This document shows positions 1 through 64,000 of a stretch of DNA of 64,000 nt, piece after piece; within the stretch, counting starts at the first letter, position 1; each line of letters begins with the position of its first letter. A program made the translations under genes and the position numbers. Source of the DNA: Oceanicoccus sagamiensis (GTDB lineage: Bacteria; Pseudomonadota; Gammaproteobacteria; Pseudomonadales; Dasaniaceae); NCBI RefSeq assembly GCF_002117105.1, contig NZ_CP019343.1:992001-1056000 (forward strand), read 5' to 3'. Under the pieces are notes generated by a model. That model ran no database searches. It was given only the letters and a program-made list of their open reading frames with translations, and had not been told where the DNA came from.

Positions 1-2270
1 TCAACGCTATAGCCTTTCTCTTCTAACGTGGCCGCGGCTGATAAGGCTTGTTGCATGATAGAACCACTGGATAGCAAATGAATTTTATCACCGGTTTGTT
101 CACTACGTTTAAAACAGTAAGCACCGTTTAAAATACCATCCTGTACCGACTCATCAGCAGGCATCGCTGGCATAATATGGTTTTCATTATAGACCGTGAT
201 GTAATAGAAAATCTTCTCTTCCAGTTCATACATGCGGTGAATACCATCACGAACGATAACCGCCAATTCAAAAGCAAAAGCAGGGTCATAACTTTTCAGG
301 TTTGGATAAGTACTCGCTAAAACATGGGAGTGACCATCCTGATGCTGCAAACCTTCACCATTGAGCGTGGTGCGACCTGCCGTGCCACCCAATAAGAAAC
401 CACGACACATCATATCGGCGCAGGACCAAATCATATCTCCTACTCGCTGAAAGCCAAAAATAGAGTAGAAAATATAAAAGGGAATCATTGGTAAGCCATG
501 TACCGCATAAGCCGTACCCGCCGCCATAAAGGAAGCCATAGCACCGGTCTCACAAATACCTTCCTGTAAAATCTGCCCGTCTTTGGCCTCACGGTATGAC
601 AATAAACTATCGGCATCTTCCGGCGTATAGTTTTGCCCTTCCGAAGAATAAATACCAGCCACATTAAACAAGCCATCCATACCAAAGGTGCGAGCTTCAT
701 CTGGCACAATAGGCACAACGTATTGCCCTATCTCCTTGTCTTTTAATAGTTGCGCTAAAATTCTGACAATGGCTGAGGTGGTCGACATTTCTCTATCGCC
801 ATTGCCCTGCAAAAATTTGTTAAAGCTTGCCAGCTCAGGCGTTTTGATCGGCAGGCAATTAACTTCACGTCGGGGAAGATACCCTCCCAGGCCTTCACGA
901 TGCCGATTTAGGTAGTCCAGCTCTTCGCTACCCTCTGCCGGGCGATAAAAATCACCACGTTTAATTGCCTCGTCATCCAGCGGAATCCCGAAATCTTTGG
1001 CACACTGTAAACGCTCTTCTGCACTAAGGTTTTTCTTTTGGTGAGCGGTATTTCTTCCCTGCGCTCCGGCCCCCATACCTTCGCCTTTAACCGTTTTTAC
1101 TAAAATTACGGTTGGCTTGTCATGAGATTTTTCAGCCCGGTCAAAAGCTGCGAAGATTTTCTTGGGGTCCTGACCACCCCGTTTAATTTCTTTTAACTCT
1201 TCATCGGTTAAAGAGTTCATCATTTGCTCAAGCTCAGGGTTACCATCCACCCAGTGTTCACGCTGCTGGTCACCGCTTAATACGGAGTAACGCTGATAGT
1301 CACCATCAACACAATCTTCCATCCGTTTACGGAGAGTGCCATTTTGATCCTGGGCCAATAAACCATCCCAACCACTGCCCCAAATCACTTTAACGACATT
1401 CCAATCAGCGCCGCGAAAGGTTCTTTCTAATTCCTGAATAATCTTGCCGTTACCCCTAACAGGGCCGTCAAGGCGCTGTAGGTTACAGTTAATCACCAGC
1501 ACTAAATTATCCAGTTTTTCTCGGGCGGCAATATTAATCGTACCCAATACCTCCGGCTCATCCGATTCACCATCACCAATAAAACACCAAACCTTGCCAC
1601 CGTTTTTAGGTTTTAAGCCACGGTTTTCCAAATACTTGGCAAAGCGCGCCTGATATATAGCAGAGGGCGTTGACAGCCCCATCGATGCATTGGGCATCTG
1701 CCAAAAATCAGGCATTAAACGCGGATGCGGGTAAGAACACAGACCACCACCGGGTTTTAATTCACGACGGAAATTACCCACCTGCTGTTCACTCAAACGC
1801 CCCTCAACAAATGCTCTGGCGTAAACACCGGGAGCAGCATGGGGCTGTGATAACAGTAAATCACCGCCGTAGTCCTGAGTCCGGGCACGGAAGAAATGAT
1901 TAAACCCCACCTCCATCATGGTGGCCGCTGAAGCATACGTCGCGATATGACCACCAACACCGGTACCTTGATCCTGCGCCTGCAAAACCATCGCCATCGC
2001 ATTCCAGCGAATAATATTTTCAATGCGTTTTTCCAGTTTGCTATCACCGGGGTATTGCGGTTGTTCTGACGGCGGGATGGTATTGATATAAGGGGTGTTT
2101 AGTGTGGCCTCATTGAGGGAGATACCGCGCTCTAAAATATGATTTTGCATCGAACGCAAAATTTCACGGACTCCGGCTTCACCAAATTGCTGGTAGATAT
2201 AGTCAATGGATTCTTGCCATTCCTGCTTATCGGCACTGAGGTCTTCACTAATCGTTGTTGGGTTGTTCAC
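1..2270 (-). CDS. aceE: Pyruvate dehydrogenase E1 component, homodimeric type (3' end beyond window)
   Basis: Thiamine-diphosphate-dependent E1 subunit of the pyruvate dehydrogenase complex, which decarboxylates pyruvate and acetylates the E2 lipoyl domain in the cytoplasm. About 756 N-terminal residues are visible of the roughly 890 usual in the AceE family; the rest lies left of base 1. The reading frame is continuous to the edge. The thiamine-diphosphate motif is seen as GDGE followed by NCNLQ, and the family segments GGGLCSYPHPRLMPDFWQ and GRNTAHQKK are present. I chose the GTG at 2270 because AGG lies just upstream and the protein then starts VNNPTTISEDL; a GTG two codons upstream is also possible. 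Divergent to an Lrp-type regulator, 168 bp away. The E2 gene aceF would be expected beyond the left edge. Confidence 0.96.
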   Translation of the reverse strand, partial: MNNPTTISEDLSADKQEWQESIDYIYQQFGEAGVREILRSMQNHILERGISLNEATLNTPYINTIPPSEQPQYPGDSKLEKRIENIIRWNAMAMVLQAQDQGTGVGGHIATYASAATMMEVGFNHFFRARTQDYGGDLLLSQPHAAPGVYARAFVEGRLSEQQVGNFRRELKPGGGLCSYPHPRLMPDFWQMPNASMGLSTPSAIYQARFAKYLENRGLKPKNGGKVWCFIGDGESDEPEVLGTINIAAREKLDNLVLVINCNLQRLDGPVRGNGKIIQELERTFRGADWNVVKVIWGSGWDGLLAQDQNGTLRKRMEDCVDGDYQRYSVLSGDQQREHWVDGNPELEQMMNSLTDEELKEIKRGGQDPKKIFAAFDRAEKSHDKPTVILVKTVKGEGMGAGAQGRNTAHQKKNLSAEERLQCAKDFGIPLDDEAIKRGDFYRPAEGSEELDYLNRHREGLGGYLPRREVNCLPIKTPELASFNKFLQGNGDREMSTTSAIVRILAQLLKDKEIGQYVVPIVPDEARTFGMDGLFNVAGIYSSEGQNYTPEDADSLLSYREAKDGQILQEGICETGAMASFMAAGTAYAVHGLPMIPFYIFYSIFGFQRVGDMIWSCADMMCRGFLLGGTAGRTTLNGEGLQHQDGHSHVLASTYPNLKSYDPAFAFELAVIVRDGIHRMYELEEKIFYYITVYNENHIMPAMPADESVQDGILNGAYCFKRSEQTGDKIHLLSSGSIMQQALSAAATLEEKGYSV

Positions 2271-2438
2271 GAGCACACCTTTTATTTAATACTCAATGGC
2301 GCATCGCTCTGCGGCGATATAGCGCTATTTCCAGAGGGCCTATTATAAAGCGACAGCCCTATTAAAGATTGCAAACTATGCGCAGAAAGACTATAAATTA
2401 GCAATAAACAAACATTTATAACCACAAAAAGACAGATT

Positions 2439-2930
2439 ATGCCAAAACAAGCCTTGGAGATATCGTTAGACCGCATTGACCTGCGCATACTTAGCCACCT
2501 GCAAAACAATGCCCGCATTACCAATACCGAGCTGGCTGACGCGGTTGGGCTATCGCCCTCCCCCTGCCTGCGACGGGTTAAAGCACTGGAAGCCCACGGG
2601 GTGTTAAAGCACTATGCCGGGATTGTAGATGCTAAAGCCGTGGGGCTGCCGATTAGTGTCTTTGTGAGTGTTTCGCTAAACCGGCAGGAGCAGCAAGGCT
2701 TGCAGGATTTTGAAGAAACCGTCTCCGATTATATTGAGGTAATGGAATGCTATTTAATGACCGGTTCATCGGATTATTTATTACGGGTAGTGGTGCCTGA
2801 TCTGGAAAGCTATGAACGCTTTTTAACCCATAAGCTAACCCGTATTAATGGTATCGCCAATATCCAATCCAGCTTTGCACTCAAGCAGGTGGTTTATAAA
2901 ACGGAACTTCCCCTGGCCAGTGAAGACTAG
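2439..2930 (+). CDS. Lrp/AsnC family transcriptional regulator
   Basis: Sequence-specific DNA-binding regulator of the feast/famine family, 163 residues, the usual length. An N-terminal winged HTH (about residues 8-60, with LDRIDLRILSHLQ and NTELADAVGLSPSPCLRRVKAL) is followed by an alpha/beta RAM ligand-binding domain (about 70-150, including the VMECYLMTGSSDYLLRVVV segment). It is divergent to aceE and may regulate it or respond to an amino acid; that is inference from position. Its stop codon overlaps the end of the convergent diguanylate cyclase gene by 4 bp. The effector cannot be read from the sequence. Confidence 0.93.
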   Translation: MPKQALEISLDRIDLRILSHLQNNARITNTELADAVGLSPSPCLRRVKALEAHGVLKHYAGIVDAKAVGLPISVFVSVSLNRQEQQGLQDFEETVSDYIEVMECYLMTGSSDYLLRVVVPDLESYERFLTHKLTRINGIANIQSSFALKQVVYKTELPLASED

Positions 2931-4504
2931 CCAGCCCGCACTCGGTTACGCCCCTGTTCCTTGGCCTGGTAAAGGGCATCATCCGCTGCTTTAACCAGAG
3001 CGCGAGAAGGCTGTTTACCGGCGGGGGTTAATGTTGCGACACCGACACTGATGGTAACAAAGTCACTGACGTCAGAGTCTTCATGTACAATTTCCAGTTC
3101 TTCCACTTTTTTACGGCAGCGCTCCGCGAGGGCCATTGAGCCTTCGTCGGTTTCTGGCAACAGTACAATAAATTCTTCACCACCAAAACGAGCCACCATA
3201 TCGGCGGGCCGTTTTGTCGAGACGGTTAACGCTCTGGATACTTGCTGTAAGCAGTAATCACCTTCGATATGGCCATAACGATCGTTATAGGTTTTAAAAT
3301 AATCCACATCGATCATTAGCAGCGTAATCGCATGTTTGCCCCTGGCGGCGCGGGACCATTCCGATTCCAGTTTTTCTTCAAAGTAACGGCGGTTAGCAAC
3401 ACCGGTCAGGTAATCAGTACGGGATAGGCGATCTAATTCATGATTGGCTTTTTGCAGCTCATCGGTTCGCTGCTCTACCAGCTCCTGAACGATAGCCGTA
3501 CGGCGTTGAATGGCAAATAAATAAATCGCCAGTGATAGTGTAATCGCAACGCCGGTAGCAAAGGCCCATATTTTGACACTCTTGGCCTGAGTCGCAAAAT
3601 ACTCATCAGTGGGTATCAGGGTCACTTCCCAGGTTGAGGTCGCGCGATTACTAAACGCGCTTTTTACGGTGTAATCTGCTTGCAGATTGCCACTTTTAGG
3701 GGCAACAGCAAAGACATCTTTCTTGCCAGCACCACTGCCCATCGTCACGGCAATATCCAATAAATCACCACCAGCAATATCACTAAAGTAAGTAAAGATC
3801 AGTGAGAAGTTAACCAAAAAAACCAAATAGCCTTGCTCGGCCTGGGTTTTACCATCAGGTAATACCACCGCTTTATTCAGTGGTGTTGCCAATAGCATTT
3901 GCAATCTTGGCCGTGCATTCCCCGGGTTTAACAGATCATCAATCGATGGCAGAAAACGCATGGATACCTGATCTTCTACTTTGCCTAAATCGGCAAACAT
4001 GGAACCCAGCTCACCAAAGCCGCCCATATCCCAACCAAGATATTGCTGGGACGACTCACTACCATTCAGATAGACCACCGGGTGATAAAGGGGCTTGGGA
4101 ACTGAAGGAATAAAACCGGCTGGCCCTGCATACATTTTAAAAAAGAAACCCGGGTTAACACCACGCATAGCCTTTTCAACAGCGGGACGCTGCTCTGGCG
4201 CAACCATCGGAATCCAAAACAGGGCATCTAAATCAGGGTAGAGCTTAATCGCGTTAATCGACAACTGGTCAAATTGTTGCAGATCGATAGAGGGGGAGTC
4301 TTCAAAGACGGAAACCAGGGTACGCGCGAGAGTGACTTCCTTTTCAGTGCTAAACTCCATCACACTGATCCAGCGTTCCATATTGGCTTTTAATTCCGAT
4401 GCCAATAAGCGCTTTTGGGTTTTCTCGATCTCCATACCAATAAACAACGTTACCCCAAAACCAATCAGGGCAACCATAGCTGGAACCAATATTCTGCGTA
4501 ACAT
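2927..4504 (-). CDS. Membrane diguanylate cyclase with CHASE sensor and GGDEF domain
   Basis: Predicted to make cyclic di-GMP from two GTP at the inner membrane in response to an extracytoplasmic signal. Order: short N-terminus, transmembrane segment (about 5-26), periplasmic CHASE-like domain (about 60-240, with YPDLDALFWIPMV), second transmembrane segment near 310-330, a short coiled linker, and a GGDEF domain from about 360. The active-site motif is GGEEF at 441-445, and the inhibitory site RxxD (RPAD) sits five residues before it, so the enzyme looks active and product-inhibited. I prefer the ATG at 4504, with GAG upstream, over a TTG at 4549 that adds a polar leader before the first membrane helix. 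No EAL domain is present. Confidence 0.9.
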   Translation of the reverse strand: MLRRILVPAMVALIGFGVTLFIGMEIEKTQKRLLASELKANMERWISVMEFSTEKEVTLARTLVSVFEDSPSIDLQQFDQLSINAIKLYPDLDALFWIPMVAPEQRPAVEKAMRGVNPGFFFKMYAGPAGFIPSVPKPLYHPVVYLNGSESSQQYLGWDMGGFGELGSMFADLGKVEDQVSMRFLPSIDDLLNPGNARPRLQMLLATPLNKAVVLPDGKTQAEQGYLVFLVNFSLIFTYFSDIAGGDLLDIAVTMGSGAGKKDVFAVAPKSGNLQADYTVKSAFSNRATSTWEVTLIPTDEYFATQAKSVKIWAFATGVAITLSLAIYLFAIQRRTAIVQELVEQRTDELQKANHELDRLSRTDYLTGVANRRYFEEKLESEWSRAARGKHAITLLMIDVDYFKTYNDRYGHIEGDYCLQQVSRALTVSTKRPADMVARFGGEEFIVLLPETDEGSMALAERCRKKVEELEIVHEDSDVSDFVTISVGVATLTPAGKQPSRALVKAADDALYQAKEQGRNRVRAG

Positions 4505-4595
4505 AAATACATTCTCAAGCTTAATGGTGCGATGAGGTGTTACGTCCAATGTATCAGCAGGCCTTGATAGCAGCCCTTAGTGCAGCGTGATAACA

Positions 4596-4615
4596 GCTGC
4601 CACATTTATGGCAGC
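4596..4615. other. Short hairpin between two leftward genes
   Basis: GCTGCCA and TGGCAGC form a 7-bp stem with a 6-base loop in the 185-bp gap between the MFS gene and the diguanylate cyclase. There is no U-run on either strand, so it is not a convincing intrinsic terminator. It could be an operator or chance. Confidence 0.3.
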
Positions 4616-4689
4616 AATGATAGTCAATTAACTACGCCTTAAAACATTATAGGTGATATATCGTTTTTTGCGCGTAAAAGAGCCCCGAC

Positions 4690-5898
4690 TTAAGAAGTAA
4701 GGGCATCCCCTTTGGACCAATTTCGCTGTACCGAACCGGCCAGAAAGAACAGCACAATCATCAGCAGGGCACAGACATAGAAGGAACCATGAATATAAAT
4801 ATAGGTAAATACCGCCCCAGTCAGCAAGGTACCTACACAGCGACCCAAAGTACCCATGGAATTGAAGACACCCATGACCATACCTCGCTCGGTATGCCCG
4901 GCGCGCTGGGAAATAAGGCTTTGTGTACCGGTCATCACCACCGCGCTGGAACCTGAAACAAAGGCCATCAGGATATAGACTAGCCAGATTTGTTGCATAT
5001 CAGCCGCTATCGCCATGCCTATCAAACCGGCACCGTAACCCAATGCTCCGGCCTTAATCAGGACATGCTCACCAAAGCGCCGGGTTAAGGGGCCAACTAA
5101 ACCGCCCTGCACCACCGCCAGCGTAATACCGCCGGCCAACAAGAAGGGCACCAGTCCCTGCGGCCCATCAACCAGTGCCGCCCCTTCATAACTGGCCCAG
5201 ATAGGAAACACAGCTTCAAAGAAACCCGCAGCAATATTGTAGGCAAAGCCCGACAAAATTACCTTTCGCGCCAGCGGGCGCCGCATTACTTCAACAATCT
5301 CTTTTATCCGGCTGGTTTTAGGCTCGGCACGCAGTGCATCGCGATGTTTTTTATCCAGGCTTTCAGGCAGGGCAAATACAACCGCCAGAAAAGCCGTAAA
5401 GGACAAGGCGCCAGACACATAAGCTGGCAAGACAAAATTGGCATTTTCAAAATCATCACCCGCCAGGTAGCTACCCAGCGCAGGCCCCAGAATAAACCCC
5501 AAACCAAAGGCGGCCCCGATAAGCCCCATCGCCTTGGCTCGGTCTTCTTCCTTGGAGACATCGGTCATATAGGCTTGAGCCGCCGCCATATTGCCCGCCA
5601 TAGCCCCACTAATAAGCCGTGCCACTGCTACCATCCAAAGGGAGCTGGCATTGGCCAAAATCACATAGCCAACCGTTGCCCCCAACATACTCAACATCAA
5701 TACCGGGCGGCGGCCATAGTAATCACTGATACGGCCAAGAATAGGCGTGGTAAAAAACATGGCCACGGAGTACAAGCCCATCAGCACGGTCGCCAATGCC
5801 GGTGAGGCACCCAGATTCAGCGCATAGAACGCAAAGATAGGCACCATAATGCCAAAACCGATCAGGTCGATAAGGATGACGAAAAAAGCAACAAACAT
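4690..5898 (-). CDS. MFS transporter, TetA/drug:H+ antiporter-like
   Basis: Inner-membrane carrier of 402 residues with about 12 hydrophobic segments. The loop 2-3 signature appears as GRISDYYGRRPVL, and the first helix (DLIGFGIMVPIFAFYALNLG) resembles the TetA/multidrug branch. Substrate unknown: efflux of a drug or pathway intermediate is the usual role, but uptake cannot be excluded. It is divergent to the flavin-reductase-like gene; the shared 241-bp gap holds a long inverted repeat and a pair of direct repeats that look regulatory. First gene at the left edge of the catabolic island. Confidence 0.88.
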   Translation of the reverse strand: MFVAFFVILIDLIGFGIMVPIFAFYALNLGASPALATVLMGLYSVAMFFTTPILGRISDYYGRRPVLMLSMLGATVGYVILANASSLWMVAVARLISGAMAGNMAAAQAYMTDVSKEEDRAKAMGLIGAAFGLGFILGPALGSYLAGDDFENANFVLPAYVSGALSFTAFLAVVFALPESLDKKHRDALRAEPKTSRIKEIVEVMRRPLARKVILSGFAYNIAAGFFEAVFPIWASYEGAALVDGPQGLVPFLLAGGITLAVVQGGLVGPLTRRFGEHVLIKAGALGYGAGLIGMAIAADMQQIWLVYILMAFVSGSSAVVMTGTQSLISQRAGHTERGMVMGVFNSMGTLGRCVGTLLTGAVFTYIYIHGSFYVCALLMIVLFFLAGSVQRNWSKGDALTS

Positions 5899-5913
5899 AA
5901 AAGCTCCGAAAAC

Positions 5914-5950
5914 CAGCCATCAATAATTGGATATTATTGACTGATGGCTG
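5914..5950. promoter_or_regulatory. Long inverted repeat just upstream of the MFS start
   Basis: CAGCCATCAATAAT and ATTATTGACTGATGGCTG are inverted copies, except for a four-base insertion in the right copy, around a TGGAT loop. The element sits 16 bp before the MFS start at 5898, so in the leftward mRNA it would be a leader hairpin; as DNA it could be an operator. It could occlude or precede the ribosome binding site. Confidence 0.45.
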
Positions 5951-6040
5951 CAGGCCTGCGCACTTAGGACTTAAGCCTGTGCGACAAACACAATAAATAA
6001 GGGGTAAGCATTAACATAACTTGACTCGCTAGTGTTTGAG

Positions 6041-6088
6041 CAAGTTGACATAACAATATACCATTTGTGGACAACTTATATAACAATA
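6041..6088. promoter_or_regulatory. Two direct repeats, candidate operator
   Basis: CAAGTTGACATAACAATA (6041-6058) and CAACTTATATAACAATA (6072-6088) are near-identical direct repeats about 31 bp apart in the divergent promoter region of the MFS (leftward) and flavin-reductase-like (rightward) genes. Read on the minus strand both give TATTGTTAT, which also occurs at 31612-31627 and resembles motifs at 9605, 14426 and 28090. Binding of a common regulator is inference. Confidence 0.5.
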
Positions 6089-6139
6089 AAAACGGCAGCC
6101 ACTGGATATCTGCGCTGCCCTGTAAACCGGTGACACACA

Positions 6140-7036
6140 ATGTTTGGATGGTTAAAGAAAAACCGTAAGATAAACACCTTTAACGAGGAGTTTGTCAAAA
6201 ACCCTCACAGGGATAACTGGTATCAGGCCAACTCCTATTACCCGCTGCCCTTTGCTCTGGTCACCACCGTTGATGAGAACGGTAAAACCAATATTGGCCC
6301 CCATTCGTTTACCATGCCCTATGGTGTTATTAGTGATTATTCTTTAGTGCTGATTACCCGACATAATTCCAATACGGCCATTAACCTGACTCGGACCAAA
6401 AAATGCGCCCTGCATTTTATTGAGTACGATAAAAAGCACTTAAAGACCGTCGTGGGTTTGGGCTACCCTGGCCAGACCACCGAAGAGAAAATGGCACACC
6501 AGGACTTTACCTTTATTGACAGCCCCACCGAGGGCAGAGCCAGCGGTGATGGTATTCACCCCCCTTTAATTAAAGAAGCCATTCAAGTCTATGAATGCAC
6601 TCTGGACGAGTCGGTGAACTTTCACTATAACGAAGCCTCATCAACACGGCACTTTATTATTAAGCTGGAGAATATTCTGCTGAAAGAAAGCTGGCATAAA
6701 AATATTAATAACGACAACCCGATGATGCCTAACCTGCCTATCTCCTATGGCTTTAGAGACGGTAAAGATTTTTGGTTTACCCAGCACGGCAAACCGTTTT
6801 CCATCCCTACACCTACCGACCGCGGGCCAAAGTCAGCAGCCGTTATTTATACCGCCAACCGTATGGATGATGATGTAAAGTTTACCGATGAAGCCTGCGA
6901 AAAGTTGACCGGTGTACCCAGGGTGTTTTTGAAAACGGCATTAAATGGCATTATTAAAAAGGCCAAACAGGAAGGGGTTACCTTAGTCGATGAAGCATTT
7001 GTTGACCGGATTAATAGTGAGCGCAATAAAAAATAA
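6140..7036 (+). CDS. Flavin-reductase-like FMN-binding protein with PCP_red-like C-terminal tail
   Basis: 298 residues. The N-terminal ~200 residues match the flavin reductase / flavoprotein oxygenase split-barrel family: SYYPLPFALVTTVDENGKTN, then NIGPHSFTMPYGV, ITRHNSNTAINL and a long barrel tail. Such proteins bind FMN and either supply reduced flavin to a monooxygenase or act as oxidoreductases. The last ~50 residues (FTDEACEKLTGVPRVFLK and on to VTLVDEAFVD) resemble the PCP_red domain known from the C-terminus of dark protochlorophyllide reductase subunits. That fusion is unusual. First gene of a rightward unit; it ends 5 bp before the stop of the convergent MFS gene. Physiological role unknown; supplying flavin to oxygenases in this island is inference. 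Confidence 0.82.
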   Translation: MFGWLKKNRKINTFNEEFVKNPHRDNWYQANSYYPLPFALVTTVDENGKTNIGPHSFTMPYGVISDYSLVLITRHNSNTAINLTRTKKCALHFIEYDKKHLKTVVGLGYPGQTTEEKMAHQDFTFIDSPTEGRASGDGIHPPLIKEAIQVYECTLDESVNFHYNEASSTRHFIIKLENILLKESWHKNINNDNPMMPNLPISYGFRDGKDFWFTQHGKPFSIPTPTDRGPKSAAVIYTANRMDDDVKFTDEACEKLTGVPRVFLKTALNGIIKKAKQEGVTLVDEAFVDRINSERNKK

Positions 7037-7054
7037 GACGCCTACGCGTCTTTT
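7035..7054. terminator. Compact hairpin between convergent genes
   Basis: AAGACGC/GCGTCTT forms a 7-bp stem with a CTAC loop followed by four T on the plus strand. It overlaps the stop codons of both convergent genes (stops at 7036 and 7042). The short T-run makes it a weak intrinsic terminator. Confidence 0.5.
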
Positions 7055-8223
7055 CGCCAATCCGTCTTCAGTGCCACCCACGCAGCGGGAATAGCAATGA
7101 CCGCTGCCAGTATAAAAACGGCCTTTAAATCATAGTAACTATACACCAGCGCCATTAACATGGGACCCAGCGTTTGCCCAACGCGAAACACAAAACTATT
7201 TAAGGTCAGATACGACGCGGTCATTCCCTCAGGGGCCAAACGGGTATGCAAAGCCATAATGGACGGTACTGCCAAACCATGCCCCAAACCCAGCCAGGCA
7301 CAGGCCAATAACACCCACCCTAATTGATCGGTAGATTGAAAGAGATAGAAAGCCCCCGCATAAGTGAAGTACGCAAAAGCCAACACACGATGAAAACCAA
7401 ATTTTGCATGGATAGCACCCAATCTAAACGCCACCACCCCGACCATGGCTGAGAACAAAGACATGGCAAAACCAATAATAATTTCGCGCTGAAAACTCAA
7501 ACCAAAACTGTCGATAACCGGGGAAAAGGTCTGTGTTAAGTACAAGGCATAAAAGGTAAGAAATGCACCGCCCATCATAATAAATGAAGTGAAGTTTAAA
7601 TACGCCGCCAACATCACCCGGCGGTCGGTCAAGGAGCGCAGCAAGTTTTTTAAATACTGACGCGTATCCAGGTCGGTAAGCTTTTCGCTATAGTTTAAAA
7701 ACAACTGATTATAGATAGCGATAGGAATGGCGACGGCACTCAGAAAAAATGGGTAGCGCCAGGAACTGGCCACCAACAGCCCACCTAATAGCGGAAACAA
7801 CACCATACCGATACTATTAACAGTCATATTATAACCAAAGTAACGAACACGCTTTGGGCCCTCAAAGATATCGGTAATCATGGTGGTACTTAATGTACCT
7901 AAAGCCGAAGAACCTACACCTTGAATAAAACGCCAAAAGATCAACCACTCTAACGAGTTAGTTAAACCGCAAGCAAAACCAGCAATACCAAAAATATACA
8001 ATGAGGGGATTAACAATTTTTTGCGGCCAAACTTATCAGCGATCAGCCCCATAAACGGCGCAACCAATACCGTCCCCATAGTAAAAGCGGTAATAATATA
8101 ACCAATATTAGCCTTATCAATCGCCAGCGCTCCAGCAATCAACGGCAAGGCGGGCGCAATGGTAAACACCCCCGCCATAGACAGGGAGGTGACCAAATAA
8201 ATACCCAGCAAATTTTTATTCAA
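7042..8223 (-). CDS. MFS transporter
   Basis: About 393 residues with 12 predicted membrane helices and the MFS loop motif GLIADKFGRKKLL after helix 2. FWRFIQGVGSSALGTLS marks helix 4. The start is probably the TTG at 8223 (MNKNLLGIYLVTSLSMAG), preceded by GAGGTG; an in-frame TTG four codons upstream at 8235 destroys that Shine-Dalgarno. A strong terminator for the upstream monooxygenase gene lies immediately before this start, so its expression probably depends on readthrough or an embedded promoter. Likely moves a substrate or product of the island; direction and substrate unknown. Confidence 0.86.
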   Translation of the reverse strand: MNKNLLGIYLVTSLSMAGVFTIAPALPLIAGALAIDKANIGYIITAFTMGTVLVAPFMGLIADKFGRKKLLIPSLYIFGIAGFACGLTNSLEWLIFWRFIQGVGSSALGTLSTTMITDIFEGPKRVRYFGYNMTVNSIGMVLFPLLGGLLVASSWRYPFFLSAVAIPIAIYNQLFLNYSEKLTDLDTRQYLKNLLRSLTDRRVMLAAYLNFTSFIMMGGAFLTFYALYLTQTFSPVIDSFGLSFQREIIIGFAMSLFSAMVGVVAFRLGAIHAKFGFHRVLAFAYFTYAGAFYLFQSTDQLGWVLLACAWLGLGHGLAVPSIMALHTRLAPEGMTASYLTLNSFVFRVGQTLGPMLMALVYSYYDLKAVFILAAVIAIPAAWVALKTDWRKDA

Positions 8224-8240
8224 TCTACACCTCAAGCAAT

Positions 8241-8275
8241 AAAAAACGGGGCACGTTATTCACGCACCCCGTTTT
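8241..8275 (-). terminator. Intrinsic terminator after the FAD monooxygenase gene
   Basis: On the minus strand AAAACGGGGTGCG and CGTGCCCCGTTTTTT form a GC-rich stem followed by a T-run. It lies 29 bp after the monooxygenase stop and only about 17 bp before the next MFS start, so it separates two genes that otherwise look operonic. Confidence 0.8.
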
Positions 8276-8303
8276 AATCATAGACTAAAAGTCAGGTCGG
8301 CTA

Positions 8304-9506
8304 TTACTTAACCGCCAAACTATCTCTGACGCAGTCAATCATCGCTCTTTCCATCACAAAGGCTTTGGCCTTAACAGGATCAGCGGCCGTTTCCATTAGC
8401 ATTTTTTGCCTTGCGGCCTGCACATCGGTTTCAGTCGATTCCATAAGCTTTTTATTAGTAATGGTATGTTCCTGAACAAACTTAACCGCCAACTCACGGC
8501 GCTGCCGATCGTAATGCTTGAACTTCTCAATATAGTCCGCACCGCCATTGATAATCTCAACCAGTTTGACTGCCAGGTTATGAGCATCATGCAAACCGCC
8601 GTTCATACCCATACCACCCAGCGGGTTGTTAATATGGCAAGAGTCGCCGGCCAAGACAATACGGTCGTTAAAATAGGTTTCTGATACGCGCTGGTGCACA
8701 TTGTATAGCGTGCGGTGGCCAATATCGTAATCCCCTTCTTTGCTATGCAGATGATTTAACCGCTCCTGAATATACTCATCAGACAAATAGGTTTCATCAG
8801 AAATAGAGGACTCGGTTGGCCAGAGTACACGCCACTTTTTCTCGGTACGTAAAATCACACACCACTCATCAGGGTCGGCAACATAGTTAACATAGGCCAG
8901 GTTATCGAACACCTCTTCAAACGGAAAATCCGTGCTAACTACCAGAAACTTCTCATCGTAAGTAAAACCGCCATAACCAATACCAGCGGATTTACGTACA
9001 TTACTGGAAGCGCCATCACAGCCTAATAAGAAAGGCGTGACTAAAGTGTCGACACCGCTGGGCGTTTCTACATCAACTTCTACACTATCGCCGTTTTGAC
9101 GGCTATCGATCACCTTATTGCAGAAGCGCACGTCAACATGAGGGTAATCTTTCAACATCTCATTGACGATCAGCGTCATTTCATACTGCTCAAGCTGAAG
9201 CCGGAAGGGAAAAGGGGTTTCGTCGGCAACAATGGCCATATCGAACTCAGCCACTTCATTGGTTTGACGATCACGGTATTGATACTTGGTGACCACAAGA
9301 CCTTTGGCTACCAACTTTTCAGTCACGCCCAGCTCATCCAGCATTTCCAGCGAGGGTGGGTGAAAGGTAGAGGCCCGCAGATCGATGGGGATGGCAGCTT
9401 CTTTTTCCAGCATGATCACAGGGATATCGTGCTGCGCCAAATAAAGGGCCAATAAAGACCCAGCAGGGCCTGTGCCCGCAATTACAATCGGTTGATTAAT
9501 GCTCAT
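8304..9506 (-). CDS. Class A FAD-dependent aromatic monooxygenase
   Basis: 400 residues, the normal size for p-hydroxybenzoate hydroxylase-type single-component flavin monooxygenases, which hydroxylate aromatic or heteroaromatic rings using NAD(P)H and O2. The three family fingerprints are present: GTGPAG (11-16) for the FAD dinucleotide fold, the DG motif LLGCDGASS (D164-G165), and the GD motif LAGDSCH (G287-D288) followed by NPLGGMGMNGGLHDAHNL. No C-terminal thioredoxin-like extension is present. Faces its own terminator and has a 229-bp leader region shared with the TonB receptor's terminator, containing a TGTTATAACA palindrome at 9605-9614. Substrate unknown; a nicotinate- or phenol-type ring is plausible but unproven. 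Confidence 0.9.
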   Translation of the reverse strand: MSINQPIVIAGTGPAGSLLALYLAQHDIPVIMLEKEAAIPIDLRASTFHPPSLEMLDELGVTEKLVAKGLVVTKYQYRDRQTNEVAEFDMAIVADETPFPFRLQLEQYEMTLIVNEMLKDYPHVDVRFCNKVIDSRQNGDSVEVDVETPSGVDTLVTPFLLGCDGASSNVRKSAGIGYGGFTYDEKFLVVSTDFPFEEVFDNLAYVNYVADPDEWCVILRTEKKWRVLWPTESSISDETYLSDEYIQERLNHLHSKEGDYDIGHRTLYNVHQRVSETYFNDRIVLAGDSCHINNPLGGMGMNGGLHDAHNLAVKLVEIINGGADYIEKFKHYDRQRRELAVKFVQEHTITNKKLMESTETDVQAARQKMLMETAADPVKAKAFVMERAMIDCVRDSLAVK

Positions 9507-9604
9507 TACCAGCCACCTAAAACGTGAAATTACAATAAAAATAAGGACTTAGCTATTTATCTGTGCATTGTGGACACACCGCACAGCAGCCATAATTGAT
9601 TCTT

Positions 9605-9619
9605 TGTTATAACATTATA
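9605..9619. promoter_or_regulatory. Palindromic motif upstream of the FAD monooxygenase
   Basis: TGTTATAACA is a perfect 10-bp palindrome. Read leftward it extends to TATAATGTTATAACA, which joins a -10-like TATAAT to the palindrome about 100 bp before the gene start. The same TATAATGTTA string recurs at 14426-14435 and, on the minus strand, around 28105. The shape GT-N4-AC is compatible with GntR-family operators; assignment is inference. Confidence 0.5.
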
Positions 9620-9658
9620 TCATTTGAAGCAAAGGAAGGAAACGGGAAATACGGGCAT

Positions 9659-9684
9659 AAAAAAGGGGTGCTAATGCACCCCTG
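9659..9684 (-). terminator. Intrinsic terminator of the TonB-dependent receptor gene
   Basis: On the minus strand GGGGTGC-ATTA-GCACCCC is followed by TTTTTTAT. It lies about 55 bp after the receptor stop codon. Confidence 0.85.
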
Positions 9685-9735
9685 GAGGATAGTCAGAAAA
9701 CATCCAGCAAGCCGGAAGTCTCCGCAACAATAAAA

Positions 9736-12213
9736 CTAGAAGTTGTAGCGCAAGCTGGCGCCGTAGGTTCTTGGTGGAGCATTAAAACCTACGTAGCCGC
9801 TATATACCGGGATATCAAGCCCCGACAACAGCTGCTCTTCGTCAGTCAGGTTTCGCGCCCACAATGTCGCTTCCCAAGCTCCGGTAATATCTTTAATCCC
9901 CATACGCAGGTTAAAGATATTGGTGGCATCATTTTCCAGGTTAGGATCAAGATCCTGCGCCAGATAATAGGAATCGGTGTAGATATATTCCAAACGTGCG
10001 AAGTACATATTACCACCCAGAATCTCAGCTACATTTTCATACTGAGCAAAGGTACTTAAGGTCAACTCAGGGGCATTATCCAGCTCTTCACCACCCAGAT
10101 CATTTTCACACACAGCCTGACCTGCAAATTGAGGCGGTAAATCATCTCCATTCAATGCTGCAAGAAGGTTTAGTGGATAAGGTGCCGTTATATCAGCGGG
10201 AACTTGCCAATTGTTAAACTGGTCTTGATAGGCCAGGCCCTTATTGTCGGCAGTACACTCGCCATCATCGAACTCGTCATATTCTGCTTTGTTGTAACCT
10301 AAAGAACCACCCAGCGATAAATTCACGGTTGGCACATACTGCAGTTCCATTTCCAAACCATAGCTGGTCAGATTACCTGCGTTACGCACATTGATCGAGG
10401 TACCGTCAAAAGTCTGGGACTGAAAGTCTTCATAGTCTACATAGTACAAAGAACCGTTAAATTGCAGGCCACCATCAAGGAAGGTGCCTTTCCAACCCAG
10501 CTCATAGTTTGTTGAAGTTTCATCATCAAACTCACCCTCAACACCGCTGGCTGTTCGCTGCTGGTTAAAGCCGCCGGATTTAAAACCACGGCTGATGCTA
10601 CCGTAGTACATCACACGGTCATCAGTAAAATATCTAACGGTAATGGTGGGTGAGACATTTTCTTTTGAGCGACTTTCGTCAACGAAAATATCAGGACCAA
10701 AAGGTGGAGCGTCCCGAGGTGGTACCGGTGTAGTAATCTGCGAACCTTCACGCTCTTTGCGCTCATAGGTATAACGCAAACCTAATGTGGTACTTAGCTC
10801 ATCGGTTATATTCCAGGTTGCCTGACCAAAGGCTGCGTAGTTTGTCGTCTCATGGGTATTGGTATCAATATTTGTCACCTCACCATTGGCATCAAAGAAG
10901 CTATTGTTAGGCAAAAATGCTGAGGGATAAATAAAGGATGGCGGATAACCCAAATCTGGCCAGTTAAAGTAGCCAATCAGCGGGCTATTGGTGATTTGCG
11001 CTGCGGCTTCGGTATCACCCAGCATGCTAATCGTGCCTATAGTTTCCATATCAGAATAGTAATAATAAACACCGACTTGATAATCGACTGTCTCACCTTC
11101 GGGTGAAGCAATTCGGAATTCGGAGGACTGCTGTTCATGGTCAACTTCAGTAGCGCCAATACCGCCGTTATAGGCCGAGAAATCTGAGTCAAATTCACTA
11201 TAGGAATCATAAGTACGGTAGGCATTGATCCAGGTAAGGATAAAGTCATTATCTAAATCTTTTACCCACTCAAGCGCAATACCCTCGACCTCAACATTGT
11301 TGGTGTAGGGTGCGTCGGCATAGAGCTTACGATCAAACTCATCCACTGCCGGCAAAGGCTCACCCGTAGCCGCAGCCAAAGATGAAAAAGGTAAATTCAA
11401 ACCCGAAGTACCTTCATAACCAATTACATCAGGCGCACAACATACGGAATCATCTTTAGACTTATCGACAGAAAGGGTAAATGAACCCAGGTCATCCGTT
11501 TCTAATAAGGCACGCGCTTTAATGCCCCACTTATCGGCATCATTCAGTTCTTGCTGATCTGCACCCGGGGCAATATTGTCATCAAAACCATCACGCTCTA
11601 CTTTGTAGGCGGACACCCTCATCGCACTGCCATTATCATCAAAGGGGATATTAATCATGCCTCGAGTTTCAAGGGCATCATAATTACCCACAACCACTTC
11701 GGCGGCCCCTTCAAACTCGCCCACGGGGGCTTTGGAAATAACACTGATGGCACCAGCGGCGGTGTTCTTACCGTACAAGGTACCCTGTGGACCACGCAGT
11801 ACTTCCACTCGCTCGATATCCATAAAATCACCCAGGCTCATACCGGCCCGGCCTTGATAAATACCGTCAATAAACACACCCACACTTGGGTCAATACCGG
11901 CATTGGTTCCGGTTGAACCAATACCCCGGATACGGATGGACGTATCACGGCTGCTGCTTTGGGAAACGATTTTCAAACTCGCGGCATAATTTTCCAGATC
12001 TTTAAAGTCGGTAATACCCGCATCTTTAAAAAAGTTCTCGTTAAATGCAGCAATAGACATTGGCACATCTTGCAGCATTTCCTGGCGACGGTTTGCCGTT
12101 ACAATAATTTCTTCTACGGTAGCAAACTCACTAACCTGAGCCTGAGCCAGCCCTGTATAACTAATACTTGTGAGCGCGATAGCTGCAGCAAGAGCGGTAT
12201 TTAAATTTCGCAC
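9736..12213 (-). CDS. TonB-dependent outer membrane receptor
   Basis: 825-residue outer membrane beta-barrel transporter that imports a scarce or bulky substrate using TonB/ExbBD energy. An N-terminal signal peptide (ALAAAIALTSISYTGLAQAQ) is followed by a TonB-box-like EEIIVTA, a plug domain (about 45-160, including RIRGIGSTG, GVFIDGIYQGR, RVEVLRGPQGTLYGKNTAAGA) and a long barrel ending in the aromatic terminal strand YGASLRYNF. The barrel resembles the large marine receptors often found with catabolic clusters rather than siderophore receptors with known names. GTG start at 12213 with GGAGAG upstream. Monocistronic: terminator after it and a 350-bp gap before it. The substrate is presumably the island's growth substrate or a precursor. 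Confidence 0.93.
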   Translation of the reverse strand: MRNLNTALAAAIALTSISYTGLAQAQVSEFATVEEIIVTANRRQEMLQDVPMSIAAFNENFFKDAGITDFKDLENYAASLKIVSQSSSRDTSIRIRGIGSTGTNAGIDPSVGVFIDGIYQGRAGMSLGDFMDIERVEVLRGPQGTLYGKNTAAGAISVISKAPVGEFEGAAEVVVGNYDALETRGMINIPFDDNGSAMRVSAYKVERDGFDDNIAPGADQQELNDADKWGIKARALLETDDLGSFTLSVDKSKDDSVCCAPDVIGYEGTSGLNLPFSSLAAATGEPLPAVDEFDRKLYADAPYTNNVEVEGIALEWVKDLDNDFILTWINAYRTYDSYSEFDSDFSAYNGGIGATEVDHEQQSSEFRIASPEGETVDYQVGVYYYYSDMETIGTISMLGDTEAAAQITNSPLIGYFNWPDLGYPPSFIYPSAFLPNNSFFDANGEVTNIDTNTHETTNYAAFGQATWNITDELSTTLGLRYTYERKEREGSQITTPVPPRDAPPFGPDIFVDESRSKENVSPTITVRYFTDDRVMYYGSISRGFKSGGFNQQRTASGVEGEFDDETSTNYELGWKGTFLDGGLQFNGSLYYVDYEDFQSQTFDGTSINVRNAGNLTSYGLEMELQYVPTVNLSLGGSLGYNKAEYDEFDDGECTADNKGLAYQDQFNNWQVPADITAPYPLNLLAALNGDDLPPQFAGQAVCENDLGGEELDNAPELTLSTFAQYENVAEILGGNMYFARLEYIYTDSYYLAQDLDPNLENDATNIFNLRMGIKDITGAWEATLWARNLTDEEQLLSGLDIPVYSGYVGFNAPPRTYGASLRYNF

Positions 12214-12563
12214 GATGTTTGTCTCTCCAGTAATCGATGAGAATGTTATTTTTTATATAAATTAAGAAGTTATGGCACTTTATCCTAACGATTAAGTATC
12301 TCAGTAACTCGATTTCCGCTCTCCGAGCCTTAGCAGCTTTCCGTTGCTGCAAAAAACAGTATAGCTAGACTTTTTTATACAGCCATTAATTAAGAGTAAA
12401 TATTCCATCCGCAGCTGAAAAAATGAGACGGGTGACACAGACGAAAAAGTTCTAAAACGATGAAGGGATAAGGAGAAAGGAAATACCGTGCCATCCCGTA
12501 CAGGCGGGCACTTGGGGGTCAGGGGCCCCCACCTGTGCGGAGATACCCCAATAAGGGCAGTGC
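12214..12563. other. 350-bp intergenic region: receptor promoter side and GC-rich inverted repeat
   Basis: The part next to the receptor start is AT-rich and contains AATGTTAT (12242-12249), matching the motif seen in other island promoters. The part next to the VOC gene holds a nested inverted repeat: CCGTACAGG (12496-12504) pairs with CCTGTGCGG (12532-12540) with one mismatch, and inside it GGGGG pairs with CCCCC. No T-run follows on either strand, so it is not a standard terminator. I see no gene here. Confidence 0.5.
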
Positions 12564-13457
12564 TTAGTTGCGCTCGATCAGCTCAACCAACTCACCACCC
12601 ACACCGCGGCAACAAGCTGCTAAACGGCCATTATAAGGAGGGCTGCTAATACGTGCTGGTTCAGAAAACCAAACCAAACTATGATCACTTAAAGCATCAA
12701 CTTCATAGCTAATCATCGCGATACCCGCCGGTAAACGACCTTCCGTTTGCGGCCGTGGCTCTGCGGCATCAATCTGGTCAATCTCTATCATGGTTTCGCC
12801 CGCTAACTGCACGGTTGCCACCGGGTGTTTACGCTCCAGCTCCCAGCCATAGGCGGCGTTGACTGATGTGATTTTGGTATCAAATTTGTACTCTTTGACA
12901 TGGGGGAAGTCGGTATAAAAAGTTGTCGCAGCATCGCGGTCACCACAACACATCACCGGGATAAATAAGCGATCAACCCGGCTCTTGGCCATGGGGATTT
13001 CAAACGGGGGAACCGGGCCTTTTACCTGAGTTAAATATAAAACTTCGCCAGCTGGACCAATCACCTGCATCGCCCGGATATCGTCACTGACATCTAAATC
13101 AGCCGGTGGCCGATACAATTCAAACGGCGAATCCACTAGCTCAGTAGCCAGTGTATCCACATCCTCAACCACCACTTCCAACGACATCCAGCCCTGCTGC
13201 TTAAAGGGTATGGCCGCTGCCGCTGTCGTATCCTCTACTGCACGAATCCAACATACCTCTGTCTCCGAGGCCAAAACCGCGAAGCGAGCACCAACCAACT
13301 CTGGAGCACCCCAGATAGCGGCCTGTTGGGCACTGACTTCACCCGCCTCCAGCACCGACATGGACAGATAATCCACATAGGCATTCAGCAAAGTATCGAG
13401 ATTATTACAAACCAGGGTGCCAGTTAAGGCAGGACCTAAAACAGGGGAGTCAGACAT
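12564..13457 (-). CDS. VOC (glyoxalase/bleomycin-resistance fold) family protein
   Basis: 297 residues, about the size of a two-module VOC protein such as extradiol dioxygenases or their relatives. The start (GPALTGTLVCNNLDTLLNAYVDYL) and the second half (KSRVDRLFIPVMCCGDRDAATTFYTDF) each begin like a VOC module. A metal-binding His/Glu set cannot be assigned with confidence, so whether it is a dioxygenase, lyase or binding protein is open. It ends in ELVELIERN, typical of a last VOC strand (GxxxELIE). It lies 72 bp downstream of the GntR regulator and is probably cotranscribed with it. Confidence 0.72.
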   Translation of the reverse strand: MSDSPVLGPALTGTLVCNNLDTLLNAYVDYLSMSVLEAGEVSAQQAAIWGAPELVGARFAVLASETEVCWIRAVEDTTAAAAIPFKQQGWMSLEVVVEDVDTLATELVDSPFELYRPPADLDVSDDIRAMQVIGPAGEVLYLTQVKGPVPPFEIPMAKSRVDRLFIPVMCCGDRDAATTFYTDFPHVKEYKFDTKITSVNAAYGWELERKHPVATVQLAGETMIEIDQIDAAEPRPQTEGRLPAGIAMISYEVDALSDHSLVWFSEPARISSPPYNGRLAACCRGVGGELVELIERN

Positions 13458-13529
13458 AGGAGTAAGTGGTTCAGTCAGTTAATTGGAGCAACGGCGCTAG
13501 TTCAGCGCCGCCGTAAAACATTAAGGGTG

Positions 13530-14315
13530 TTAACCGCGATAGTCGTCCATATCCATCGACATACGGTATTGGAAGCGCTTGGGGTTGTAGTGACAGTACA
13601 AAATATCCACTAAGCGACCATCTTCTGTAAATGAGCGGCGAGTCAGGCTAAGTACCGGCTCACCGACTTTCATATCCAGCTCATTGGCCACAAATTCCTG
13701 CGCGCTAACAGCGGTCAGGTTTTGGTCAATGCGGGTCACCTCATTGCCATTTTCTTTCATAATGTCATAGCGTACCCGGGTTTCCAGGTCACTGCGGCTA
13801 AAGCCTTCATCCAGACCTATGGTCCAGCTAATATAATGGGCAAAGGGTTCGCCATCTTCTGAACTTCTGACCCGGACTACACGGTGGGCTTTGTCATCAC
13901 CCTGCAAACCCAGCTCTACGCGAATATCACCGGGAGGCACTAACATCCCCACATCAAGCACTTTGATTTTGGTATCCCGGCCCATACTGGCCAGCTTCTG
14001 TAACATACCGGTTAAAGGCGCCTGTACCGGCTCCGGGTTGTAATGATGGGTAACATGGGTGCCTTTACCACGACGGCGCTCAACCAACTCTTCAGCGGCC
14101 AATTCATCCATTGCCCGCTTAGCGGTAATTCGGGAAACATTAAAAGCCTCAGCCAACTGCTGCTCAGTAGGCATTTGCGTACCATGGGCAATCGAACCGT
14201 CCAAAATACGGTTTTTTAGCAAGGTATACATTTGATAATAAAGAGGCGTTGGTGCCTCTCCCCTTAAGGAGCCCAATTCCAGCTGGGTAAATAGTTTATC
14301 AATCACCAAGTCCAT
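13530..14315 (-). CDS. GntR family transcriptional regulator, HutC/FarR type with UTRA domain
   Basis: 261 residues. The N-terminal winged HTH (about 22-90: PLYYQMYTLLKNRILDG, GTQMPTEQQLAEAFNVSRITAKRAMDEL, ERRRGKGTHV) is the GntR signature. The C-terminal UTRA ligand domain (about 105-255) includes VRVRSSEDGEPFAHYISW and LTRRSFTEDGRLVDILYCHY. These proteins usually repress catabolic genes and release DNA on binding a pathway metabolite. It is divergent to the TRAP binding-protein gene and upstream of the VOC gene. It is the only dedicated transcription factor in the island, so it is the natural candidate to bind the shared AATGTTAT motifs; that link is inference. Confidence 0.93.
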   Translation of the reverse strand: MDLVIDKLFTQLELGSLRGEAPTPLYYQMYTLLKNRILDGSIAHGTQMPTEQQLAEAFNVSRITAKRAMDELAAEELVERRRGKGTHVTHHYNPEPVQAPLTGMLQKLASMGRDTKIKVLDVGMLVPPGDIRVELGLQGDDKAHRVVRVRSSEDGEPFAHYISWTIGLDEGFSRSDLETRVRYDIMKENGNEVTRIDQNLTAVSAQEFVANELDMKVGEPVLSLTRRSFTEDGRLVDILYCHYNPKRFQYRMSMDMDDYRG

Positions 14316-14425
14316 GCTTTTACCTTCCGACTTAAACGCTTATTAAAGTTCTTCAAGGCCACAACTACCTCTGTGGAGATATCCCCCGCAGAGCCCCATG
14401 AGTAGCGGCCAATTGCCATATAAAA

Positions 14426-14435
14426 TATAATGTTA
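14426..14435 (+). promoter_or_regulatory. TATAATGTTA motif in the GntR/TRAP divergent promoter
   Basis: TATAATGTTA, continuing GTACTTTA, in the 238-bp gap between gntR (leftward) and the TRAP binding-protein gene (rightward). TATAAT could simply be a -10 box for the rightward gene, but the following GTTA matches the sites at 9605-9619 and 28090-28111. Confidence 0.45.
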
Positions 14436-14553
14436 GTACTTTAAGACTATTGGCACATAAGTTCCAGTAATGAAAGTAGTTTTTTCTAACACATTCACTC
14501 TATAAGACACTCGAGAAGCCAATAACCCCACCTCCGCGATAAAAGTAAAAACT

Positions 14554-15585
14554 ATGAATCCAACCCTGCCCAACCCTCTGTTTCGCCTGATTGTAAGCTT
14601 CCTGCTGGTAATGCCCTTGCTCAGCGCCTGCGGGCAACAACAGGCACCGGCCAATGAAGCAAAAATTGTCGCGATTACCGTGCCCGGCACCCCTTGGTAT
14701 GACAGTTGGATGGTGATGGACCAACGCCTGAAAGCCTATGCTGAGCAACCGATAAAGCCAGTGTTTTATATCTCGGGACAGCTGGGCAGCGAAGAGAGCG
14801 CGCTGTCGCAATTGCGTCGCGGCAGGGTTCAGCTGGGAGGCTTTTCCCTGCAAGGCGCCTCATCCATTGTGCCTGAACTTGGCCTGCTGCTAGCGCCCTA
14901 TCTCTTTGATACGCTGGAAGAAGTCGACTTTGTGATGGATACCACCATCAGCCCCGCCTTTAGCGACATGTTTGCCAGTCAGGGCCTGATATTACTGGGC
15001 TGGGCCGAAGTTGGCTGGACCAATGTCTACTCCAGAGACCCAATTATCACTCCCGCTGACGCAAATCATAAAAAGCTCCGCTCCAGCAATGCCAAGTCCT
15101 CTCAATTGCTGGTACAGGCTATTGGTGCGGATATGGTGCCATTACCCTTCCCGGATATTATGCCGTCCTTACAGACTGGCCTGATTGATGGCGGTGAGAG
15201 CGGCAGTATCTTTTACGCACTGGCCGGTATCCCCAAAGAAGCACCGCACCTGACACTGACACGCCACGCCTTTGATACCGGCATGTTTTTAGCCAATAAG
15301 GCCTGGTTTGATGCTCTCACACCCTATCAACAGGATGCGTTAAGAAACAGCCTGCCCACGTTGCAGGAGTTAAGGTCAGCTGTACGAGCCAGCGAAGCTG
15401 CGCTGCTAGCCGACCCCGCCAGCCGAGGCGTTACTCTGCACCAACCCACTGCGGCTGAGCGCCAGTTATGGAAGCAGGCAACCGCTAAAAATCATCAACG
15501 GCTGATTGATGGTATTGGTGGCGATGCCGAGAAGATTTATCAGTTGCTGCAGGAAGGGAAGAAAAAATTTAGCACACGGGATTAA
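14554..15585 (+). CDS. TRAP transporter substrate-binding lipoprotein (DctP family)
   Basis: 343 residues. Signal peptide with a lipobox LLSAC (Cys26), so it is predicted to be lipid-anchored rather than freely periplasmic. The mature domain has the DctP pattern: a strand with VAITVPGTPWYDSWMVMDQRL, an AQLRRGRVQLGGF-like hinge (SQLRRGRVQLGGFSLQG), then DMVPLPFPDIMPSLQTGLIDGGESG, the segment that carries substrate contacts in the family. TRAP systems take up organic acids using a sodium gradient. The membrane subunits lie 220 bp downstream but on the opposite strand, so the binding protein and permease are separately controlled. Palindromic repeat DNA separates them. Confidence 0.9.
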   Translation: MNPTLPNPLFRLIVSFLLVMPLLSACGQQQAPANEAKIVAITVPGTPWYDSWMVMDQRLKAYAEQPIKPVFYISGQLGSEESALSQLRRGRVQLGGFSLQGASSIVPELGLLLAPYLFDTLEEVDFVMDTTISPAFSDMFASQGLILLGWAEVGWTNVYSRDPIITPADANHKKLRSSNAKSSQLLVQAIGADMVPLPFPDIMPSLQTGLIDGGESGSIFYALAGIPKEAPHLTLTRHAFDTGMFLANKAWFDALTPYQQDALRNSLPTLQELRSAVRASEAALLADPASRGVTLHQPTAAERQLWKQATAKNHQRLIDGIGGDAEKIYQLLQEGKKKFSTRD

Positions 15586-15690
15586 ACCTTTTATTCGGCT
15601 TTTCGCATTGCTGTCTGGGTGAATATCTGTGATCCCTCTTTTTCACACCCCTGATACCCAAGCCCTCACTCTTCAAGTTCCGGCAGTCTT

Positions 15691-15760
15691 GTAGGGTGGA
15701 TTATAATCCACCAAACCCACACAAGAGCCGTCATCACCGGTGGATTACAATCCACCCTAC
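15691..15760. repeat. Dispersed palindromic repeat, paired arms
   Basis: Left arm GTAG plus GGTGGATTATAATCCACC and right arm GGTGGATTACAATCCACC plus CTAC, separated by about 26 bp. Each core is itself an 18-bp palindrome (one imperfect). Lies in the 221-bp gap between the convergent TRAP binding-protein and permease genes. Confidence 0.9.
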
Positions 15761-15806
15761 GGGCTAACAGAAATGCCAGTAGCAGCATGCGAAATCGGGA
15801 ATAAGA

Positions 15807-17060
15807 TTAAATCAAAAATAAACTCAACTGCGGAACCAGTGCCACAATCAATAAACCCAACATCATCAATAAAATAAAGGGCACCGCTGCCTTACACACT
15901 TCCAAAAAGCTTTCGTTAAACGCACTCATGGCAATAATTAAATTCAGGCCCATTGGCGGCGTTAAATAACCTATCTCTAAATTGACGATCATCATAATGC
16001 CGAAATGAATGGTATTAAAATCCAGGCTATTAGCAATCGGCTTTAATAGCGGTGCAAGAATTAAAATAGCTGAACCAATATCAATAATACTGCCGGTTAA
16101 TAACAACAGAACATTACTCAACAATAAAAAGGTAGGGCGAGTATCAATATATTGAGACAGCCACAATACCAATTGGTCGGGCAACTGCTGGTAGGTTAAA
16201 AACATATTCAGGCAAACCGCCAGCATCAGCACGGGAAATAACGAGCCAATCAGATAACAGGTTTTTTCTGTGGTCTGTACCACATCCGGCCATTTCATTT
16301 CCTTATAAACCAACAGTTGAATAATCAAAGTATAAAAAACAGCAACCACCGCAGCTTCAGTAGCGGTAAAAAAACCACTGTAAATACCACCTAAAACCAA
16401 AGCAGGAGCTGACAAGGCAAGGATACTGCGTTTAAACGTATACCAGAGCTCAATCGAATATTTTCCCGTTGGCATATGACGGCAAACCAATAATACATAG
16501 ATTGAGATCAGCAAGGTCAATACAAAGGCAGGGCCAAAGCCCGCCAAAAATAAATCAACGATAGACGCCTTGGTCATCACGCCATATAAAATTAACGGAA
16601 TACTGGGCGGAATAATAATACCCAAAGTACCTGCCGCACAAAGCACACCTATCGACAGACGCTTGGGGTAACCCGCGGCTATCAACGCGGGATACAACAC
16701 ACTACCCACCGCTAACAATGTAACGGTAGACGAACCGGACATGGCGGCAAATACCGCACAGGCCAACACTGCCGACAGAGCTAAACCACCGGGAACAATA
16801 ATGGTCAGCTCGCGCAAAAAATCCGTAATCCGTTTTGCCATTGAGCCGGCACTCATTAAGTTACCCGCCAGCAAATACAGAGGAATCGATAGCAAGACTT
16901 CCTTGTTTAGCGCACCCCAGGCATCGAGGATAATAAAGCGCAATTCACTGTCACTAAAAAAATAATAACTGTAGGCCAATACCGCCGCCAAAATTACCAT
17001 CACTGGCTGGCGCAGCAACAAGAGCGCAAGGACTAAAACCAATAAGCCAAATACCAACAT
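15807..17060 (-). CDS. TRAP transporter large permease (DctM family)
   Basis: 417 residues, about 12 membrane segments, the usual size of DctM. Family segments visible: IPLYLLAGNLMSAGSMAKRI, MSGSSTVTLLAVGSVLYPAL, GTLGIIIPPSIPLILYGVMT, and a C-terminal LTPPMGLNLIIAMS. It forms the ion-coupled channel with the small permease encoded 3 bp upstream. Probable substrate is an organic acid connected with this island; not determinable here. Confidence 0.93.
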   Translation of the reverse strand: MLVFGLLVLVLALLLLRQPVMVILAAVLAYSYYFFSDSELRFIILDAWGALNKEVLLSIPLYLLAGNLMSAGSMAKRITDFLRELTIIVPGGLALSAVLACAVFAAMSGSSTVTLLAVGSVLYPALIAAGYPKRLSIGVLCAAGTLGIIIPPSIPLILYGVMTKASIVDLFLAGFGPAFVLTLLISIYVLLVCRHMPTGKYSIELWYTFKRSILALSAPALVLGGIYSGFFTATEAAVVAVFYTLIIQLLVYKEMKWPDVVQTTEKTCYLIGSLFPVLMLAVCLNMFLTYQQLPDQLVLWLSQYIDTRPTFLLLSNVLLLLTGSIIDIGSAILILAPLLKPIANSLDFNTIHFGIMMIVNLEIGYLTPPMGLNLIIAMSAFNESFLEVCKAAVPFILLMMLGLLIVALVPQLSLFLI

Positions 17061-17063
17061 GCC

Positions 17064-17561
17064 TCAACCCACCTCGCTGTTAGCAGGTTGTAACTCAGGA
17101 AATAGCGCAAACAGAAAATAGCGAATACAGGCTAGACCAAAGGCCAGCGGCAATAAACTTTGTACCGGCCAGACCGGCGTTTGCAGCACGGTGGAAAGCT
17201 CAGCCAGGGCATAGGTCTCCAACACCAGCTGCAGCGACAAAACAAAAAAGAACAGAAACAATAGCGCCGTTACCAGAGGCTGCAGCCTAAGCATCAGCGG
17301 CTCCCAGCCAGCAGGCAGCCAGTGATCTGCAAACCGGGGCCGCAGATGTGAGCCATGGGCAGAGGCCAGGCCGATACCGATCATAGAGACCACAATATTG
17401 GCATAGACACCGGTTTGATGCGCCCAGGCCAGGCCATTGCCCAGAAAAGTACGCAACATCACGTCTACAAACAACACCAACGCCAGCACCGCCAGTGCCG
17501 ATAGGCAGAACAAGCGCTCTAACCGGCCAAGGCCAGCAAGGAAAGATTGTGCAGTTAACAA
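17064..17561 (-). CDS. TRAP transporter small permease (DctQ family)
   Basis: 165 residues with four predicted membrane helices. RLFCLSALAVLALVLFVDVMLRTFLGNGLAWAHQTG is typical of the DctQ N-terminus. First gene of the two-gene permease operon; it ends 3 bp before the DctM start. The upstream 262-bp gap is shared with the divergent chemoreceptor gene. Confidence 0.9.
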   Translation of the reverse strand: MLTAQSFLAGLGRLERLFCLSALAVLALVLFVDVMLRTFLGNGLAWAHQTGVYANIVVSMIGIGLASAHGSHLRPRFADHWLPAGWEPLMLRLQPLVTALLFLFFFVLSLQLVLETYALAELSTVLQTPVWPVQSLLPLAFGLACIRYFLFALFPELQPANSEVG

Positions 17562-17699
17562 GGTATAGCCGTCCTAATTGATGAGACCCCGGGCTTAAAA
17601 GCCATTATTTTTATCGCGTATGGGCCAGAGGTCGCATTTTAACGCCATCGAAAGCAGAAATTAAGCGAATATTTCCATGCTCAATTTGAAGTTATTGCT

Positions 17700-17715
17700 A
17701 CAATTATACAATTGT
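17700..17715. promoter_or_regulatory. Inverted repeat between TRAP permease and chemoreceptor genes
   Basis: ACAATTATACAATTGT: ACAATT and AATTGT are perfect inverted copies around ATAC. It sits about 110 bp before the chemoreceptor start and 140 bp before the dctQ-like start, so it could control both. Not the same sequence as the AATGTTAT motif. Confidence 0.4.
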
Positions 17716-17823
17716 CACTCTATTTCTGGCGAAGATAGCCGATAACAATACCTGACAAGCCATACCCGGGCGCAAATAACCGCGTGCGCAACCTTAAACA
17801 AACAGCACTCTGCGAGAGAAACC

Positions 17824-18987
17824 ATGCCATTATTTTCATCTAGCTTGCTTGGACGCACCCTATTACCGGTAGGAGTCGCCGGCATTATTATTCTAGCCGT
17901 GATCCATTTTGCGCTTGAAACCATCAATATAGCCACTGTGGCTATCGCAGCAGTGCTATTAATCGCAGTCGCGGCCTGGAGTATTAAAAGTCAGGTGGTT
18001 AGCCGCCTCAATGAGCTGGATACCTACCTGCATCTGGTGATTAGCACGGAAACCGCCCCCTCAAACCCGCTGCAAGACCCGGGGTCCGATGAACTGGCTA
18101 CTATCAGCAATACGCTCAATAGCTTTATTGAAAACCTTCGCGACGTTATGACCAATATACGCAGCGATGCCAACGGGGTGCTGCAAGGTGCTGAAGACCA
18201 GACCCAAAGAATGTCGAATTCCGTCGCACAGCTGGAAACCAGCAGCTCAGAGGCCCTGAATATTGCCGAGTCTATTGGCCAGATTGCCGACACCTCATCC
18301 ACCCTGTCTGATAATGCCGGACAAATCGCCTCTACCATTGGCGAAGCACTGGAATCACTGGAACTGGGCTCAGACGCCTCCAATGCCAACCAAAGCTCGA
18401 TGAAAGAGCTGGTCAACAATGTTGAGCTGATGAGTGAAAATATCGCCCGCCTGCAAGAAGAAAGTGCACAAATCGGCTCGGTACTGGATGTGATCGGTGG
18501 TATTGCCGAACAAACCAACTTACTGGCATTAAACGCGGCCATTGAAGCGGCCCGCGCCGGTGAACAGGGACGAGGCTTTGCGGTTGTTGCCGACGAAGTT
18601 AGAGCCCTGGCGCACCGCACTCAAGACTCAACCGGTGAGATACAAACCATGGTTGAAGGCTTACAGGATAAAGCCCAAAGCGCCGTGCAGGCTATGGAAC
18701 AAGGTCGCTTGCTCAGCAGCAATAGCCTGGAACAAAGCCAGCAAGTAGAAAGCGTATTGCAGCAAGTACAATCGGTGGTGGCCAATGTTGATGGACTGGC
18801 CACTCAAATTGCTGAAGGCACAACCATTCAAAATAATGCGACTGACAGTATTAACCAGCAGATGTCGAGCATTGCCAGCCAGATTCGTGAAGTGAGCGCA
18901 GGTCTGGGCATTATCTCTGAGAAAGCCCATGACCAGCAGGATATTGCCAATAAAGTGGACAGTGAACTGAATAAAATTTGCGTTTAA
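17824..18987 (+). CDS. Methyl-accepting chemotaxis protein without a large periplasmic domain
   Basis: 387 residues. Two close hydrophobic segments at about 7-27 and 36-56 leave almost no periplasmic loop, so sensing must be membrane-proximal, cytoplasmic or through a partner. Then a HAMP-like linker and a long coiled-coil signalling domain with the conserved hairpin tip ([20 protein letters not shown], then [15 protein letters not shown], about 225-260). It would signal through CheW/CheA to the flagellum. Divergent to the TRAP permease genes, which suggests chemotaxis linked to uptake of the same compound; that is inference. Confidence 0.93.
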
Positions 18988-19027
18988 AAAAAAGCCCCAA
19001 GGCATTCAATGCTCTGGGGCTTTTTTA
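18986..19027. terminator. Bidirectional terminator
   Basis: AAAAAAAGCCCCA and TGGGGCTTTTTT with an inner GGCATTCAATGC stem. A-run and T-run on both sides serve the chemoreceptor (rightward) and the FAD-linked oxidase operon (leftward). Confidence 0.9.
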
Positions 19028-19039
19028 TTTTTTCTCGGC

Positions 19040-20620
19040 TTATAAACCCAATACACCCGGGTTAATTCTACCCTTGGGATCCACCGCCTTCTTAATACTC
19101 TCAACCAGGCTAAAGGCCTCACCTTTCAGGCCGCCGCTATAGTTGTAAGATTTACCCACCTGTAAGTGCACGCAACCTTTGTCACTCATCATATCGCTAA
19201 CTTCCTGACGGATGGCGCCAACAGCATTGCGAGCCTCAAGGTTTTCATCAAACTTATGCACTTTTTGATAAAACGCTTTCTCCACACTATCCTTCTGAAT
19301 CTCATCCGCCGCATCGGGCCAAAAAAACAAAGGCTCAACAGCAATACAGTTGGTTGAAACATTGTTATAGAGAAAGCCGGTGGTGATACTGTACTGCTCA
19401 ATAGTAGCACTGTGCTTATCAAAGATTTTTTGTACTTCTTCGGTGATCGTTACCGCCTGCGACAAAGGCACCAAACCATGAACTGGAACCCAACGCTCAC
19501 CACCAGGGCCGACCATATTATTGACCGGACCAAAAGGGTTGGCGCGAATAATTTTAGGAATACTATTTTCCACATTATTACCGCCATGTTTCTTACCAAT
19601 CGCTAATACCTGCTGCAAAGCATCTTCAGCCGCAGCTTCGACACGCTCTTCAATCACAATATACATCGGCCAGCGCAAATCTTTCATAAAGCGGCGTCCG
19701 GCCATGGCGATTTTGGCACCGTCTTTTATAGCACCCAATACCGAGCCACTATTTTTCAAGACACCGGTAAAGGCTTTAACATCATTGACCAAAGTATCAC
19801 GCTGGGCACGCATCTCCGTTAGTGTGGGATCAAAACCAAAACATTCAGACGCTAAACCACTACGAGAAATTTCATTCATCGCTGCCAGCAAACCATTATG
19901 ATCTTCAAAATCAAAGGCGGCATAGCGGTGCGCAGAAAGCTCTGGAATTAAACGTAAAGTTACCGTGGACTTAATACCCAGTGCGCCATTATCACAGGTA
20001 AACAAACCGGTGAGGTCCGGGCCAAAGTGACGAAAGAATGGAGTACCATTTTTCTGAGCCGCAGAGCCGGTAGAAATAATGGTGCCATCGGCAATCACCA
20101 CATCGACACTAACCACTGAATCAACAGCACTACCATGCTTGCCACTACCCCAAAAAATACTATTCTGGGAAATACTGCCTGCAACCGAAGCCTTAATACC
20201 GGACAACGGCCCCCAATAAGGTGTGCGCACACCCGAGCCTTTTAGCGTTTCATACAAAGACTTCCAGCTACAACCCGCTTCAACCGTGACGTACATATCT
20301 TCGCGATTGATCTCAAGGATTTTATCCATGCGCTGAGTATCAATCATAAAGGTGTTTTCTTCTTCCGGCGTATAACCCTTGGTATAAGACATGCCACCGC
20401 CGCGAGCAATCACTGCATAACCCGCAGAGGTAATAGCCGCTACAACCTTGGATAACTGCTCGGCATTGTCAGGCCGGACTACCGCCGCCGCTGTTTTACC
20501 CCGAGTCCAGATATCCATGGAATAAAACACACGATCCGCCTCATCGGTCAGTACATAGTCGGCACCAACAATGGTTTGAATAGACTGGATAACATTATCA
20601 ATATTCTGTTGTTCACTCAT
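19040..20620 (-). CDS. FAD-linked oxidase/dehydrogenase (VAO/PCMH fold)
   Basis: About 526 residues. The N-terminal FAD-binding PCMH domain is clear: AAVVRPDNAEQLSKVVAAI, then VIARGGGMSYTKGYTP, the VTVEAGCSWKSLYETL strand and VAGSISQNSIFWGSGKHG. The C-terminal part ends KKAVDPKGRINPGVLGL, the family's closing motif. Relatives include 4-cresol dehydrogenase, vanillyl-alcohol oxidase and GlcD-type 2-hydroxyacid dehydrogenases, so it probably oxidises an alcohol, phenol side chain or hydroxy acid. Start placed at ATG 20620, which overlaps the end of the symporter frame by 8 bp; a GTG at 20632 is possible. Last gene of the leftward operon beginning with the aldehyde dehydrogenase, closed by a terminator. 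Confidence 0.87.
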   Translation of the reverse strand: MSEQQNIDNVIQSIQTIVGADYVLTDEADRVFYSMDIWTRGKTAAAVVRPDNAEQLSKVVAAITSAGYAVIARGGGMSYTKGYTPEEENTFMIDTQRMDKILEINREDMYVTVEAGCSWKSLYETLKGSGVRTPYWGPLSGIKASVAGSISQNSIFWGSGKHGSAVDSVVSVDVVIADGTIISTGSAAQKNGTPFFRHFGPDLTGLFTCDNGALGIKSTVTLRLIPELSAHRYAAFDFEDHNGLLAAMNEISRSGLASECFGFDPTLTEMRAQRDTLVNDVKAFTGVLKNSGSVLGAIKDGAKIAMAGRRFMKDLRWPMYIVIEERVEAAAEDALQQVLAIGKKHGGNNVENSIPKIIRANPFGPVNNMVGPGGERWVPVHGLVPLSQAVTITEEVQKIFDKHSATIEQYSITTGFLYNNVSTNCIAVEPLFFWPDAADEIQKDSVEKAFYQKVHKFDENLEARNAVGAIRQEVSDMMSDKGCVHLQVGKSYNYSGGLKGEAFSLVESIKKAVDPKGRINPGVLGL

Positions 20621-21542
20621 GGGACTTCTCACGAAAAGTTAGTAATACCAGCAGACCTGCAAAAAACGACAGGATACGTTCAAACACAGTCGCGGGAACG
20701 GAAAGCATTAAATAATCCTCAACAAAATTGTCGGGATTAAAATGGAAAAATACGGCAAAAACAAAACCAGTAGCAATACCTAAAAAAGCACCTTTTTGGC
20801 GTACTTTAACGCCGGACAAACGCAGCAGTACCAGTGGGCCAAAGCTTGCACCCAAACAGGTCCAGGCTAATAGCGCCCGCTTAAAGATGGTCGAAGGTAA
20901 TGTTAATGACACAATAATCGCCAGAGCTACTAATACGGCGATAGTTATACGGGAGATCAATAAACTCTTATCGGGGTACAACTTAGCCAAACCCAGATCA
21001 TGGGAAACCGCAGAAGCACCTACCAGCAACTGGCTATCGGCAGTTGACATAATGGCCGACAACACCGCGGCAACTAAAATCGCAGCAATCACCGGGGAAA
21101 ACAAATAGTCTGTCAGGGCAAAGAAAATATACTCTGGGTTGGCCACATCCGGGATTAAAATATGCCCTACCAAACCCACAAAACACATGCCACCAAAGAC
21201 CAGCATAAACCAAAGGATGGCAATAACACGCGCCTGCCTCAACGCGGTCTGGTCACGCAAGGCCATATAGCGAACCAGTAAATGTGGCTGACCTATCGCC
21301 CCAAAAGCAACGCCAGATGCTCCCAACACAAACCCCACGGCAGCAATGCCGGAGTGAACACCGGTAAGGCTTAATTGGTCCGCCGAGCTGACCGCCTGTA
21401 AGCCACTCACAAAACCTTCAAGACCACCGACTTCCATAAACGCAGCAACCGGCAATAGAATCGAGGCGGCTGCCATTAATAAACCCTGTACGGTATCGGT
21501 CACACTCACCGCCCAGAAACCACCCAAAAAGGTATAGATCAT
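20613..21542 (-). CDS. Sodium:solute symporter, C-terminal fragment (frameshifted gene)
   Basis: 309 residues matching the second two thirds of an SSS/PutP-type symporter, starting exactly where helix 5 should continue: IYTFLGGFWAVSVTDTVQG is the well-known SSS motif. ADSQLLVGASAVSHDL is also typical. The upstream fragment ends in a different frame at a run of five G (minus strand), and the two frames meet at an ATGA stop-start overlap. One extra G would fuse them into a single protein of about 480 residues, normal for the family. So this is either a broken gene, a sequencing error in a homopolymer, or two chains made by translational coupling. Confidence 0.85.
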   Translation of the reverse strand: MIYTFLGGFWAVSVTDTVQGLLMAAASILLPVAAFMEVGGLEGFVSGLQAVSSADQLSLTGVHSGIAAVGFVLGASGVAFGAIGQPHLLVRYMALRDQTALRQARVIAILWFMLVFGGMCFVGLVGHILIPDVANPEYIFFALTDYLFSPVIAAILVAAVLSAIMSTADSQLLVGASAVSHDLGLAKLYPDKSLLISRITIAVLVALAIIVSLTLPSTIFKRALLAWTCLGASFGPLVLLRLSGVKVRQKGAFLGIATGFVFAVFFHFNPDNFVEDYLMLSVPATVFERILSFFAGLLVLLTFREKSHE

Positions 21543-22054
21543 AATAATAATGCCCCCAGCACAATGCTGGTGGTCATCGATAAATCAAACGTTTGGTGAA
21601 AGGTATTGCCTGCTCCCTGAAACTGGGCGGCTACATAAAACGAAAAAGCAAATACAATAATTAATGACGAGGCATAAACAATCGCCTTGCGCCACCCGCC
21701 CTCAGAACCGTGGGCTAAAAAATCGGTCAGGGTAATTAATTGATGTTCTCGACTAAAGTCCAGCATTTTGGAACCGACATAGGACCAGGAAAAAATCATC
21801 CCGACTACCGCACCAACTACCAACCAGACCGCAGAGATACCTAACACAAAGGCTGCACCACTTACGCCTAATAATGTCCACGCGGAAGAAGAACTGGCGG
21901 AATAGCTGATCGCCGCAACAACAGGGCCGAGAGAACGGCCACCGAGAAAAAAGTCTTCAACCGTATTGGTTCGGCGCTGCGCCCAAAGACCGACCCCTAT
22001 AAGAAATAATTTATAGGCGACCAGGGTGATAAGAACAATAGTGACCTTATCCAT
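21539..22054 (-). CDS. Sodium:solute symporter, N-terminal fragment (frameshifted gene)
   Basis: 171 residues with the SSS N-terminus: a first helix (VTIVLITLVAYKLFLIGVG), EDFFLGGRSLGPVVAAIS and SSSAWTLLGVSGAAFVLG, which carries sodium-site region residues in the family. The frame ends prematurely inside what should be helix 5, after SIVLGALLL, with TGA overlapping the ATG of the next frame. It would be part of one symporter with the downstream fragment. It lies 21 bp after the isochorismatase gene in the same operon and presumably imported the pathway substrate. Confidence 0.85.
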   Translation of the reverse strand: MDKVTIVLITLVAYKLFLIGVGLWAQRRTNTVEDFFLGGRSLGPVVAAISYSASSSSAWTLLGVSGAAFVLGISAVWLVVGAVVGMIFSWSYVGSKMLDFSREHQLITLTDFLAHGSEGGWRKAIVYASSLIIVFAFSFYVAAQFQGAGNTFHQTFDLSMTTSIVLGALLL

Positions 22055-22075
22055 AGAATATCCACAAAGAGCAGC

Positions 22076-22669
22076 TTATAGCTGCCCTAAGTGATCCAGT
22101 ACGTCCTGTACTTTTTGAACTTCAGCATACTTGGCATGCATATCGTGCAGGTTGGCCGCATGGGCCTCCTGGTTACGATCACCCACTGCCTCTTCTGCTA
22201 CTACCACCTGATAGTTATTTTGCAAACCATCCACCACAGTGGCGCGCACACAGCCACTAGTAGTTAAACCGGTGACCACAATGGAGTCTACGCCCTGCGC
22301 TCTTAAACGCTCATCCAAATCGGTTTTAAAGAAACCGCTGGCCCAGCATTTTTCAATCACAGGCTCGCCATCAATCGGCGCCAGACGATCATCAACTTTG
22401 ACCCAATCAGAATCCGGGGTTAAAACATTTAACGCATTAATACGGTCGCGAAATACGGTGGCTTCATCATCGCTGTGATAAACCACGGTGGTGTATAACA
22501 CCGGTAAACCTTTGGCACGGAATTCATCCAACAAGATTTTGTTAGCGGCTACCACTTCAGGGCAATCGGTACCCAACGCACAGGCTGAACTGGTAAAACC
22601 GTTAATCATATCGATTAAAACCAGTGCCGGCTTATTACCCAGACCTAATGCTTTACGTTCCAAGTCCAT
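22076..22669 (-). CDS. Isochorismatase-family cysteine hydrolase (amidase type)
   Basis: 197 residues, the normal size. The catalytic triad of the family can be placed: Asp20 in ALVLIDMINGF, Lys107 in PVIEKCWASGF and Cys140 in GLTTSGCVRAT. The subfamily contains N-carbamoylsarcosine amidase, maleamate amidohydrolase (NicF) and ureidoacrylate amidohydrolase (RutB), all of which hydrolyse an amide or carbamoyl bond. Its next-door neighbour is an alpha/beta hydrolase, as in both the nicotinate and the Rut pathways. The exact substrate cannot be assigned; an amide produced after ring opening is a reasonable guess. Confidence 0.88.
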   Translation of the reverse strand: MDLERKALGLGNKPALVLIDMINGFTSSACALGTDCPEVVAANKILLDEFRAKGLPVLYTTVVYHSDDEATVFRDRINALNVLTPDSDWVKVDDRLAPIDGEPVIEKCWASGFFKTDLDERLRAQGVDSIVVTGLTTSGCVRATVVDGLQNNYQVVVAEEAVGDRNQEAHAANLHDMHAKYAEVQKVQDVLDHLGQL

Positions 22670-22689
22670 AATAATTCTCGCTTTTACAT

Positions 22690-23475
22690 TTATTTAAAAA
22701 AATTAGTTAATAGCGCCGAGACTTCGTCGGCATTGCGCTCACAGACATAGGTACGAGCGCCTTCAATAATCGCTTTCTCACCGTTTTCCACTAAAGCCAA
22801 GGCATTATCCAATTGGCCCAACAGCGGGTCTTCAGTGCCGGCAAAAGCCAATACAGGGCATTTAACCGATGCTAACTGCGTTGCATAATCCTGATCGATA
22901 ACCGCCTTATAGGCGTCGGGGTAGGTATCGCCCAATGCTATACCGGTTAAGGTTTCGCGCTGGCTTAATGCCAGAGTAGCGTCAGGGTCTTTAGCTCTGA
23001 CCCTTTCCCACATCAACATCAAGTGGCTGCCATTATCTTCAACCGGGAAGGCAAAAGATTTTTTCGGCAATAAATCTTTTAAGGCTTGATCTAATAAGGT
23101 GGGGCCCGATAAGGCTATCTTGCTGGCAAAACCCGGAAAATCATATTCCAGCTGCACCGCTACTGATGCACCCGTGTGATGACCAAATACTAAACATTGA
23201 TGAATCCCCAGAGCCAATAAAGCCTCATGCAAAATATCGGCATAAGCTTTAATGGTAACCGCTTCGTTTAACGCATCAGAACCACCAAAGCCAGGCATAT
23301 CCGGTGCAATAATATGAAACTGATTAGCCAGCCGCTCCATTAACACTTCATACATTGCCGAGGTGCTGGGAACTTGATGAAACATGACCAGCGACGGTAA
23401 ATCGCTGTTGCCAGCTTCGCGATAATGAATTTGACCGATACGGGTATCAATATAGCCTCTGCGGATAGCACTCAT
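22690..23475 (-). CDS. Alpha/beta hydrolase-fold protein with non-canonical active site
   Basis: About 261 residues (MSAIRRGYIDTR start at 23475, one base after the aldehyde dehydrogenase stop; an upstream in-frame start at 23496 would overlap that gene by 20 bp). Fold markers: FHQVPSTSAMYEVLM for the oxyanion-loop region, IIAPDMPGFGGSD, a nucleophile elbow and FAGTEDPLL for the acid strand. The elbow reads GHHTG rather than GxSxG, so the usual Ser/Asp/Cys nucleophile is His100, and the usual C-terminal His is not evident (ARTYVCERNADEV). It may be a lyase, a cofactor-free enzyme or a hydrolase of unusual mechanism. Cotranscribed with ALDH and isochorismatase. Confidence 0.85.
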   Translation of the reverse strand: MSAIRRGYIDTRIGQIHYREAGNSDLPSLVMFHQVPSTSAMYEVLMERLANQFHIIAPDMPGFGGSDALNEAVTIKAYADILHEALLALGIHQCLVFGHHTGASVAVQLEYDFPGFASKIALSGPTLLDQALKDLLPKKSFAFPVEDNGSHLMLMWERVRAKDPDATLALSQRETLTGIALGDTYPDAYKAVIDQDYATQLASVKCPVLAFAGTEDPLLGQLDNALALVENGEKAIIEGARTYVCERNADEVSALLTNFFK

Positions 23476-23476
23476 A

Positions 23477-24910
23477 TCAATCACCCAGCTCAACACTAAT
23501 CCATTTTAACTCGGTAAATTCTTCGGTACTAAACTGACCACCACTGCGACCTATACCGGAATCACCCAGACCACCAATCGGCGCCATAGCATTACTTTGG
23601 AAGGAGTGCATACCAATATGAACAGCACCTGAGCGAATTTCTCTGGCCGCTTTAAAACCGCGTTTGATATTGTGTGTGAGTACACCGGCCGATAAGCCAA
23701 AAATACTGTCGTTGGCCAAAGCGATGGCTTCGTCTAAATCTTTCGCTTTAACAACACTGGTAAGGGGGCCAAAACTTTCGTCACACCAGGCCGTGGCATC
23801 CCGTGGCGGCTCCAGTAAAACGGTAGGCTGCAAAGTCAAACCATCATGCACCTCACCACCGGTTAACAGCTCAGTACCTCGAGACTTGGCATCTTCAATA
23901 TGTTCCAGTACTTTTTCAAGAGCGCGACGATTAATTAACGGACCGTAAGCCGTATTAGTATCACGCACATCACCGATAGCTAATTGTTCACAAGCCGTTT
24001 TCATCTCAGCGATAAATTCGTCGTAGATACCTGCCTCTACCACAATGCGTGAGTTAGCCATACAAATCTGGCCAGCGTGGGTAAACATACCGTCAATGGC
24101 AATAGCCGCCGCTTCTTTGGCTTCAAAGTCATTTAGCACCAGTAAAGCCGACTTACCGCCTAGTTCTAATTGTGCTGGCCGCATTTTTTCTACCGCCACT
24201 TTGCCAATCGCTTTACCGGTTGCGGTAGAACCGGTCACCGCAATCGCATCAATATCATCATGGCTAACCAATGGCGCGCCACACTCGGCACCAAAACCGG
24301 TCACCACACTAATCGCCTGGGCAGGCAAACCCGCTTCCACTAATAGCTTGGCATATTCAATCGCAATTAATGGCGTTTCTTCTGAAGGCTTAATAACAAC
24401 GCTATTACCGGCCGCCAAAGGAAAAGCAGTCATTTTTGTCAGTAATAGTAACGGTGCGTTATAAGGCACAATCGAAGCTACCACCCCTAATGGTTCACGA
24501 AAAACCATTGATATTTTGCTGGGGTCATCATTGGGCATAGTATCGCCATAAAGACGACGCACTTCACCGGCTGCCGCACGTAGTAAATCAGCGGTTCGCA
24601 TAATTTCATAACGCGCTTTATTAATAACCGAACCACTTTCGTCGATTAATAAATCAAGATAACGCTGCTCACCTTCGGTGGCCATAATATCGGCCGCTTT
24701 CAGCAAAACCGCTTCACGGGCACTTGGCGTCAGGCTATGCCACTGATCAAAACCTTTGCGCGCAGCGGCTACTGCCAAATCAACATCAGCGGCCTGACCG
24801 CGGGGAACACGCCCCATCACGTCTTCAGTGGCGGGTGATAAAACGTCAAAAGCCTCACCAGAAACTGCGGGCTGTTCAACACCACCAATTATTAATCCAC
24901 GTTCAATCAT
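23477..24910 (-). CDS. Aldehyde dehydrogenase, NAD(P)-dependent
   Basis: 477 residues. Oxidises an aldehyde to the carboxylic acid. Catalytic residues are in place: Asn151 (PYNAPLLL), Glu249 (QLELGGKSA) and nucleophile Cys283 (HAGQICMANSR). GSTATGKAIGK is the cofactor-binding turn. The GQICMA form and the PYNAP segment resemble the vanillin/salicylaldehyde/benzaldehyde dehydrogenase branch, so an aromatic or unsaturated aldehyde is plausible. First gene of the leftward operon (ALDH, hydrolase, isochorismatase, symporter, FAD oxidase); a terminator for the gene upstream lies 21-62 bp before its start, so it should have its own promoter or depend on readthrough. Confidence 0.92.
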   Translation of the reverse strand: MIERGLIIGGVEQPAVSGEAFDVLSPATEDVMGRVPRGQAADVDLAVAAARKGFDQWHSLTPSAREAVLLKAADIMATEGEQRYLDLLIDESGSVINKARYEIMRTADLLRAAAGEVRRLYGDTMPNDDPSKISMVFREPLGVVASIVPYNAPLLLLTKMTAFPLAAGNSVVIKPSEETPLIAIEYAKLLVEAGLPAQAISVVTGFGAECGAPLVSHDDIDAIAVTGSTATGKAIGKVAVEKMRPAQLELGGKSALLVLNDFEAKEAAAIAIDGMFTHAGQICMANSRIVVEAGIYDEFIAEMKTACEQLAIGDVRDTNTAYGPLINRRALEKVLEHIEDAKSRGTELLTGGEVHDGLTLQPTVLLEPPRDATAWCDESFGPLTSVVKAKDLDEAIALANDSIFGLSAGVLTHNIKRGFKAAREIRSGAVHIGMHSFQSNAMAPIGGLGDSGIGRSGGQFSTEEFTELKWISVELGD

Positions 24911-24930
24911 AAAACTCTAAACTCACTCTT

Positions 24931-24972
24931 AAAAAAACAAAACCCCGCGACAGCTATGCAGCGGGGTTTTTA
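24931..24972 (-). terminator. Intrinsic terminator after the ACAD-fold gene
   Basis: Minus strand: AAAACCCCGC and GCGGGGTTTT around CTGCATAGCTGTC, followed by GTTTTTTT. It closes the nitrilase/ACAD unit before the ALDH operon begins. Confidence 0.85.
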
Positions 24973-24983
24973 GTAACAGGATA

Positions 24984-26267
24984 TTACTTTTTAACGCCAG
25001 CAAACTGGGCTTCGGCCTGCTCTAACAATTCAGTTTTAGCAGCGTCGAACTTACCCATTTCTGGCGAGAAGCCCTGTACCAAAGCCATACCAATATCACG
25101 CAGGGCACGAGACTGTGGCGCAGTACCCAAAGTACCGGAGGTGCCAGAAATCTTTAATGCACCCTGTGCAACACCGTAAGCAGCTTCAGCAATAATGCCT
25201 TTATTTAAGCGCCATAACTTAACCACTTCTTCTTTGGGCAAAATCGGCGGTTCTGAAGTTTCCAGATCCAACTGACGACGCATAAATAATACGGCGGTGT
25301 GGTAGTCCTTCATCATGTCACCAAAAATGCTTTGGTAAACCGGGTTGGTTGCATAAGTAGCGCCGGTATCTTTATAAGTTTTCTTACGCAGGTGAACTTT
25401 AGTCTGCTCGTAAATAGAGTGGGCCACACCCAAGTAAACAGCGGGGCCAGCTACCTGATTGCCCACAAAAGAGCCACGGCTCATTGACATAGATTTTACA
25501 AACGCACCGGGTACAGCCAGGCTCATATCATCGGGAACAAACACATCTTTCATCACCAGACCATCGGTAGCACTACCACGCAGTCCCATAGCATCCCACT
25601 TGATACGACGATCAAGGCCTTCGCCCTGACTGTCAATAATAAAAGTACAGAGGCCGCCAGCATCATCGGTGCCCTCTAGAGAGGCGGTTACCAGATAATA
25701 GTTAGCCACATCATAAGCACAGGCAAAAGATTTCACGCCGTTAAGGATATAACCGCCATCCACTTTCTTGGCTACAGTCTCAATGGTTAATTTGGCTTTT
25801 TCAGACTTGGCACCTTCTGAGGTAAAGTTACCCGTCCAGTTTTTACCTTCGCCGATTAAGCGCAATAATTTTTCCGCCCAGGCTTTGGCCTTGGCTTCAT
25901 CATCTTTATTCTCAAACAAACCTGCTTCAATCGCTTTTAATAGCAAGACACCACGAGAGGTTGAAGAACACTGGAAGAAGTAAGCCATCGCCGTAGAAGG
26001 ACAAGCCGTGGCAATCGCAAATACAGAAGCACACAGGTCGCGTAAACCACCACCCAGACCGCCGTACTCTTTAGGTACCATTAAACCCATCAGCCCCGCT
26101 TCGGCCAAGGTACCCACATGCGGGCGATGGAACTCGGCACTGCGATCAACTTCAATCGCCTGCTCGGCTAATGAAGGCAGCACGCCTTCAACGATTTGCT
26201 GAATTTCACGCTCTTCCGCTGAAAGATCTTCAACATAATATTCACCAGTTAATTTTGTCACAGTCAC
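24984..26267 (-). CDS. Acyl-CoA dehydrogenase-fold flavoenzyme, possibly a group D monooxygenase
   Basis: 427 residues. The ACAD N-terminal helical domain (LAEAGLMGLMVPKEYGGLGG), middle beta domain (WTGNFTSEGAK, GGYILNGVKSFACAYDVANYYLV, WDAMGLRGSATDGLVMKDVFVP) and C-terminal helical domain are clear. The dehydrogenase catalytic Glu signature (YEG) is not seen where expected; instead the C-terminus reads GTAPQSRALRDIGMALVQG, closer to flavin-dependent monooxygenases of this fold such as HsaA, DszC and IacA. If so it needs reduced flavin from a partner reductase, perhaps the protein at 6140-7036. Family assignment is sure, activity is not. Encoded 27 bp after the tandem nitrilase gene, so probably cotranscribed. 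Confidence 0.85.
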   Translation of the reverse strand: MTVTKLTGEYYVEDLSAEEREIQQIVEGVLPSLAEQAIEVDRSAEFHRPHVGTLAEAGLMGLMVPKEYGGLGGGLRDLCASVFAIATACPSTAMAYFFQCSSTSRGVLLLKAIEAGLFENKDDEAKAKAWAEKLLRLIGEGKNWTGNFTSEGAKSEKAKLTIETVAKKVDGGYILNGVKSFACAYDVANYYLVTASLEGTDDAGGLCTFIIDSQGEGLDRRIKWDAMGLRGSATDGLVMKDVFVPDDMSLAVPGAFVKSMSMSRGSFVGNQVAGPAVYLGVAHSIYEQTKVHLRKKTYKDTGATYATNPVYQSIFGDMMKDYHTAVLFMRRQLDLETSEPPILPKEEVVKLWRLNKGIIAEAAYGVAQGALKISGTSGTLGTAPQSRALRDIGMALVQGFSPEMGKFDAAKTELLEQAEAQFAGVKK

Positions 26268-26294
26268 TCTCCTGATTTTTTATTTAATACGTTT

Positions 26295-28004
26295 TTAAAC
26301 AGCTGTTATGGCTTGCGCTAATCGCCAGGGGCGATTGCGAATTAAGTCGGTACCACGGGAAACTACTTTATCCTGTGCATTTAATGGGGTTAATGGTGCC
26401 AATGTAATCCCGGCACCCTGACCCGCCTGAGTTATTAAAGGATAAGTCAGATTGCCATCGAACTCACGCTCTTCCCATGGAGTCAGTACGGTAAAGTCCT
26501 TATGGAGCTTATTGGCAAAGCTGCAACCCAATTCAGAGGGCTGGGTAACGGCAATCATATTTAAGCGATTTTCTGCGGCGCGCTCAACCAGGCCAGTAAC
26601 CAGCTCCCATTTTTCTTGTACAGAAAAGGGAACGGCAACCACTTCAACACTTTGCATGGCAATTAAGCGGAACATTTCCGGATAGATAGTATCTGCGCCG
26701 GTAGCCAAACCCAAGCGACCAAAGGCCACATCCACCGAGACCACCTCGTCACCGAGTGCCGACCAGGAAAGACGAGCCGACGGATGCAATTGTTTCTGGG
26801 TAGCAATAATGCCTTGCTTATTAATCGCCACGGTCGCGTGGAAGTGCTGGCCACCCTCTTCAATAATAATCGAGCACACAATAACGGCATCCGCAGCAAT
26901 CGCTGTAAACTGCTCAACCACAGCCTGAGACTGGGCCACTTCTTCGGCTAGGTCTGGAGCACTACTATCGGCAACAAAAAACAGTTCGGGTAGCACAACA
27001 ATCTCTGCACCCTGAGCAATAGCGGCTGTAGCCTGCTCTACGGCTTCGGCAATGGCCTCTGCGCCGGTATTGGCTAATTGAATCATAGCCGCGGTAGCCG
27101 ACTCTGCACCGTTATAGGCAAGCTCTGGCTGAGTGGCGGGGTCTTCGCCAATAGGCTGGTAAAGATCCGGGCGACGACTGGCAAAGATATCGGTGCCATC
27201 CGCAGCCACTTTATTCAGGGCATCCGCCGGATTGATATCGGCAAAGATAATTTCTTCTTCGTTGCCCGCAATGGCTAGCACGGTACCGTCTGGAGCAACG
27301 ATTTGACTATCACCAGCGCCGCATAAAAACGGCTTGGAGATGCCCGTCGCTTCACTGACCGGGTCCATTAAAAACTCCGGAATTAATGGGCCGACTTTAT
27401 TCGCCGCTACCATAAAGACTTTATTTTCCGCTGCACGCACTGGCATATGTAAGCTGCCTTCATCCGGGGCAAAGGAGTTAACGCTATTACAAATAATTTG
27501 TGCACCGCGCAGGCTTAGCGAACGAGGCGGCTCATTAATAACGCCATCCATACAGGCGTATAGGCCAAGCTTACCTAGCGGGGTTTCAACAATGGGGCCC
27601 TCGGTTTGCGCGGGGCGCAGAAAATCATTTTCATGGCCAATATAAATTTGCTTATCGTTATCTGCCAGCAACTCGCCTTCCGGTGAGTAGAGCAAACTGG
27701 TACCCGTACAGGCACCATCTTCGCGCAAGATAGTGCAGTTAATCACCACATGGGCACCCACTTCTTTGACGCAATCAGCAATACTTTGTAACCAGGGGCT
27801 ATCTAAACCGATCGACACCTTGTCACAGTGGGCCTGGTCTTCATACCAGGACAGGTGATTACAAAACTCAGGCAATACAATTAGATCGGGCTTACACTCA
27901 GCCGCCTTGCGGATCATGCGCAGGCAGGTTTGCAGGTTTTCATCGAGGTCGTGGCCAATATGGAACTGGGCAGCGGCAACGCGGATTGTTGAAGACTCAC
28001 TCAT
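26295..28004 (-). CDS. Tandem nitrilase/carbon-nitrogen hydrolase, second domain lacking catalytic Cys
   Basis: 569 residues, about twice a normal nitrilase-superfamily enzyme, made of two CN-hydrolase domains (about 5-275 and 295-560). Domain 1 has the complete Glu-Lys-Cys triad: Glu46 (LIVLPEF), Lys118 (NDKQIYIGHENDF), Cys151 (LGLYACMDG). Domain 2 keeps Glu340 (IVVLPEL) and Lys404 (TQKQLHPSARLSW) but has Gly436 where the Cys should be (RLGLATGADTIYPE). So one domain should cleave a nitrile or amide, while the other is probably structural or regulatory. First gene of a leftward unit with the ACAD-fold gene. A good promoter lies upstream (see 28090-28137). The substrate is unknown. Confidence 0.88.
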   Translation of the reverse strand: MSESSTIRVAAAQFHIGHDLDENLQTCLRMIRKAAECKPDLIVLPEFCNHLSWYEDQAHCDKVSIGLDSPWLQSIADCVKEVGAHVVINCTILREDGACTGTSLLYSPEGELLADNDKQIYIGHENDFLRPAQTEGPIVETPLGKLGLYACMDGVINEPPRSLSLRGAQIICNSVNSFAPDEGSLHMPVRAAENKVFMVAANKVGPLIPEFLMDPVSEATGISKPFLCGAGDSQIVAPDGTVLAIAGNEEEIIFADINPADALNKVAADGTDIFASRRPDLYQPIGEDPATQPELAYNGAESATAAMIQLANTGAEAIAEAVEQATAAIAQGAEIVVLPELFFVADSSAPDLAEEVAQSQAVVEQFTAIAADAVIVCSIIIEEGGQHFHATVAINKQGIIATQKQLHPSARLSWSALGDEVVSVDVAFGRLGLATGADTIYPEMFRLIAMQSVEVVAVPFSVQEKWELVTGLVERAAENRLNMIAVTQPSELGCSFANKLHKDFTVLTPWEEREFDGNLTYPLITQAGQGAGITLAPLTPLNAQDKVVSRGTDLIRNRPWRLAQAITAV

Positions 28005-28342
28005 GACAATAACTCAACCAAATAACGTAGTGATTAAAAGGGATAAACTGATACCAAACCGATGATAGAAATAGCAATATCGGAGGGCAAATGTTATAAA
28101 CTAATAACATTATACCTTTTAATCGGGATAAGGTCATTAACAATGCCCTCAAAAGAAGCTGGCGACAAGCGCCAAGGCCCGAGATGACGGTGTTTTTGCG
28201 ATAACTTAACAAATCTTAAACCACTAGCAAACGGCGAACCGTTAGGGTTACAAAAGAAGATCCAAACACCCTGCTGCCCCGTAGTTTATGAAACACAGCA
28301 TAATTATTGCCCATTAACCGATAACAACAATCAAAGGCCCTT
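28005..28342. other. 338-bp divergent promoter region of nitrilase and MFS genes
   Basis: Contains the inverted repeat and promoter listed at 28090-28137, then about 200 bp with a few short stems (TGGCG/CGCCA near 28160) but no gene I can support. An overlapping open frame at the nitrilase start has no ribosome site or family features. Confidence 0.5.
28090..28137 (-). promoter_or_regulatory. Promoter with overlapping inverted repeat upstream of the tandem nitrilase
   Basis: On the minus strand a -35-like ATGACC (28132-28137) and a perfect -10 TATAAT (28109-28114) are 17 bp apart. The -10 box overlaps the inverted repeat AATGTTAT (28090-28097), AAACTA, ATAACATT (28104-28111). A protein bound to the repeat would block RNA polymerase, the layout expected of a repressor. 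The half-site AATGTTAT recurs in other island promoters. Confidence 0.6.
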
Positions 28343-29686
28343 ATGTCCACTGCCACTGCACCCGCATCCAACAATACCTTTCTGGGCTTTATTAGCCTTC
28401 AGGACGGCGTTAACACCGGTAATATGATTACCTTTTACTTCGCCTGCTTGCTGGGCATTATGCTGGCGGCTTTCACCCCCCAGTTACAGCCTTATATTCT
28501 GGATGAGTTCCTGAATATACCGGCCTCCGAACAGGGCATGATCAGTGGTAATTTGGCTTTTTATGGCGAAATCACCATTATCCTGACCACCGGCCTATGG
28601 GGCACCATGTCGGATAAATTTGGCCGCAGACCACTGATGGCAGGTAGTTACTTAATTGTCGCCCTGAGTATGTACCTCTACCCCCGCTCAGAAACCTATG
28701 CCGAACTCGTTTTTGCCCGCATTATCTTTAATGCCGGTATCGGTATGTATAGCTGCATTATCATTACCCTGATGGCTGACTATGTGCGGGATAATAGCCG
28801 CGGCAAGGCCACTGGCCTACTGGGCATGGGCAACGGCCTTGGCGCTATGATCAGTGTATTCCTGCTATTACAGCTCCCCGCCATCTTCCAGGAACAGGGC
28901 ATGACGCCGATTGAAGCGGGTTACGCCACCTACCATGTCGCTGCCGTTATCGCATTATTCGCCGCTGTAGGTATGTGGTTTGGCCTGAAAAAAGTGGAAG
29001 TGGTGCACGAGGAAGGTGCCGAAACTGACAGCATGCTTAGGCTGGCGCAAAAAGGGCTAATCGCCGCTAAAGACCCCGGCGTAGCACTGGCTTACGGCGC
29101 ATCATTTATCGCCCGAGGCAATGTAGCACTGGTGGGTACTTTCTTTACCCTCTGGCTAAAACAATACGGCATTATCGAACTGAATATGAACAGTGCCGAA
29201 GCTTTGGCTAAAGCCGGTATGGTGCTAGGTATCGCTCAGGGTATTGCACTACTTTCAGCGCCGGTCTTTGGCATTATGACTGACCGTATTAATCGCACCA
29301 CCGCATTGATTATTACCTTAGTCGTTTCCGTTGCAGGCTATATGGGCACTTATTTTATTACCGACCCCTTTGCCAGTGGCATGTTAATTTGCGCGGCCTT
29401 AATTGGTATGGCTGAGGTGGGTTGTATTATTACCAGTGCGGTTTTGATTGCGCAGCAGACGCCGTTAAATATTCGCGGCTCGGTAATGGGCTTTTTCAAC
29501 CTCTCTGGCGGCGTTGGTATTTTGGTTGGCGCTGTTGCGGGCGGTTGGTTATTTGATAACTGGTTGCCACAGGGGCCGTTTGTCTTTATTGGCGGTGTAG
29601 CGCTGCTGGTATTAATTTGGGCGATAGCTGTCAGGCATAAAATTGTGCCACTGAATCAGCAGGCCGATGCTGGCGCCGCTCATTAA
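28343..29686 (+). CDS. MFS transporter
   Basis: 447 residues with 12 predicted membrane helices. GTMSDKFGRRPLMAGSYLI is the MFS loop 2-3 motif; VFGIMTDRINRTTALI is its counterpart in the second half. The large first periplasmic portion (QPYILDEFLNIPASEQGMISG) and overall pattern are of a metabolite transporter rather than an obvious drug pump. Divergent to the nitrilase operon, and followed by a palindromic repeat and a bidirectional terminator. It is the third island MFS gene family member with no clear substrate. Confidence 0.87.
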   Translation: MSTATAPASNNTFLGFISLQDGVNTGNMITFYFACLLGIMLAAFTPQLQPYILDEFLNIPASEQGMISGNLAFYGEITIILTTGLWGTMSDKFGRRPLMAGSYLIVALSMYLYPRSETYAELVFARIIFNAGIGMYSCIIITLMADYVRDNSRGKATGLLGMGNGLGAMISVFLLLQLPAIFQEQGMTPIEAGYATYHVAAVIALFAAVGMWFGLKKVEVVHEEGAETDSMLRLAQKGLIAAKDPGVALAYGASFIARGNVALVGTFFTLWLKQYGIIELNMNSAEALAKAGMVLGIAQGIALLSAPVFGIMTDRINRTTALIITLVVSVAGYMGTYFITDPFASGMLICAALIGMAEVGCIITSAVLIAQQTPLNIRGSVMGFFNLSGGVGILVGAVAGGWLFDNWLPQGPFVFIGGVALLVLIWAIAVRHKIVPLNQQADAGAAH

Positions 29687-29710
29687 CCCTCATAACACGT
29701 CGCCCCGGTT

Positions 29711-29781
29711 GTAGGGTGGATTATAATCCACCAATTCCTACCCACTAGCGTTAACAACCGGTGGATTATAATCCACCCTAC
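29711..29781. repeat. Dispersed palindromic repeat, paired arms
   Basis: GTAG plus GGTGGATTATAATCCACC, a 27-bp centre, then GGTGGATTATAATCCACC plus CTAC. Both cores are perfect palindromes. It sits between the MFS stop and a terminator. Confidence 0.92.
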
Positions 29782-29807
29782 GAAAGTGCCAACGTGAAAA
29801 TTGAGGC

Positions 29808-29842
29808 AAAAAAAATCCCGGCTAGTAGCCGGGATTTTTTTT
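29808..29842. terminator. Bidirectional terminator
   Basis: A-run, ATCCCGGCT, short loop, AGCCGGGAT, T-run. Serves the rightward MFS gene and the leftward isomerase/decarboxylase gene. Confidence 0.92.
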
Positions 29843-29852
29843 GCGATCACTA

Positions 29853-30632
29853 TTAGAACTCTTCTAACAAACGACCTTTGCCTTGGATTTTATCGTTAAT
29901 GCCACAGGCCCGCAGTGCATGCCAAACAGTCGCAATATTGATAGGGATTAACGGCTTCTCTAACCAGTGCTCCAGCGTTGGGAACAAATCAACCGTTGAT
30001 AAGTTAGTACCACACTGCAAGATTGCATCAACATCATCGCCATCAACTTCCTTTACCGCATCCATCACTTCTTTGATAGATGTTTCGGCAATCGCTGTAG
30101 CTGAAGGACGGTTTAAACCCTTAACGTGCTTAACGTTGTAGCCTATTTCAGTAAAGTACTGACGCACATTATCGTCACCTACCGGTGGATAAGGTGTGAT
30201 AACCGAAATGGTTTTAGCACCAAAATTTTGCAGCGCTTCATGGCTGGCAGTCGCACCGGTGGTTAAACCAAAACCTTCTGGCAACTGGTCACGTACTGCT
30301 TTTTCAAATTCGATATTACCTTCAATACCGCCCCAGAAAGTTTCAGCTGACATACCCAGCATCAGGTGTGAGATTTTTGAGCTCATCACATTATCAATCG
30401 CTGGCGGCATTTCGGTACGCATTAATTCCAGAAAGCGTTCAAACACGGCATTTTCGGTATCACCGGTTGCGGCTTTTTCGTCGGCCCAGTTTTTTAGCTC
30501 AATCCAGAAACGCGAAGGGTGCCAGGTGACTCCGTCTAAACCAAATTTTTGTAAGTCGTATTCCACACCGGTGTTAGTTGATGGAATTAATACGCCGATT
30601 TGCGCACGGCGAGCTATTTGATAATTATCCAT
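29853..30632 (-). CDS. Maleate isomerase / arylmalonate decarboxylase family enzyme
   Basis: 259 residues, Asp/Glu racemase superfamily. The N-terminal IGVLIPSTNTGVEYDL is the family's first substrate loop; the C-terminal half (DAILQCGTNLSTVDLFPTLE, then VWHALRACGI and GRLLEEF) aligns with the end of arylmalonate decarboxylase. Maleate isomerases and racemases use two cysteines. Here the second is present (Cys207) but the first site reads LGMSAETFWGG with Gly93-Met94-Ser95, as in the single-Cys arylmalonate decarboxylase (GTS). Decarboxylation of a malonate-type acid is therefore at least as likely as maleate isomerisation. Single leftward gene between a terminator and a palindromic repeat. 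Confidence 0.85.
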   Translation of the reverse strand: MDNYQIARRAQIGVLIPSTNTGVEYDLQKFGLDGVTWHPSRFWIELKNWADEKAATGDTENAVFERFLELMRTEMPPAIDNVMSSKISHLMLGMSAETFWGGIEGNIEFEKAVRDQLPEGFGLTTGATASHEALQNFGAKTISVITPYPPVGDDNVRQYFTEIGYNVKHVKGLNRPSATAIAETSIKEVMDAVKEVDGDDVDAILQCGTNLSTVDLFPTLEHWLEKPLIPINIATVWHALRACGINDKIQGKGRLLEEF

Positions 30633-30675
30633 TGGGGATGCCTATATAATTAATAAACTTTCTAAAACAAAGTAC

Positions 30676-30739
30676 GTAGGGTGGATTATAATCCACCGGT
30701 TTAACGGCTCCGGTTTTGGTGGATTGCAATCCACCCTAC
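30676..30739. repeat. Dispersed palindromic repeat, paired arms
   Basis: GTAG plus GGTGGATTATAATCCACC and the right arm GGTGGATTGCAATCCACC plus CTAC, with a short centre. Lies between the SDR stop and the isomerase start, two leftward genes, and may separate their transcripts. Confidence 0.9.
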
Positions 30740-30749
30740 GAGCACGTTG

Positions 30750-31550
30750 TTAAATATCCATGCCTGCAAACAGGTCGCGCTTTACCACTAAATTCTTTAA
30801 GAAACGCCCGATAACCTTGCCAGTGGTTAACCACTCGACCTTGGCACCGTCTTTTTCATTGGCCAAAATATTATCGACTAACCACGGGGTGACGGTTTCT
30901 ACTTTATCCGCGAGAATATTGAAGGTCTTTCTCACCTTCTGCCACTCTTCAGAGCTGGTATCGTATTCACCAATTAATAAATCAGTTAAGACCATGCCAG
31001 GGCTAACTGTACAGATTTTTACACCGCTATCGGCGGCATCTTTGGCCAGCGCCTTGTTCAAGTAATTGACCGCGCGCTTAGTCGCACCATAAATCGCCAA
31101 ACCAGCCTGGGCCATACCATTGCTGCCAAAACCTTCCATATTCCAAATCTGACCATTACCTTGGGCTGCCATACCTTTCATAGCCACCTTATTGGCATAA
31201 ATCAGGCCGGTCAGGTTGGTTGCGACAATACTCTCAATCTCGGCATTATCCGCCTCCCAAAAAGGCGCATTATCCAGCGTTCTACCGGCATTATTCACCC
31301 AGTGGTCAACTGTACCGAAATTGGCTACAGCGCAGTCCCACAGGGCTTGCAGGTCATCATAGGAGGCCACATCACAGGCGGTACCAGCTACGCGCTCAGC
31401 GCCATACTCCTTACCCAACTCTTCCACTGCCTCTTTGACTTGTTGGTCGTTTCGGGCGCTAACCACCACATTACAGCCGCGCTTAAGGAAGTTTTCAGCC
31501 ATACCTCGGCCAATACCACGGGTACTACCAGTCACAACAACGGTTTTCAT
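30750..31550 (-). CDS. Short-chain dehydrogenase/reductase, NYC1/NOL-like
   Basis: About 266 residues. Classical SDR with TGSTRGIG (7-14), NNAG (86-89), Ser143, Tyr154 and Lys158 (YGATK), so an active NAD(P)-dependent oxidoreductase is expected. The segments NMEGFGSNG, VSPGMVLTDLL and FNILADKVETVTPWLV recall plant chlorophyll(ide) b reductases of the NYC1/NOL type as I remember them, though such SDRs also occur in non-phototrophs. ATG at 31550 is chosen because GGAG precedes it; an upstream TTG would include that site in the coding region. Divergent to the lipocalin-like genes. Confidence 0.88.
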   Translation of the reverse strand: MKTVVVTGSTRGIGRGMAENFLKRGCNVVVSARNDQQVKEAVEELGKEYGAERVAGTACDVASYDDLQALWDCAVANFGTVDHWVNNAGRTLDNAPFWEADNAEIESIVATNLTGLIYANKVAMKGMAAQGNGQIWNMEGFGSNGMAQAGLAIYGATKRAVNYLNKALAKDAADSGVKICTVSPGMVLTDLLIGEYDTSSEEWQKVRKTFNILADKVETVTPWLVDNILANEKDGAKVEWLTTGKVIGRFLKNLVVKRDLFAGMDI

Positions 31551-31611
31551 AAAGATGTGCTCCAAGGGATTATTCTTTATAGTGGCGGGAATAATTCTGA
31601 CATAGATAATC

Positions 31612-31627
31612 TATTGTTATATCATTA
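31612..31627. promoter_or_regulatory. TATTGTTATATCATTA motif in SDR/lipocalin divergent promoter
   Basis: Located about 60 bp before the SDR start and 39 bp before the rightward gene. TATTGTTAT matches both direct repeats at 6041-6088 (minus strand), and TTATATCATT matches the sequence following the palindrome at 9605. Confidence 0.45.
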
Positions 31628-31665
31628 GGCTTTGCCGTCAACTATATTCTTGCTGGAACAATACC

Positions 31666-32271
31666 ATGAAACCTTACCCTACATTCCCAATTGGCTCCGT
31701 TGGTTACAATATGATGCTGATGCGCGGCACCTGGCACGACCATATTGAGCTATACAACCTTGATGGCACACCGCTAAATACCGATAGCGATCTGGGTGCA
31801 GGCACCCCCGGCCCCAGCCCCTTTGATAATCTGGCCTATATCGACTTTGATGGCTATAACCTAAAGCTGACCAATGTCCATATCCGCGGCCGCGAACTGG
31901 CCACCAAAACCTTTGCCGCCAAAATGGAAGATGGGCTACTGGTATTTGATGAGCTTGGCCCTGGTGCGTTTAATAATGTCGGCGTTTCCGGTGGTCCGGG
32001 TATCCTGACGTTTAACGCCCTGGAAATGGGCAAGCATACGGATGTTTATCTGGAGCCTGACTTTATCGCCCTGACCGGCAATGGCCAAAGAATTCGCCAC
32101 ACGGTACTGTACCGCGACAAAGTTGCTGTACGCACACTAACCGCCAGAGGCACTCGCTTATCCCCTACCTGCGATGTGCGCCATCCCACCGACCCACGCG
32201 GCCCCGATGGCCCGGTTCATGGTGAAGTGTTTGTTTCACCGATTTGGCAACATCTGGTTGATGACGAATAA
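31666..32271 (+). CDS. Lipocalin-like protein of unknown function
   Basis: 201 residues, no signal peptide, so cytoplasmic. I do not recognise a characterised family. Alternating hydrophobic strands and a GTWHDHIELYNLDGTPLN start suggest a lipocalin/calycin-type beta-barrel, as in DUF3598-like proteins. RGTWHDHIELYNLDG aligns with TGEWHGYPSLFEADG of the next gene, and PDFIALTGNG with its GPDFIGSG and GPDMFGNG, so the two proteins are related. Such barrels bind hydrophobic ligands or act as isomerases/lyases. First gene of a rightward unit, 44 bp before the next gene. Confidence 0.65.
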   Translation: MKPYPTFPIGSVGYNMMLMRGTWHDHIELYNLDGTPLNTDSDLGAGTPGPSPFDNLAYIDFDGYNLKLTNVHIRGRELATKTFAAKMEDGLLVFDELGPGAFNNVGVSGGPGILTFNALEMGKHTDVYLEPDFIALTGNGQRIRHTVLYRDKVAVRTLTARGTRLSPTCDVRHPTDPRGPDGPVHGEVFVSPIWQHLVDDE

Positions 32272-32315
32272 AGACAATATTTTAAAATAGTAGAACACGA
32301 AAAAGAGGAAACAAC

Positions 32316-33287
32316 ATGTCAGACGATAAGAAGCCCAGTAATTGGCAGCAAGCCATCACCGGTGAGTGGCACGGCTACCCATCATTATTTGAAGCCGACG
32401 GCACCCACGTAGGCTACAACAAAGTAAGCCGCGCCAGTGAATTTAAAGATGGCCGTACCACCTACTGGATGGAAACCGACTTTGATGCCTTTGGTCCATT
32501 AATGACCCGCTTTGATTTAAACACCCGTTTTAACTTTGGTGTTATCGATTCAGATCAGGATCGTATTTACACCGGCCCTGACTTTATCGGTTCAGGTCGT
32601 CCCTTCGGCATGATGGTTGATTCTAACTACTATTCTCCTGGCTGGAATGTAGGCCTGCGCACAATGAACCACGTTGTGCCGGACCTGGGTATTCAGGTTT
32701 ACTCTTCACAGTTATTTGAAGGGGATACCATGGTGGGTGTCTTTAACGGTATCTACTGTGTATCGCAGGATTACGCCACCAACCCTGACACACAAAAGCA
32801 GGTAGAAGACTTCCTGCTACAGGAAAAGAAACTGGGCCGTAAAGCCTATAACCTGCCGGTTAAAAACGAAGGTAAATTTACCGGTGAGTTTGAAGTGTAT
32901 AACGACCAACAGGAATTAATTGGCCATAACAAGGTCACGATTCACCATAAGCCCATCAATCTGGTTCACTCTGAGCAGACCATTGAAATTGAAGGTGTGA
33001 TTAATCGCAAATGGACCGCCATGCGTACACGTACCAACAATAGCCACCAGTTCCACGGCCCGGATATGTTTGGTAATGGCTTTAGCTATGGCCGTTACTT
33101 GTACTCAACCCGTCACTCTTATGCAGAGTCATTTAAGTTGTGGTCACGTGAAGCGGTTGTTGATAGCAACTACACACAGGTTTGTACCTGGCAGTTTCTG
33201 GAGTCACAAAAAGAGAAGTATATGACTCACGGTACATTGACCTGGGAAGAAGGCGATGAAGTATTAGGCGCCCAGTACGTGGAGTAA
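32316..33287 (+). CDS. Duplicated lipocalin-like protein of unknown function
   Basis: 323 residues, no signal peptide. Two similar halves: ITGEWHGYPSLFEADGTHVG with YNKV and GPDFIGSG and DSNYYSPGW in the first, FTGEFEVYNDQQELIGHNKV with GPDMFGNG and DSNYTQVCTWQF in the second. Each half looks like one calycin-type barrel and resembles the 201-residue protein upstream. Ribosome site AAAGAGGAA precedes the ATG. Function unknown; ligand binding or an enzymatic step on a hydrophobic intermediate is a guess from fold and place. Confidence 0.68.
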   Translation: MSDDKKPSNWQQAITGEWHGYPSLFEADGTHVGYNKVSRASEFKDGRTTYWMETDFDAFGPLMTRFDLNTRFNFGVIDSDQDRIYTGPDFIGSGRPFGMMVDSNYYSPGWNVGLRTMNHVVPDLGIQVYSSQLFEGDTMVGVFNGIYCVSQDYATNPDTQKQVEDFLLQEKKLGRKAYNLPVKNEGKFTGEFEVYNDQQELIGHNKVTIHHKPINLVHSEQTIEIEGVINRKWTAMRTRTNNSHQFHGPDMFGNGFSYGRYLYSTRHSYAESFKLWSREAVVDSNYTQVCTWQFLESQKEKYMTHGTLTWEEGDEVLGAQYVE

Positions 33288-33308
33288 TCACTGCGTACTT
33301 TACCAAAG

Positions 33309-33336
33309 CGGAAAGCAGGCATGGGCTTGCTTTCCG
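33309..33336. other. Intercistronic hairpin
   Basis: CGGAAAGC and GCTTTCCG form an 8-bp stem around AGGCATGGGCTT, in the 73-bp gap between the duplicated lipocalin-like gene and the next gene. There is no T-run, so it is more likely an mRNA processing or stability element than a terminator. Confidence 0.45.
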
Positions 33337-33360
33337 TTACTGATTAAAAGGGATAATAAC

Positions 33361-33951
33361 ATGTTAAAAACACGCTCTGTCTTATTGCTGACACTCCTGC
33401 TCAGCTTGTTTTCTTCTGCCCTTACGGCTGAAATGGAAACCGTCAAAACCAAAAACTTTGAGGGTGATAAATTTGTTTTCCCGAAAGATATTAAAGGCAC
33501 GCCCTTAAGCCTATTATTTTTAGCCATGGGTAAAGATCAGGAAAACGGCACCCTACAGCAGCAACAGCAGATTGAATGGCACAAGGCATTAGCTGAAAAA
33601 GGCATATTGAATGAACAGGTAGCCGCCTACCACTTTCCAGTTATGGAAAGCCCACCCTTTTTTGTCAAAGGCATTATTAGAAGCGCCATGGCCGATGCCT
33701 ATGAAGGCACCGCCGACCTTAGTCAGTCCGGCGTGCTTTATATTGATGATCTGGAAGAGTTTGCCAAAGAAGGTGGACTAACACTGGATGAGTTGCCCAC
33801 GCTGGTTTTGCTTTCGGAAGACGGCAAGATAATCAAAGAATTTAAAGGCGTTTATTCTGAAGAATTAGCTACTGCCATTGCTGCGGCAATTAATGCTGAG
33901 CTTGCTCCCTCCGAGGAACAGGCGGCCGTGCCAAATACCCCTACCCCTTAA
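33361..33951 (+). CDS. Exported protein, thioredoxin-fold-like, no CxxC
   Basis: 196 residues. A clear signal peptide (LLLTLLLSLFSSALTAE) directs it to the periplasm. The mature part has a redoxin-like order: a strand PLSLLFLAMGKDQ, an internal helix, then TLDELPTLVLLSEDGKIIKEFKG, which resembles the cis-Pro and last strands of thioredoxin folds. No CxxC pair is present, so it is not a thiol oxidoreductase of the usual kind. A short Gln run (five Q) precedes a helix. The C-terminal tail is Ala/Pro rich. Function unknown. AAGGGAT lies just upstream of the ATG. Confidence 0.6.
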   Translation: MLKTRSVLLLTLLLSLFSSALTAEMETVKTKNFEGDKFVFPKDIKGTPLSLLFLAMGKDQENGTLQQQQQIEWHKALAEKGILNEQVAAYHFPVMESPPFFVKGIIRSAMADAYEGTADLSQSGVLYIDDLEEFAKEGGLTLDELPTLVLLSEDGKIIKEFKGVYSEELATAIAAAINAELAPSEEQAAVPNTPTP

Positions 33952-33983
33952 ATTCCTCCACCCCCTGCACGGACCCAATCATC

Positions 33984-34535
33984 CGTAGGGTGGATTGCAA
34001 TCCACCGGTCTGGTCGCTACGGGCAGGGCTTTGGTGGATTATAATCCACCCTACAATGTTTACGTAAACGGCTTATTACCTGGTCTGAGTATCGACTCCA
34101 GGCAGCAAAGTGCGGAGGCAGCCCCGTAGGGTGGATTATAATCCACCGATCTTGACGGCTACGGGCAGGGCTTTGGTGGATTATAATCCACCCTACAATG
34201 TTTACGTAAACGGCTTATTACCTGGTCTGAGTATCGACTCCAGGCAGCAAAGTGCGGAGGCAGCCCCGTAGGGTGGATTATAATCCACCGATCTTGACGG
34301 CTACGGGCAGGGCTTTGGTGGATTATAATCCACCCTACAATGTTTACGTAAACGGCTTATTATCTGGTCTGAGTATCGACTCCAGGCAGCAAAGTGCGGA
34401 GGCAGCCCCGTAGGGTGGATTATAATCCACCGATCTTGACGGCTACGGGCAGGGCTTTGGTGGATTATAATCCACCCTACGATTTTTAGGCCTTAGTTAA
34501 GGTATCGACTCCTGGCAGTAATGTGCGGAGGTAGG
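33984..34535. repeat. Tandem array of ~142-bp units built on the palindromic repeat
   Basis: Unit starts at 33984, 34125, 34267 and 34409 give periods of 141, 142 and 142 bp. Each unit holds two palindromic arms (core GGTGGATTATAATCCACC), a centre with GGGCAGGGCTTT, then a 72-bp stretch containing the palindrome GTTTACGTAAAC and GTATCGACTCCAGGCAGC. The middle copies are nearly identical; the first has a different arm core (ATTGCAAT) and the last has a decayed tail (GTATCGACTCCTGGCAGT). It fills most of the 589-bp gap between convergent genes. No gene is present. Confidence 0.93.
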
Positions 34536-34540
34536 AACGA

Positions 34541-35005
34541 TTAATTCAGTTTAATTTCTACGCTGGTTTTTTCGCCGGCAACTTCAACCACTGCCTTATC
34601 AAACTTCGGCGGCCCAGTCATACCCATTGGGGCGGAAAAACCAAAAGGCTCTTTCGGATAGCCAATAAAATTGGTATCTAATTCAAGGTCGCCATCCAGA
34701 TCATGGAACAGGGAAATGGCATAACCATCCTCTGGTAAATTGTCTATAACAATCACAATATCATCAGTGCTCGTAATTTCCTGAGATACATCACGAAAAG
34801 TTTTTACATCTTCGTCCGTCGACAACCAACCATCCGGTGAATTTTGTAAAGAGACATGAATAATACCCTTGGCATTTTCAATATTGGTAATAGTAATTTC
34901 CAGCGTACTCTGGCCTGAAGGCGCGACTTCAGCTGCATCAGCTTCTTCCGTCATGGCATGAGTTGATAGTAGCAGCGCCGTCATGGCGATTAGTATTTTT
35001 TTCAT
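34541..35005 (-). CDS. DUF2141 family exported protein
   Basis: 154 residues with a signal peptide (ILIAMTALLLSTHAMTEEADA). The mature domain has the DUF2141 pattern: LEITITNIENAKGIIHVSL, NLPEDGYAISLFHDLDGDLELDTNFIG in the middle (an acidic loop that could bind a metal) and YPKEPFGFS followed by an immunoglobulin-like end. Function unknown in general; members are secreted or periplasmic beta-sandwich proteins. Its stop codon lies 6 bp from the decayed end of the tandem repeat array. Confidence 0.85.
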   Translation of the reverse strand: MKKILIAMTALLLSTHAMTEEADAAEVAPSGQSTLEITITNIENAKGIIHVSLQNSPDGWLSTDEDVKTFRDVSQEITSTDDIVIVIDNLPEDGYAISLFHDLDGDLELDTNFIGYPKEPFGFSAPMGMTGPPKFDKAVVEVAGEKTSVEIKLN

Positions 35006-35162
35006 TATTTAATCATCCTGTAAATTCGTTAAAGAGCCAGATCCAGTATTCGGGTTAAGTATTATAGTGCCTGAACATGTTTCCAATGTTAACATGCTAG
35101 CATCCAAAATCTAAAGAGCAGACATTGGAATTTAGCTGCCAAATTCACATAAAGGTTTATCT

Positions 35163-35507
35163 ATGATTATTGTTGTCGCCAAAATACTGTTTGCCAATCA
35201 GGCTGATCGTGACCGGGCGGTAGAACTCTCCGCCCCTATCCAGCTAGCCACCAGAGAACAGGAACCCGGCTGCAACGCCTATTGCTTTGCCGCTGACCCC
35301 TGTGATCCGATGGCCATTCAGGTCTATGAGTCATGGCAGGATAGCGACTCACTGGTAGCCCATTTTGACCACCCTAACTATCTGGCTATGGTTGGGATGT
35401 TTACTGAAGTAGGCATTTTGGAGAGCATTAACCGGGCCTATCTGGCGGAGAGGGATGAGCCGGTTTACGGGCCGAATTTTGAAAAGAGAGAGGCATTTTT
35501 TAGTTAA
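35163..35507 (+). CDS. Antibiotic biosynthesis monooxygenase (ABM) domain protein
   Basis: 114 residues, one dimeric alpha/beta barrel domain: VVAKILFANQADRDRAVEL, TREQEPGCNAYCFAADP and IQVYESWQDSDSLVAHFDHPNYLAM are the usual ABM strands and helices, as in YgiN-type quinol monooxygenases. Members oxidise quinols or small aromatics without cofactor, or act as heme-degrading enzymes; which applies here cannot be told. Single rightward gene, followed directly by a palindromic repeat. It lies at the right edge of the catabolic island and may belong to it. Confidence 0.85.
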   Translation: MIIVVAKILFANQADRDRAVELSAPIQLATREQEPGCNAYCFAADPCDPMAIQVYESWQDSDSLVAHFDHPNYLAMVGMFTEVGILESINRAYLAERDEPVYGPNFEKREAFFS

Positions 35508-35512
35508 GCCAC

Positions 35513-35571
35513 GTAGGGTGGATTATAATCCACCAATATATTCTCCCAAGGTGGATTGTAATCCACCCTAC
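35513..35571. repeat. Dispersed palindromic repeat, paired arms
   Basis: GTAG plus GGTGGATTATAATCCACC, a short 15-bp centre, then GGTGGATTGTAATCCACC plus CTAC. It starts 6 bp after the ABM stop, and its last bases provide the TAG stop codon of the leftward small gene at 35568. Confidence 0.92.
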
Positions 35572-35807
35572 TCTTTGCCGCGCCCTTCAGCATAAGCTCG
35601 GGCTTTTTTCTCTTCACCCAACTGGTACTTTAAGTCTGCGACTTTCTGCTCTAACAGTTTTTGCGTGCTGCGAGCCTTCTCCAGCTCCTGCCCGGCCTCC
35701 TCTAGTTTATGTTCAGCTTCAAAAGCGGTAGAAGAACGTGTATTTCTCCCCACCCAATAACCAATACATAAACCTGACAACAAAGCGATAACAAACGCGG
35801 GCCACAT
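35568..35807 (-). CDS. Small membrane-anchored coiled-coil protein
   Basis: 79 residues: one N-terminal membrane helix (FVIALLSGLCIGYWVG) and a charged coiled coil with heptads (HKLEEAGQELEKARSTQKLL, then KVADLKYQLGEEKKARAYA). I do not recognise a family. The stop codon falls inside the adjacent palindromic repeat, so the C-terminal end may have been set by insertion of that repeat. It ends 18 bp downstream of the HNH gene's stop region on the same strand and may be cotranscribed with it. Confidence 0.6.
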   Translation of the reverse strand: MWPAFVIALLSGLCIGYWVGRNTRSSTAFEAEHKLEEAGQELEKARSTQKLLEQKVADLKYQLGEEKKARAYAEGRGKE

Positions 35808-35824
35808 AACAACTCCAATTCATA

Positions 35825-36397
35825 TTAATGGGCTGCCGCTGGCATTTGCCAGCGGCAATTAGCAGAAAACTGCTTACTTAAAAAATCTGCCTGCTCTGGC
35901 AATATCCTGCGGCTATTAACCAGCGCCAAATACTCAGCCGGGTTGGGGCGATAAGGCAGTGCATACAACTCTAAACGGGTTTCATGCAGTTTACGATTAC
36001 CTTTATGCTGATTGCAACGCCGACAGGCTGCCACCACATTTTCCCACACATCGCGGCCGCCACGGGAACTGGGAATAATATGATCCCGGGTTAGCTCTTT
36101 AGCGCTAAAAAAATGGCCACAGTACATACACTGATTATTATCACGCTCAAACAGAGCACGGTTACTTAAAGGGGGTTTGTTTTTAACTCGGGCCAGTTTT
36201 TCACCACCACAAGCGATAATACTGGGTAACTCAATCACGGAGCGCTTGTCGGTTACACGGTTATAGCCGCCATGGATATTGAAAATAATATCGCCCATGC
36301 TCCAGCACACCAATTCGCGGGAGATCAGGCATACCGCTTCCTGCCAGTGCAGCCAATCAATGGGATGACCGGCTTTGTTCAATCGTAGTATTTGCAC
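35825..36397 (-). CDS. HNH endonuclease domain protein
   Basis: 190 residues. The C-terminal half is a clear HNH domain: CMYCGHFF and CRRCNQHKG are the two zinc ribbons, and ELTRDHIIPSSRGG with WENVVAACRRCN carries the catalytic His pair and Asn. The N-terminal part (LRLNKAGHPIDWLHWQEAV) is the usual companion of this standalone HNH family found in many proteobacterial chromosomes. The cellular role is unknown; nothing nearby suggests a restriction, phage or toxin system. Confidence 0.9.
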   Translation of the reverse strand: MQILRLNKAGHPIDWLHWQEAVCLISRELVCWSMGDIIFNIHGGYNRVTDKRSVIELPSIIACGGEKLARVKNKPPLSNRALFERDNNQCMYCGHFFSAKELTRDHIIPSSRGGRDVWENVVAACRRCNQHKGNRKLHETRLELYALPYRPNPAEYLALVNSRRILPEQADFLSKQFSANCRWQMPAAAH

Positions 36398-36501
36398 AAG
36401 CCTAACTCCTTTTTGTGATGATTAGCTTAAGCACCGATAAAGATGGCTTTCTACTATGACAAAAAAATGAAAGAGCTGTTTAATCTAACGACCTGTTTTT
36501 G

Positions 36502-37086
36502 TTACTCCGACATACGACGCTTTTGTTTAAGTATTTCTGATTGGCGTTTGACAATATGCTGGATCAATAATTCCTGATCATTGCTATTGACCTCGGCAAA
36601 ATCCACCCTGACAAAACAGGTATTATCACCCTCCGCCTCGTCTATATTAAGCGGCATACACTCGACCACCTTAGCCATAGCCGCTATATGTAACTCCGAG
36701 GGATGCAGCATAATATCCAACTGCAATAACTGGCCTTTATCCAGCTTCTCTTCATTCGCAAACGCCATACCGCAAGCACTGACATTGACTTGCTTGAGTG
36801 AATAAGCAATTTTATGCATCAACTCAGAATCCACATCCATTTGAGCAATTACAAAATTCAGCTTTTTGTTAATCAGGTCAACCAGCTCAGCGGCAACCGG
36901 CGCCTGAATTTTACAAGCGTCTAATAGCGTTTGAATTCGATTATCAAAGTTAGCGGCAAAATCGAAAGTACCGCTATTGGCCTGTGTTTGTTCGGCAAAC
37001 ACTTTGGCTTCTTCACTGCCGATACAGCGATAGGAGACCCCCATGGAGTCATCAATTCTAAAATAACGGCGGCGCTCTTCTGTCAT
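36502..37086 (-). CDS. PilZ domain protein, candidate cyclic di-GMP receptor
   Basis: 194 residues. The PilZ binding signature is present in two parts: an Arg-rich RRRYFR at the N-terminus and NVSACG ((D/N)xSxxG) near residue 118, although about 100 residues separate them, more than usual, with a helical insertion between. C-terminal beta strands follow (LLQLDIMLHPSELHIAAMAKV). It lies 12 bp downstream of the motB-like gene, so it may tune the flagellar stator in response to cyclic di-GMP, as YcgR-type proteins do. That role is inference. Confidence 0.82.
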   Translation of the reverse strand: MTEERRRYFRIDDSMGVSYRCIGSEEAKVFAEQTQANSGTFDFAANFDNRIQTLLDACKIQAPVAAELVDLINKKLNFVIAQMDVDSELMHKIAYSLKQVNVSACGMAFANEEKLDKGQLLQLDIMLHPSELHIAAMAKVVECMPLNIDEAEGDNTCFVRVDFAEVNSNDQELLIQHIVKRQSEILKQKRRMSE

Positions 37087-37098
37087 AATACTCTTCTA

Positions 37099-38130
37099 CT
37101 AAAATATATCTGAGCGATCCAGATTAAAGGCCGGGCCACTATCTTGAGTCTCTAACTCAAGCGACTCGAAAAACTCAGGATCTTTTTCTTTTAAATTACG
37201 CAGCCCCTGCTTCATCGCATCACCGCCCAAACCTTGCTGAATCACAATTTCAACCCGACGATTTTTGGCTCGCCCTTCTGCGGTTTCATTACTGGCAAGG
37301 GGCTTGGTTTCTGCAAAACCACTGACCTGAACACGATTGGGGTTTAAAATACCCCCTTCAAAAATCGCATGGGCAACTGACACTGCTCGACTGGTGGACA
37401 GCTCCCAGTTTGAGCGAAAACGTGCGGTTTTAATCGGAATATCGTCGGTGTGCCCCTGAATAGAAATGGCCCCTTCTTTGGTGGACAGTACATCGCGCAT
37501 TTCTTGTAACAAAGGTAAATAGTTACCGGCCAGTTCTGCCGAACCGGAGCCGAAAGAACCTTTCTCGCGAATTCTTACAATAATTTGTCGGCCCTGGGTT
37601 TCTACTTCTACTTCACCCTTGGAAATTTGGTCTTGCAGCGCTTCGGCTAATTCCCGGGCATCTTGCTGGGTTTCTTTAATCAGCTCTTCAATTTTCTCAA
37701 TAACATCCTGCTCATCCACCGGCTCTTTTTTCTCTTCTTCGGCGTCGGGCACTCCCGCTTCCTGCCCATCGATACCCGCGGCCACATCGTACTCTTCAGA
37801 GGCATTTACCTCCAAAGACAGCTCGGTTAAATCATCGGTATGTTGATAAATTTGATTAATCGGCGTGGGGTCAGGACGACCCGGACTGAATTCCTGGGCA
37901 ATAATACTGGTACCCTTGGGAGGATCTTTAACGTCGAGTTTATTTTGCACACCAAAGGCCTGCGCCATAGAACCGGCCAAGCGCTTAAACTTCATTGCAT
38001 CCATTTCTGAAAACGATAGCAACAATACGAAAAAGCACATTAGCAGCGACATCAAATCGGCAAAGGTACCCATCCACCCCGGGGCACCCGGTGGTGGACA
38101 TTCGGGGCAATTAGCTTCTTCGTCACTCAT
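37099..38130 (-). CDS. motB: Flagellar motor stator protein MotB/PomB
   Basis: 343 residues. A single N-terminal membrane helix with the ion-carrying Asp25 (WMGTFADLMSLLMCFFVLL), a plug/linker rich in acidic residues (about 60-165), and a C-terminal OmpA-like peptidoglycan-binding domain (SIQGHTDDIPIKTARFRSNW, SGFAETKPLASNETAEGRAKNRRVEI). The CPECPPPGAPGWMG start is typical of sodium-type PomB. With the MotA-like protein it forms the stator that couples ion flow to flagellar rotation. It follows motA by 32 bp. Confidence 0.94.
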   Translation of the reverse strand: MSDEEANCPECPPPGAPGWMGTFADLMSLLMCFFVLLLSFSEMDAMKFKRLAGSMAQAFGVQNKLDVKDPPKGTSIIAQEFSPGRPDPTPINQIYQHTDDLTELSLEVNASEEYDVAAGIDGQEAGVPDAEEEKKEPVDEQDVIEKIEELIKETQQDARELAEALQDQISKGEVEVETQGRQIIVRIREKGSFGSGSAELAGNYLPLLQEMRDVLSTKEGAISIQGHTDDIPIKTARFRSNWELSTSRAVSVAHAIFEGGILNPNRVQVSGFAETKPLASNETAEGRAKNRRVEIVIQQGLGGDAMKQGLRNLKEKDPEFFESLELETQDSGPAFNLDRSDIF

Positions 38131-38162
38131 AGAAGTTGATACCGCACACTACAGCCAGAGAT

Positions 38163-38921
38163 TTATTCATCAGCCTTTGCCCGCTGACTTTCTGGCAAAT
38201 AGTTACGCAGCATGGAATCAATCACTCTGGGGTTCTGACCACCCTGAATCGCCAAGAGCGCATCAATAATCAGGCTTTTACTCATATCTTCTTCGCCGCG
38301 ACGCAGCGATAGCTTGTCAGAAATAGGAATAGCCACCATATTGGCCAGCATTGCACCGTACAGTGTGGTCAACAGCGCGACCGCCATAGCGGGCCCGATC
38401 GACTTGGGGTCATCCATATTAGACAGCATGGCCACCAGACCAACCAGCGTTCCGATCATGCCCATCGCCGGGCTTACATCACCCAGTGCAGAGAAAATAT
38501 CGGCACCTTGGGTATGCCGCTCAACCGCTTTATCTTTATCTTTGGATAGCAGGGTTTTGACCACTTCAGGGTCATGGCCATCCACCAGCAGCTGAATCCC
38601 TCCCTGTAAGAAGTCACTACTCAGTTCTTTACCCTCCAGAGCAAGCAAGCCGCCTTTGCGTGCCTCGTCAGCGAGCCCGACAATTTCGTCAATCATTTCA
38701 CCGGGGTCGTCCACTTTGAACATAAAGGCTTTAGCCGCCACTTTACCAGCCCCCAAAAACTGGCCCAGGCCAAATTTCGACATCACCACAAAAATACTAC
38801 CAACAATAACAATCAGTACCGATGGAATATCGACAAACATGCCAACACCACCACTAAGCACCATGGCTGTAATGATAATGGCCATGGCACCGATCATGCC
38901 TATAAGGGTTGCTAAATCCAC
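38163..38921 (-). CDS. motA: Flagellar motor stator protein MotA/PomA
   Basis: 252 residues, four membrane helices: two N-terminal (LIGMIGAMAIIITAMVL, VDIPSVLIVIVGSIFVVM) and two after a cytoplasmic domain (GDVSPAMGMIGTLVGLVAML, GPAMAVALLTTLYGAMLANM). These contain the family Pro and Thr/Ala positions around the ion path. The length and SPAMGMIGTLVGLV form fit PomA, the sodium-driven version. First gene of a leftward motA-motB-pilZ unit. The window holds no other flagellar structural genes. Confidence 0.94.
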   Translation of the reverse strand: MDLATLIGMIGAMAIIITAMVLSGGVGMFVDIPSVLIVIVGSIFVVMSKFGLGQFLGAGKVAAKAFMFKVDDPGEMIDEIVGLADEARKGGLLALEGKELSSDFLQGGIQLLVDGHDPEVVKTLLSKDKDKAVERHTQGADIFSALGDVSPAMGMIGTLVGLVAMLSNMDDPKSIGPAMAVALLTTLYGAMLANMVAIPISDKLSLRRGEEDMSKSLIIDALLAIQGGQNPRVIDSMLRNYLPESQRAKADE

Positions 38922-39230
38922 TGCCGGACTCCCGTTTATTGCTAACTATACCTAAGGCTTATTCAGCACTGCCTGCTGAGAAACCCCCTACTTTTCCAAT
39001 ACTTACAGTCTAGTCCTAATCTTCCGCGAGTACAGCCGAGAAGCGCCTTAAGGCGAGAAATATTCACTGAGGGTAAAGATAATTGCTTAGTAGAATAGCG
39101 GCCTTTGCAGGGCAGACTTTAGCCCTGACTTTAACCCATGGCGCCCGCAGGGATTGCCCCAAATCACCCCCTCAGTTAAAGTGGCCCCGTTTTCAACAAG
39201 CCTAACACCACCGCAAGCAGGAGCCGAACC
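38922..39230. other. 309-bp divergent region between motA and xseB
   Basis: No gene seen. It holds CGCCTTAAGGCG (39044-39055), a perfect 12-bp palindrome of unknown meaning, and AGGAG 8 bp before xseB. Promoters for both directions must be here but I cannot place them confidently. Confidence 0.4.
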
Positions 39231-39482
39231 ATGGCTAAAGCCAAAAAAAGCGTCGATTTTGAAGAAGCCCTGGACCAATTAGAAGAGCTGGTCGAGGATA
39301 TGGAAAACGGCGATTTAACCCTTGAAGAGTCACTAAAGGCCTTTGAACAAGGCATTAAGCTAACCCGCGAGTGCCAAACCGCCCTGTCCCAGGCGGAGCA
39401 AAAGGTGCAGATGCTGGTGGAAGAAAACGGCAAACTGAAAGCGGTGGAACTGGACGAAGACTTTGCCGAGGACGACGATTAA
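39231..39482 (+). CDS. xseB: Exodeoxyribonuclease VII small subunit
   Basis: 83 residues, standard length. Forms the coiled-coil small subunit that joins XseA in exonuclease VII, which degrades single-stranded DNA. Family features: [20 protein letters not shown] and [25 protein letters not shown] lies 8 bp before the ATG. Starts the xseB-ispA-dxs operon; the next start is 2 bp after its stop. Confidence 0.96.
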
Positions 39483-39484
39483 CA

Positions 39485-40408
39485 ATGAGTGAGTCTTTCC
39501 CGGCCTTTTTACAGCAGGCCAAGCAACGGGCCGATAAAGCACTGAGTCTCTATTTGGGCGACTTTAATTCGACCTACACCTCAGCCGACAGCAGCGATTA
39601 TCTCGCTCGGCTTCAGCAGGCCATGCACTATAGCCTGGTCAATGGTGGCAAACGGGTTAGACCTGTACTGGTTTATGCCGCAGCCAACGCGATCGACCCC
39701 GGCGCCATTTCAGCCAGCAATGCCGATAAAGTTGCCTGCGCCGTTGAAATGATCCATGCCTACTCCCTGATTCACGACGATTTGCCCGCCATGGACGACG
39801 ACGACCTGCGCCGCGGCCAGCCTACCTGCCATAAAGCCTTTGATGAGGCCACCGCCATTCTGGCCGGGGACGCCTTACAAAGCAGGGCTTTTGAATTACT
39901 GACCGAGCTGGAAGAGTGCCCCGCAACCACGCAATTAGAGCTACTTAAAATACTGACCGCAGCCTCTGGCCAACAGGGCATGGTGGGCGGACAGGCCATT
40001 GACCTTAATGCCGTTGACCAAAGCATCGATTTACAACATTTGGAAACCATTCACCGCTTAAAAACCGGCGCCCTGATTCGCGCGGCCGTGGCTATGGGAG
40101 CCACCCTGGCCAAGGCAAGCCCCCAGCAATTACAGGCCCTGGACCAATATGCACAGGCAATTGGATTGGCCTTTCAGGTACAGGACGATATTCTCGATAT
40201 TGAGAGCGATACAGCGACATTAGGCAAAACTCAGGGGGCCGACGAGGCACTGAATAAGCCCACCTACCCCGCCTTACTGGGGCTGGATGGCGCCAAAGAC
40301 AAGGCTCAGCAATTGCATCAGCAGGCGCTGGACGCTCTGGCGGAGCTGGGTGAGAACGCGGGGACCCTAAGGGACCTCTCCAGCTATATTATTTCTCGAA
40401 CCCACTAG
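39485..40408 (+). CDS. ispA: Farnesyl diphosphate synthase (polyprenyl synthetase)
   Basis: 307 residues, the usual size. Condenses IPP with DMAPP and GPP to farnesyl diphosphate in the cytoplasm. The two Asp-rich metal-binding motifs are seen: DDLPAMDDDD (first DDxxxxD motif of the bacterial type) and DDILD (second), plus GGKRVRPVL. The start is the ATG at 39485, 2 bp after the xseB stop; an upstream in-frame start would lie inside xseB in another frame. Cotranscribed with dxs, which makes the first MEP-pathway precursor. Confidence 0.96.
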   Translation: MSESFPAFLQQAKQRADKALSLYLGDFNSTYTSADSSDYLARLQQAMHYSLVNGGKRVRPVLVYAAANAIDPGAISASNADKVACAVEMIHAYSLIHDDLPAMDDDDLRRGQPTCHKAFDEATAILAGDALQSRAFELLTELEECPATTQLELLKILTAASGQQGMVGGQAIDLNAVDQSIDLQHLETIHRLKTGALIRAAVAMGATLAKASPQQLQALDQYAQAIGLAFQVQDDILDIESDTATLGKTQGADEALNKPTYPALLGLDGAKDKAQQLHQQALDALAELGENAGTLRDLSSYIISRTH

Positions 40409-40501
40409 AAACCAGCCGATTCACCCTCCCATGGTTTTTTGAGTTACAATCCGCCCTCTGCACATTGCACCGTCATCTTACAAGGCATAACCACAGACTT
40501 T

Positions 40502-42424
40502 ATGTTCACTGAAATCCCTCGCTCACGTCCCAGCACCCCATTGCTGGACGGTATTGACCAGACCGCTGATCTTCGGCAGTTGGACGATGTCCAACTACCC
40601 CAGCTGGCTAATGAGCTACGTGAATATCTGCTCTACTGCGTCGGGCAAAGCGGCGGGCATTTTGGGGCTGGCCTGGGTGTTGTCGAATTGACGGTGGCAC
40701 TGCACTATTTATATAACACCCCGGACGACCGTATTGTCTGGGATGTAGGCCACCAAACCTATCCCCATAAAATCCTTACCGGTCGCCGTGAGCAAATGCA
40801 TGGTATCCGCACACAGGATGGCTTGGCGGGCTTTCCAAAGCGCAGTGAGAGTGAATACGACACCTTTGGTGTGGGCCACTCAAGTACCAGCATCAGTGCC
40901 GCCTTAGGGATGGCTCTTGCCGCCAGACAACAGGGTATTGATCGTAAAACCGTTGCGGTTATTGGCGATGGCGCGATGACAGCGGGCATGGCTTTTGAAG
41001 CACTGACCCACTCAGCCCATGTTGAGGCGGATATGCTGGTTATCCTCAACGACAATCAAATGTCGATTTCACACAACTCCGGCGGACTCAATACCTACTT
41101 CTCAAAAATTTGGGCGAGTAAGGCCTATACCAACCTCCGTGCCGGTAGTAAAAGTGTACTCTCTAAAATTCCACAGGCCTGGGGCGTCGCGCGTCGCATA
41201 GAAGAATCAATGAAAGGCTTTGTGGCACCCGGCGTAATTTTTGAGGAACTGGGCTTTAATTATATCGGCCCCATTGATGGCCATGACTTGCCCACTCTGA
41301 TTAGCACTATCCGCAATATGCGCGAACTACCTGGCCCACAACTGCTGCATATTATGACGCAAAAAGGGAAAGGCTTTGCCCCGGCAGAAAAAGACCCTGT
41401 GGGTTATCACGCAATTAATAAAATTGAAGTTAAGCCCAGCGTTGCGCCGGCTCAACCCGCCACCGGGAAAAAACCCAAATATCAAAAAGTGTTTGGTGAT
41501 TGGCTTTGCGATACTGCTAAAGAAGATAAGCTATTAATTGGAATCACCCCTGCCATGGGTGAAGGCTCCGGCATGATCGAGTTTTCGGAACAGTTTCCGG
41601 ACCGCTACCATGATGTAGCCATTGCTGAACAGCATGCTGTCACTTTAGCGGCCGGTATGGCCTGCGATGGTTTAAAACCAGTGGTCGCCATTTACTCCAC
41701 CTTTTTACAGCGCGCCTATGACCAACTGATTCATGATGTGGCGCTACAAAATTTAGATGTTTTATTCGGTATTGATAGAGCAGGCCTGGTCGGCGAAGAC
41801 GGCCCTACCCACGCCGGCAGTTTTGATCTGAGCTTTTTACGCTGTATTCCCAATATGCTGGTAATGGCACCTTCCGACGAAAATGAAACACGCCAACTAC
41901 TGTATACCGGTTTTAAATTTAAAGGGCCTGCCGCTGTTCGCTACCCTAGAGGTACCGGACCTGGTGCCGTTATCGAACAAGCAATGACGGAACTGGAGAT
42001 CGGCAAAGGCATTATTCGCCGCCAAGGTAAAAGCGTTGCCATTTTAAACTTTGGTACGCTATTAGCAGACGCCATGCCCGCAGCGGAAACGCTCAATGCC
42101 ACCGTGGCCGATATGCGCTTTGTTAAACCGCTAGACCAGCAAATGATTCTTGACCTGGCCAGCAGTCACGACCTGATTGTTACGCTGGAAGAAAATGCCA
42201 TTGCTGGCGGCGCCGGTGCCGGTGTTAGCGAATACCTTAGCAGCCAGGGTATTGATATACCGGTGTTGCATTTAGGTTTGCCCGACACTTTTATCGACCA
42301 CGGCAAACACCAGGATTTATTAGCCGCCTGCGGCTTAAATACCAGCGGCATACTGCATAGCATTGAACAACGCCTGGAGATTCTTAACCAATCTGTTAGC
42401 GCACGAGAATCCAAACGTCTTTAA
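40502..42424 (+). CDS. dxs: 1-deoxy-D-xylulose-5-phosphate synthase
   Basis: About 640 residues. Thiamine-diphosphate enzyme that joins pyruvate and glyceraldehyde 3-phosphate in the first step of the MEP isoprenoid pathway. Motifs: [18 protein letters not shown], the TPP-binding [13 protein letters not shown] with [20 protein letters not shown] with its catalytic Glu, and [19 protein letters not shown]. The start is placed at ATG 40502 ([10 protein letters not shown]); an in-frame TTG at 40439 would add 21 residues unlike the family. Ends the isoprenoid operon. Confidence 0.96.
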
Positions 42425-42454
42425 CTTTCTGCTTAGCGAAAAGCTATAACGACA

Positions 42455-43081
42455 ATGCCCTACCGCCTTAAACCACTATTATTACTCACTCTGCTTTTTA
42501 GCCAGCAGGCATTAAGCTGCGAGTGTTTATGGCAAGGCTCTTTTTCCAAGGCTTATAAAAAGGCAGACCTAATTGTCAGCGGCAGTATTATCGCCAGCAA
42601 AGGGAACTCCGCTGATTTTTACATTGACCGCACCCACCTTGACCGCGGCATCGGCTTTACCGAATTTAACTCAACCATCCGCGTTTGGGGCGATAACGGC
42701 CAACTGTGCCGCCCTAAAATTAAAGACTTCCCCGTTGGTACGCAATGGGTATTAAGCCTTAACAAAATCACCGGCGATATTCCTTCCGATGGCTTTAACC
42801 CCGACACCCCTAATATCAGTTACGGCCGTGTTAATGATTATTATTTGTCGAAGTGCGGGGCTAACTGGTTAAAGCTTGAAGAAGGCTTGGTGACGGGAAA
42901 TTTGGTTAAGGGGCGCCGGTGGGAGTGGGAAAATAAAACGATGAACCCTGTTTTGTTGGCATTGATTGATGCTTATATTAAAGAGATTATTCCTGAAGAG
43001 GCTTTGGTTGAGGCGGCCAAGCCTTTGACAGAGACGAAGAAACTAATGGAAGAGACTAAGCGGTTTTTGCGGGAGCAGTAA
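42455..43081 (+). CDS. Exported Cys-rich protein with NTR/TIMP-like N-terminus
   Basis: 208 residues. A signal peptide (LLLLTLLFSQQALS) is followed immediately by CEC, so after cleavage the mature protein begins with Cys, then CLWQGSFSKAYKKADLIVSGSI. That CxC start with ADLIVSGxI is the pattern of netrin/TIMP-like (OB-fold) domains seen in many bacterial exported proteins. Two more Cys (LCRPK and SKCGANW) could pair with it. The C-terminal tail is helical and charged. Function unknown. It starts 30 bp after dxs on the same strand but is probably unrelated to isoprenoid synthesis. Confidence 0.68.
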   Translation: MPYRLKPLLLLTLLFSQQALSCECLWQGSFSKAYKKADLIVSGSIIASKGNSADFYIDRTHLDRGIGFTEFNSTIRVWGDNGQLCRPKIKDFPVGTQWVLSLNKITGDIPSDGFNPDTPNISYGRVNDYYLSKCGANWLKLEEGLVTGNLVKGRRWEWENKTMNPVLLALIDAYIKEIIPEEALVEAAKPLTETKKLMEETKRFLREQ

Positions 43082-43229
43082 AATAATTAGACGACTCACC
43101 CACTGAAGCCTGAGGCTTGAGCAAGCATCAGTATTTGCCACCCATAACATAATCTCCACAATAACTACGATAATATTCCAGTATTGATTCGACCCGGCAT
43201 ATAAAAAAGCACTCTGCTATATTTAGAAT

Positions 43230-43820
43230 TTACTGATAACGCGCCAACCCCACCAATTCATCCAGCATCAATAACGACAAGCCCCAAATTCGCCTGTCGT
43301 TGTAAAAATAGCAGGGTAAATCCCGCGTCATATTATCTCGCTGCCACTGCATACGCTCTCGGTTATCAGGGTCCGCCAGAAAAGCCAAAGGCACCCAAAT
43401 AACTTCAGCCACTTCGTGATTCGGGTTTAACTCCGGCACCTGCTCAATGGTAAATAAATAAGGCGTTACCACCATACGGTGATGGCCGCGAAACGGCGGA
43501 GTAGCAATATCGGAGAGCCGGCCCAAGACTTGAGTATGTTGGTCGGTATCCAGGCCAATCTCTTCCCAGGTTTCTCGGCGCGCAGTATGCAAATTATTGC
43601 TATCGGCCTGCTCACCACGGCCACCGGGGAAAGCCATATGCCCGGACCAGGGGTCACCCTCTCTATCAGCCCGTTTAATCATCAGGGTCTCAAGCCCGCT
43701 ATCAGTTTGGCGAAGTATCAAGGCCACGGCAGAACGCTTTACCCAACGGCGGTACCACTTTTTCCGCGGTTTAAACGGCGCTAACTGCTGTCGCGCCTGC
43801 TGCAATGTTGTTATTACCAC
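43230..43820 (-). CDS. Nudix hydrolase, CoA pyrophosphatase-like
   Basis: 196 residues. The Nudix box is present and close to consensus (AFPGGRGEQADSN then TARRETWEEIGLD), with Gly, Arg, Glu and EE positions intact. RRWVKRSAVALILRQTDSGLETLMIKRA before it and HRMVVTPYLFTIEQVPEL after it resemble the NudL/YeaB CoA-diphosphatase group, which hydrolyses CoA or short acyl-CoAs. The specific UPF0035 signature was not checked, so the substrate is tentative. Divergent to modF, 52 bp away. Confidence 0.88.
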   Translation of the reverse strand: MVITTLQQARQQLAPFKPRKKWYRRWVKRSAVALILRQTDSGLETLMIKRADREGDPWSGHMAFPGGRGEQADSNNLHTARRETWEEIGLDTDQHTQVLGRLSDIATPPFRGHHRMVVTPYLFTIEQVPELNPNHEVAEVIWVPLAFLADPDNRERMQWQRDNMTRDLPCYFYNDRRIWGLSLLMLDELVGLARYQ

Positions 43821-43872
43821 TTAGCCTTTCCTCGTCACTATTTGCTACGCATATAGTGTAAGATGCGCGCCC

Positions 43873-45345
43873 ATGAATACAGACACGATTATACACTTCA
43901 AACAGGTTTGGGCAGCTTATCGCACGGACCCGGTTTTACAGGATATTGACTGGCACTGGCAGCAGGGCCAGCAATGGGCAATTTTAGGCGGCAATGGCGC
44001 AGGTAAAAGTGCGATAGCGCAGTTGATTACCGATCAACTGAGGCCACAGCGGGGCAGCATTGAGCGGCAGGCCGGTCTCGACCCTGACAAGGATATTCTG
44101 CACCTGAGCTTTGAGCTGCAGCGCAAGCTGATTGACCACGATATTCGCTATGACGATAGCGAAGACCGGGATGATGCCTTTGATGTAGGCACTACCGTTG
44201 CTCAAATTGTGCTGCAAAAAAATCAGCCCAATGAGGCCTTCCACGCCATAGCCAAGCAGTGCCATATAGATCATATTCTTGATCGCGGTATTCGCTTTGT
44301 CTCCACCGGTGAAAGCCGTAAAGCCCTGTTAGCCAGAGCCCTATTTAATCAGCCCAGACTGCTGATTCTGGATAACCCCTATGAAGGTCTCGACAAGCAA
44401 TCGCAAGCTGAGCTAAAAACCTTAATTGACCAGCTACTGCGCTCTTCGCTAAAAGTTCTACTGCTTATTAAACAGACCGATGAAATCCCTGACAGTATTG
44501 ATCATATTTTGTGGCTAGAGCACGGTGAGATTCAAGCCTGCGGTGAGCACGATGATGTGCTGGCCAAAACCGAGATGCAGCAGGAAACCATTGCTATCGG
44601 TGATTTACCCCCCGCCATTGAGCGCAACTATTCGATCAACAAAGAGCAGCCTCTGCTGGATTTACAGCATGTGAATGTTAGCTATAACGACCAAGCCATT
44701 TTAACGGATATCAATTGGCGTCTGGATTGGGGGCAGCACTGTGCGGTCGCCGGGCCCAATGGGGCGGGCAAATCGACGCTACTCAGTTTATTAAGCGGCG
44801 ATAACCACAAAGCCTATGGCCAACATATCAGCCTGTTTGGCAATACCCGTGGTAGCGGCGAAAGTGTTCAGGAGCTAAAGCAAAAATTTGGCATCGTTAA
44901 TACCCAGTTGCAACTTAATCATGTTGGCCGTACCCGCGTTGCCGAGGTTATCGCCTCAGGTCTTTATGACAGTGTTGGGCTCTACCAGCAATGCACCGGC
45001 AAAGACCGCAAAATTGCTCTGGACTGGTTAAAGGTGATGGGGCTGGAAGATATAGCCACTCAATTCTTTAACCGGCTATCTTTTGGCCAGCAGCGTTTAG
45101 CGATGCTTGCACGAGCCATGGTGAAGTCACCGCTGGTTTTGATTTTAGATGAACCCTGCATTGGGCTGGACAAGCCGCACCGGGAATTAATTTTGGCTCT
45201 GATCGATAAAATCGCCGAGCGCGGTGATTGCCATATTCTTTATGTCAGCCATAGCGCCAATGAAATGCCCAGCTGCATAAACCAGCAACTGGAGCTTGTC
45301 CCGCACCCTGAAGGGGGTTACACAAGCGCCGTAAGTAAGCGCTAA
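43873..45345 (+). CDS. modF: ATP-binding protein with two ABC domains, ModF family
   Basis: 490 residues, the same length as E. coli ModF. Two ABC ATPase domains: the first with Walker A GGNGAGKSAIA, a degenerate signature (STGESRKALLAR) and Walker B LLILDNPYEGLD; the second with GPNGAGKSTLLSLL, LSFGQQRLAMLARA and LVLILDEPCIGLD. Known members are linked to molybdenum transport or photorepair, but the function is not settled. No permease or molybdate-binding gene is adjacent, so it is an orphan here. Confidence 0.88.
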   Translation: MNTDTIIHFKQVWAAYRTDPVLQDIDWHWQQGQQWAILGGNGAGKSAIAQLITDQLRPQRGSIERQAGLDPDKDILHLSFELQRKLIDHDIRYDDSEDRDDAFDVGTTVAQIVLQKNQPNEAFHAIAKQCHIDHILDRGIRFVSTGESRKALLARALFNQPRLLILDNPYEGLDKQSQAELKTLIDQLLRSSLKVLLLIKQTDEIPDSIDHILWLEHGEIQACGEHDDVLAKTEMQQETIAIGDLPPAIERNYSINKEQPLLDLQHVNVSYNDQAILTDINWRLDWGQHCAVAGPNGAGKSTLLSLLSGDNHKAYGQHISLFGNTRGSGESVQELKQKFGIVNTQLQLNHVGRTRVAEVIASGLYDSVGLYQQCTGKDRKIALDWLKVMGLEDIATQFFNRLSFGQQRLAMLARAMVKSPLVLILDEPCIGLDKPHRELILALIDKIAERGDCHILYVSHSANEMPSCINQQLELVPHPEGGYTSAVSKR

Positions 45346-45449
45346 CAATCAGTAATAATTAGCGTGAAAGCCTTTAAATCGTGGTAATTTTCCACAATAC
45401 GGTCAGCTTAAGAAGCTGCTGACTTTAAAAATCGCACTTATTTGTATAT

Positions 45450-45646
45450 TCTATTCTGGAATTTAAAAACGGTTGTTTAGATGTATTAGGATTATACAAA
45501 AGCAGTTGCGATGACCCAATGACTGGGCCATCTAAATTTAACTGGCTTATCTCGAGAACAAACCTGCATGGGTTTCTCCAGATCGAGATAGCATGCCATC
45601 CAGGTTTCACCCCTTCTTAGGCCTCTATTTTAGAGGCCTTTTTTTT
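45450..45646 (+). ncRNA. Candidate structured small RNA with intrinsic terminator
   Basis: In the 304-bp gap between modF and the convergent M48 gene. TTTAGATG (45476-45483) pairs with CATCTAAA (45529-45536) around a small CCCA/TGGG hairpin; TATCTCGA (45548-45555) pairs perfectly with TCGAGATA (45583-45590) around an inner AAACC/GGTTT hairpin; then AGGCCTCTA/TAGAGGCCT (45619-45639) followed by T8 is a strong rightward terminator. TATATT at 45445-45450 could be the -10 box, without a clear -35. It could instead be a structured modF 3' end. No open frame fits. The 5' end is approximate. Confidence 0.5.
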
Positions 45647-45649
45647 GCC

Positions 45650-47089
45650 CTAAAAGCGACCCATTGCCACTTGGATTTGCTGCACCTGTTTTATCCGCTC
45701 TGAGATACGCGTATTGGTTAAGGGCGGGTTGCTATTAATCGCCAGGGCAAACTTCAGCTGTTGCAGCGCCTGCCCGGTTGCACCGTTCAGTACAAAGTAT
45801 TCGGCTCTGGCCTGATGGACCCGTAAAATATTGCCCGCCTTGCCCTGGCTTTCAGCTAACAAAAACCAGACATTAGGGTCTCTTGGGCGCTCGGTGGCAA
45901 GTACCTCTAATACCTCTGCCGCTTTAGGGTGCTCCCCCCATTCAATATAAGCGTCGGCCAGGGCCATGGAAATCGCATAATTACCGGGCACCAAAGCCAT
46001 GCCCCGGTTCAGTAATTCAAGAGCTTTATCGTGCTGGCCAGATGCCACCAATAACTCGGCCTCGGCTAAACCGTAGGTCATATTAGAAGGTGAGAACTCG
46101 CGCAAAGGCGCCAATAACTCTTTGGCCTCTTTGTATTGCCCACCACGAATAAGCGCCAATACCAAACCATACTGATGTGGCTCAGCATTGCGCCCGCCTT
46201 TAGCCAGCTTATCCCGAAACTGGGCAATCGCCTCTTCATCATCTTTGATATAACTAAGCGCCACTCGTGAGCGCATTAATTGATATTCAAGATTTTCCGG
46301 GTAAACCTGGCGGGGGTATTCACGTGAGCGGTTGCGCGCATCACTAATCCGGCGGTCTGTTAAGGGGTGAGTCAGTAAAAACTCCGGAGGACGCGCATAA
46401 CCTCTGGACTCAGCCTGCATAATTTTAAACATCTCTTCCGCACCTTGCGGGTTCATCTGGGCACGTACCATATTCTTCATGCCGATACGGTCAGCTTCTT
46501 GTTCATGCAAGCGGCTATAACGCAGCTTGCTTTGCATGCCCGCCGCTGAGCCCGCTGCCATCGCAGCCATCCCTTCAGCGCCCCCTTCGGTAACGGCCAA
46601 TAACACACCGGCTAATAAACCGGCCATCATGGCGGTTGAGGCTTTCTTTTGCGCTTCGATACCACGGGCAAAATGACGCTGGCTAACGTGGGCCAATTCG
46701 TGGGTCAGTACTGAGGCAAACTGTGCTTCCGATTCCGCTTTATCCATTAAACCGGTATTGACCCCGACCACACCACCGGGCACGGCAAAGGCATTGATAC
46801 TGCGCTGGTCGACTAAAATCAGCTCCAGCCGTCGGTCTTTCAGTTCACTGGTGGCTGCCAATCGATAGATCAGGTCTTCAACATAGGTTTGAATCAAAGG
46901 GTCTGCCATGGTGGGCGCCTGACGGCGAAATGACATTAGCCAGGCCCGGCCTAAAAAGTACTCCTGACCAATAGTAGTGGCATAGCTCTCGCCAAATTCC
47001 GGCAGTTCACTGCTCTGGGCCAAGGATGCCGATGAGGCAGACAGGCAGAAGAAGGCAAATAATAACGACCGGAGAAAATATTTAGTCAA
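45650..47089 (-). CDS. Periplasmic M48 metalloprotease with TPR repeats (BepA-like)
   Basis: About 479 residues. Signal peptide (FLRSLLFAFFCLSASSASLA), M48 zinc protease domain with HELAH at 130-134 and a downstream Glu in EQEADRIGMKNM, then C-terminal TPR-like helices (YGLVLALIRGGQYKEAKELL, LVASGQHDKALELLNRGM, ALADAYIEWGEHPKAAEVL). BepA/YfgC proteins maintain outer membrane proteins and LPS assembly. The start is the TTG at 47089, preceded by AAGGA at good spacing; an in-frame GTG at 47155 overlapping the mrcB stop would give an odd N-terminus. Transcribed with mrcB upstream. Confidence 0.9.
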   Translation of the reverse strand: MTKYFLRSLLFAFFCLSASSASLAQSSELPEFGESYATTIGQEYFLGRAWLMSFRRQAPTMADPLIQTYVEDLIYRLAATSELKDRRLELILVDQRSINAFAVPGGVVGVNTGLMDKAESEAQFASVLTHELAHVSQRHFARGIEAQKKASTAMMAGLLAGVLLAVTEGGAEGMAAMAAGSAAGMQSKLRYSRLHEQEADRIGMKNMVRAQMNPQGAEEMFKIMQAESRGYARPPEFLLTHPLTDRRISDARNRSREYPRQVYPENLEYQLMRSRVALSYIKDDEEAIAQFRDKLAKGGRNAEPHQYGLVLALIRGGQYKEAKELLAPLREFSPSNMTYGLAEAELLVASGQHDKALELLNRGMALVPGNYAISMALADAYIEWGEHPKAAEVLEVLATERPRDPNVWFLLAESQGKAGNILRVHQARAEYFVLNGATGQALQQLKFALAINSNPPLTNTRISERIKQVQQIQVAMGRF

Positions 47090-47154
47090 TGTGATGGTCC
47101 TTGATAAAGGGGCAAGCGAGAAAACTATTAGACCCCAACTGATAATAAAAAACA

Positions 47155-49410
47155 CTAAAATAAATTTTTAAACCACCTGATAACTCCGGGCAAACTGGCA
47201 TCACAGCTATCACGCTGAGTAGGCGCGGTACCCTGTAAAAAAGGCATATAGCGCGAGCCTTCACAGACCTCTCGGCTTAACAGCCCGGTCTCTTCGTTAA
47301 CCCAATGGTAGGCAATACCAGGAGGCACGGAAAAATCCAGCGGCCGATGGCTGGCTCTGGCAATAAACTCTCGCCATACCGTTAAGGCTCCAGCACTGCC
47401 GGTTAAGCCAGCACTTTTATTATCATCCCTGCCCATCCAAACCACCGCGAGATAATCTCCCGCAAAACCGGCAAACCAGGAATCACGCAGATCATTGGTG
47501 GTGCCGGTTTTACCGGCGACGCGGTAGGCGCGGGGCAAACTCTGGTAAACCAATTTACCGGTGCCCTCTTCAACAACCTCAACCATGGCGTAATGCAATA
47601 AATGCATCACCGGTTTTGCTATCACCTGCTGCTGCACAACGGGATAGCGCGCCACAGCCTTGCCGTTATTGTCAGCAATATCAACAATAGATCGCAGAGG
47701 ACTGTAGACCCCCGTAGAGGCAATAGTTTGATACATACTGGCAACTTCCAGCGGCGATAAAGCCACCGCCCCCAACAACATAGACGGTAGCGGCGCCACC
47801 GAACGCTTGACCCCAAGGTTTGCCACCACATCAATCACCTCGGCCAAACCAACGTCCATACCCAGACGAGCCGTAGCCTGATTATAAGATTTCGCCAAAG
47901 CGCGATGTAACAATACCTGGCCATGGCTTTTCCGATCAAAGTTGCGGGGCTGCCAAAGAGAACCGTCTCGCCCTTTAACCTCTACCGGGCCATCACTGAT
48001 CGAGGTAGCCAGGGTATAACGCTTGGGCTGCTGCAAGGCCGCCAGATAGACGGCCGGTTTTATCAGCGAGCCGATAGGCCGTACTGCATCCAGCGCGCGG
48101 TTAAAACCGGCATAACGCATTTGACGCCCACCGACCACAGCCACTACATCGCCATTATTCACATCGGTAACCACCATAGCCGCCTGCTGTTCAGCCGCTT
48201 TATCTTTCAGCATGGAGGCCAGGCTTAACTCCGCATGGCGCTGTACGATCGGGTCAAACGCGGTAAATATTTTCATTCCCTTAGTTTGCAGGCTTTGCTT
48301 GCTATAGTCCCTGCGCAGTTGCCGACGTACCAGATCCAGATAAGCGGGGTAAACATTAGCCAATGCGTTAGCCTTGGCCAGCCCCAAAGGCTGGCCGGCA
48401 AACTGCTGTTGCTGCTGCGGTGATATCAACTGATGTTTTGCCATCACCTGTAACACGGTATTGCGACGTTCTGTGGCCCGCTCGGGGTTGCGCCATGGGT
48501 CATAGTAGGAAGGGCCTTTCACCATACCGACCAGCAAGGCTATTTGACTGGCATCCAACTCGGCTAAAGGCCGATTAAAATAATGCCGACTGGCCAGAGC
48601 AAAGCCATGGATAGCACGGGGGCCTTCCTGGCCGAGATAGACTTCATTCAGGTAGGACTGCAATATCTCATCTTTACTAAAGTGCAGCTCGACTAACAGG
48701 GACATAATGGCTTCAACCCCTTTACGCCATAAACGCCGGTCGGAAGATAGAAACACATTTTTTACCAACTGCTGGGTGATGGTACTGCCACCCTGTAGCG
48801 TACGACCCGCCTTTATATTGGTCAGCATAGCCCGGGCAATGGCACGAGGTGATAAACCGAGATGCTGATAAAAGTCACGGTCCTCAATCAACAATAAAAT
48901 ATCTCGCAAGCTTTGCGGTACTTGCTCCAGTTTGACCAAGAGCCGGTCTTCACGGTGACTGGAGTAGATGCTGCCAATTTCCATGGGTTCCAACTGGACA
49001 CGACTTAATGCACTACCGCCAATACGCTCTAACTGGACCACGGTGTTATTGTTAAAGCGCACGGAGAAACGCAGCGGCTTAACAGTATAGTCCGGCGATT
49101 GAAAACCCCGGCTGTAAATCCAGAATTGATCACCTTCACGCCTAACACTGCCGGGCTGGCGGTCATCCCCTGCTTGATAGCCCAACTGTTTCAGCTCTCT
49201 ATGCAGGTCATCAGCTGCTAATAATTTTTGCGGATAGAGGGATAAGGCACGGGCATAGACTCTGGCCGGTAATTGCCACTGACGCTCATGGAGGCTATAA
49301 CGCACTTTGGCATCAAGGTAGATCAACGCCCCCATCAGCAATACTGCCAGGGCCAAACACATCTTCCACCAGGGGAAAGCAGGAGACGGCTTTTTCTTCT
49401 TTTTGGCCAA
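47155..49410 (-). CDS. mrcB: Penicillin-binding protein 1B
   Basis: 751 residues, bifunctional glycosyltransferase/transpeptidase that polymerises and cross-links peptidoglycan at the inner membrane. Order: basic cytoplasmic tail (AKKKKKPSP), membrane helix (MCLALAVLLMGALIYLDA), UB2H-like domain (about 55-150), glycosyltransferase (LLIEDRDFYQHLGLSPRAIA, GGSTITQQLVKN), transpeptidase with SLIK (RPIGSLIKP), SYN (AKSYNQAT) and KTG (AGKTGTTNDLRDSWFAG). UB2H and order make it PBP1B rather than PBP1A. It precedes the M48 gene in the same direction. Confidence 0.95.
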   Translation of the reverse strand: MAKKKKKPSPAFPWWKMCLALAVLLMGALIYLDAKVRYSLHERQWQLPARVYARALSLYPQKLLAADDLHRELKQLGYQAGDDRQPGSVRREGDQFWIYSRGFQSPDYTVKPLRFSVRFNNNTVVQLERIGGSALSRVQLEPMEIGSIYSSHREDRLLVKLEQVPQSLRDILLLIEDRDFYQHLGLSPRAIARAMLTNIKAGRTLQGGSTITQQLVKNVFLSSDRRLWRKGVEAIMSLLVELHFSKDEILQSYLNEVYLGQEGPRAIHGFALASRHYFNRPLAELDASQIALLVGMVKGPSYYDPWRNPERATERRNTVLQVMAKHQLISPQQQQQFAGQPLGLAKANALANVYPAYLDLVRRQLRRDYSKQSLQTKGMKIFTAFDPIVQRHAELSLASMLKDKAAEQQAAMVVTDVNNGDVVAVVGGRQMRYAGFNRALDAVRPIGSLIKPAVYLAALQQPKRYTLATSISDGPVEVKGRDGSLWQPRNFDRKSHGQVLLHRALAKSYNQATARLGMDVGLAEVIDVVANLGVKRSVAPLPSMLLGAVALSPLEVASMYQTIASTGVYSPLRSIVDIADNNGKAVARYPVVQQQVIAKPVMHLLHYAMVEVVEEGTGKLVYQSLPRAYRVAGKTGTTNDLRDSWFAGFAGDYLAVVWMGRDDNKSAGLTGSAGALTVWREFIARASHRPLDFSVPPGIAYHWVNEETGLLSREVCEGSRYMPFLQGTAPTQRDSCDASLPGVIRWFKNLF

Positions 49411-49594
49411 AATGGATTACTCGGATAAAGGGAGGCTAATAATATATCAAGCCAAGCTACCCTGTGTGAACCAATCTGCGAAATAGAACATTGCATTCGC
49501 ATGAGCAAAGCGGATAATAGGCGACCAAAATTTAGCCTATATCATCAGGCTTTAGCCAGCGCTATCAGCGCGGCCCAGTTGGGGAAGTATAATA

Positions 49595-50074
49595 ATGACA
49601 GCAGAAGAGCGCATTCACCTCTTACAATCCATGCCTTTTTTTGGCGCGATTAATGATGCCAGCGTAGCATTGATTCTGGGCCAATCCAAAACCCTGAAAG
49701 TAAAGGCGGGGGATTATTTCTTTCATCAGGGCGAGAAAGGCGACTCACTGTTTTTGATCGAACAGGGTAGCACGGTTATTTTTAAACAGTATGATGATAA
49801 GGAATATATTCTGCGCTATGCCAACGATGGCGACTGCTTTGGTGAACTGGCACTGATTGATTTTACGCCCCGCAGCGCCTCGGTTAGAGCAGAGACCGAT
49901 TGCACTGCAATAAAGATACCCTCTTCCGCTCTGCTCAGTCTATTTCAGCAAGACAGCGAACAGTTTTTAATTATTCAAATGAATATTGGCCGGGAAGTCA
50001 GCCGTCGCCTGCGCGCCGCTGATGACCGCTGGTTTCAACTACAAATTGCCAGTAGCGATACGCTGTCTTCTTAA
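49595..50074 (+). CDS. Cyclic nucleotide-binding domain protein
   Basis: 159 residues consisting of one cNMP-binding domain: DYFFHQGEKGDSLFLIEQG, then the phosphate-binding cassette FGELALIDFTPRSASVRAET with the Glu and Arg positions of cAMP binders. A C-terminal helix (VSRRLRAADDRWFQL) follows but no HTH, so it is not a CRP-type transcription factor by itself. It could be a regulatory subunit or sensor for an unknown partner. Convergent with a small gene whose stop is 7 bp away. Confidence 0.87.
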   Translation: MTAEERIHLLQSMPFFGAINDASVALILGQSKTLKVKAGDYFFHQGEKGDSLFLIEQGSTVIFKQYDDKEYILRYANDGDCFGELALIDFTPRSASVRAETDCTAIKIPSSALLSLFQQDSEQFLIIQMNIGREVSRRLRAADDRWFQLQIASSDTLSS

Positions 50075-50080
50075 ACCCTG

Positions 50081-50332
50081 CTACTCCGCACTGGATAAGA
50101 CGACAGTCACCAATTTGGCTTCATTGTCGGTGCCGGTTTTCACCAGCAAATTATGGAATTGATCTCGAAGAATTTCACGAGGCTGGCTATTTTCATCAGC
50201 CACGTCGTCAATAGACTTTCCCTGCACCAAACCCAGACAAAGCACGGACTCGGCTTCGGTAAACTGGAATTGCTGTATCACTGCTGCTGGCAAGACTTTC
50301 AATCCTGCACTGGCTTCATAAATCGAAGTCAC
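50081..50332 (-). CDS. Small orphan LuxR-type HTH protein
   Basis: 83 residues. Residues about 24-80 align with the LuxR C-terminal HTH: FTEAESVLCLGLVQGKSI (LTxaExxVxxLxxxGxSx), DDVADENSQPREILRDQF in the recognition-helix region, and LLVKTGTDNEAKLVTVVLS (IxxKTGxxxxaELVxxL), which is very characteristic. The recognition-helix residues are unlike the consensus (SQPREILRDQ rather than SxxTVRxHL), so DNA binding may be altered. No sensory domain precedes it. It could be a stand-alone regulator, a partner that inhibits others, or a remnant. Confidence 0.7.
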   Translation of the reverse strand: MTSIYEASAGLKVLPAAVIQQFQFTEAESVLCLGLVQGKSIDDVADENSQPREILRDQFHNLLVKTGTDNEAKLVTVVLSSAE

Positions 50333-50516
50333 TTTACCGCTCCTTGGCCAATCGCTAGAAGGCCCACCTATTGATCTTAAAACTTTTATTCAGTTGTATT
50401 GGTTTGTTAACCGTAATTCTAGCGGCAAGACTTAGAATTACATCATGGTTTTCATGGTAATAGTTGTCAAAATACCCACAAAAGTTGGCATCCATAAAAA
50501 AACGCCATAACAAGAT

Positions 50517-50530
50517 GTCATTTAAATGAC
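50517..50530. promoter_or_regulatory. Perfect 14-bp palindrome
   Basis: GTCATTTAAATGAC in the gap between two leftward genes, about 185 bp before the small LuxR-type gene. A dyad of this kind is a possible operator, perhaps for that protein. It lies just after the upstream gene's stop. Confidence 0.35.
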
Positions 50531-50558
50531 TAAAAGAAAGGTAAGTATTATAAGTAAG

Positions 50559-51428
50559 CTATTGAGCGGCCTTATTTTCCTGCAATTCCTCGGACCACTG
50601 GAAAATATTTAGCTCAATAAAAATAAAGGCCACCAGCCATAAAAAGGCATCCCAGAAATCCAGAAAGTCACCATCAAAGCCCCAGTAAACGGCCGCAGCA
50701 AATAAGATTGAATAGAGCACAACCTTGAGCCACTTGCTTAGCGTTCTGACCATCCCTTGCAGCCCGCCCTTTAATTGCAGCAATACATCGATCTCTAACA
50801 CAATAACCACTAACACCCAGGCCGAGGCATTTATCACATCAGCCCAGGCCAGGCGCTGTGCATTTTCCATGGGACCCTGTGTACTAATTAAATCGAGCGT
50901 GTTGACCCGAAATAATTCCTGACCATTAAGCAGCACACAGCTGGCAGCATCAATATCCAGGTAATCATCCAATGAGACGATATAGGCAAAACCACTATTG
51001 ACCAGGCTGCAGGCATCGGCCACCTGATAAGGGGAGATATTTAACATCAGCAGCAGCTTTACAACATAGCCGTACAAAGCATAAAGAATCAACAGATAGC
51101 ATAAAGACCGAATGCCATGCAGAGACCACTTTACCCAGCCGCGAATCTTTTCATCATCGAGAACAAAGGTTTCCAACTCAAATAAAAGCAGCAATAAAAC
51201 CCAGGCCGAGGTATCAACCGTGGCGGAAAAAGCTTCTACCAATTCGCCAAAAGAAACACCGTCTTTAAAGGTATGTGCGCTGGCCAGATAATCTTCCTGA
51301 AAGAACAGTACAATATTATAACTAAGCAATAGATAAACGGTGTACTTAAAAAACTGAAACAGCAGAAAACCGCCGGAGTGTCCCGATGAAGGGGGCAAAG
51401 ACTCTGCACTGCTTGAACTACTGGTCAT
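50559..51428 (-). CDS. Polytopic membrane protein with internal repeats, unknown function
   Basis: 289 residues with about six membrane helices. I do not recognise the family. Three helices share a pattern: AWVLLLLLFELETF, AWVLVVIVLEIDVL and AFLWLVAFIFIELNIF, each with an acidic residue near the same place in the membrane, so the protein looks like repeats of a two-helix unit. CSLVNSGFAYIVSLDDYLDIDAASC in a loop could be disulfide bonded. Buried acidic residues suggest ion coupling or subunit contacts; that is inference. Single gene, 28 bp after the aminotransferase stop region on the same strand. Confidence 0.7.
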   Translation of the reverse strand: MTSSSSSAESLPPSSGHSGGFLLFQFFKYTVYLLLSYNIVLFFQEDYLASAHTFKDGVSFGELVEAFSATVDTSAWVLLLLLFELETFVLDDEKIRGWVKWSLHGIRSLCYLLILYALYGYVVKLLLMLNISPYQVADACSLVNSGFAYIVSLDDYLDIDAASCVLLNGQELFRVNTLDLISTQGPMENAQRLAWADVINASAWVLVVIVLEIDVLLQLKGGLQGMVRTLSKWLKVVLYSILFAAAVYWGFDGDFLDFWDAFLWLVAFIFIELNIFQWSEELQENKAAQ

Positions 51429-51455
51429 CGAAACGCACTCCGGCTTTATTTTTTA

Positions 51456-52844
51456 TTAGTCTTCAAAGTTGATACCGGGAATCGCAGCCGCGGTTTCATC
51501 CAGGCTCTTTAATGCCTTTTCAATAAGCTCATCAATTTGCTCTTTTGTAATAATCAATGGTGGCGAAATAATCATCGTATCACCTACCGCGCGCATAACC
51601 AGCCCATTGCGAATACAAGCGTCACGGCAGACGCCACCTACGGTTCCTTCTTTCGGGAAAAATTCGCGTTTGTCTTTGTCTTTAACAATCTCAATAGCGC
51701 CGACTAAACCAACACCTCTGGCCTCACCAACCAGCGGGTGATTTTCCAATTCACGCCAACGCTTTTGCAAATAGGGTCCGGTATCTTTTTCTACCGTCTC
51801 AATAATATGTTCATCACGCAGTATCTGCAGATTTTTTAGCGCAACCGCAGCGGCTGCCGGATGGCCGGAATAGGTATAACCGTGGGCAAACTCACCGCAC
51901 TTATCGGTGAGTACATCGGCTACACGGTCGCTAACCATCACCCCGCCGATGGGTAAATACCCGGAGGACAAACCTTTTGCAATTGGCATAAAGTCAGGCT
52001 TGATACCAAAGTAATCAGAACCGAACCATTTACCGGTACGGCCAAAACCACAAATCACTTCGTCGGCAATTAATAAGATGCCGTACTTATCACAGATACG
52101 GCCAATTTCCGGCCAGTAAGAATCGGGAGGAATAATAACACCGCCAGCACCTTGTAAAGGCTCGGCAATAAACGCGCCGATGCGGTCCAGCCCCATATCG
52201 AGGATGGTGGCCTCTAATTGCTGCGCGACGTTTAAACCAAACTCTTCCGGGTCTTGATCGCCGCCTTCAGCATACCAATAGGGCTGGTCAATATGCACAA
52301 TACCAGGAATGGGTAAGCCGCCCTGCTCATGCATAAACTTCATACCGCCCAAGCTGGCACCGGCCATGGTGGAACCATGATAGGCATTTTTACGGCTGAT
52401 AATCACAGACTTTTGTGGCTCACCTAATAAATCCCAGTAACGACGAACCATTCTTATCACGGTGTCGTTACTCTCCGAACCGGAGCCAGTGAAAAATACC
52501 CGGTTGATATGGTCTGGGGCCAGCTCAGCCAAAATCTCAGCCAGGCCGATAGCTGGTGGCGTCGTACATTGGAAAAAACTATTGTAATAAGGCAGCTCTA
52601 ACATTTGTTCATAGGCAACTTCTGCCAATTCTTTGCGGCCATAGCCAACATTGACACACCATAGACCCGCCATACCGTCGAGTAGCTTATTGCCTTCCGA
52701 ATCCCAAATATAAACACCGTCAGCACGAGTAATAACGCGAGTACCCTGCTCATTCAACTCCTTGCTGTCGGTAAACGGGTGCAAGTGGTGTTTACGGTCG
52801 ATGGCTTGTAGTTCGCTTGTATCCAGATTGTGTGGTTTATTCAT
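51456..52844 (-). CDS. Class III aminotransferase, putrescine/polyamine:pyruvate type
   Basis: 462 residues, PLP enzyme. Segments: FFTGSGSESNDTVIRMVRRYW, AYHGSTMAGASLGG, LLIADEVICGFGRTGKWFGS with the PLP-contact Asp, and PIAKGLSSGYLPIGGVMVS with the PLP Lys. The sequence resembles SpuC-type putrescine- or other omega-amino acid:pyruvate aminotransferases. It is encoded 19 bp downstream of a gamma-glutamylpolyamine synthetase-like gene, and both lie next to an XRE-cupin regulator, which supports a polyamine-degradation role. The exact amine is not certain. Confidence 0.9.
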   Translation of the reverse strand: MNKPHNLDTSELQAIDRKHHLHPFTDSKELNEQGTRVITRADGVYIWDSEGNKLLDGMAGLWCVNVGYGRKELAEVAYEQMLELPYYNSFFQCTTPPAIGLAEILAELAPDHINRVFFTGSGSESNDTVIRMVRRYWDLLGEPQKSVIISRKNAYHGSTMAGASLGGMKFMHEQGGLPIPGIVHIDQPYWYAEGGDQDPEEFGLNVAQQLEATILDMGLDRIGAFIAEPLQGAGGVIIPPDSYWPEIGRICDKYGILLIADEVICGFGRTGKWFGSDYFGIKPDFMPIAKGLSSGYLPIGGVMVSDRVADVLTDKCGEFAHGYTYSGHPAAAAVALKNLQILRDEHIIETVEKDTGPYLQKRWRELENHPLVGEARGVGLVGAIEIVKDKDKREFFPKEGTVGGVCRDACIRNGLVMRAVGDTMIISPPLIITKEQIDELIEKALKSLDETAAAIPGINFED

Positions 52845-52863
52845 AATCTTAACTCTTTATTAC

Positions 52864-54207
52864 TTAAACATTTAACAGTAAAAACTCTCGTTCCCATGAA
52901 CTAATAACACGGAAAAATGTTTCATACTCTTTGGTTTTTACTGAGCTATACGCCTGAACAAAACGATGCCCCAAAATATCTTTGAGCGGCTCGCATTCAT
53001 TCAGTTTGATTAAAGCCTGTTCCAGGCTGCGGGGTAATTCAAAAGGCAGATCATAAGCGCTGCCTTCAAGCATCTCTGTTGGCTTAAGTTTTTCCTTCAT
53101 ACCCAGATAACCACACGCCAAAGACAAAGCAATGGCCAAATAAGGGTTGGAATCTGCGCCCGCAAAACGATTTTCAATACGGGTAGCGGCGGCAGTGGAA
53201 TGGGGTACACGTAAACCTACCGTGCGATTATCCATTCCCCATTGCACATTAATGGGGGCCGATTCATCGCGCATAATACGGCGATAGGAATTAACGTTAG
53301 GGGCAAAAAATACCATCGAGGCGGGTACATATTTTTGCAGGCCTGCTATATAGCTCATAAAGGCATCGGTATGGCTACCGTCATCCTGACTAAAAATATT
53401 TTTACCACTGGCCTGATCAATTAAGCTCTGGTGAATATGCATAGAACTGCCGGGCTCACCATCCATAGGCTTGGCCATAAAGGTGACATAGACATCATGG
53501 CGCGCCGCCACTTCGCGCATGGTGCGTTTATATAAAAACACCTGATCCGCCAGGCTGAGTGGGTCGCCGTGTAAGAAATTAACTTCCATCTGCGCAGCAC
53601 CGGACTCATGGATCAAGGTATCCACATCCAAGCCCATGGCGTCACAGTAGTCATACATATCTTCAAATAGTGGATCGAATTCATTAACGGCATCGATACT
53701 ATAAGACTGTCTGGCGGTTTCCGGGCGGCCTGAGCGGCCGACTGGCGGCTCCAGGGGGAAATCCGGATTGGTATTTTTCTTCACCAGAAAAAATTCGACT
53801 TCGGGCGCCACCACAGGCTGTAAGCCCTCGTCCTCATACAGCTTGATAACCCGCTTTAGAATATTGCGCGGCGATAGTTCATGGGCTTTACCATTGGGTT
53901 CAAAGCAGTCGTGGATAATTTGTGCAGTGGGGTCTTTTACCCAGGGCACCATGCGCGCCGCCGATAAATCTGGCGATGCCACCATATCCCTGTCAGCCTC
54001 ATGAACCACATCATCCATATCATCAGGCCACTCTCCGGTGACGGTTTGCAGAAAAATCGTTTCGGGCAGGCGCATGCCGCCCTCATCAATAAACTTATCC
54101 GCAGGAATAATTTTGCCCCGGGCATTGCCGGTCATATCCGGTACCAGACACTCGACTTCGGTGATTTTGCGTTCGTTTAACCAGTTTTTAAGATCGCCGT
54201 TTTCCAC
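52864..54207 (-). CDS. Glutamine synthetase-family gamma-glutamylpolyamine synthetase
   Basis: About 447 residues. GS fold: N-terminal beta domain (EVECLVPDMTGNARGKIIPADKF) and catalytic domain with EFFLVKK (metal-binding Glu), QMEVNF, GSSMHIHQSL (His) and MRDESAPINVQWGMDNRTVGLRVP. It resembles PuuA/SpuI, which couples glutamate to putrescine using ATP, rather than GlnA. The start is placed at GTG 54207 (VENGDLKNWLNERK) because AAAGGAA lies at ideal spacing; a longer frame to 54327 adds a leader unlike the family. First gene of a two-gene polyamine unit. Confidence 0.9.
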   Translation of the reverse strand: MENGDLKNWLNERKITEVECLVPDMTGNARGKIIPADKFIDEGGMRLPETIFLQTVTGEWPDDMDDVVHEADRDMVASPDLSAARMVPWVKDPTAQIIHDCFEPNGKAHELSPRNILKRVIKLYEDEGLQPVVAPEVEFFLVKKNTNPDFPLEPPVGRSGRPETARQSYSIDAVNEFDPLFEDMYDYCDAMGLDVDTLIHESGAAQMEVNFLHGDPLSLADQVFLYKRTMREVAARHDVYVTFMAKPMDGEPGSSMHIHQSLIDQASGKNIFSQDDGSHTDAFMSYIAGLQKYVPASMVFFAPNVNSYRRIMRDESAPINVQWGMDNRTVGLRVPHSTAAATRIENRFAGADSNPYLAIALSLACGYLGMKEKLKPTEMLEGSAYDLPFELPRSLEQALIKLNECEPLKDILGHRFVQAYSSVKTKEYETFFRVISSWEREFLLLNV

Positions 54208-54308
54208 GAATATTTCCTTTGTTAGCTTTATATTGCTGAGGTGTTTGTTCAGGGTAAATTTCAGCATAGCCCCTAATTCAGGACCCAGCGCTGTAACGTT
54301 ACTATTGA

Positions 54309-54326
54309 TGTTGAATATTTTCAACA
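54309..54326. promoter_or_regulatory. Candidate operator of the polyamine genes
   Basis: TGTTGAATATTTTCAACA: TGTTGAA and TTCAACA are perfect inverted copies around TATT, about 100 bp before the synthetase start and right after the regulator gene. A related but weaker copy, TGTTGAAATTAATTGACA, lies at 55016-55033 before the regulator itself, as expected for autoregulation. Binding by the adjacent XRE-cupin protein is inference. Confidence 0.6.
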
Positions 54327-54424
54327 AAAGCGTTGATTATAAGCAGCCAAACGTGCCATGTTGTTGCCTGAGCTGCCATCCAGAGCAAGCAAAAAATCTA
54401 TAAACCATTGATATTATTGAAAAA

Positions 54425-54994
54425 CTACTTGGCAGACTCACCTCTGGAGCGCGGAGAGGTATTAGCACTCACTATTACCAGAGGCTGATCACCCACGGAA
54501 CGAAATCGATGCGGCGTAGAACCCTGGAAGTAATAGCCCTCATTGGGCCCTAGCAGCTGTGTCTCTTCACCCACCGTTAATTCCAGCTGCCCTGACACTA
54601 CAACGCCGCCTTCATCGCCGCTATGACGAATACGGTCTTCGCCGGTATCGGAGCCAGGCTGCATAATTTCACGCAGGACCTCAATCGACCGGTCTGGCTG
54701 TCCCGCCCCTACCAAAAAGTAATCAATCCCTTTCTGGCCAAGGTTGGGCTGGTCTTCTTCGCCATAGAATGGGGAGTGTCGGGGCTGCTCTTCATCGGCG
54801 GCAAAGAACTCCGCCATCGACATAGGGATGCCATCCAATACCTTTTTCAGGGAACCTACTGAAGGACTGACGCGATTCTGCTCAATCAGGGAGATGGTGC
54901 TATTGGTAACCCCTACACGCTTGGCTAATTCACGCTGGGATAGGCCCTTTAACTTGCGCACAGCCTGTAATCGGGCACCGACATCGACGGTCAT
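54425..54994 (-). CDS. XRE-cupin transcriptional regulator, PuuR-like
   Basis: About 189 residues. N-terminal HTH_3 (about 5-60: ARLQAVRKLKGLSQRELAKR, VGVTNSTISLIEQNRVSPSV) and C-terminal cupin (about 110-180: GGVVVSGQLELTVGEETQLL, then GEGYYF-like NEGYYFQGSTPHRF). This order and length are those of PuuR, repressor of putrescine catabolism. It is directly upstream of the polyamine genes in the same direction, with a matching palindrome between. ATG 54994 is chosen over a TTG three codons earlier. Confidence 0.9.
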   Translation of the reverse strand: MTVDVGARLQAVRKLKGLSQRELAKRVGVTNSTISLIEQNRVSPSVGSLKKVLDGIPMSMAEFFAADEEQPRHSPFYGEEDQPNLGQKGIDYFLVGAGQPDRSIEVLREIMQPGSDTGEDRIRHSGDEGGVVVSGQLELTVGEETQLLGPNEGYYFQGSTPHRFRSVGDQPLVIVSANTSPRSRGESAK

Positions 54995-55074
54995 GAGTCT
55001 CAAATCCGTAGTAGCTGTTGAAATTAATTGACACTGTAGAATATCATCACCGAGCTGTCTAGCAGGGTTAATAC

Positions 55075-56904
55075 TTATCTTAGCCCCAAAAAACCACCGC
55101 TTTGATGGGCCCAGAGCTGGGCATACAGTGCGTTGTTGGCGATTAGCTCGGCATGGGAGCCCTGCTCCACAATGCGCCCATGATCCAGTACGATCAAACG
55201 GTCCATCGCCGCAATCGTTGATAAGCGGTGGGCGATAGCCAGTACTGTCTTGCCCTCCATCAAATCATAAAGGCTCTGCTGAATACCGGCTTCCACTTCT
55301 GAGTCCAGTGCTGAGGTGGCTTCATCCAGCACCAGGATCGGCGCATCTTTCAATAGAACTCTGGCAATAGCTATCCGCTGGCGCTGGCCACCGGAAAGGC
55401 TGACGCCCCGCTCACCGACATGGGCATCGTAACCACGGCGCCCTTCTGCATCCTGCAACTGCTGAATAAATTCATCGGCATGGGCCCGCTTGGCAGCATT
55501 GATAAGCTGCTCTTCAGTGGCATCGGGGCGACCAAAAATGATATTTTCCCGCACCGAGCGAAATAGCAGCGAGGTATCCTGGCTCACCATCGCTATCGAT
55601 GCTCGCAGACTTTCCTGAGTTACGCCCCTCAGATCGGTGCCATCGATACAGATTGCACCGCTATCCAAATCGTAAAAGCGCATCATTAAATTCACCAGCG
55701 TAGATTTACCGGCCCCTGAACGGCCGACAATACCGACCTTTTCTCCCGGCTGAATCCGTAAGTCCAGACCGTCAAATACTGACCGCTGACCACCATAACT
55801 AAAACGGATATGGCGGAAATCGATAGCGCCCTGACTAACCTGTAGTGGCTGGGCACCGTTGTCATCAGTAACAGACTGCTTATTGGACACCGTATTAATA
55901 CCATCCTGCACTGTGCCAATATTTTCAAATAGATTACTAATCTCCCACATGACCCAGTGGGACATGCCGCTAATCCGCACCGCAATACTCATAGCAATCG
56001 CAATGGCACCGGGGGTAATACTGCCCTGCATCCAAAGAAAAATACCGGTGGCAGCGGTGGCAAAAACCAGCAACATATTCAGCCCCCAGACATAAATATT
56101 CAGCCAGGTCACCAACCGCATTTGCGGATGAACGGTTTGCAAAAACTCATTCATCCCATGCTGCACATAATCCGCTTCCCGCTCGTTATGGGAAAACAGT
56201 TTCAGGGTCAGGATATTGGTATAACTATCAACAATACGCCCGGTCATTAGCGCCCGGGCATCCGCCTGCCGCATCGAAATAGATTGCAGCCGCGGCACAA
56301 AATAACGCAGCACCACTGTGTAAGCGACCAACCAAAGTAATAGCGGCAAACAGAGTCGCCAATCGGCACTGGCCACTAAAATAATCGTGGTCACCAGATA
56401 GACGCTAATAAAGAGCATCACATCCAGCACCTTCATGACCGACTCGCGCACCGCCAGGGCGGTTTGCATCACTTTGGTCGCTACCCGCCCACTAAATTCA
56501 TTTTGGAAAAAACCATAGCTTTGGCCCAGCAAATAACGGTGTGCTTGCCAGCGCACCAGCATAGGAAAATTACCCATTAGCGTCTGGTGTACCAGCATGG
56601 AATTAATAATCACCACAGCAGGAATAAACACCAGGAGAAAAATGGACATGGCAAGTAATGTTGGCCATTCCTGTGCTAAAAAATCGGCGCGCTCTTTACT
56701 GGCCAGCCAGTCCACCAACTGCCCTAAAATGCCATAGAGCATCGCTTCGGCCACTGCCAGAATAGCGGTAGTGATTGCCATCCAAATTAAATAGCGTTCA
56801 ATACCCTGGGTATAGTGGCGGCAAAAAGCATACACGCCCTTGGGTGGCTGGGAGGGCGGCGCCGGCGGAAAGGGATCAACGAGTTTTTCAAAAAAGCTAA
56901 ACAT
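55075..56904 (-). CDS. ABC transporter, fused permease and ATPase (exporter type)
   Basis: 609 residues, half-transporter that dimerises. A type IV exporter membrane domain with about six helices (about 25-330) precedes a nucleotide-binding domain: Walker A GIVGRSGAGKSTLVN, Q-loop SQDTSLLF, signature LSGGQRQRIAIARVLL, Walker B ILVLDEATSALDS and H-loop AIAHRLSTI. It resembles multidrug/lipid exporters such as MsbA- or MdlB-type proteins. No substrate hint from neighbours. Confidence 0.92.
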   Translation of the reverse strand: MFSFFEKLVDPFPPAPPSQPPKGVYAFCRHYTQGIERYLIWMAITTAILAVAEAMLYGILGQLVDWLASKERADFLAQEWPTLLAMSIFLLVFIPAVVIINSMLVHQTLMGNFPMLVRWQAHRYLLGQSYGFFQNEFSGRVATKVMQTALAVRESVMKVLDVMLFISVYLVTTIILVASADWRLCLPLLLWLVAYTVVLRYFVPRLQSISMRQADARALMTGRIVDSYTNILTLKLFSHNEREADYVQHGMNEFLQTVHPQMRLVTWLNIYVWGLNMLLVFATAATGIFLWMQGSITPGAIAIAMSIAVRISGMSHWVMWEISNLFENIGTVQDGINTVSNKQSVTDDNGAQPLQVSQGAIDFRHIRFSYGGQRSVFDGLDLRIQPGEKVGIVGRSGAGKSTLVNLMMRFYDLDSGAICIDGTDLRGVTQESLRASIAMVSQDTSLLFRSVRENIIFGRPDATEEQLINAAKRAHADEFIQQLQDAEGRRGYDAHVGERGVSLSGGQRQRIAIARVLLKDAPILVLDEATSALDSEVEAGIQQSLYDLMEGKTVLAIAHRLSTIAAMDRLIVLDHGRIVEQGSHAELIANNALYAQLWAHQSGGFLGLR

Positions 56905-56945
56905 AGAAACTGATTGCCAATTGACTTGTTTAGATAATATAGCCC

Positions 56946-57016
56946 GTAGGGTGGATTATAATCCACCAGTTATGACGACGCTGAACTGGGCCTTGGTGGA
57001 TTATAATCCACCCCAC
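56946..57016. repeat. Dispersed palindromic repeat, paired arms
   Basis: GTAG plus GGTGGATTATAATCCACC and right arm GGTGGATTATAATCCACC plus CCAC (one base different from the usual CTAC). Lies between the ABC transporter start and the carotenoid oxygenase terminator. Confidence 0.9.
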
Positions 57017-57091
57017 AATAAACGCCGACGCTACAATACGCCTTCACGAGAAGGATGGGGCAGATAATATGGTGGGCAATGATAACAAAAT

Positions 57092-57127
57092 AAAAACCCC
57101 CAAGACCATCAGGTCTTGGGGGTTTTT
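57092..57127 (-). terminator. Terminator after the carotenoid oxygenase gene
   Basis: AAAAACCCCCAAGACC and GGTCTTGGGGGTTTTT are perfect inverted copies. The T-run occurs on both strands; the gene it serves is the leftward one ending at 57152. Confidence 0.9.
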
Positions 57128-57151
57128 AAATGATAGGTAGCTTAGTAAAAA

Positions 57152-58600
57152 CTACACATACACCTTAGGGGTAAACATACCATGAAAGCCCTGAGGCATA
57201 TGGAAGTCCAGTTTAATCACCGCCTGCTCGCCAGTAAAATCTTCGCTATCGATAATCACCACTTCGGTTTTATCGGTATTGCCGTTATAGACATAGCACA
57301 TGGCCCAAAACTCATCTTCGGACTTGGCATTGGCCTTGGCGACCATTAAAGGCTCACCGGTAAAACGGTAATTACCAAAATCATGCACCTCAACCTTGCC
57401 AGTTTGGCGATCAATTTTCTGGATACCGGTAAAATAGGTTTTCGGGCCACCTTCAGGGTAAGCCGTAGATAAGGCATAACGGTTTTCCTTGGTAGATAAG
57501 GTCCAGTCCCACTGGGGAAATTCACCCAGCAAGGCATCGTTAATCACTTCTTTAATCGCTGTACCATGGCGCAGATTTACCACAAAGCGCATATACTCAC
57601 CGCCACCCATTTTAAAATCCACATCGGGGTCAAATATATTTAATGGCTTATTTTTTCGGGTCGGTGTGCTGTATGCGGACTCTTTAGTTTGAATAATATC
57701 AAAGTGCAGCTCATTATTTTTCTCATAAGCGTTACCAAAATGCAGCGAGGCCAGCGGCTCAATATCAATCTCATCCACCAGTTTTAAATTATGCAAATCA
57801 ATCACAATAATTTTATTACGCAGGCGATTATCAAATTGCATGGCATCCGCCACTGAACCGCCCAATAAAATCGGCAATGGATTGGCACTCATACCGACTG
57901 AAGACTGAATAAAAATCGCATAATTTTCCGTTAAGGCAAAGTCATGCAACATGGGCATATGGTCAAGATAAAACGTTGCGCTATCAACCAAAGTACCGCT
58001 GGGAGAAATTTTATAAAAATCAAAACTGGGCTTGGCACCAAAGCGCATACCAAAGTTATAGTAGTAGCCGGTAAAGGGATTCTTTTTACCGTGAGCACTA
58101 AAGGTTTTACCCAGGCGACCATCGTAGTTGTATTCCCCTTCGGTATCTAAGGTGTCCGGCTCCACCGCAAAAGGACGACCGCCTTCACCCAGAGCTAAAA
58201 ATTTACCGCCATGTAAAATCAAACCGGTATTAGCCGGCTGTGCAGGCAAAGCGAAACGACGCAAAATACTGCCTTTGGGCGCGCCACCAAAACCACGGTA
58301 AATCATTTTACCAGCGGCGGTTTCTTTGACATATTTAGGGGTACGAATAAATTTATTGGCAAAATGGACTTTGCCATCTCTAAAGGTGGTACGGGCAATC
58401 ATTCCGTCGCCATCAAACCAGTGACCAAATTCTTCGTCACCCAGCTTTAATCGCCCGGGGCCGTTGCGGTAGAAAGAACCGGTTAGGTCTTCAGGGACTT
58501 TACCTTCAATAGTATCCACCCAAAAATCAAACTCCTGTTCCTGAGCTTCAAAGTTACCTTTAATGGTGGGAAGTTGATCCATGTTTACTGCTGTATTCAT
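57152..58600 (-). CDS. Carotenoid cleavage oxygenase family protein
   Basis: 482 residues, one seven-bladed propeller domain, Fe(II)-dependent. The four His that hold iron can be placed in KTFSAHGKKNPFTG, MPMLHDFALTENYAIF, LASLHFGNAYE and the C-terminal MPQGFHGMFTPKVYV. Others near the metal (DGDGMI, YRNGPGRLKLG) fit the family. Members cleave a C=C bond in carotenoids, apocarotenoids or stilbene-type lignin phenols. The lignostilbene-type bacterial branch is possible; the substrate cannot be told. A single gene with a terminator after it and an AT-rich leader. Confidence 0.92.
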   Translation of the reverse strand: MNTAVNMDQLPTIKGNFEAQEQEFDFWVDTIEGKVPEDLTGSFYRNGPGRLKLGDEEFGHWFDGDGMIARTTFRDGKVHFANKFIRTPKYVKETAAGKMIYRGFGGAPKGSILRRFALPAQPANTGLILHGGKFLALGEGGRPFAVEPDTLDTEGEYNYDGRLGKTFSAHGKKNPFTGYYYNFGMRFGAKPSFDFYKISPSGTLVDSATFYLDHMPMLHDFALTENYAIFIQSSVGMSANPLPILLGGSVADAMQFDNRLRNKIIVIDLHNLKLVDEIDIEPLASLHFGNAYEKNNELHFDIIQTKESAYSTPTRKNKPLNIFDPDVDFKMGGGEYMRFVVNLRHGTAIKEVINDALLGEFPQWDWTLSTKENRYALSTAYPEGGPKTYFTGIQKIDRQTGKVEVHDFGNYRFTGEPLMVAKANAKSEDEFWAMCYVYNGNTDKTEVVIIDSEDFTGEQAVIKLDFHMPQGFHGMFTPKVYV

Positions 58601-58713
58601 AATTATCTCTATCCAGGTAAAAATCTATGACCAGACTTTAACATAGGAAGATATCGTCTGATAAATAGCCAATGTGGCCATTTTAAAAATTTATTGCCAA
58701 AACCCCACCAAAT

Positions 58714-58784
58714 GTAGGGCGGATTACAATCCACCAAAGCCCAGCCCGGACCAGGCAAAAGCGATGGATTATAATCCACCCTAC
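58714..58784. repeat. Dispersed palindromic repeat, degenerate left arm
   Basis: Left arm GTAGGGCGGATTACAATCCACC-like with one base change in the GGTGG block and one in the core; right arm ATGGATTATAATCCACC plus CTAC. Lies between sfsA (stop side) and the carotenoid oxygenase start. Confidence 0.82.
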
Positions 58785-58814
58785 AAATAACGTTAGGGAA
58801 TAAAGCGGGAACAG

Positions 58815-59525
58815 CTATGGCTGTTGATGCAACACCGGTAACACATGACTTAAGCAAATCTCCTCAACGGAGACCTCCGCACCATAAGCCAATACCTCAA
58901 CTCCAGCCGCCAATGCCTCACGAAAGGTATCGCCATACTTTGCATCAATAGCATCCGCCGGAGCCACCCGTTCAATACCGCTATGCTGCACACAGAAGAA
59001 CAACACCGCCCTATGCCCCTGCTGCACCATCTCAATTAATTCACGCAAATGCTTGCGACCACGCTCACTCACTGCATCTGGGAAAACACCAAGGCCATTA
59101 TCCAGTAATAAGGTGACACTTTTGACCTCTATATAGCACTGTTGTTTATCGGACTCTAACAATAGATCTATGCGGCTGTTTTCTGCACCGTATTTTACTT
59201 CGGTACGGATTGAGTCGTAGTTTTGCAGCTCGGTGATTACGCCCGACTCTATAGCCTCTTTCACCAGATCGTTAGCTTTGGCTGAATGAATACAAGCCAT
59301 GTGGTTTTCCGGGGTTTGTACTAACTCCCAAGTGTTGGGGTATTTACGTTTAGGGTTGTCTGAAGTTGAGAGCCAGACGGTGGAATTGGGCTCAGCGCAG
59401 CCGGTCATCGCCCCGGTGTTTGGACAATGGGCAGTAAGGGTTTCACCACTGTCTAAAACCACATCAGCCAGAAAGCGTTTGTAGCGTTTTATTAATGTTG
59501 CTTTGAGTAATGGAGGAAGTTTCAT
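58815..59525 (-). CDS. sfsA: DNA-binding sugar fermentation stimulation protein SfsA
   Basis: 236 residues, close to the family length. Characteristic segments: [100 protein letters not shown]. The EVKSVT segment recalls a nuclease-like PD-(D/E)xK core. The physiological role is uncertain; the E. coli name comes from a maltose-metabolism phenotype. The neighbours give no extra clue. Confidence 0.94.
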
Positions 59526-59572
59526 GGTGGGGATGGTAACTTATTTTGCTTGCTCATATATTGGATAGGTTT

Positions 59573-59632
59573 GGTGGATTACAATCCACCCTACAAGAGA
59601 GGGAGCAGCCGTAGGGTGGATTGTAATCCACC
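59573..59632. repeat. Dispersed palindromic repeat, arms in reversed order
   Basis: Here the right-type arm (GGTGGATTACAATCCACC plus CTAC) comes first and the left-type arm (GTAG plus GGTGGATTGTAATCCACC) second, so CTAC and GTAG face inward over a 16-bp centre. All other loci have the outward order. It lies between sfsA and the tuf terminator. Confidence 0.9.
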
Positions 59633-59644
59633 ACCACCCCACAA

Positions 59645-59673
59645 TAAAAAAAGGCCACCCGAAGGCAGCCTCT
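59645..59673 (-). terminator. Terminator of tuf
   Basis: Minus strand AGGCTGCC-TTCG-GGTGGCCT followed by seven T, an 8-bp stem with two G-U pairs, about 26 bp after the tuf stop. Confidence 0.8.
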
Positions 59674-59698
59674 TTTGGTATAGCATCAAGACTCGAAC

Positions 59699-60922
59699 TT
59701 ATTCGATAATCTTGGCAACAACACCCGCACCAACAGTACGACCACCTTCACGGATAGCGAAGCGTAAACCTTCGTCCATCGCGATTGGGTTGATCAGGGT
59801 AACTACCATCTGTACGTTGTCACCTGGCATGACCATTTCTGTACCTTCTGGCAATTCACAAGCACCGGTGATATCAGTCGTACGGAAGTAGAACTGTGGA
59901 CGGTAGCCTTTAAAGAATGGCGTGTGACGACCACCTTCATCTTTACCCAACACATACACTTCTGCTTCGAACTTGGTGTGTGGCTTGATTGAACCCGGCT
60001 TACAAAGAACCTGACCGCGCTCTACTTCTTCACGCTTGGTACCACGCAGTAGTGCACCGATGTTCTCACCCGCACGACCTTCGTCAAGCAGCTTACGGAA
60101 CATCTCAACACCCGTACAGGTAGTGCTCTGTGTTTCACGGATACCAACGATTTCTACTTCGTCGCCAGTGTTGATGATGCCGCGCTCAACACGACCGGTA
60201 ACAACCGTACCACGACCAGAGATTGAGAATACGTCTTCGATAGGCATAATGAAGTCGCCATCGATCGCACGCTCTGGCTCAGGGATATAAGAATCCAGAG
60301 TCTCAAGCAGTGTCTTAACCGCAGTTGTACCCAGTTCATTGTCGTCTTTGCCTTCTAGAGCCATTAACGCAGAACCCGGGATGATTGGCGTGTCGTCGCC
60401 TGGGAATTCGTAAGTATCCAGAAGCTCACGCAGCTCCATTTCTACCAACTCAAGCATTTCCAGGTATTCTTCAGAACCGGCACCGCCGCAATCTTCAGCT
60501 AGCAGGTCAGCTTTGTTCAGGAATACGACAACGTAAGGTACACCGACCTGACGTGACAGCAGGATGTGCTCACGAGTCTGAGGCATTGGGCCGTCAGTCG
60601 CGCCACATACCAGGATAGCGCCGTCCATCTGAGCAGCACCTGTGATCATGTTTTTAACGTAATCCGCGTGTCCCGGGCAATCTACGTGGGCGTAGTGGCG
60701 ATCTGGCGTATCGTACTCAACGTGAGACGTTGCGATAGTGATACCACGCTCGCGCTCTTCAGGAGCGTTATCGATGTTAGCGAAATCTACCGCTTCACCG
60801 CCGAATACTTCGGAAGCTACGCGAGTCAAAGCCGCTGTTAGAGTAGTTTTACCATGGTCAACGTGTCCGATAGTACCAACGTTGACGTGTGGTTTGGTGC
60901 GTTCAAATTTTTCTTTAGCCAC
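59699..60922 (-). CDS. tuf: Elongation factor Tu
   Basis: About 407 residues. GTPase that delivers aminoacyl-tRNA to the ribosome. G motifs: GHVDHGKTT (P-loop), [11 protein letters not shown] (switch I), [10 protein letters not shown] and NKADL. The start is the GTG giving [18 protein letters not shown] at 60922, with GAGG 9 bp upstream; a few upstream codons in frame do not belong. The length is that of gammaproteobacterial EF-Tu with the short GAGSEEYLE insertion and not the 394-residue enteric form. It is alone, not beside rpsG or fusA of a str operon in this window. Confidence 0.96.
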
Positions 60923-61364
60923 TGCGCTAGTCCTCATTTTTCATCATTAATAAGTGGGGTCTTAATCTAGCGCTAGACCGCTAGTTGAGCCACCTGTGGC
61001 AGTAACAATACATGCCTTGGGCGCGCATCATAAACACCCTATCGGCAGAGTCAATATTTTTAGGCTATTTGACAAAAAATAGTCACTTTTTCACGCAATC
61101 CTCCGCCCTACAGCCCCTAGGGTGGATTGTAATCCACCAAAAGCCAGCAAATTAGAAGCCTGTGGATTGCAATCCACCCTACAATGATGACCAAAGAGGC
61201 GCCCAAATCGAACCTCCAACCCTCCGTAACCCCCTTCAAAATGGCAATATTGGACTTTAACTGCCAAACATCGGAATTATTGCTATTTTTTTGTTCAATT
61301 TTGCTTGGAATATCCTGTATACTTGCGCGCGTTTTTTCACCCTTAGTTAAATCGAGTAAACCTC
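60923..61364. other. 442-bp divergent region between tuf and the second EF-G
   Basis: No gene seen. It holds the palindromic repeat at 61118-61183, an AT-rich block before the EF-G gene with a possible -10 TATACT at 61316-61321, and the tuf promoter region. I found no tRNA cloverleaf. Confidence 0.5.
61118..61183. repeat. Dispersed palindromic repeat, paired arms
   Basis: Left arm CTAG plus GGTGGATTGTAATCCACC (first base changed) and right arm TGTGGATTGCAATCCACC plus CTAC. In the tuf/EF-G intergenic region, and the last copy in the window. Confidence 0.86.
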
Positions 61365-63458
61365 ATGACTGATTTATCCCATTATAGAAACATCGGTATC
61401 TTTGCCCACGTCGATGCTGGCAAGACCACCACCACAGAACGAATTCTTAAATTGACCGGCAAGATCCATAAAACCGGTGAAGTGCATGATGGTGAGTCCA
61501 CCACCGACTTCATGGAACAAGAAGCTGAGCGGGGTATTACTATCCAGTCAGCCGCGATCACCACCTTCTGGGATGATCACCGCATGAACATCATCGATAC
61601 CCCAGGGCACGTTGACTTCACCGTTGAAGTCTATCGCTCTCTTAAAGTACTCGATGGCGGTATTGGTGTATTTTGTGGCTCTGGTGGTGTTGAGCCTCAA
61701 TCTGAAACCAACTGGCGCTACGCTGATGAATCAGGTGTATCTCGTATCATCTTCGTCAACAAATTAGACCGCATGGGTGCGGACTTCTTAAAAGTTGTCG
61801 ATCAAGTTGAAAACGTACTAGGTGCCAAGCCACTGGTTATGACGCTGCCCATTGGTATCGAGGATGACTTTGTTGGTGTTGTCGATATCCTTAGCAAGAA
61901 AGCCTATGTGTGGGACGACTCTGGTCTTCCAGAAAACTTCAAAATTGAAGATGTTCCTGCCGATATGGTTGATGACGTAGACATGTACCATGACCAGCTG
62001 ATTGAAACAGCTGTTGAAGTCGATGACGATATCATGATGGCCTATATGGAAGGTGAAGCACCTTCTATAGAGCAAATCAAAGCCTGTATCCGTAAGGGTA
62101 CGCGCGAGCTAACCTTCTTCCCCACTTACTGTGGTTCGGCGTTTAAAAACAAAGGTATTCAGTTAATTCTTGATGCCGTTGTTGATTACTTACCTGCCCC
62201 GGATGAAGTTATTCCTCAGCCACTAACAGACGAAGTAGGTGAGCCTACTGGTGAAGTTGCCACTGTTAGCTCTGACGAGCCATTCCGCGCGCTGGCCTTT
62301 AAAATTATGGACGACCGTTACGGCGCCCTGACATTTATACGTATTTACTCAGGCGTATTAAATAAAGGTGACACGATTCTTAACTCGTTCACCGGTAAGA
62401 CTGAACGTATTGGTCGTATGTGTGAGATGGAAGCCGATGAGCGTAAAGAGCTAAGCTCAGCTCGTGCGGGCGACATTATCGCTATCGTAGGTATGAAAAA
62501 CGTTCAAACCGGTCACACACTCTGTGATCCGAAACACGAATGTACGCTTGAAGCCATGGTATTCCCAGAGCCTGTAATCTCTATCGCTGTTATGCCTAAA
62601 GATAAAGCTGGCGCCGATAAAATGGGTATTGCTATTGGTAAAATGGTTGCTGAAGATCCTACCTTCCTCGTTCATACGGACGAAGAAAGTGGTCAAACCA
62701 TTCTTCGCGGCATGGGCGAGCTTCACCTGGACATCAAGGTCGATATCCTTAACCGTACTTACGGTGTAGAGCTTGAAGTGGGTGAGCCACAGGTTGCCTA
62801 CCGTGAAACCATCACTCAGCCCGTTGAAGACTCTTACACTCACAAGAAGCAGTCTGGTGGTTCTGGTCAGTTCGGTAAAATTGATTACCGCATCAAGCCT
62901 GGCGAGAAAGGCACTGGCTTTGTGTTCTCATCAACAGTTACCGGCGGTAACGTACCCAAGGAATTCTTCCCTGCTATTGAGAAGGGCTTCCAGGGCATGA
63001 TGGAAACGGGTGTTCTTGCGGGCTTCCCGGTACTTGACGTTGAAATCGAGCTTTTTGATGGTGGCTTCCACGCCGTTGACTCCTCTGCCGTTGCCTTTGA
63101 ATTAGCAGCTCGCGGTGCTTTCCGTCAGTCAATTCCAAAAGCAGGCGCTCAACTGCTTGAACCTGTTATGAAAGTCGATGTATTCACACCAGAAGATCAC
63201 GTAGGTGATGTTATTGGTGACTTGAACCGTCGTCGCGGCATTATTGCCGGTCAGGAAGCGGCAGGCTCTGGTGTTCGCATCAAAGCTGATGTACCTCTTT
63301 CAGAAATGTTCGGTTACATTGGATCACTACGTACCATGACTTCTGGTCGCGGTCAGTTCTCAATGGAATTTGCCCATTACAGCGCATGTCCTAACTCAGT
63401 TTCTGATAAGGTTATTGCCGACGAGAAAGAGAGACAAGCGGCTAAAGCGGCTAAGTAA
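61365..63458 (+). CDS. fusA: Elongation factor G, second (EF-G2-type) paralogue
   Basis: 697 residues, full length. GTPase for ribosomal translocation: [15 protein letters not shown] (P-loop), [13 protein letters not shown] (switch I), [12 protein letters not shown] and [10 protein letters not shown], then domains II-V with [17 protein letters not shown] and [13 protein letters not shown]. The neighbourhood lacks rpsL/rpsG, and the sequence is nearer to the extra EF-G found in marine gammaproteobacteria, so this is probably a paralogue with a str-operon copy elsewhere; I cannot prove that here. It could specialise in recycling or stress. Closed by a bidirectional terminator. Confidence 0.9.
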
Positions 63459-63476
63459 GCCTCTTTTAGCACCTAT

Positions 63477-63514
63477 AAAAAAACCCCAGCGGCTTAAGCC
63501 TCTGGGGTTTTTTA
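63477..63514. terminator. Bidirectional terminator
   Basis: AAAAAAACCCCAG, a GGCTTAAGCC inner stem and CTGGGGTTTTTT. It serves the EF-G gene (rightward) and fbp (leftward). Confidence 0.92.
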
Positions 63515-63556
63515 TTGCCTGATGATTGACCGTCACAGGCACGGCAGGGGTATAGC

Positions 63557-64000
63557 CTACTTAGCGTGATAAGCCACACAGGTAGCTACTTCATTAGCAG
63601 CACCCAAAATAACCGGCACACGCTGGTGAATCTGCTCAGGCTGCACATCCAAAATAGGCCCCGTATCGGTATAGGCCAAGCCACCCGCCTGCTCTACTAA
63701 CATCCCCATAGGGTTGGCTTCATACATTAAGCGCAGCTTACCGGGCTTATTAGGCTCTCTATTATCCCAAGGGTAAGTAAACAGTCCGCCGCGACATAGA
63801 ATACGGTGGACATCTGCCACCATCGCCGCCACCCAGCGCATATTGAAGTTTTTTTCACGGGGGCCGTCGCTGCCAGCTAACAGATCACCGATATAGCGCT
63901 GCATAGGCTCTGCCCAGAAGCGCTGGTTCGACATATTGATAGCAAACTCTTTGGTGTCCTTCGCTATAGCCACCTTTTCAACCGTCAGCACAAACTCGCC
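63557..64000 (-). CDS. fbp: Class I fructose-1,6-bisphosphatase, C-terminal part (5' end beyond window)
   Basis: About 147 C-terminal residues. Converts fructose 1,6-bisphosphate to fructose 6-phosphate in gluconeogenesis. The visible part is characteristic: [10 protein letters not shown] at the right edge, [35 protein letters not shown], then [21 protein letters not shown] with substrate-contact residues, ending [13 protein letters not shown]. The frame continues past base 64000, so the true start is outside. Confidence 0.94.

Follow-up and report, generated by a model that had tools for sequence, protein, structure and literature searches.

Which compound the transporters and enzymes encoded at positions 4690–35507 of the analyzed window serve, and whether they form one unit, is the question raised by this locus. 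The window is a stretch of 64,000 nt of the Oceanicoccus sagamiensis genome (GCF_002117105.1, NZ_CP019343.1, positions 992,001–1,056,000), and its proteins were assigned to families via Pfam/NCBIfam profile matches. The original prediction described a catabolic island of ~30 kb as a candidate for an undescribed pathway, probably acting on a nitrogen-containing or aromatic compound. Our results suggest, with a probability of roughly 65%, that the genes of the window form part of a catabolic system for tetrapyrroles spread over several loci, whose substrates are most likely chlorins derived from chlorophyll and the phyllobilin-type linear products of these. This reading draws on the co-occurrence and conserved clustering of the genes and on the families, motifs, and predicted folds of their proteins.

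The hallmark gene of the system, lipoB (32316–33287, + strand), encodes a predicted double β-barrel (DUF3598/BFA1-like), for which the earlier label "lipocalin-like" is fitting. The product of the core gene lipoA (31666–32271, + strand; family in 7/8 fetched genomes, the set to which all such counts refer) had no detectable relatives in Pfam or PDB. Among 293 relatives, the carriers of lipoB and of the red chlorophyll catabolite reductase (RCCR) family PF06405 were the same nine genomes, an overlap with a naive chance of 2.6 × 10^-17 when kinship is ignored. PF06405 was present in all 25 searched lipoB-bearing genomes (at least five of them also belonging to the nine carriers) vs. 2/349 other genomes of the class, and in that class search lipoB was detected in the host genome only. 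Both were found in two of the seven same-genus genomes listed, host included. Counter to this pattern, G559 and G654, incomplete genomes of one genus, had PF06405 and no lipoB match at E ≤ 1e-20. RCCR or X260, the second reductase family of the relatives' clusters, was encoded at 22 of the 26 named lipoB loci (fetched with up to 10 kb on either side of lipoB), including that of the Anaerolineales MAG L088. At the remaining four neither was nearby; three of those genomes had PF06405 elsewhere, and the fourth was L090. The occurrence of RCCR in G163, G231, and G242 reflects selection, because these genomes were picked for PF06405. In the same-genus genome G003, an RCCR relic sits between lipoA and lipoB.

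The RCCR homologues of the relatives' clusters, one of them above the Pfam cut-off, belong to a family whose profile matched Arabidopsis RCCR with E 1.6e-21. According to the alignments, Glu154 of the Arabidopsis enzyme, which we take to be catalytic, is not conserved in the bacterial homologues. No RCCR-type gene was found inside the window. The host genome encodes three RCCR homologues above the cut-off and a ferredoxin-dependent bilin reductase (Pfam Fe_bilin_red, E 5.3e-15; C1:967174–967875, 24 kb to the left of the window); because all of these lie outside the window, its own sequence could not reveal the connection with RCCR and bilin reductases. X260 matched PF06405 only marginally by sequence, and its model (pLDDT 92) gave RCCR as the top Foldseek match (E 7.6e-12), followed by PebA, PebB, HY2, and PcyA, which predicts an α/β/α sandwich of the RCCR/PcyA kind (TM about 0.5–0.8). 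Residues D107 in the middle of X260 and D233 near its C-terminus were invariant in 11/11 sequences and presumably correspond to the catalytic Asp of PebA/HY2; the more distant host reductase (C1:967174; 27% identical) has Asn opposite the second acidic residue. The claim of an undescribed pathway for a nitrogen-containing compound gained support. The shared, apparently undescribed gene set is accompanied by plant-type chlorophyll-breakdown enzymes, and the bacteria therefore probably feed on chlorophyll or similar pigments.

It is unlikely, in our estimate, that a system of the same kind acts on heme-derived or phyco-bilins (biliverdin, bilirubin, phycobilins) instead of chlorophyll. Such a substrate would agree with the bilin reductase gene near the window, with the X260 fold fitting not only RCCR but also PebA, PebB, HY2, and PcyA, and with the heme receptors among the sub-threshold NCBIfam matches of the window TonB-dependent receptor (9736–12213, − strand; Pfam plug and barrel; family in 6/8 genomes). 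However, the RCCR-type reductase is what all searched lipoB genomes have, and heme oxygenase (PF01126) was matched in 0/9 carriers, whereas the controls were positive in 3/14. The heme oxygenase objection falls if bilins come from outside.

The class A FAD monooxygenase (FMO; core gene at 8304–9506, − strand; family in 8/8 genomes) has PnpA and HspB as its closest solved relatives (183 and 149 bits), enzymes that hydroxylate a ring carbon with loss of its substituent. The ACAD-fold flavoenzyme (24984–26267, − strand; 7/8) is probably a flavin-dependent oxygenase. The flavin-reductase-like protein (6140–7036, + strand; Flavin_Reduct 29.8 bits, cut-off 27; 87% identity in G003) falls outside the families common to at least three genomes and possibly supplies reduced flavin. 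PCP_red, of which the original prediction saw a piece, was not listed for this protein at E ≤ 10 nor for the other scanned window proteins at E ≤ 0.001; ~30 kb to the left of the window, however, a protein of the Flavin_Reduct family is encoded whose tail matches PCP_red below threshold (28.3 bits, cut-off 32.5). Further enzymes are an aldehyde dehydrogenase (ALDH; 23477–24910, − strand) and a short-chain dehydrogenase (SDR; core gene at 30750–31565, − strand), both with families in 8/8 genomes in groups that include paralogues, a FAD-linked oxidase (19040–20632, − strand; VAO/D-lactate dehydrogenase-like), and an ABM-domain monooxygenase (35163–35507, + strand; Pfam ABM E 8.8e-8).

The proposed overlap with nicotinate and Rut enzymes was for the most part not borne out. 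Only the isochorismatase-type (NicF-type) amidase (22076–22669, − strand) has its triad, D20/K107/C140, intact and kept at ≥95% in 19 sequences. The NicD-like and NicE-like motifs failed. The α/β hydrolase-fold protein (22690–23496, − strand) carries GHHTG where the Ser elbow would be, and Tyr/Cys near the position of the His, in 11/11 sequences; measured against what we take to be the Ser-His-Asp residues of NicD, both the nucleophilic Ser and the catalytic His are missing from all of them, and the NicD identity was rejected. In the Amd/EutA-fold enzyme (29853–30632, − strand; 8/8), the first motif, GMSAETFW or GYSAETFW, was Cys-free in 21/21 sequences, and the second Cys was present in 7/21; given the requirement for two Cys and the motif position that we assumed for NicE, neither taken from a structure, its identity as a two-Cys maleate isomerase was likewise discarded. 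The double nitrilase (26295–28004, − strand; 8/8) consists of two CN_hydrolase stretches, the first with E46/K118/C151 intact and the second without Cys at the nucleophile place. As originally noted, neither a NicX-type ring-opening dioxygenase, given the family that we presume a NicX protein would match, nor a RutA luciferase-like monooxygenase was found among the window genes by Pfam/NCBIfam, and the RutB model obtained 59.8 of its 377.95 bits in the window.

These data make it improbable that the core is a small N-heteroaromatic pathway (nicotinate, picolinate, or pyrimidine-like) linked to RCCR merely through shared genome islands. Besides the kinship of the FMO with PnpA and HspB and the intact amidase triad, such a pathway is favored by FMO matches (32–39% identity) without RCCR in 4/293 genomes and by a 65% fragment in G170, which has neither lipoB nor PF06405. 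Against it stand the failed NicD and NicE tests, the lack of NicX- and RutA-like families, the exact lipoB/PF06405 co-occurrence, and the interleaving of the genes in one cluster. Less probable still is that the reductases build a bilin chromophore, with the window genes being unrelated: homologous ferredoxin-dependent bilin reductases do make chromophores elsewhere, and the pre-PcyA proteins of heterotrophs occur together with bilin-binding globins (PMC10151467), but neither heme oxygenase nor the PHY domain (PF00360; controls positive in 1/14) was matched in the nine carriers, and a single genome can have as many as four PF06405 matches, amid oxygenases, hydrolases, CoA enzymes, and importers.

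Most of the predicted inventory of transport, sensing, and regulatory genes was verified by Pfam/NCBIfam. It comprises three MFS transporters (4690–5898, − strand, MFS_1 E 3.5e-62, 86% ortholog in G003; 7042–8235, − strand, 76% in G003; core gene at 28343–29686, + strand, family in 7/8 genomes), a GntR/UTRA regulator (13530–14315, − strand; 5/8), the TRAP solute-binding protein DctP (14554–15585, + strand), the TRAP permeases DctM (15807–17060) and DctQ (17064–17561; both − strand), and a methyl-accepting chemotaxis protein (MCP; 17824–18987, + strand; MCPsignal). The SSS symporter (20613–22054, − strand) is present but split into two ORFs in different frames (21539–22054 and 20613–21542); G003 has a single 485-aa ORF, the host frame being broken. 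The protein called VOC-like by eye (12564–13457, − strand) had homologues in the G113 and G231 superloci (41–42%) and in G003 (76%), but its Pfam scan at E ≤ 10 gave nothing beyond noise, and it has no relative in PDB. Two exported proteins follow lipoB, one thioredoxin-like by eye (33361–33951, + strand; Redoxin only at E 0.025; 54% in G003), the other of the DUF2141 family (34541–35005, − strand; 6/8).

The predicted island recurs in its core and not as a single unit. In G003, the stretch corresponds to two blocks ~136 kb apart (C2:2186201–2199910 and C2:2336127–2357407), DctP, at the end of the first, being distant from DctQ/DctM, at the start of the second (C2:2355657–2357407). The host junction (15586–15806, no strand) contains two REP-like palindromes, at 15695 and 15739. 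The island is composite: its genes are real, and the 30-kb unit is not kept as one in G003. The gene-order comparison advised with the original prediction was positive for the enzyme core, which recurs in three further families of the same order; because of this recurrence, the clustering of the core goes beyond chance. That the island is just a loose assembly of catabolic genes, independent of each other and with no single substrate, is a very unlikely reading. It is compatible with the two blocks and with the FAD-linked oxidase, MCP, DctQ, and DctM having counterparts in G003 only among the fetched genomes, but the core is together in three other families, and the GntR homologue (70%) adjoins FMO in G103.

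Returning to the tetrapyrrole system, we infer both its substrate and the order and direction of all steps. The pigment would be taken up via TonB receptors, and the macrocycle would be stripped and opened by the hydrolase and the Rieske oxygenase encoded in relatives. RCCR- and bilin-reductase-type enzymes would then reduce the linear product with electrons from ferredoxin or rubredoxin, and the bilin-sized β-barrels, LipoB and perhaps LipoA, might bind or process the intermediates. Breakdown of the chain to monopyrroles may depend on the FMO and the ACAD-fold oxygenase, hydroxylating a ring carbon with loss of its substituent in the manner of HspB/PnpA. The nitrilase could act with the isochorismatase-type amidase to free the imide or half-amide nitrogen, a task in which NodB/PuuE-type enzymes would take part in relatives; ALDH and SDR would oxidize the side chains. 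The resulting substituted maleate/malate-type acids may enter central metabolism via HMGL-like and CoA-transferase enzymes, and in relatives via aconitase-like and PEP-mutase/ICL-like enzymes as well. GntR, and in relatives Crp-type regulators, would control the process. The HTCC2148 superlocus contains NodB, HMGL, CoA-transferase, Aconitase_C, and PEP_mutase genes. The fetched host stretches showed no recognizable NodB, LeuCD, or ICL-like genes.

A more ambitious version, which we put forward tentatively at somewhat below even odds, is that gene transfer has spread a complete chlorophyll pathway, reaching from the outer membrane into central metabolism, among heterotrophs (mostly marine-type gammaproteobacteria, plus one or more Chloroflexota lineages). 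It would cover macrocycle opening and a reduction of the RCCR/FDBR type, after which the FMO and the ACAD-fold enzyme would cleave the product to monopyrroles and a new nitrilase–amidase pair would release the pyrrole nitrogen. Acids of the dialkylmaleate type would then enter through hydratase/lyase or CoA chemistry, and LipoB would be a new double barrel that handles the pigment. To our knowledge, enzymatic breakdown past linear tetrapyrroles is hardly known, and the open-licence literature searched contained neither a gene set for microbial chlorophyll use nor a bacterial pathway of this kind. PMC7318184 gives 10^12 kg a year as the scale on which chlorophyll is made and degraded and lists maleimides and hematinic acid as reported chlorophyll products. 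If the proposal is true, lipoB and RCCR form a marker with which genomes, metagenomes, and several named strains can be tested for what becomes of the carbon and nitrogen of chlorophyll. RCCR/FDBR proteins would gain a catabolic role in bacteria, and several odd enzymes would be supplied: LipoB, a nitrilase whose second half is dead, an α/β protein with GHHTG, and an Amd-fold enzyme that lacks the Cys pair.

Among known systems, the nicotinate NicC-D-F-E and nicotine HspB routes resemble the window in the class A FMO, the intact-triad amidase, and the Amd-fold and α/β-fold members; they differ from it in the NicX-type gene and in the NicD and NicE residues discussed above, and the reductases and LipoB are foreign to them. 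Eubacterium barkeri uses dimethylmaleate hydratase and dimethylmalate lyase; by analogy, the aconitase-like and PEP-mutase/ICL-like genes of relatives could handle dialkylmaleates, although the upstream part and the setting are different. Cyclic imides are opened by NodB/PuuE-related enzymes, and imidase and half-amidase act in their catabolism, as with Aspergillus HxnM/HxnN (PMC9304392); the NodB/PuuE-type genes and amidases of relatives' superloci suggest, by analogy, an imide and half-amide stage, unlike the host stretches with their lack of recognizable NodB genes. Ferredoxin-dependent bilin reductases, including the pre-PcyA of heterotrophs (PMC10151467), share a superfamily with X260, as predicted from its fold, and with the host C1:967174 protein, as matched by Pfam; here, the surroundings are catabolic, and the nine carriers gave no heme oxygenase or PHY match. 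Finally, the plant PaO/phyllobilin pathway has in common with the host genome and relatives the RCCR-family reductase, and with the relatives' clusters also the Rieske oxygenase and hydrolase genes; a Rieske homologue (35–37%) is encoded in the host at C1:2578887. The Staygreen Mg-dechelatase was matched in 0/145 and 0/15 genomes, with the control genomes also silent. The Rieske proteins of two relatives matched VanA_C/KshA_C, and the pheophorbide a oxygenase (PaO) model, which we presume Pfam to hold, was not listed for them (E ≤ 1, E ≤ 0.01). One relative's hydrolase matched chlorophyllase (PF07224) below the cut-off (E 0.0016), and two homologues matched general α/β models only. Unlike the plant pathway, the bacterial set comes with importers and with enzymes possibly feeding carbon and nitrogen into central metabolism.

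The enzymes of the island (window positions 4690-35507) were found clustered together in other genomes as well. The ACAD-fold flavoenzyme (ACAD, 24984-26267) was matched at E ≤ 1e-60 in five of 145 relatives, the host included, and at the ACAD loci of other families of the order the same enzymes lay side by side, as a search for shared gene order had been expected to show. These five genomes and three more retrieved with PF06405, the Pfam family of red chlorophyll catabolite reductase (RCCR), namely G163, G231 and G242 (HTCC2148), were compared. The families of the lipocalin-like protein lipoB (32316-33287), the SDR, the Amd/EutA-fold protein (Amd, 29853-30632), the double nitrilase (Nit, 26295-28004), the ALDH and the class A FAD monooxygenase (FMO, 8304-9506) occurred in all eight genomes, and those of lipoA (31666-32271), the carrier MFS3, ACAD, the alpha/beta hydrolase (abH, 22690-23496) and the isochorismatase-type amidase (Isoch, 22076-22669) in seven. 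Both counts are lower bounds, since the ORF caller, which retains only the longest where ORFs overlap, drops some real genes; it missed Isoch of G140 and abH of G103 (both seen by tblastn), lipoB of locus L076 (seen in the lipoB scan described below) and probably ACAD of G231. The families were grouped by single linkage, the ALDH and SDR groups include paralogues, and the FMO of the same-genus genome G003 is represented there by a 33% paralogue, its 84% FMO having been found in a separate FMO search. RCCR was also present in eight of eight, but three of the genomes had been picked for PF06405, and in the host RCCR sits at other loci, whose genes entered the count owing to the PF06405 search.

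The original prediction of a single ~30-kb unit stood for this enzyme core, clustered in other families, and fell for the island as a whole, which in G003 lies in two separate blocks. There, C2:2186201-2199910 holds the left half (DctP, GntR, VOC, TonB receptor, FMO, MFS2, flavin reductase and MFS1) and C2:2336127-2357407 the right half (DctM, DctQ, MCP, the FAD-linked oxidase, SSS, Isoch, abH, ALDH, ACAD, Nit, MFS3, Amd, SDR, lipoA, lipoB and a trx-like gene). Because the halves lie apart in G003 and are joined in the window at the DctP/DctM gap (15586-15806), the union of the two blocks into one island is specific to the lineage. Among the fetched loci of relatives, partners of the FAD-linked oxidase (19040-20632), the MCP and the TRAP permeases were found in G003 only. 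The last gene of the island stretch encodes an ABM monooxygenase. Beyond it, at 35825-36397, there is a small HNH protein with sub-threshold similarity to the HNH domains of IscB/Cas9d; its homologues adjoin the right-hand block in G003 (78%) and lie near the large cluster of G231 (40%).

The DctP/DctM gap contains two copies of a REP-like palindrome, GGTGGATTNNAATCCACC, mostly paired with copies ~33-45 bp apart and widespread in the host genome (4.47 Mb, one contig, the window being C1:992001-1056000). Copies were mapped at 15695, 15739, 29715, 29760, 30680, 30718, 35517 and 35550, further at 56950, 56995, 59573, 59615 and 61121, and in an array with ~142-bp spacing at 33989-34476. The palindrome occurred in six of 12 other fetched host stretches and in none of five G003 stretches. 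Its presence elsewhere in the host genome and in the window beyond the island ruled these copies out as regulator sites, and a scan for short k-mers and palindromes gave no convincing GntR site.

Nearly all the genes named from the sequence were confirmed in the window by Pfam/NCBIfam. The SSS symporter (20613-22054) is present as proposed, not as an intact gene: it is broken into two frames at a TTA-rich stretch, and the G003 copy is a single 485-aa ORF; either a sequencing error or a real loss may account for the break. The VOC assignment of 12564-13457 received no Pfam or PDB support, and the PCP_red domain proposed for the window flavin reductase was absent from its matches at E ≤ 10. The lipoA and VOC profiles gave no useful match in the PDB, and the Rfam scan of the whole window returned no families.

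In the clusters of the relatives, two reductase families are located between or beside the core genes. Pfam assigns the first to RCC_reductase (E 5.7e-21, above cut-off), and the profile of this family matched Arabidopsis RCCR in the PDB (E 1.6e-21), followed weakly by phytochromobilin synthase, plastid bilin reductase and PebA. The second, X260, lies between Nit and ACAD; at the sequence level the comparison was marginal, and its model (pLDDT 92) matched RCCR (E 7.6e-12), PebA, PebB, HY2 and PcyA, the first 48 matches all being RCCR or bilin reductases apart from two coproporphyrinogen oxidases and two chains of chloroplast motor complexes. The Asp of the C-terminal DPxN motif is invariant in the RCCR family (12/12), and D107 and D233 are kept in X260 (11/11); from the plant and cyanobacterial enzymes we take these residues to be catalytic. 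Between the orthologues of lipoA and lipoB, where the window has a gap of 44 bp only, G003 retains a relic of RCCR that is interrupted by a single in-frame stop; the lipoB beside the relic is fragmented, and a second, whole copy lies elsewhere in G003. The host has three RCCR homologues above cut-off at other loci and one weak match, 24 kb left of the window (C1:967174-967875), which is a ferredoxin-dependent bilin reductase (Pfam E 5.3e-15). A very long ORF of 5909 aa was noted a few genes away from one RCCR homologue (C1:3545034-3562763, L047). Flavin reductases and rubredoxin-rubredoxin reductase fusions adjoin lipoB in several relatives; the fusion carries a double rubredoxin (L081:8305-9960 and relatives) and is a possible electron donor to the RCCR and X260 reductases instead of ferredoxin.

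The association of lipoB with RCCR extended well beyond the compared loci. PF06405 and lipoB were each detected in nine of 293 relatives, and the nine genomes were identical (probability by random placement 2.6e-17, a figure that ignores kinship). One of the genomes in these 293-genome counts of PF06405, lipoB and FMO, G269, stood outside the locus comparison. The carriers span five genera and four families; two of the seven same-genus genomes listed, the host included, carry both. FMO matched 14 of the 293 at E ≤ 1e-60. Nine of these are the carriers just described, with identities of ≥58%; G170 has a fragment at 65%, and the other four have distant copies at 32-39%. Scanning of the genome_contigs collection for lipoB, with two peptide patterns only, so that carriers can be missed, gave 26 named loci, from Halieaceae, Microbulbifer, Aestuariicella, Litorivivens, Paraglaciecola, Rheinheimera, Thalassomonas, Thalassotalea, Alkalimonas, Paraferrimonas and one Anaerolineales MAG. 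Microbulbifer agarilyticus, Pseudohalioglobus sediminis NY5 and Litorivivens lipolytica are among the carriers with species names. RCCR or X260 was present on 22 of the 26 fetched loci, and PF06405 exceeded the cut-off in all 25 lipoB genomes searched (L090 left out; at least five are also among the 293). In a class sample of 350 genomes, PF06405 was found besides the host in two of 349, both incomplete and of one genus, neither with a lipoB match at E ≤ 1e-20; lipoB occurred in the host only. The MAG locus (L088) has, contiguously, a hydrolase, Rieske, X260, lipoB, SDR, HMGL, LeuC/D, CoA transferase, amidohydrolase and ACAD, an arrangement that suggests inter-phylum transfer, provided that the MAG is correctly binned.

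The model of lipoB (pLDDT 90.8) is a double beta-barrel, best matched by BFA1 (5yvf, E 3e-9, TM 0.56), a chloroplast ATP-synthase assembly factor, and by a Nostoc DUF3598 protein (2o62, TMt 0.65), both of oxygenic phototrophs. lipoB may bind or process pigment.

Altogether, these results suggest tetrapyrrole breakdown, not bilin synthesis, with the reductases surrounded by importers, oxygenases, amidases and CoA enzymes. Chlorophyll is favoured over heme as the source because the reductase is of the RCCR type and maleimides and hematinic acid are reported, in a statement of PMC7318184, as chlorophyll products. Against chlorophyll, two Rieske proteins of relatives matched no pheophorbide-oxygenase model and the chlorophyllase match remained under the cut-off; Staygreen had no match in the genomes searched, where no control genome gave a signal either. 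Bilins of other origin are a possible substrate. Heme oxygenase and the phytochrome PHY domain were absent from the nine carriers searched, with positive controls detected; thus the usual internal source of bilins and one usual user are missing there. A nicotinate- or Rut-type pathway was rejected on motif tests and on the gene families present in the window: the proposed NicD and NicE parallels failed because GHHTG replaces the serine elbow in abH (with Tyr/Cys near the His place, 11/11) and Amd lacks the first Cys, the folds nevertheless being shared. At what we take to be the place of the isomerases' first Cys, Amd has GMSAETFW or GYSAETFW (21/21), and the second Cys is kept in 7/21. The Asp-Lys-Cys of Isoch and the Glu-Lys-Cys of the first Nit domain are intact; the second Nit domain, lacking Cys at the nucleophile position in the 14 sequences displayed of 25, is by its sequence a putative pseudoenzyme half.

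For chlorophyll breakdown, a course may be proposed from family membership, clustering, co-occurrence, motifs and predicted folds, every reaction being inferred. The pigment would be taken up via TonB receptors, dephytylated and ring-opened by the hydrolase and Rieske oxygenase, and reduced by RCCR/X260. FMO, and the ACAD-fold oxygenase with the flavin reductase, would cleave the product to monopyrroles; HspB and PnpA, to which FMO is related, exchange a ring substituent for a hydroxyl group. Hydrolysis of imides and half-amides would fall to Nit and Isoch, in relatives also to NodB, ALDH and SDR would oxidize side chains, and HMGL and CoA transferase, in relatives also LeuCD and ICL-like enzymes, would lead to central metabolism. 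In G242, Pfam identified two Polysacc_deac_1 proteins (NodB/PuuE-type), PEP_mutase/ICL, HMGL-like, CoA_transf_3, Aconitase_C, GST and Rieske with VanA_C; NodB/PuuE-related enzymes are described in a part of PMC9304392 as cyclic imide hydrolases.

At 907-910 kb the host has homologues of HMGL (59%) and CoA-transferase (68%) along with another FMO (48%) and an X260-like protein (28%) that Pfam does not recognise; genes for UbiD, a TPP enzyme and a flavin reductase are found at 961-967 kb. Hence the system may extend into the region left of the window. The run at C1:958524-967875 (L045), with MFS, SDR, an NAD-binding protein, Flavin_Reduct with a sub-threshold PCP_red tail, UbiD decarboxylase, TPP enzyme and bilin reductase, may be an additional branch of the pathway. 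Two paralogous sets, some named by eye, were seen at C1:3820902-3825163 and 640442-649578 (L020-L023): Amd-FMO-Amd-ACAD, and ACAD-lipoA-hydrolase-luciferase-like-ALDH-cytochromes-DUF1838-MFS3.

In the open-licence literature searched, no gene cluster for the catabolism of chlorophyll in bacteria came up, which is weak evidence, most subscription journals lying outside it, and nothing useful on dimethylmaleate enzymes. A statement in PMC8531759 holds that the Staygreen homologues of bacteria are still of unknown physiological relevance. Passages of PMC10151467 describe active bilin reductases in heterotrophs and Ca. Schekmanbacteria sequences that group with the RCCR outgroup.
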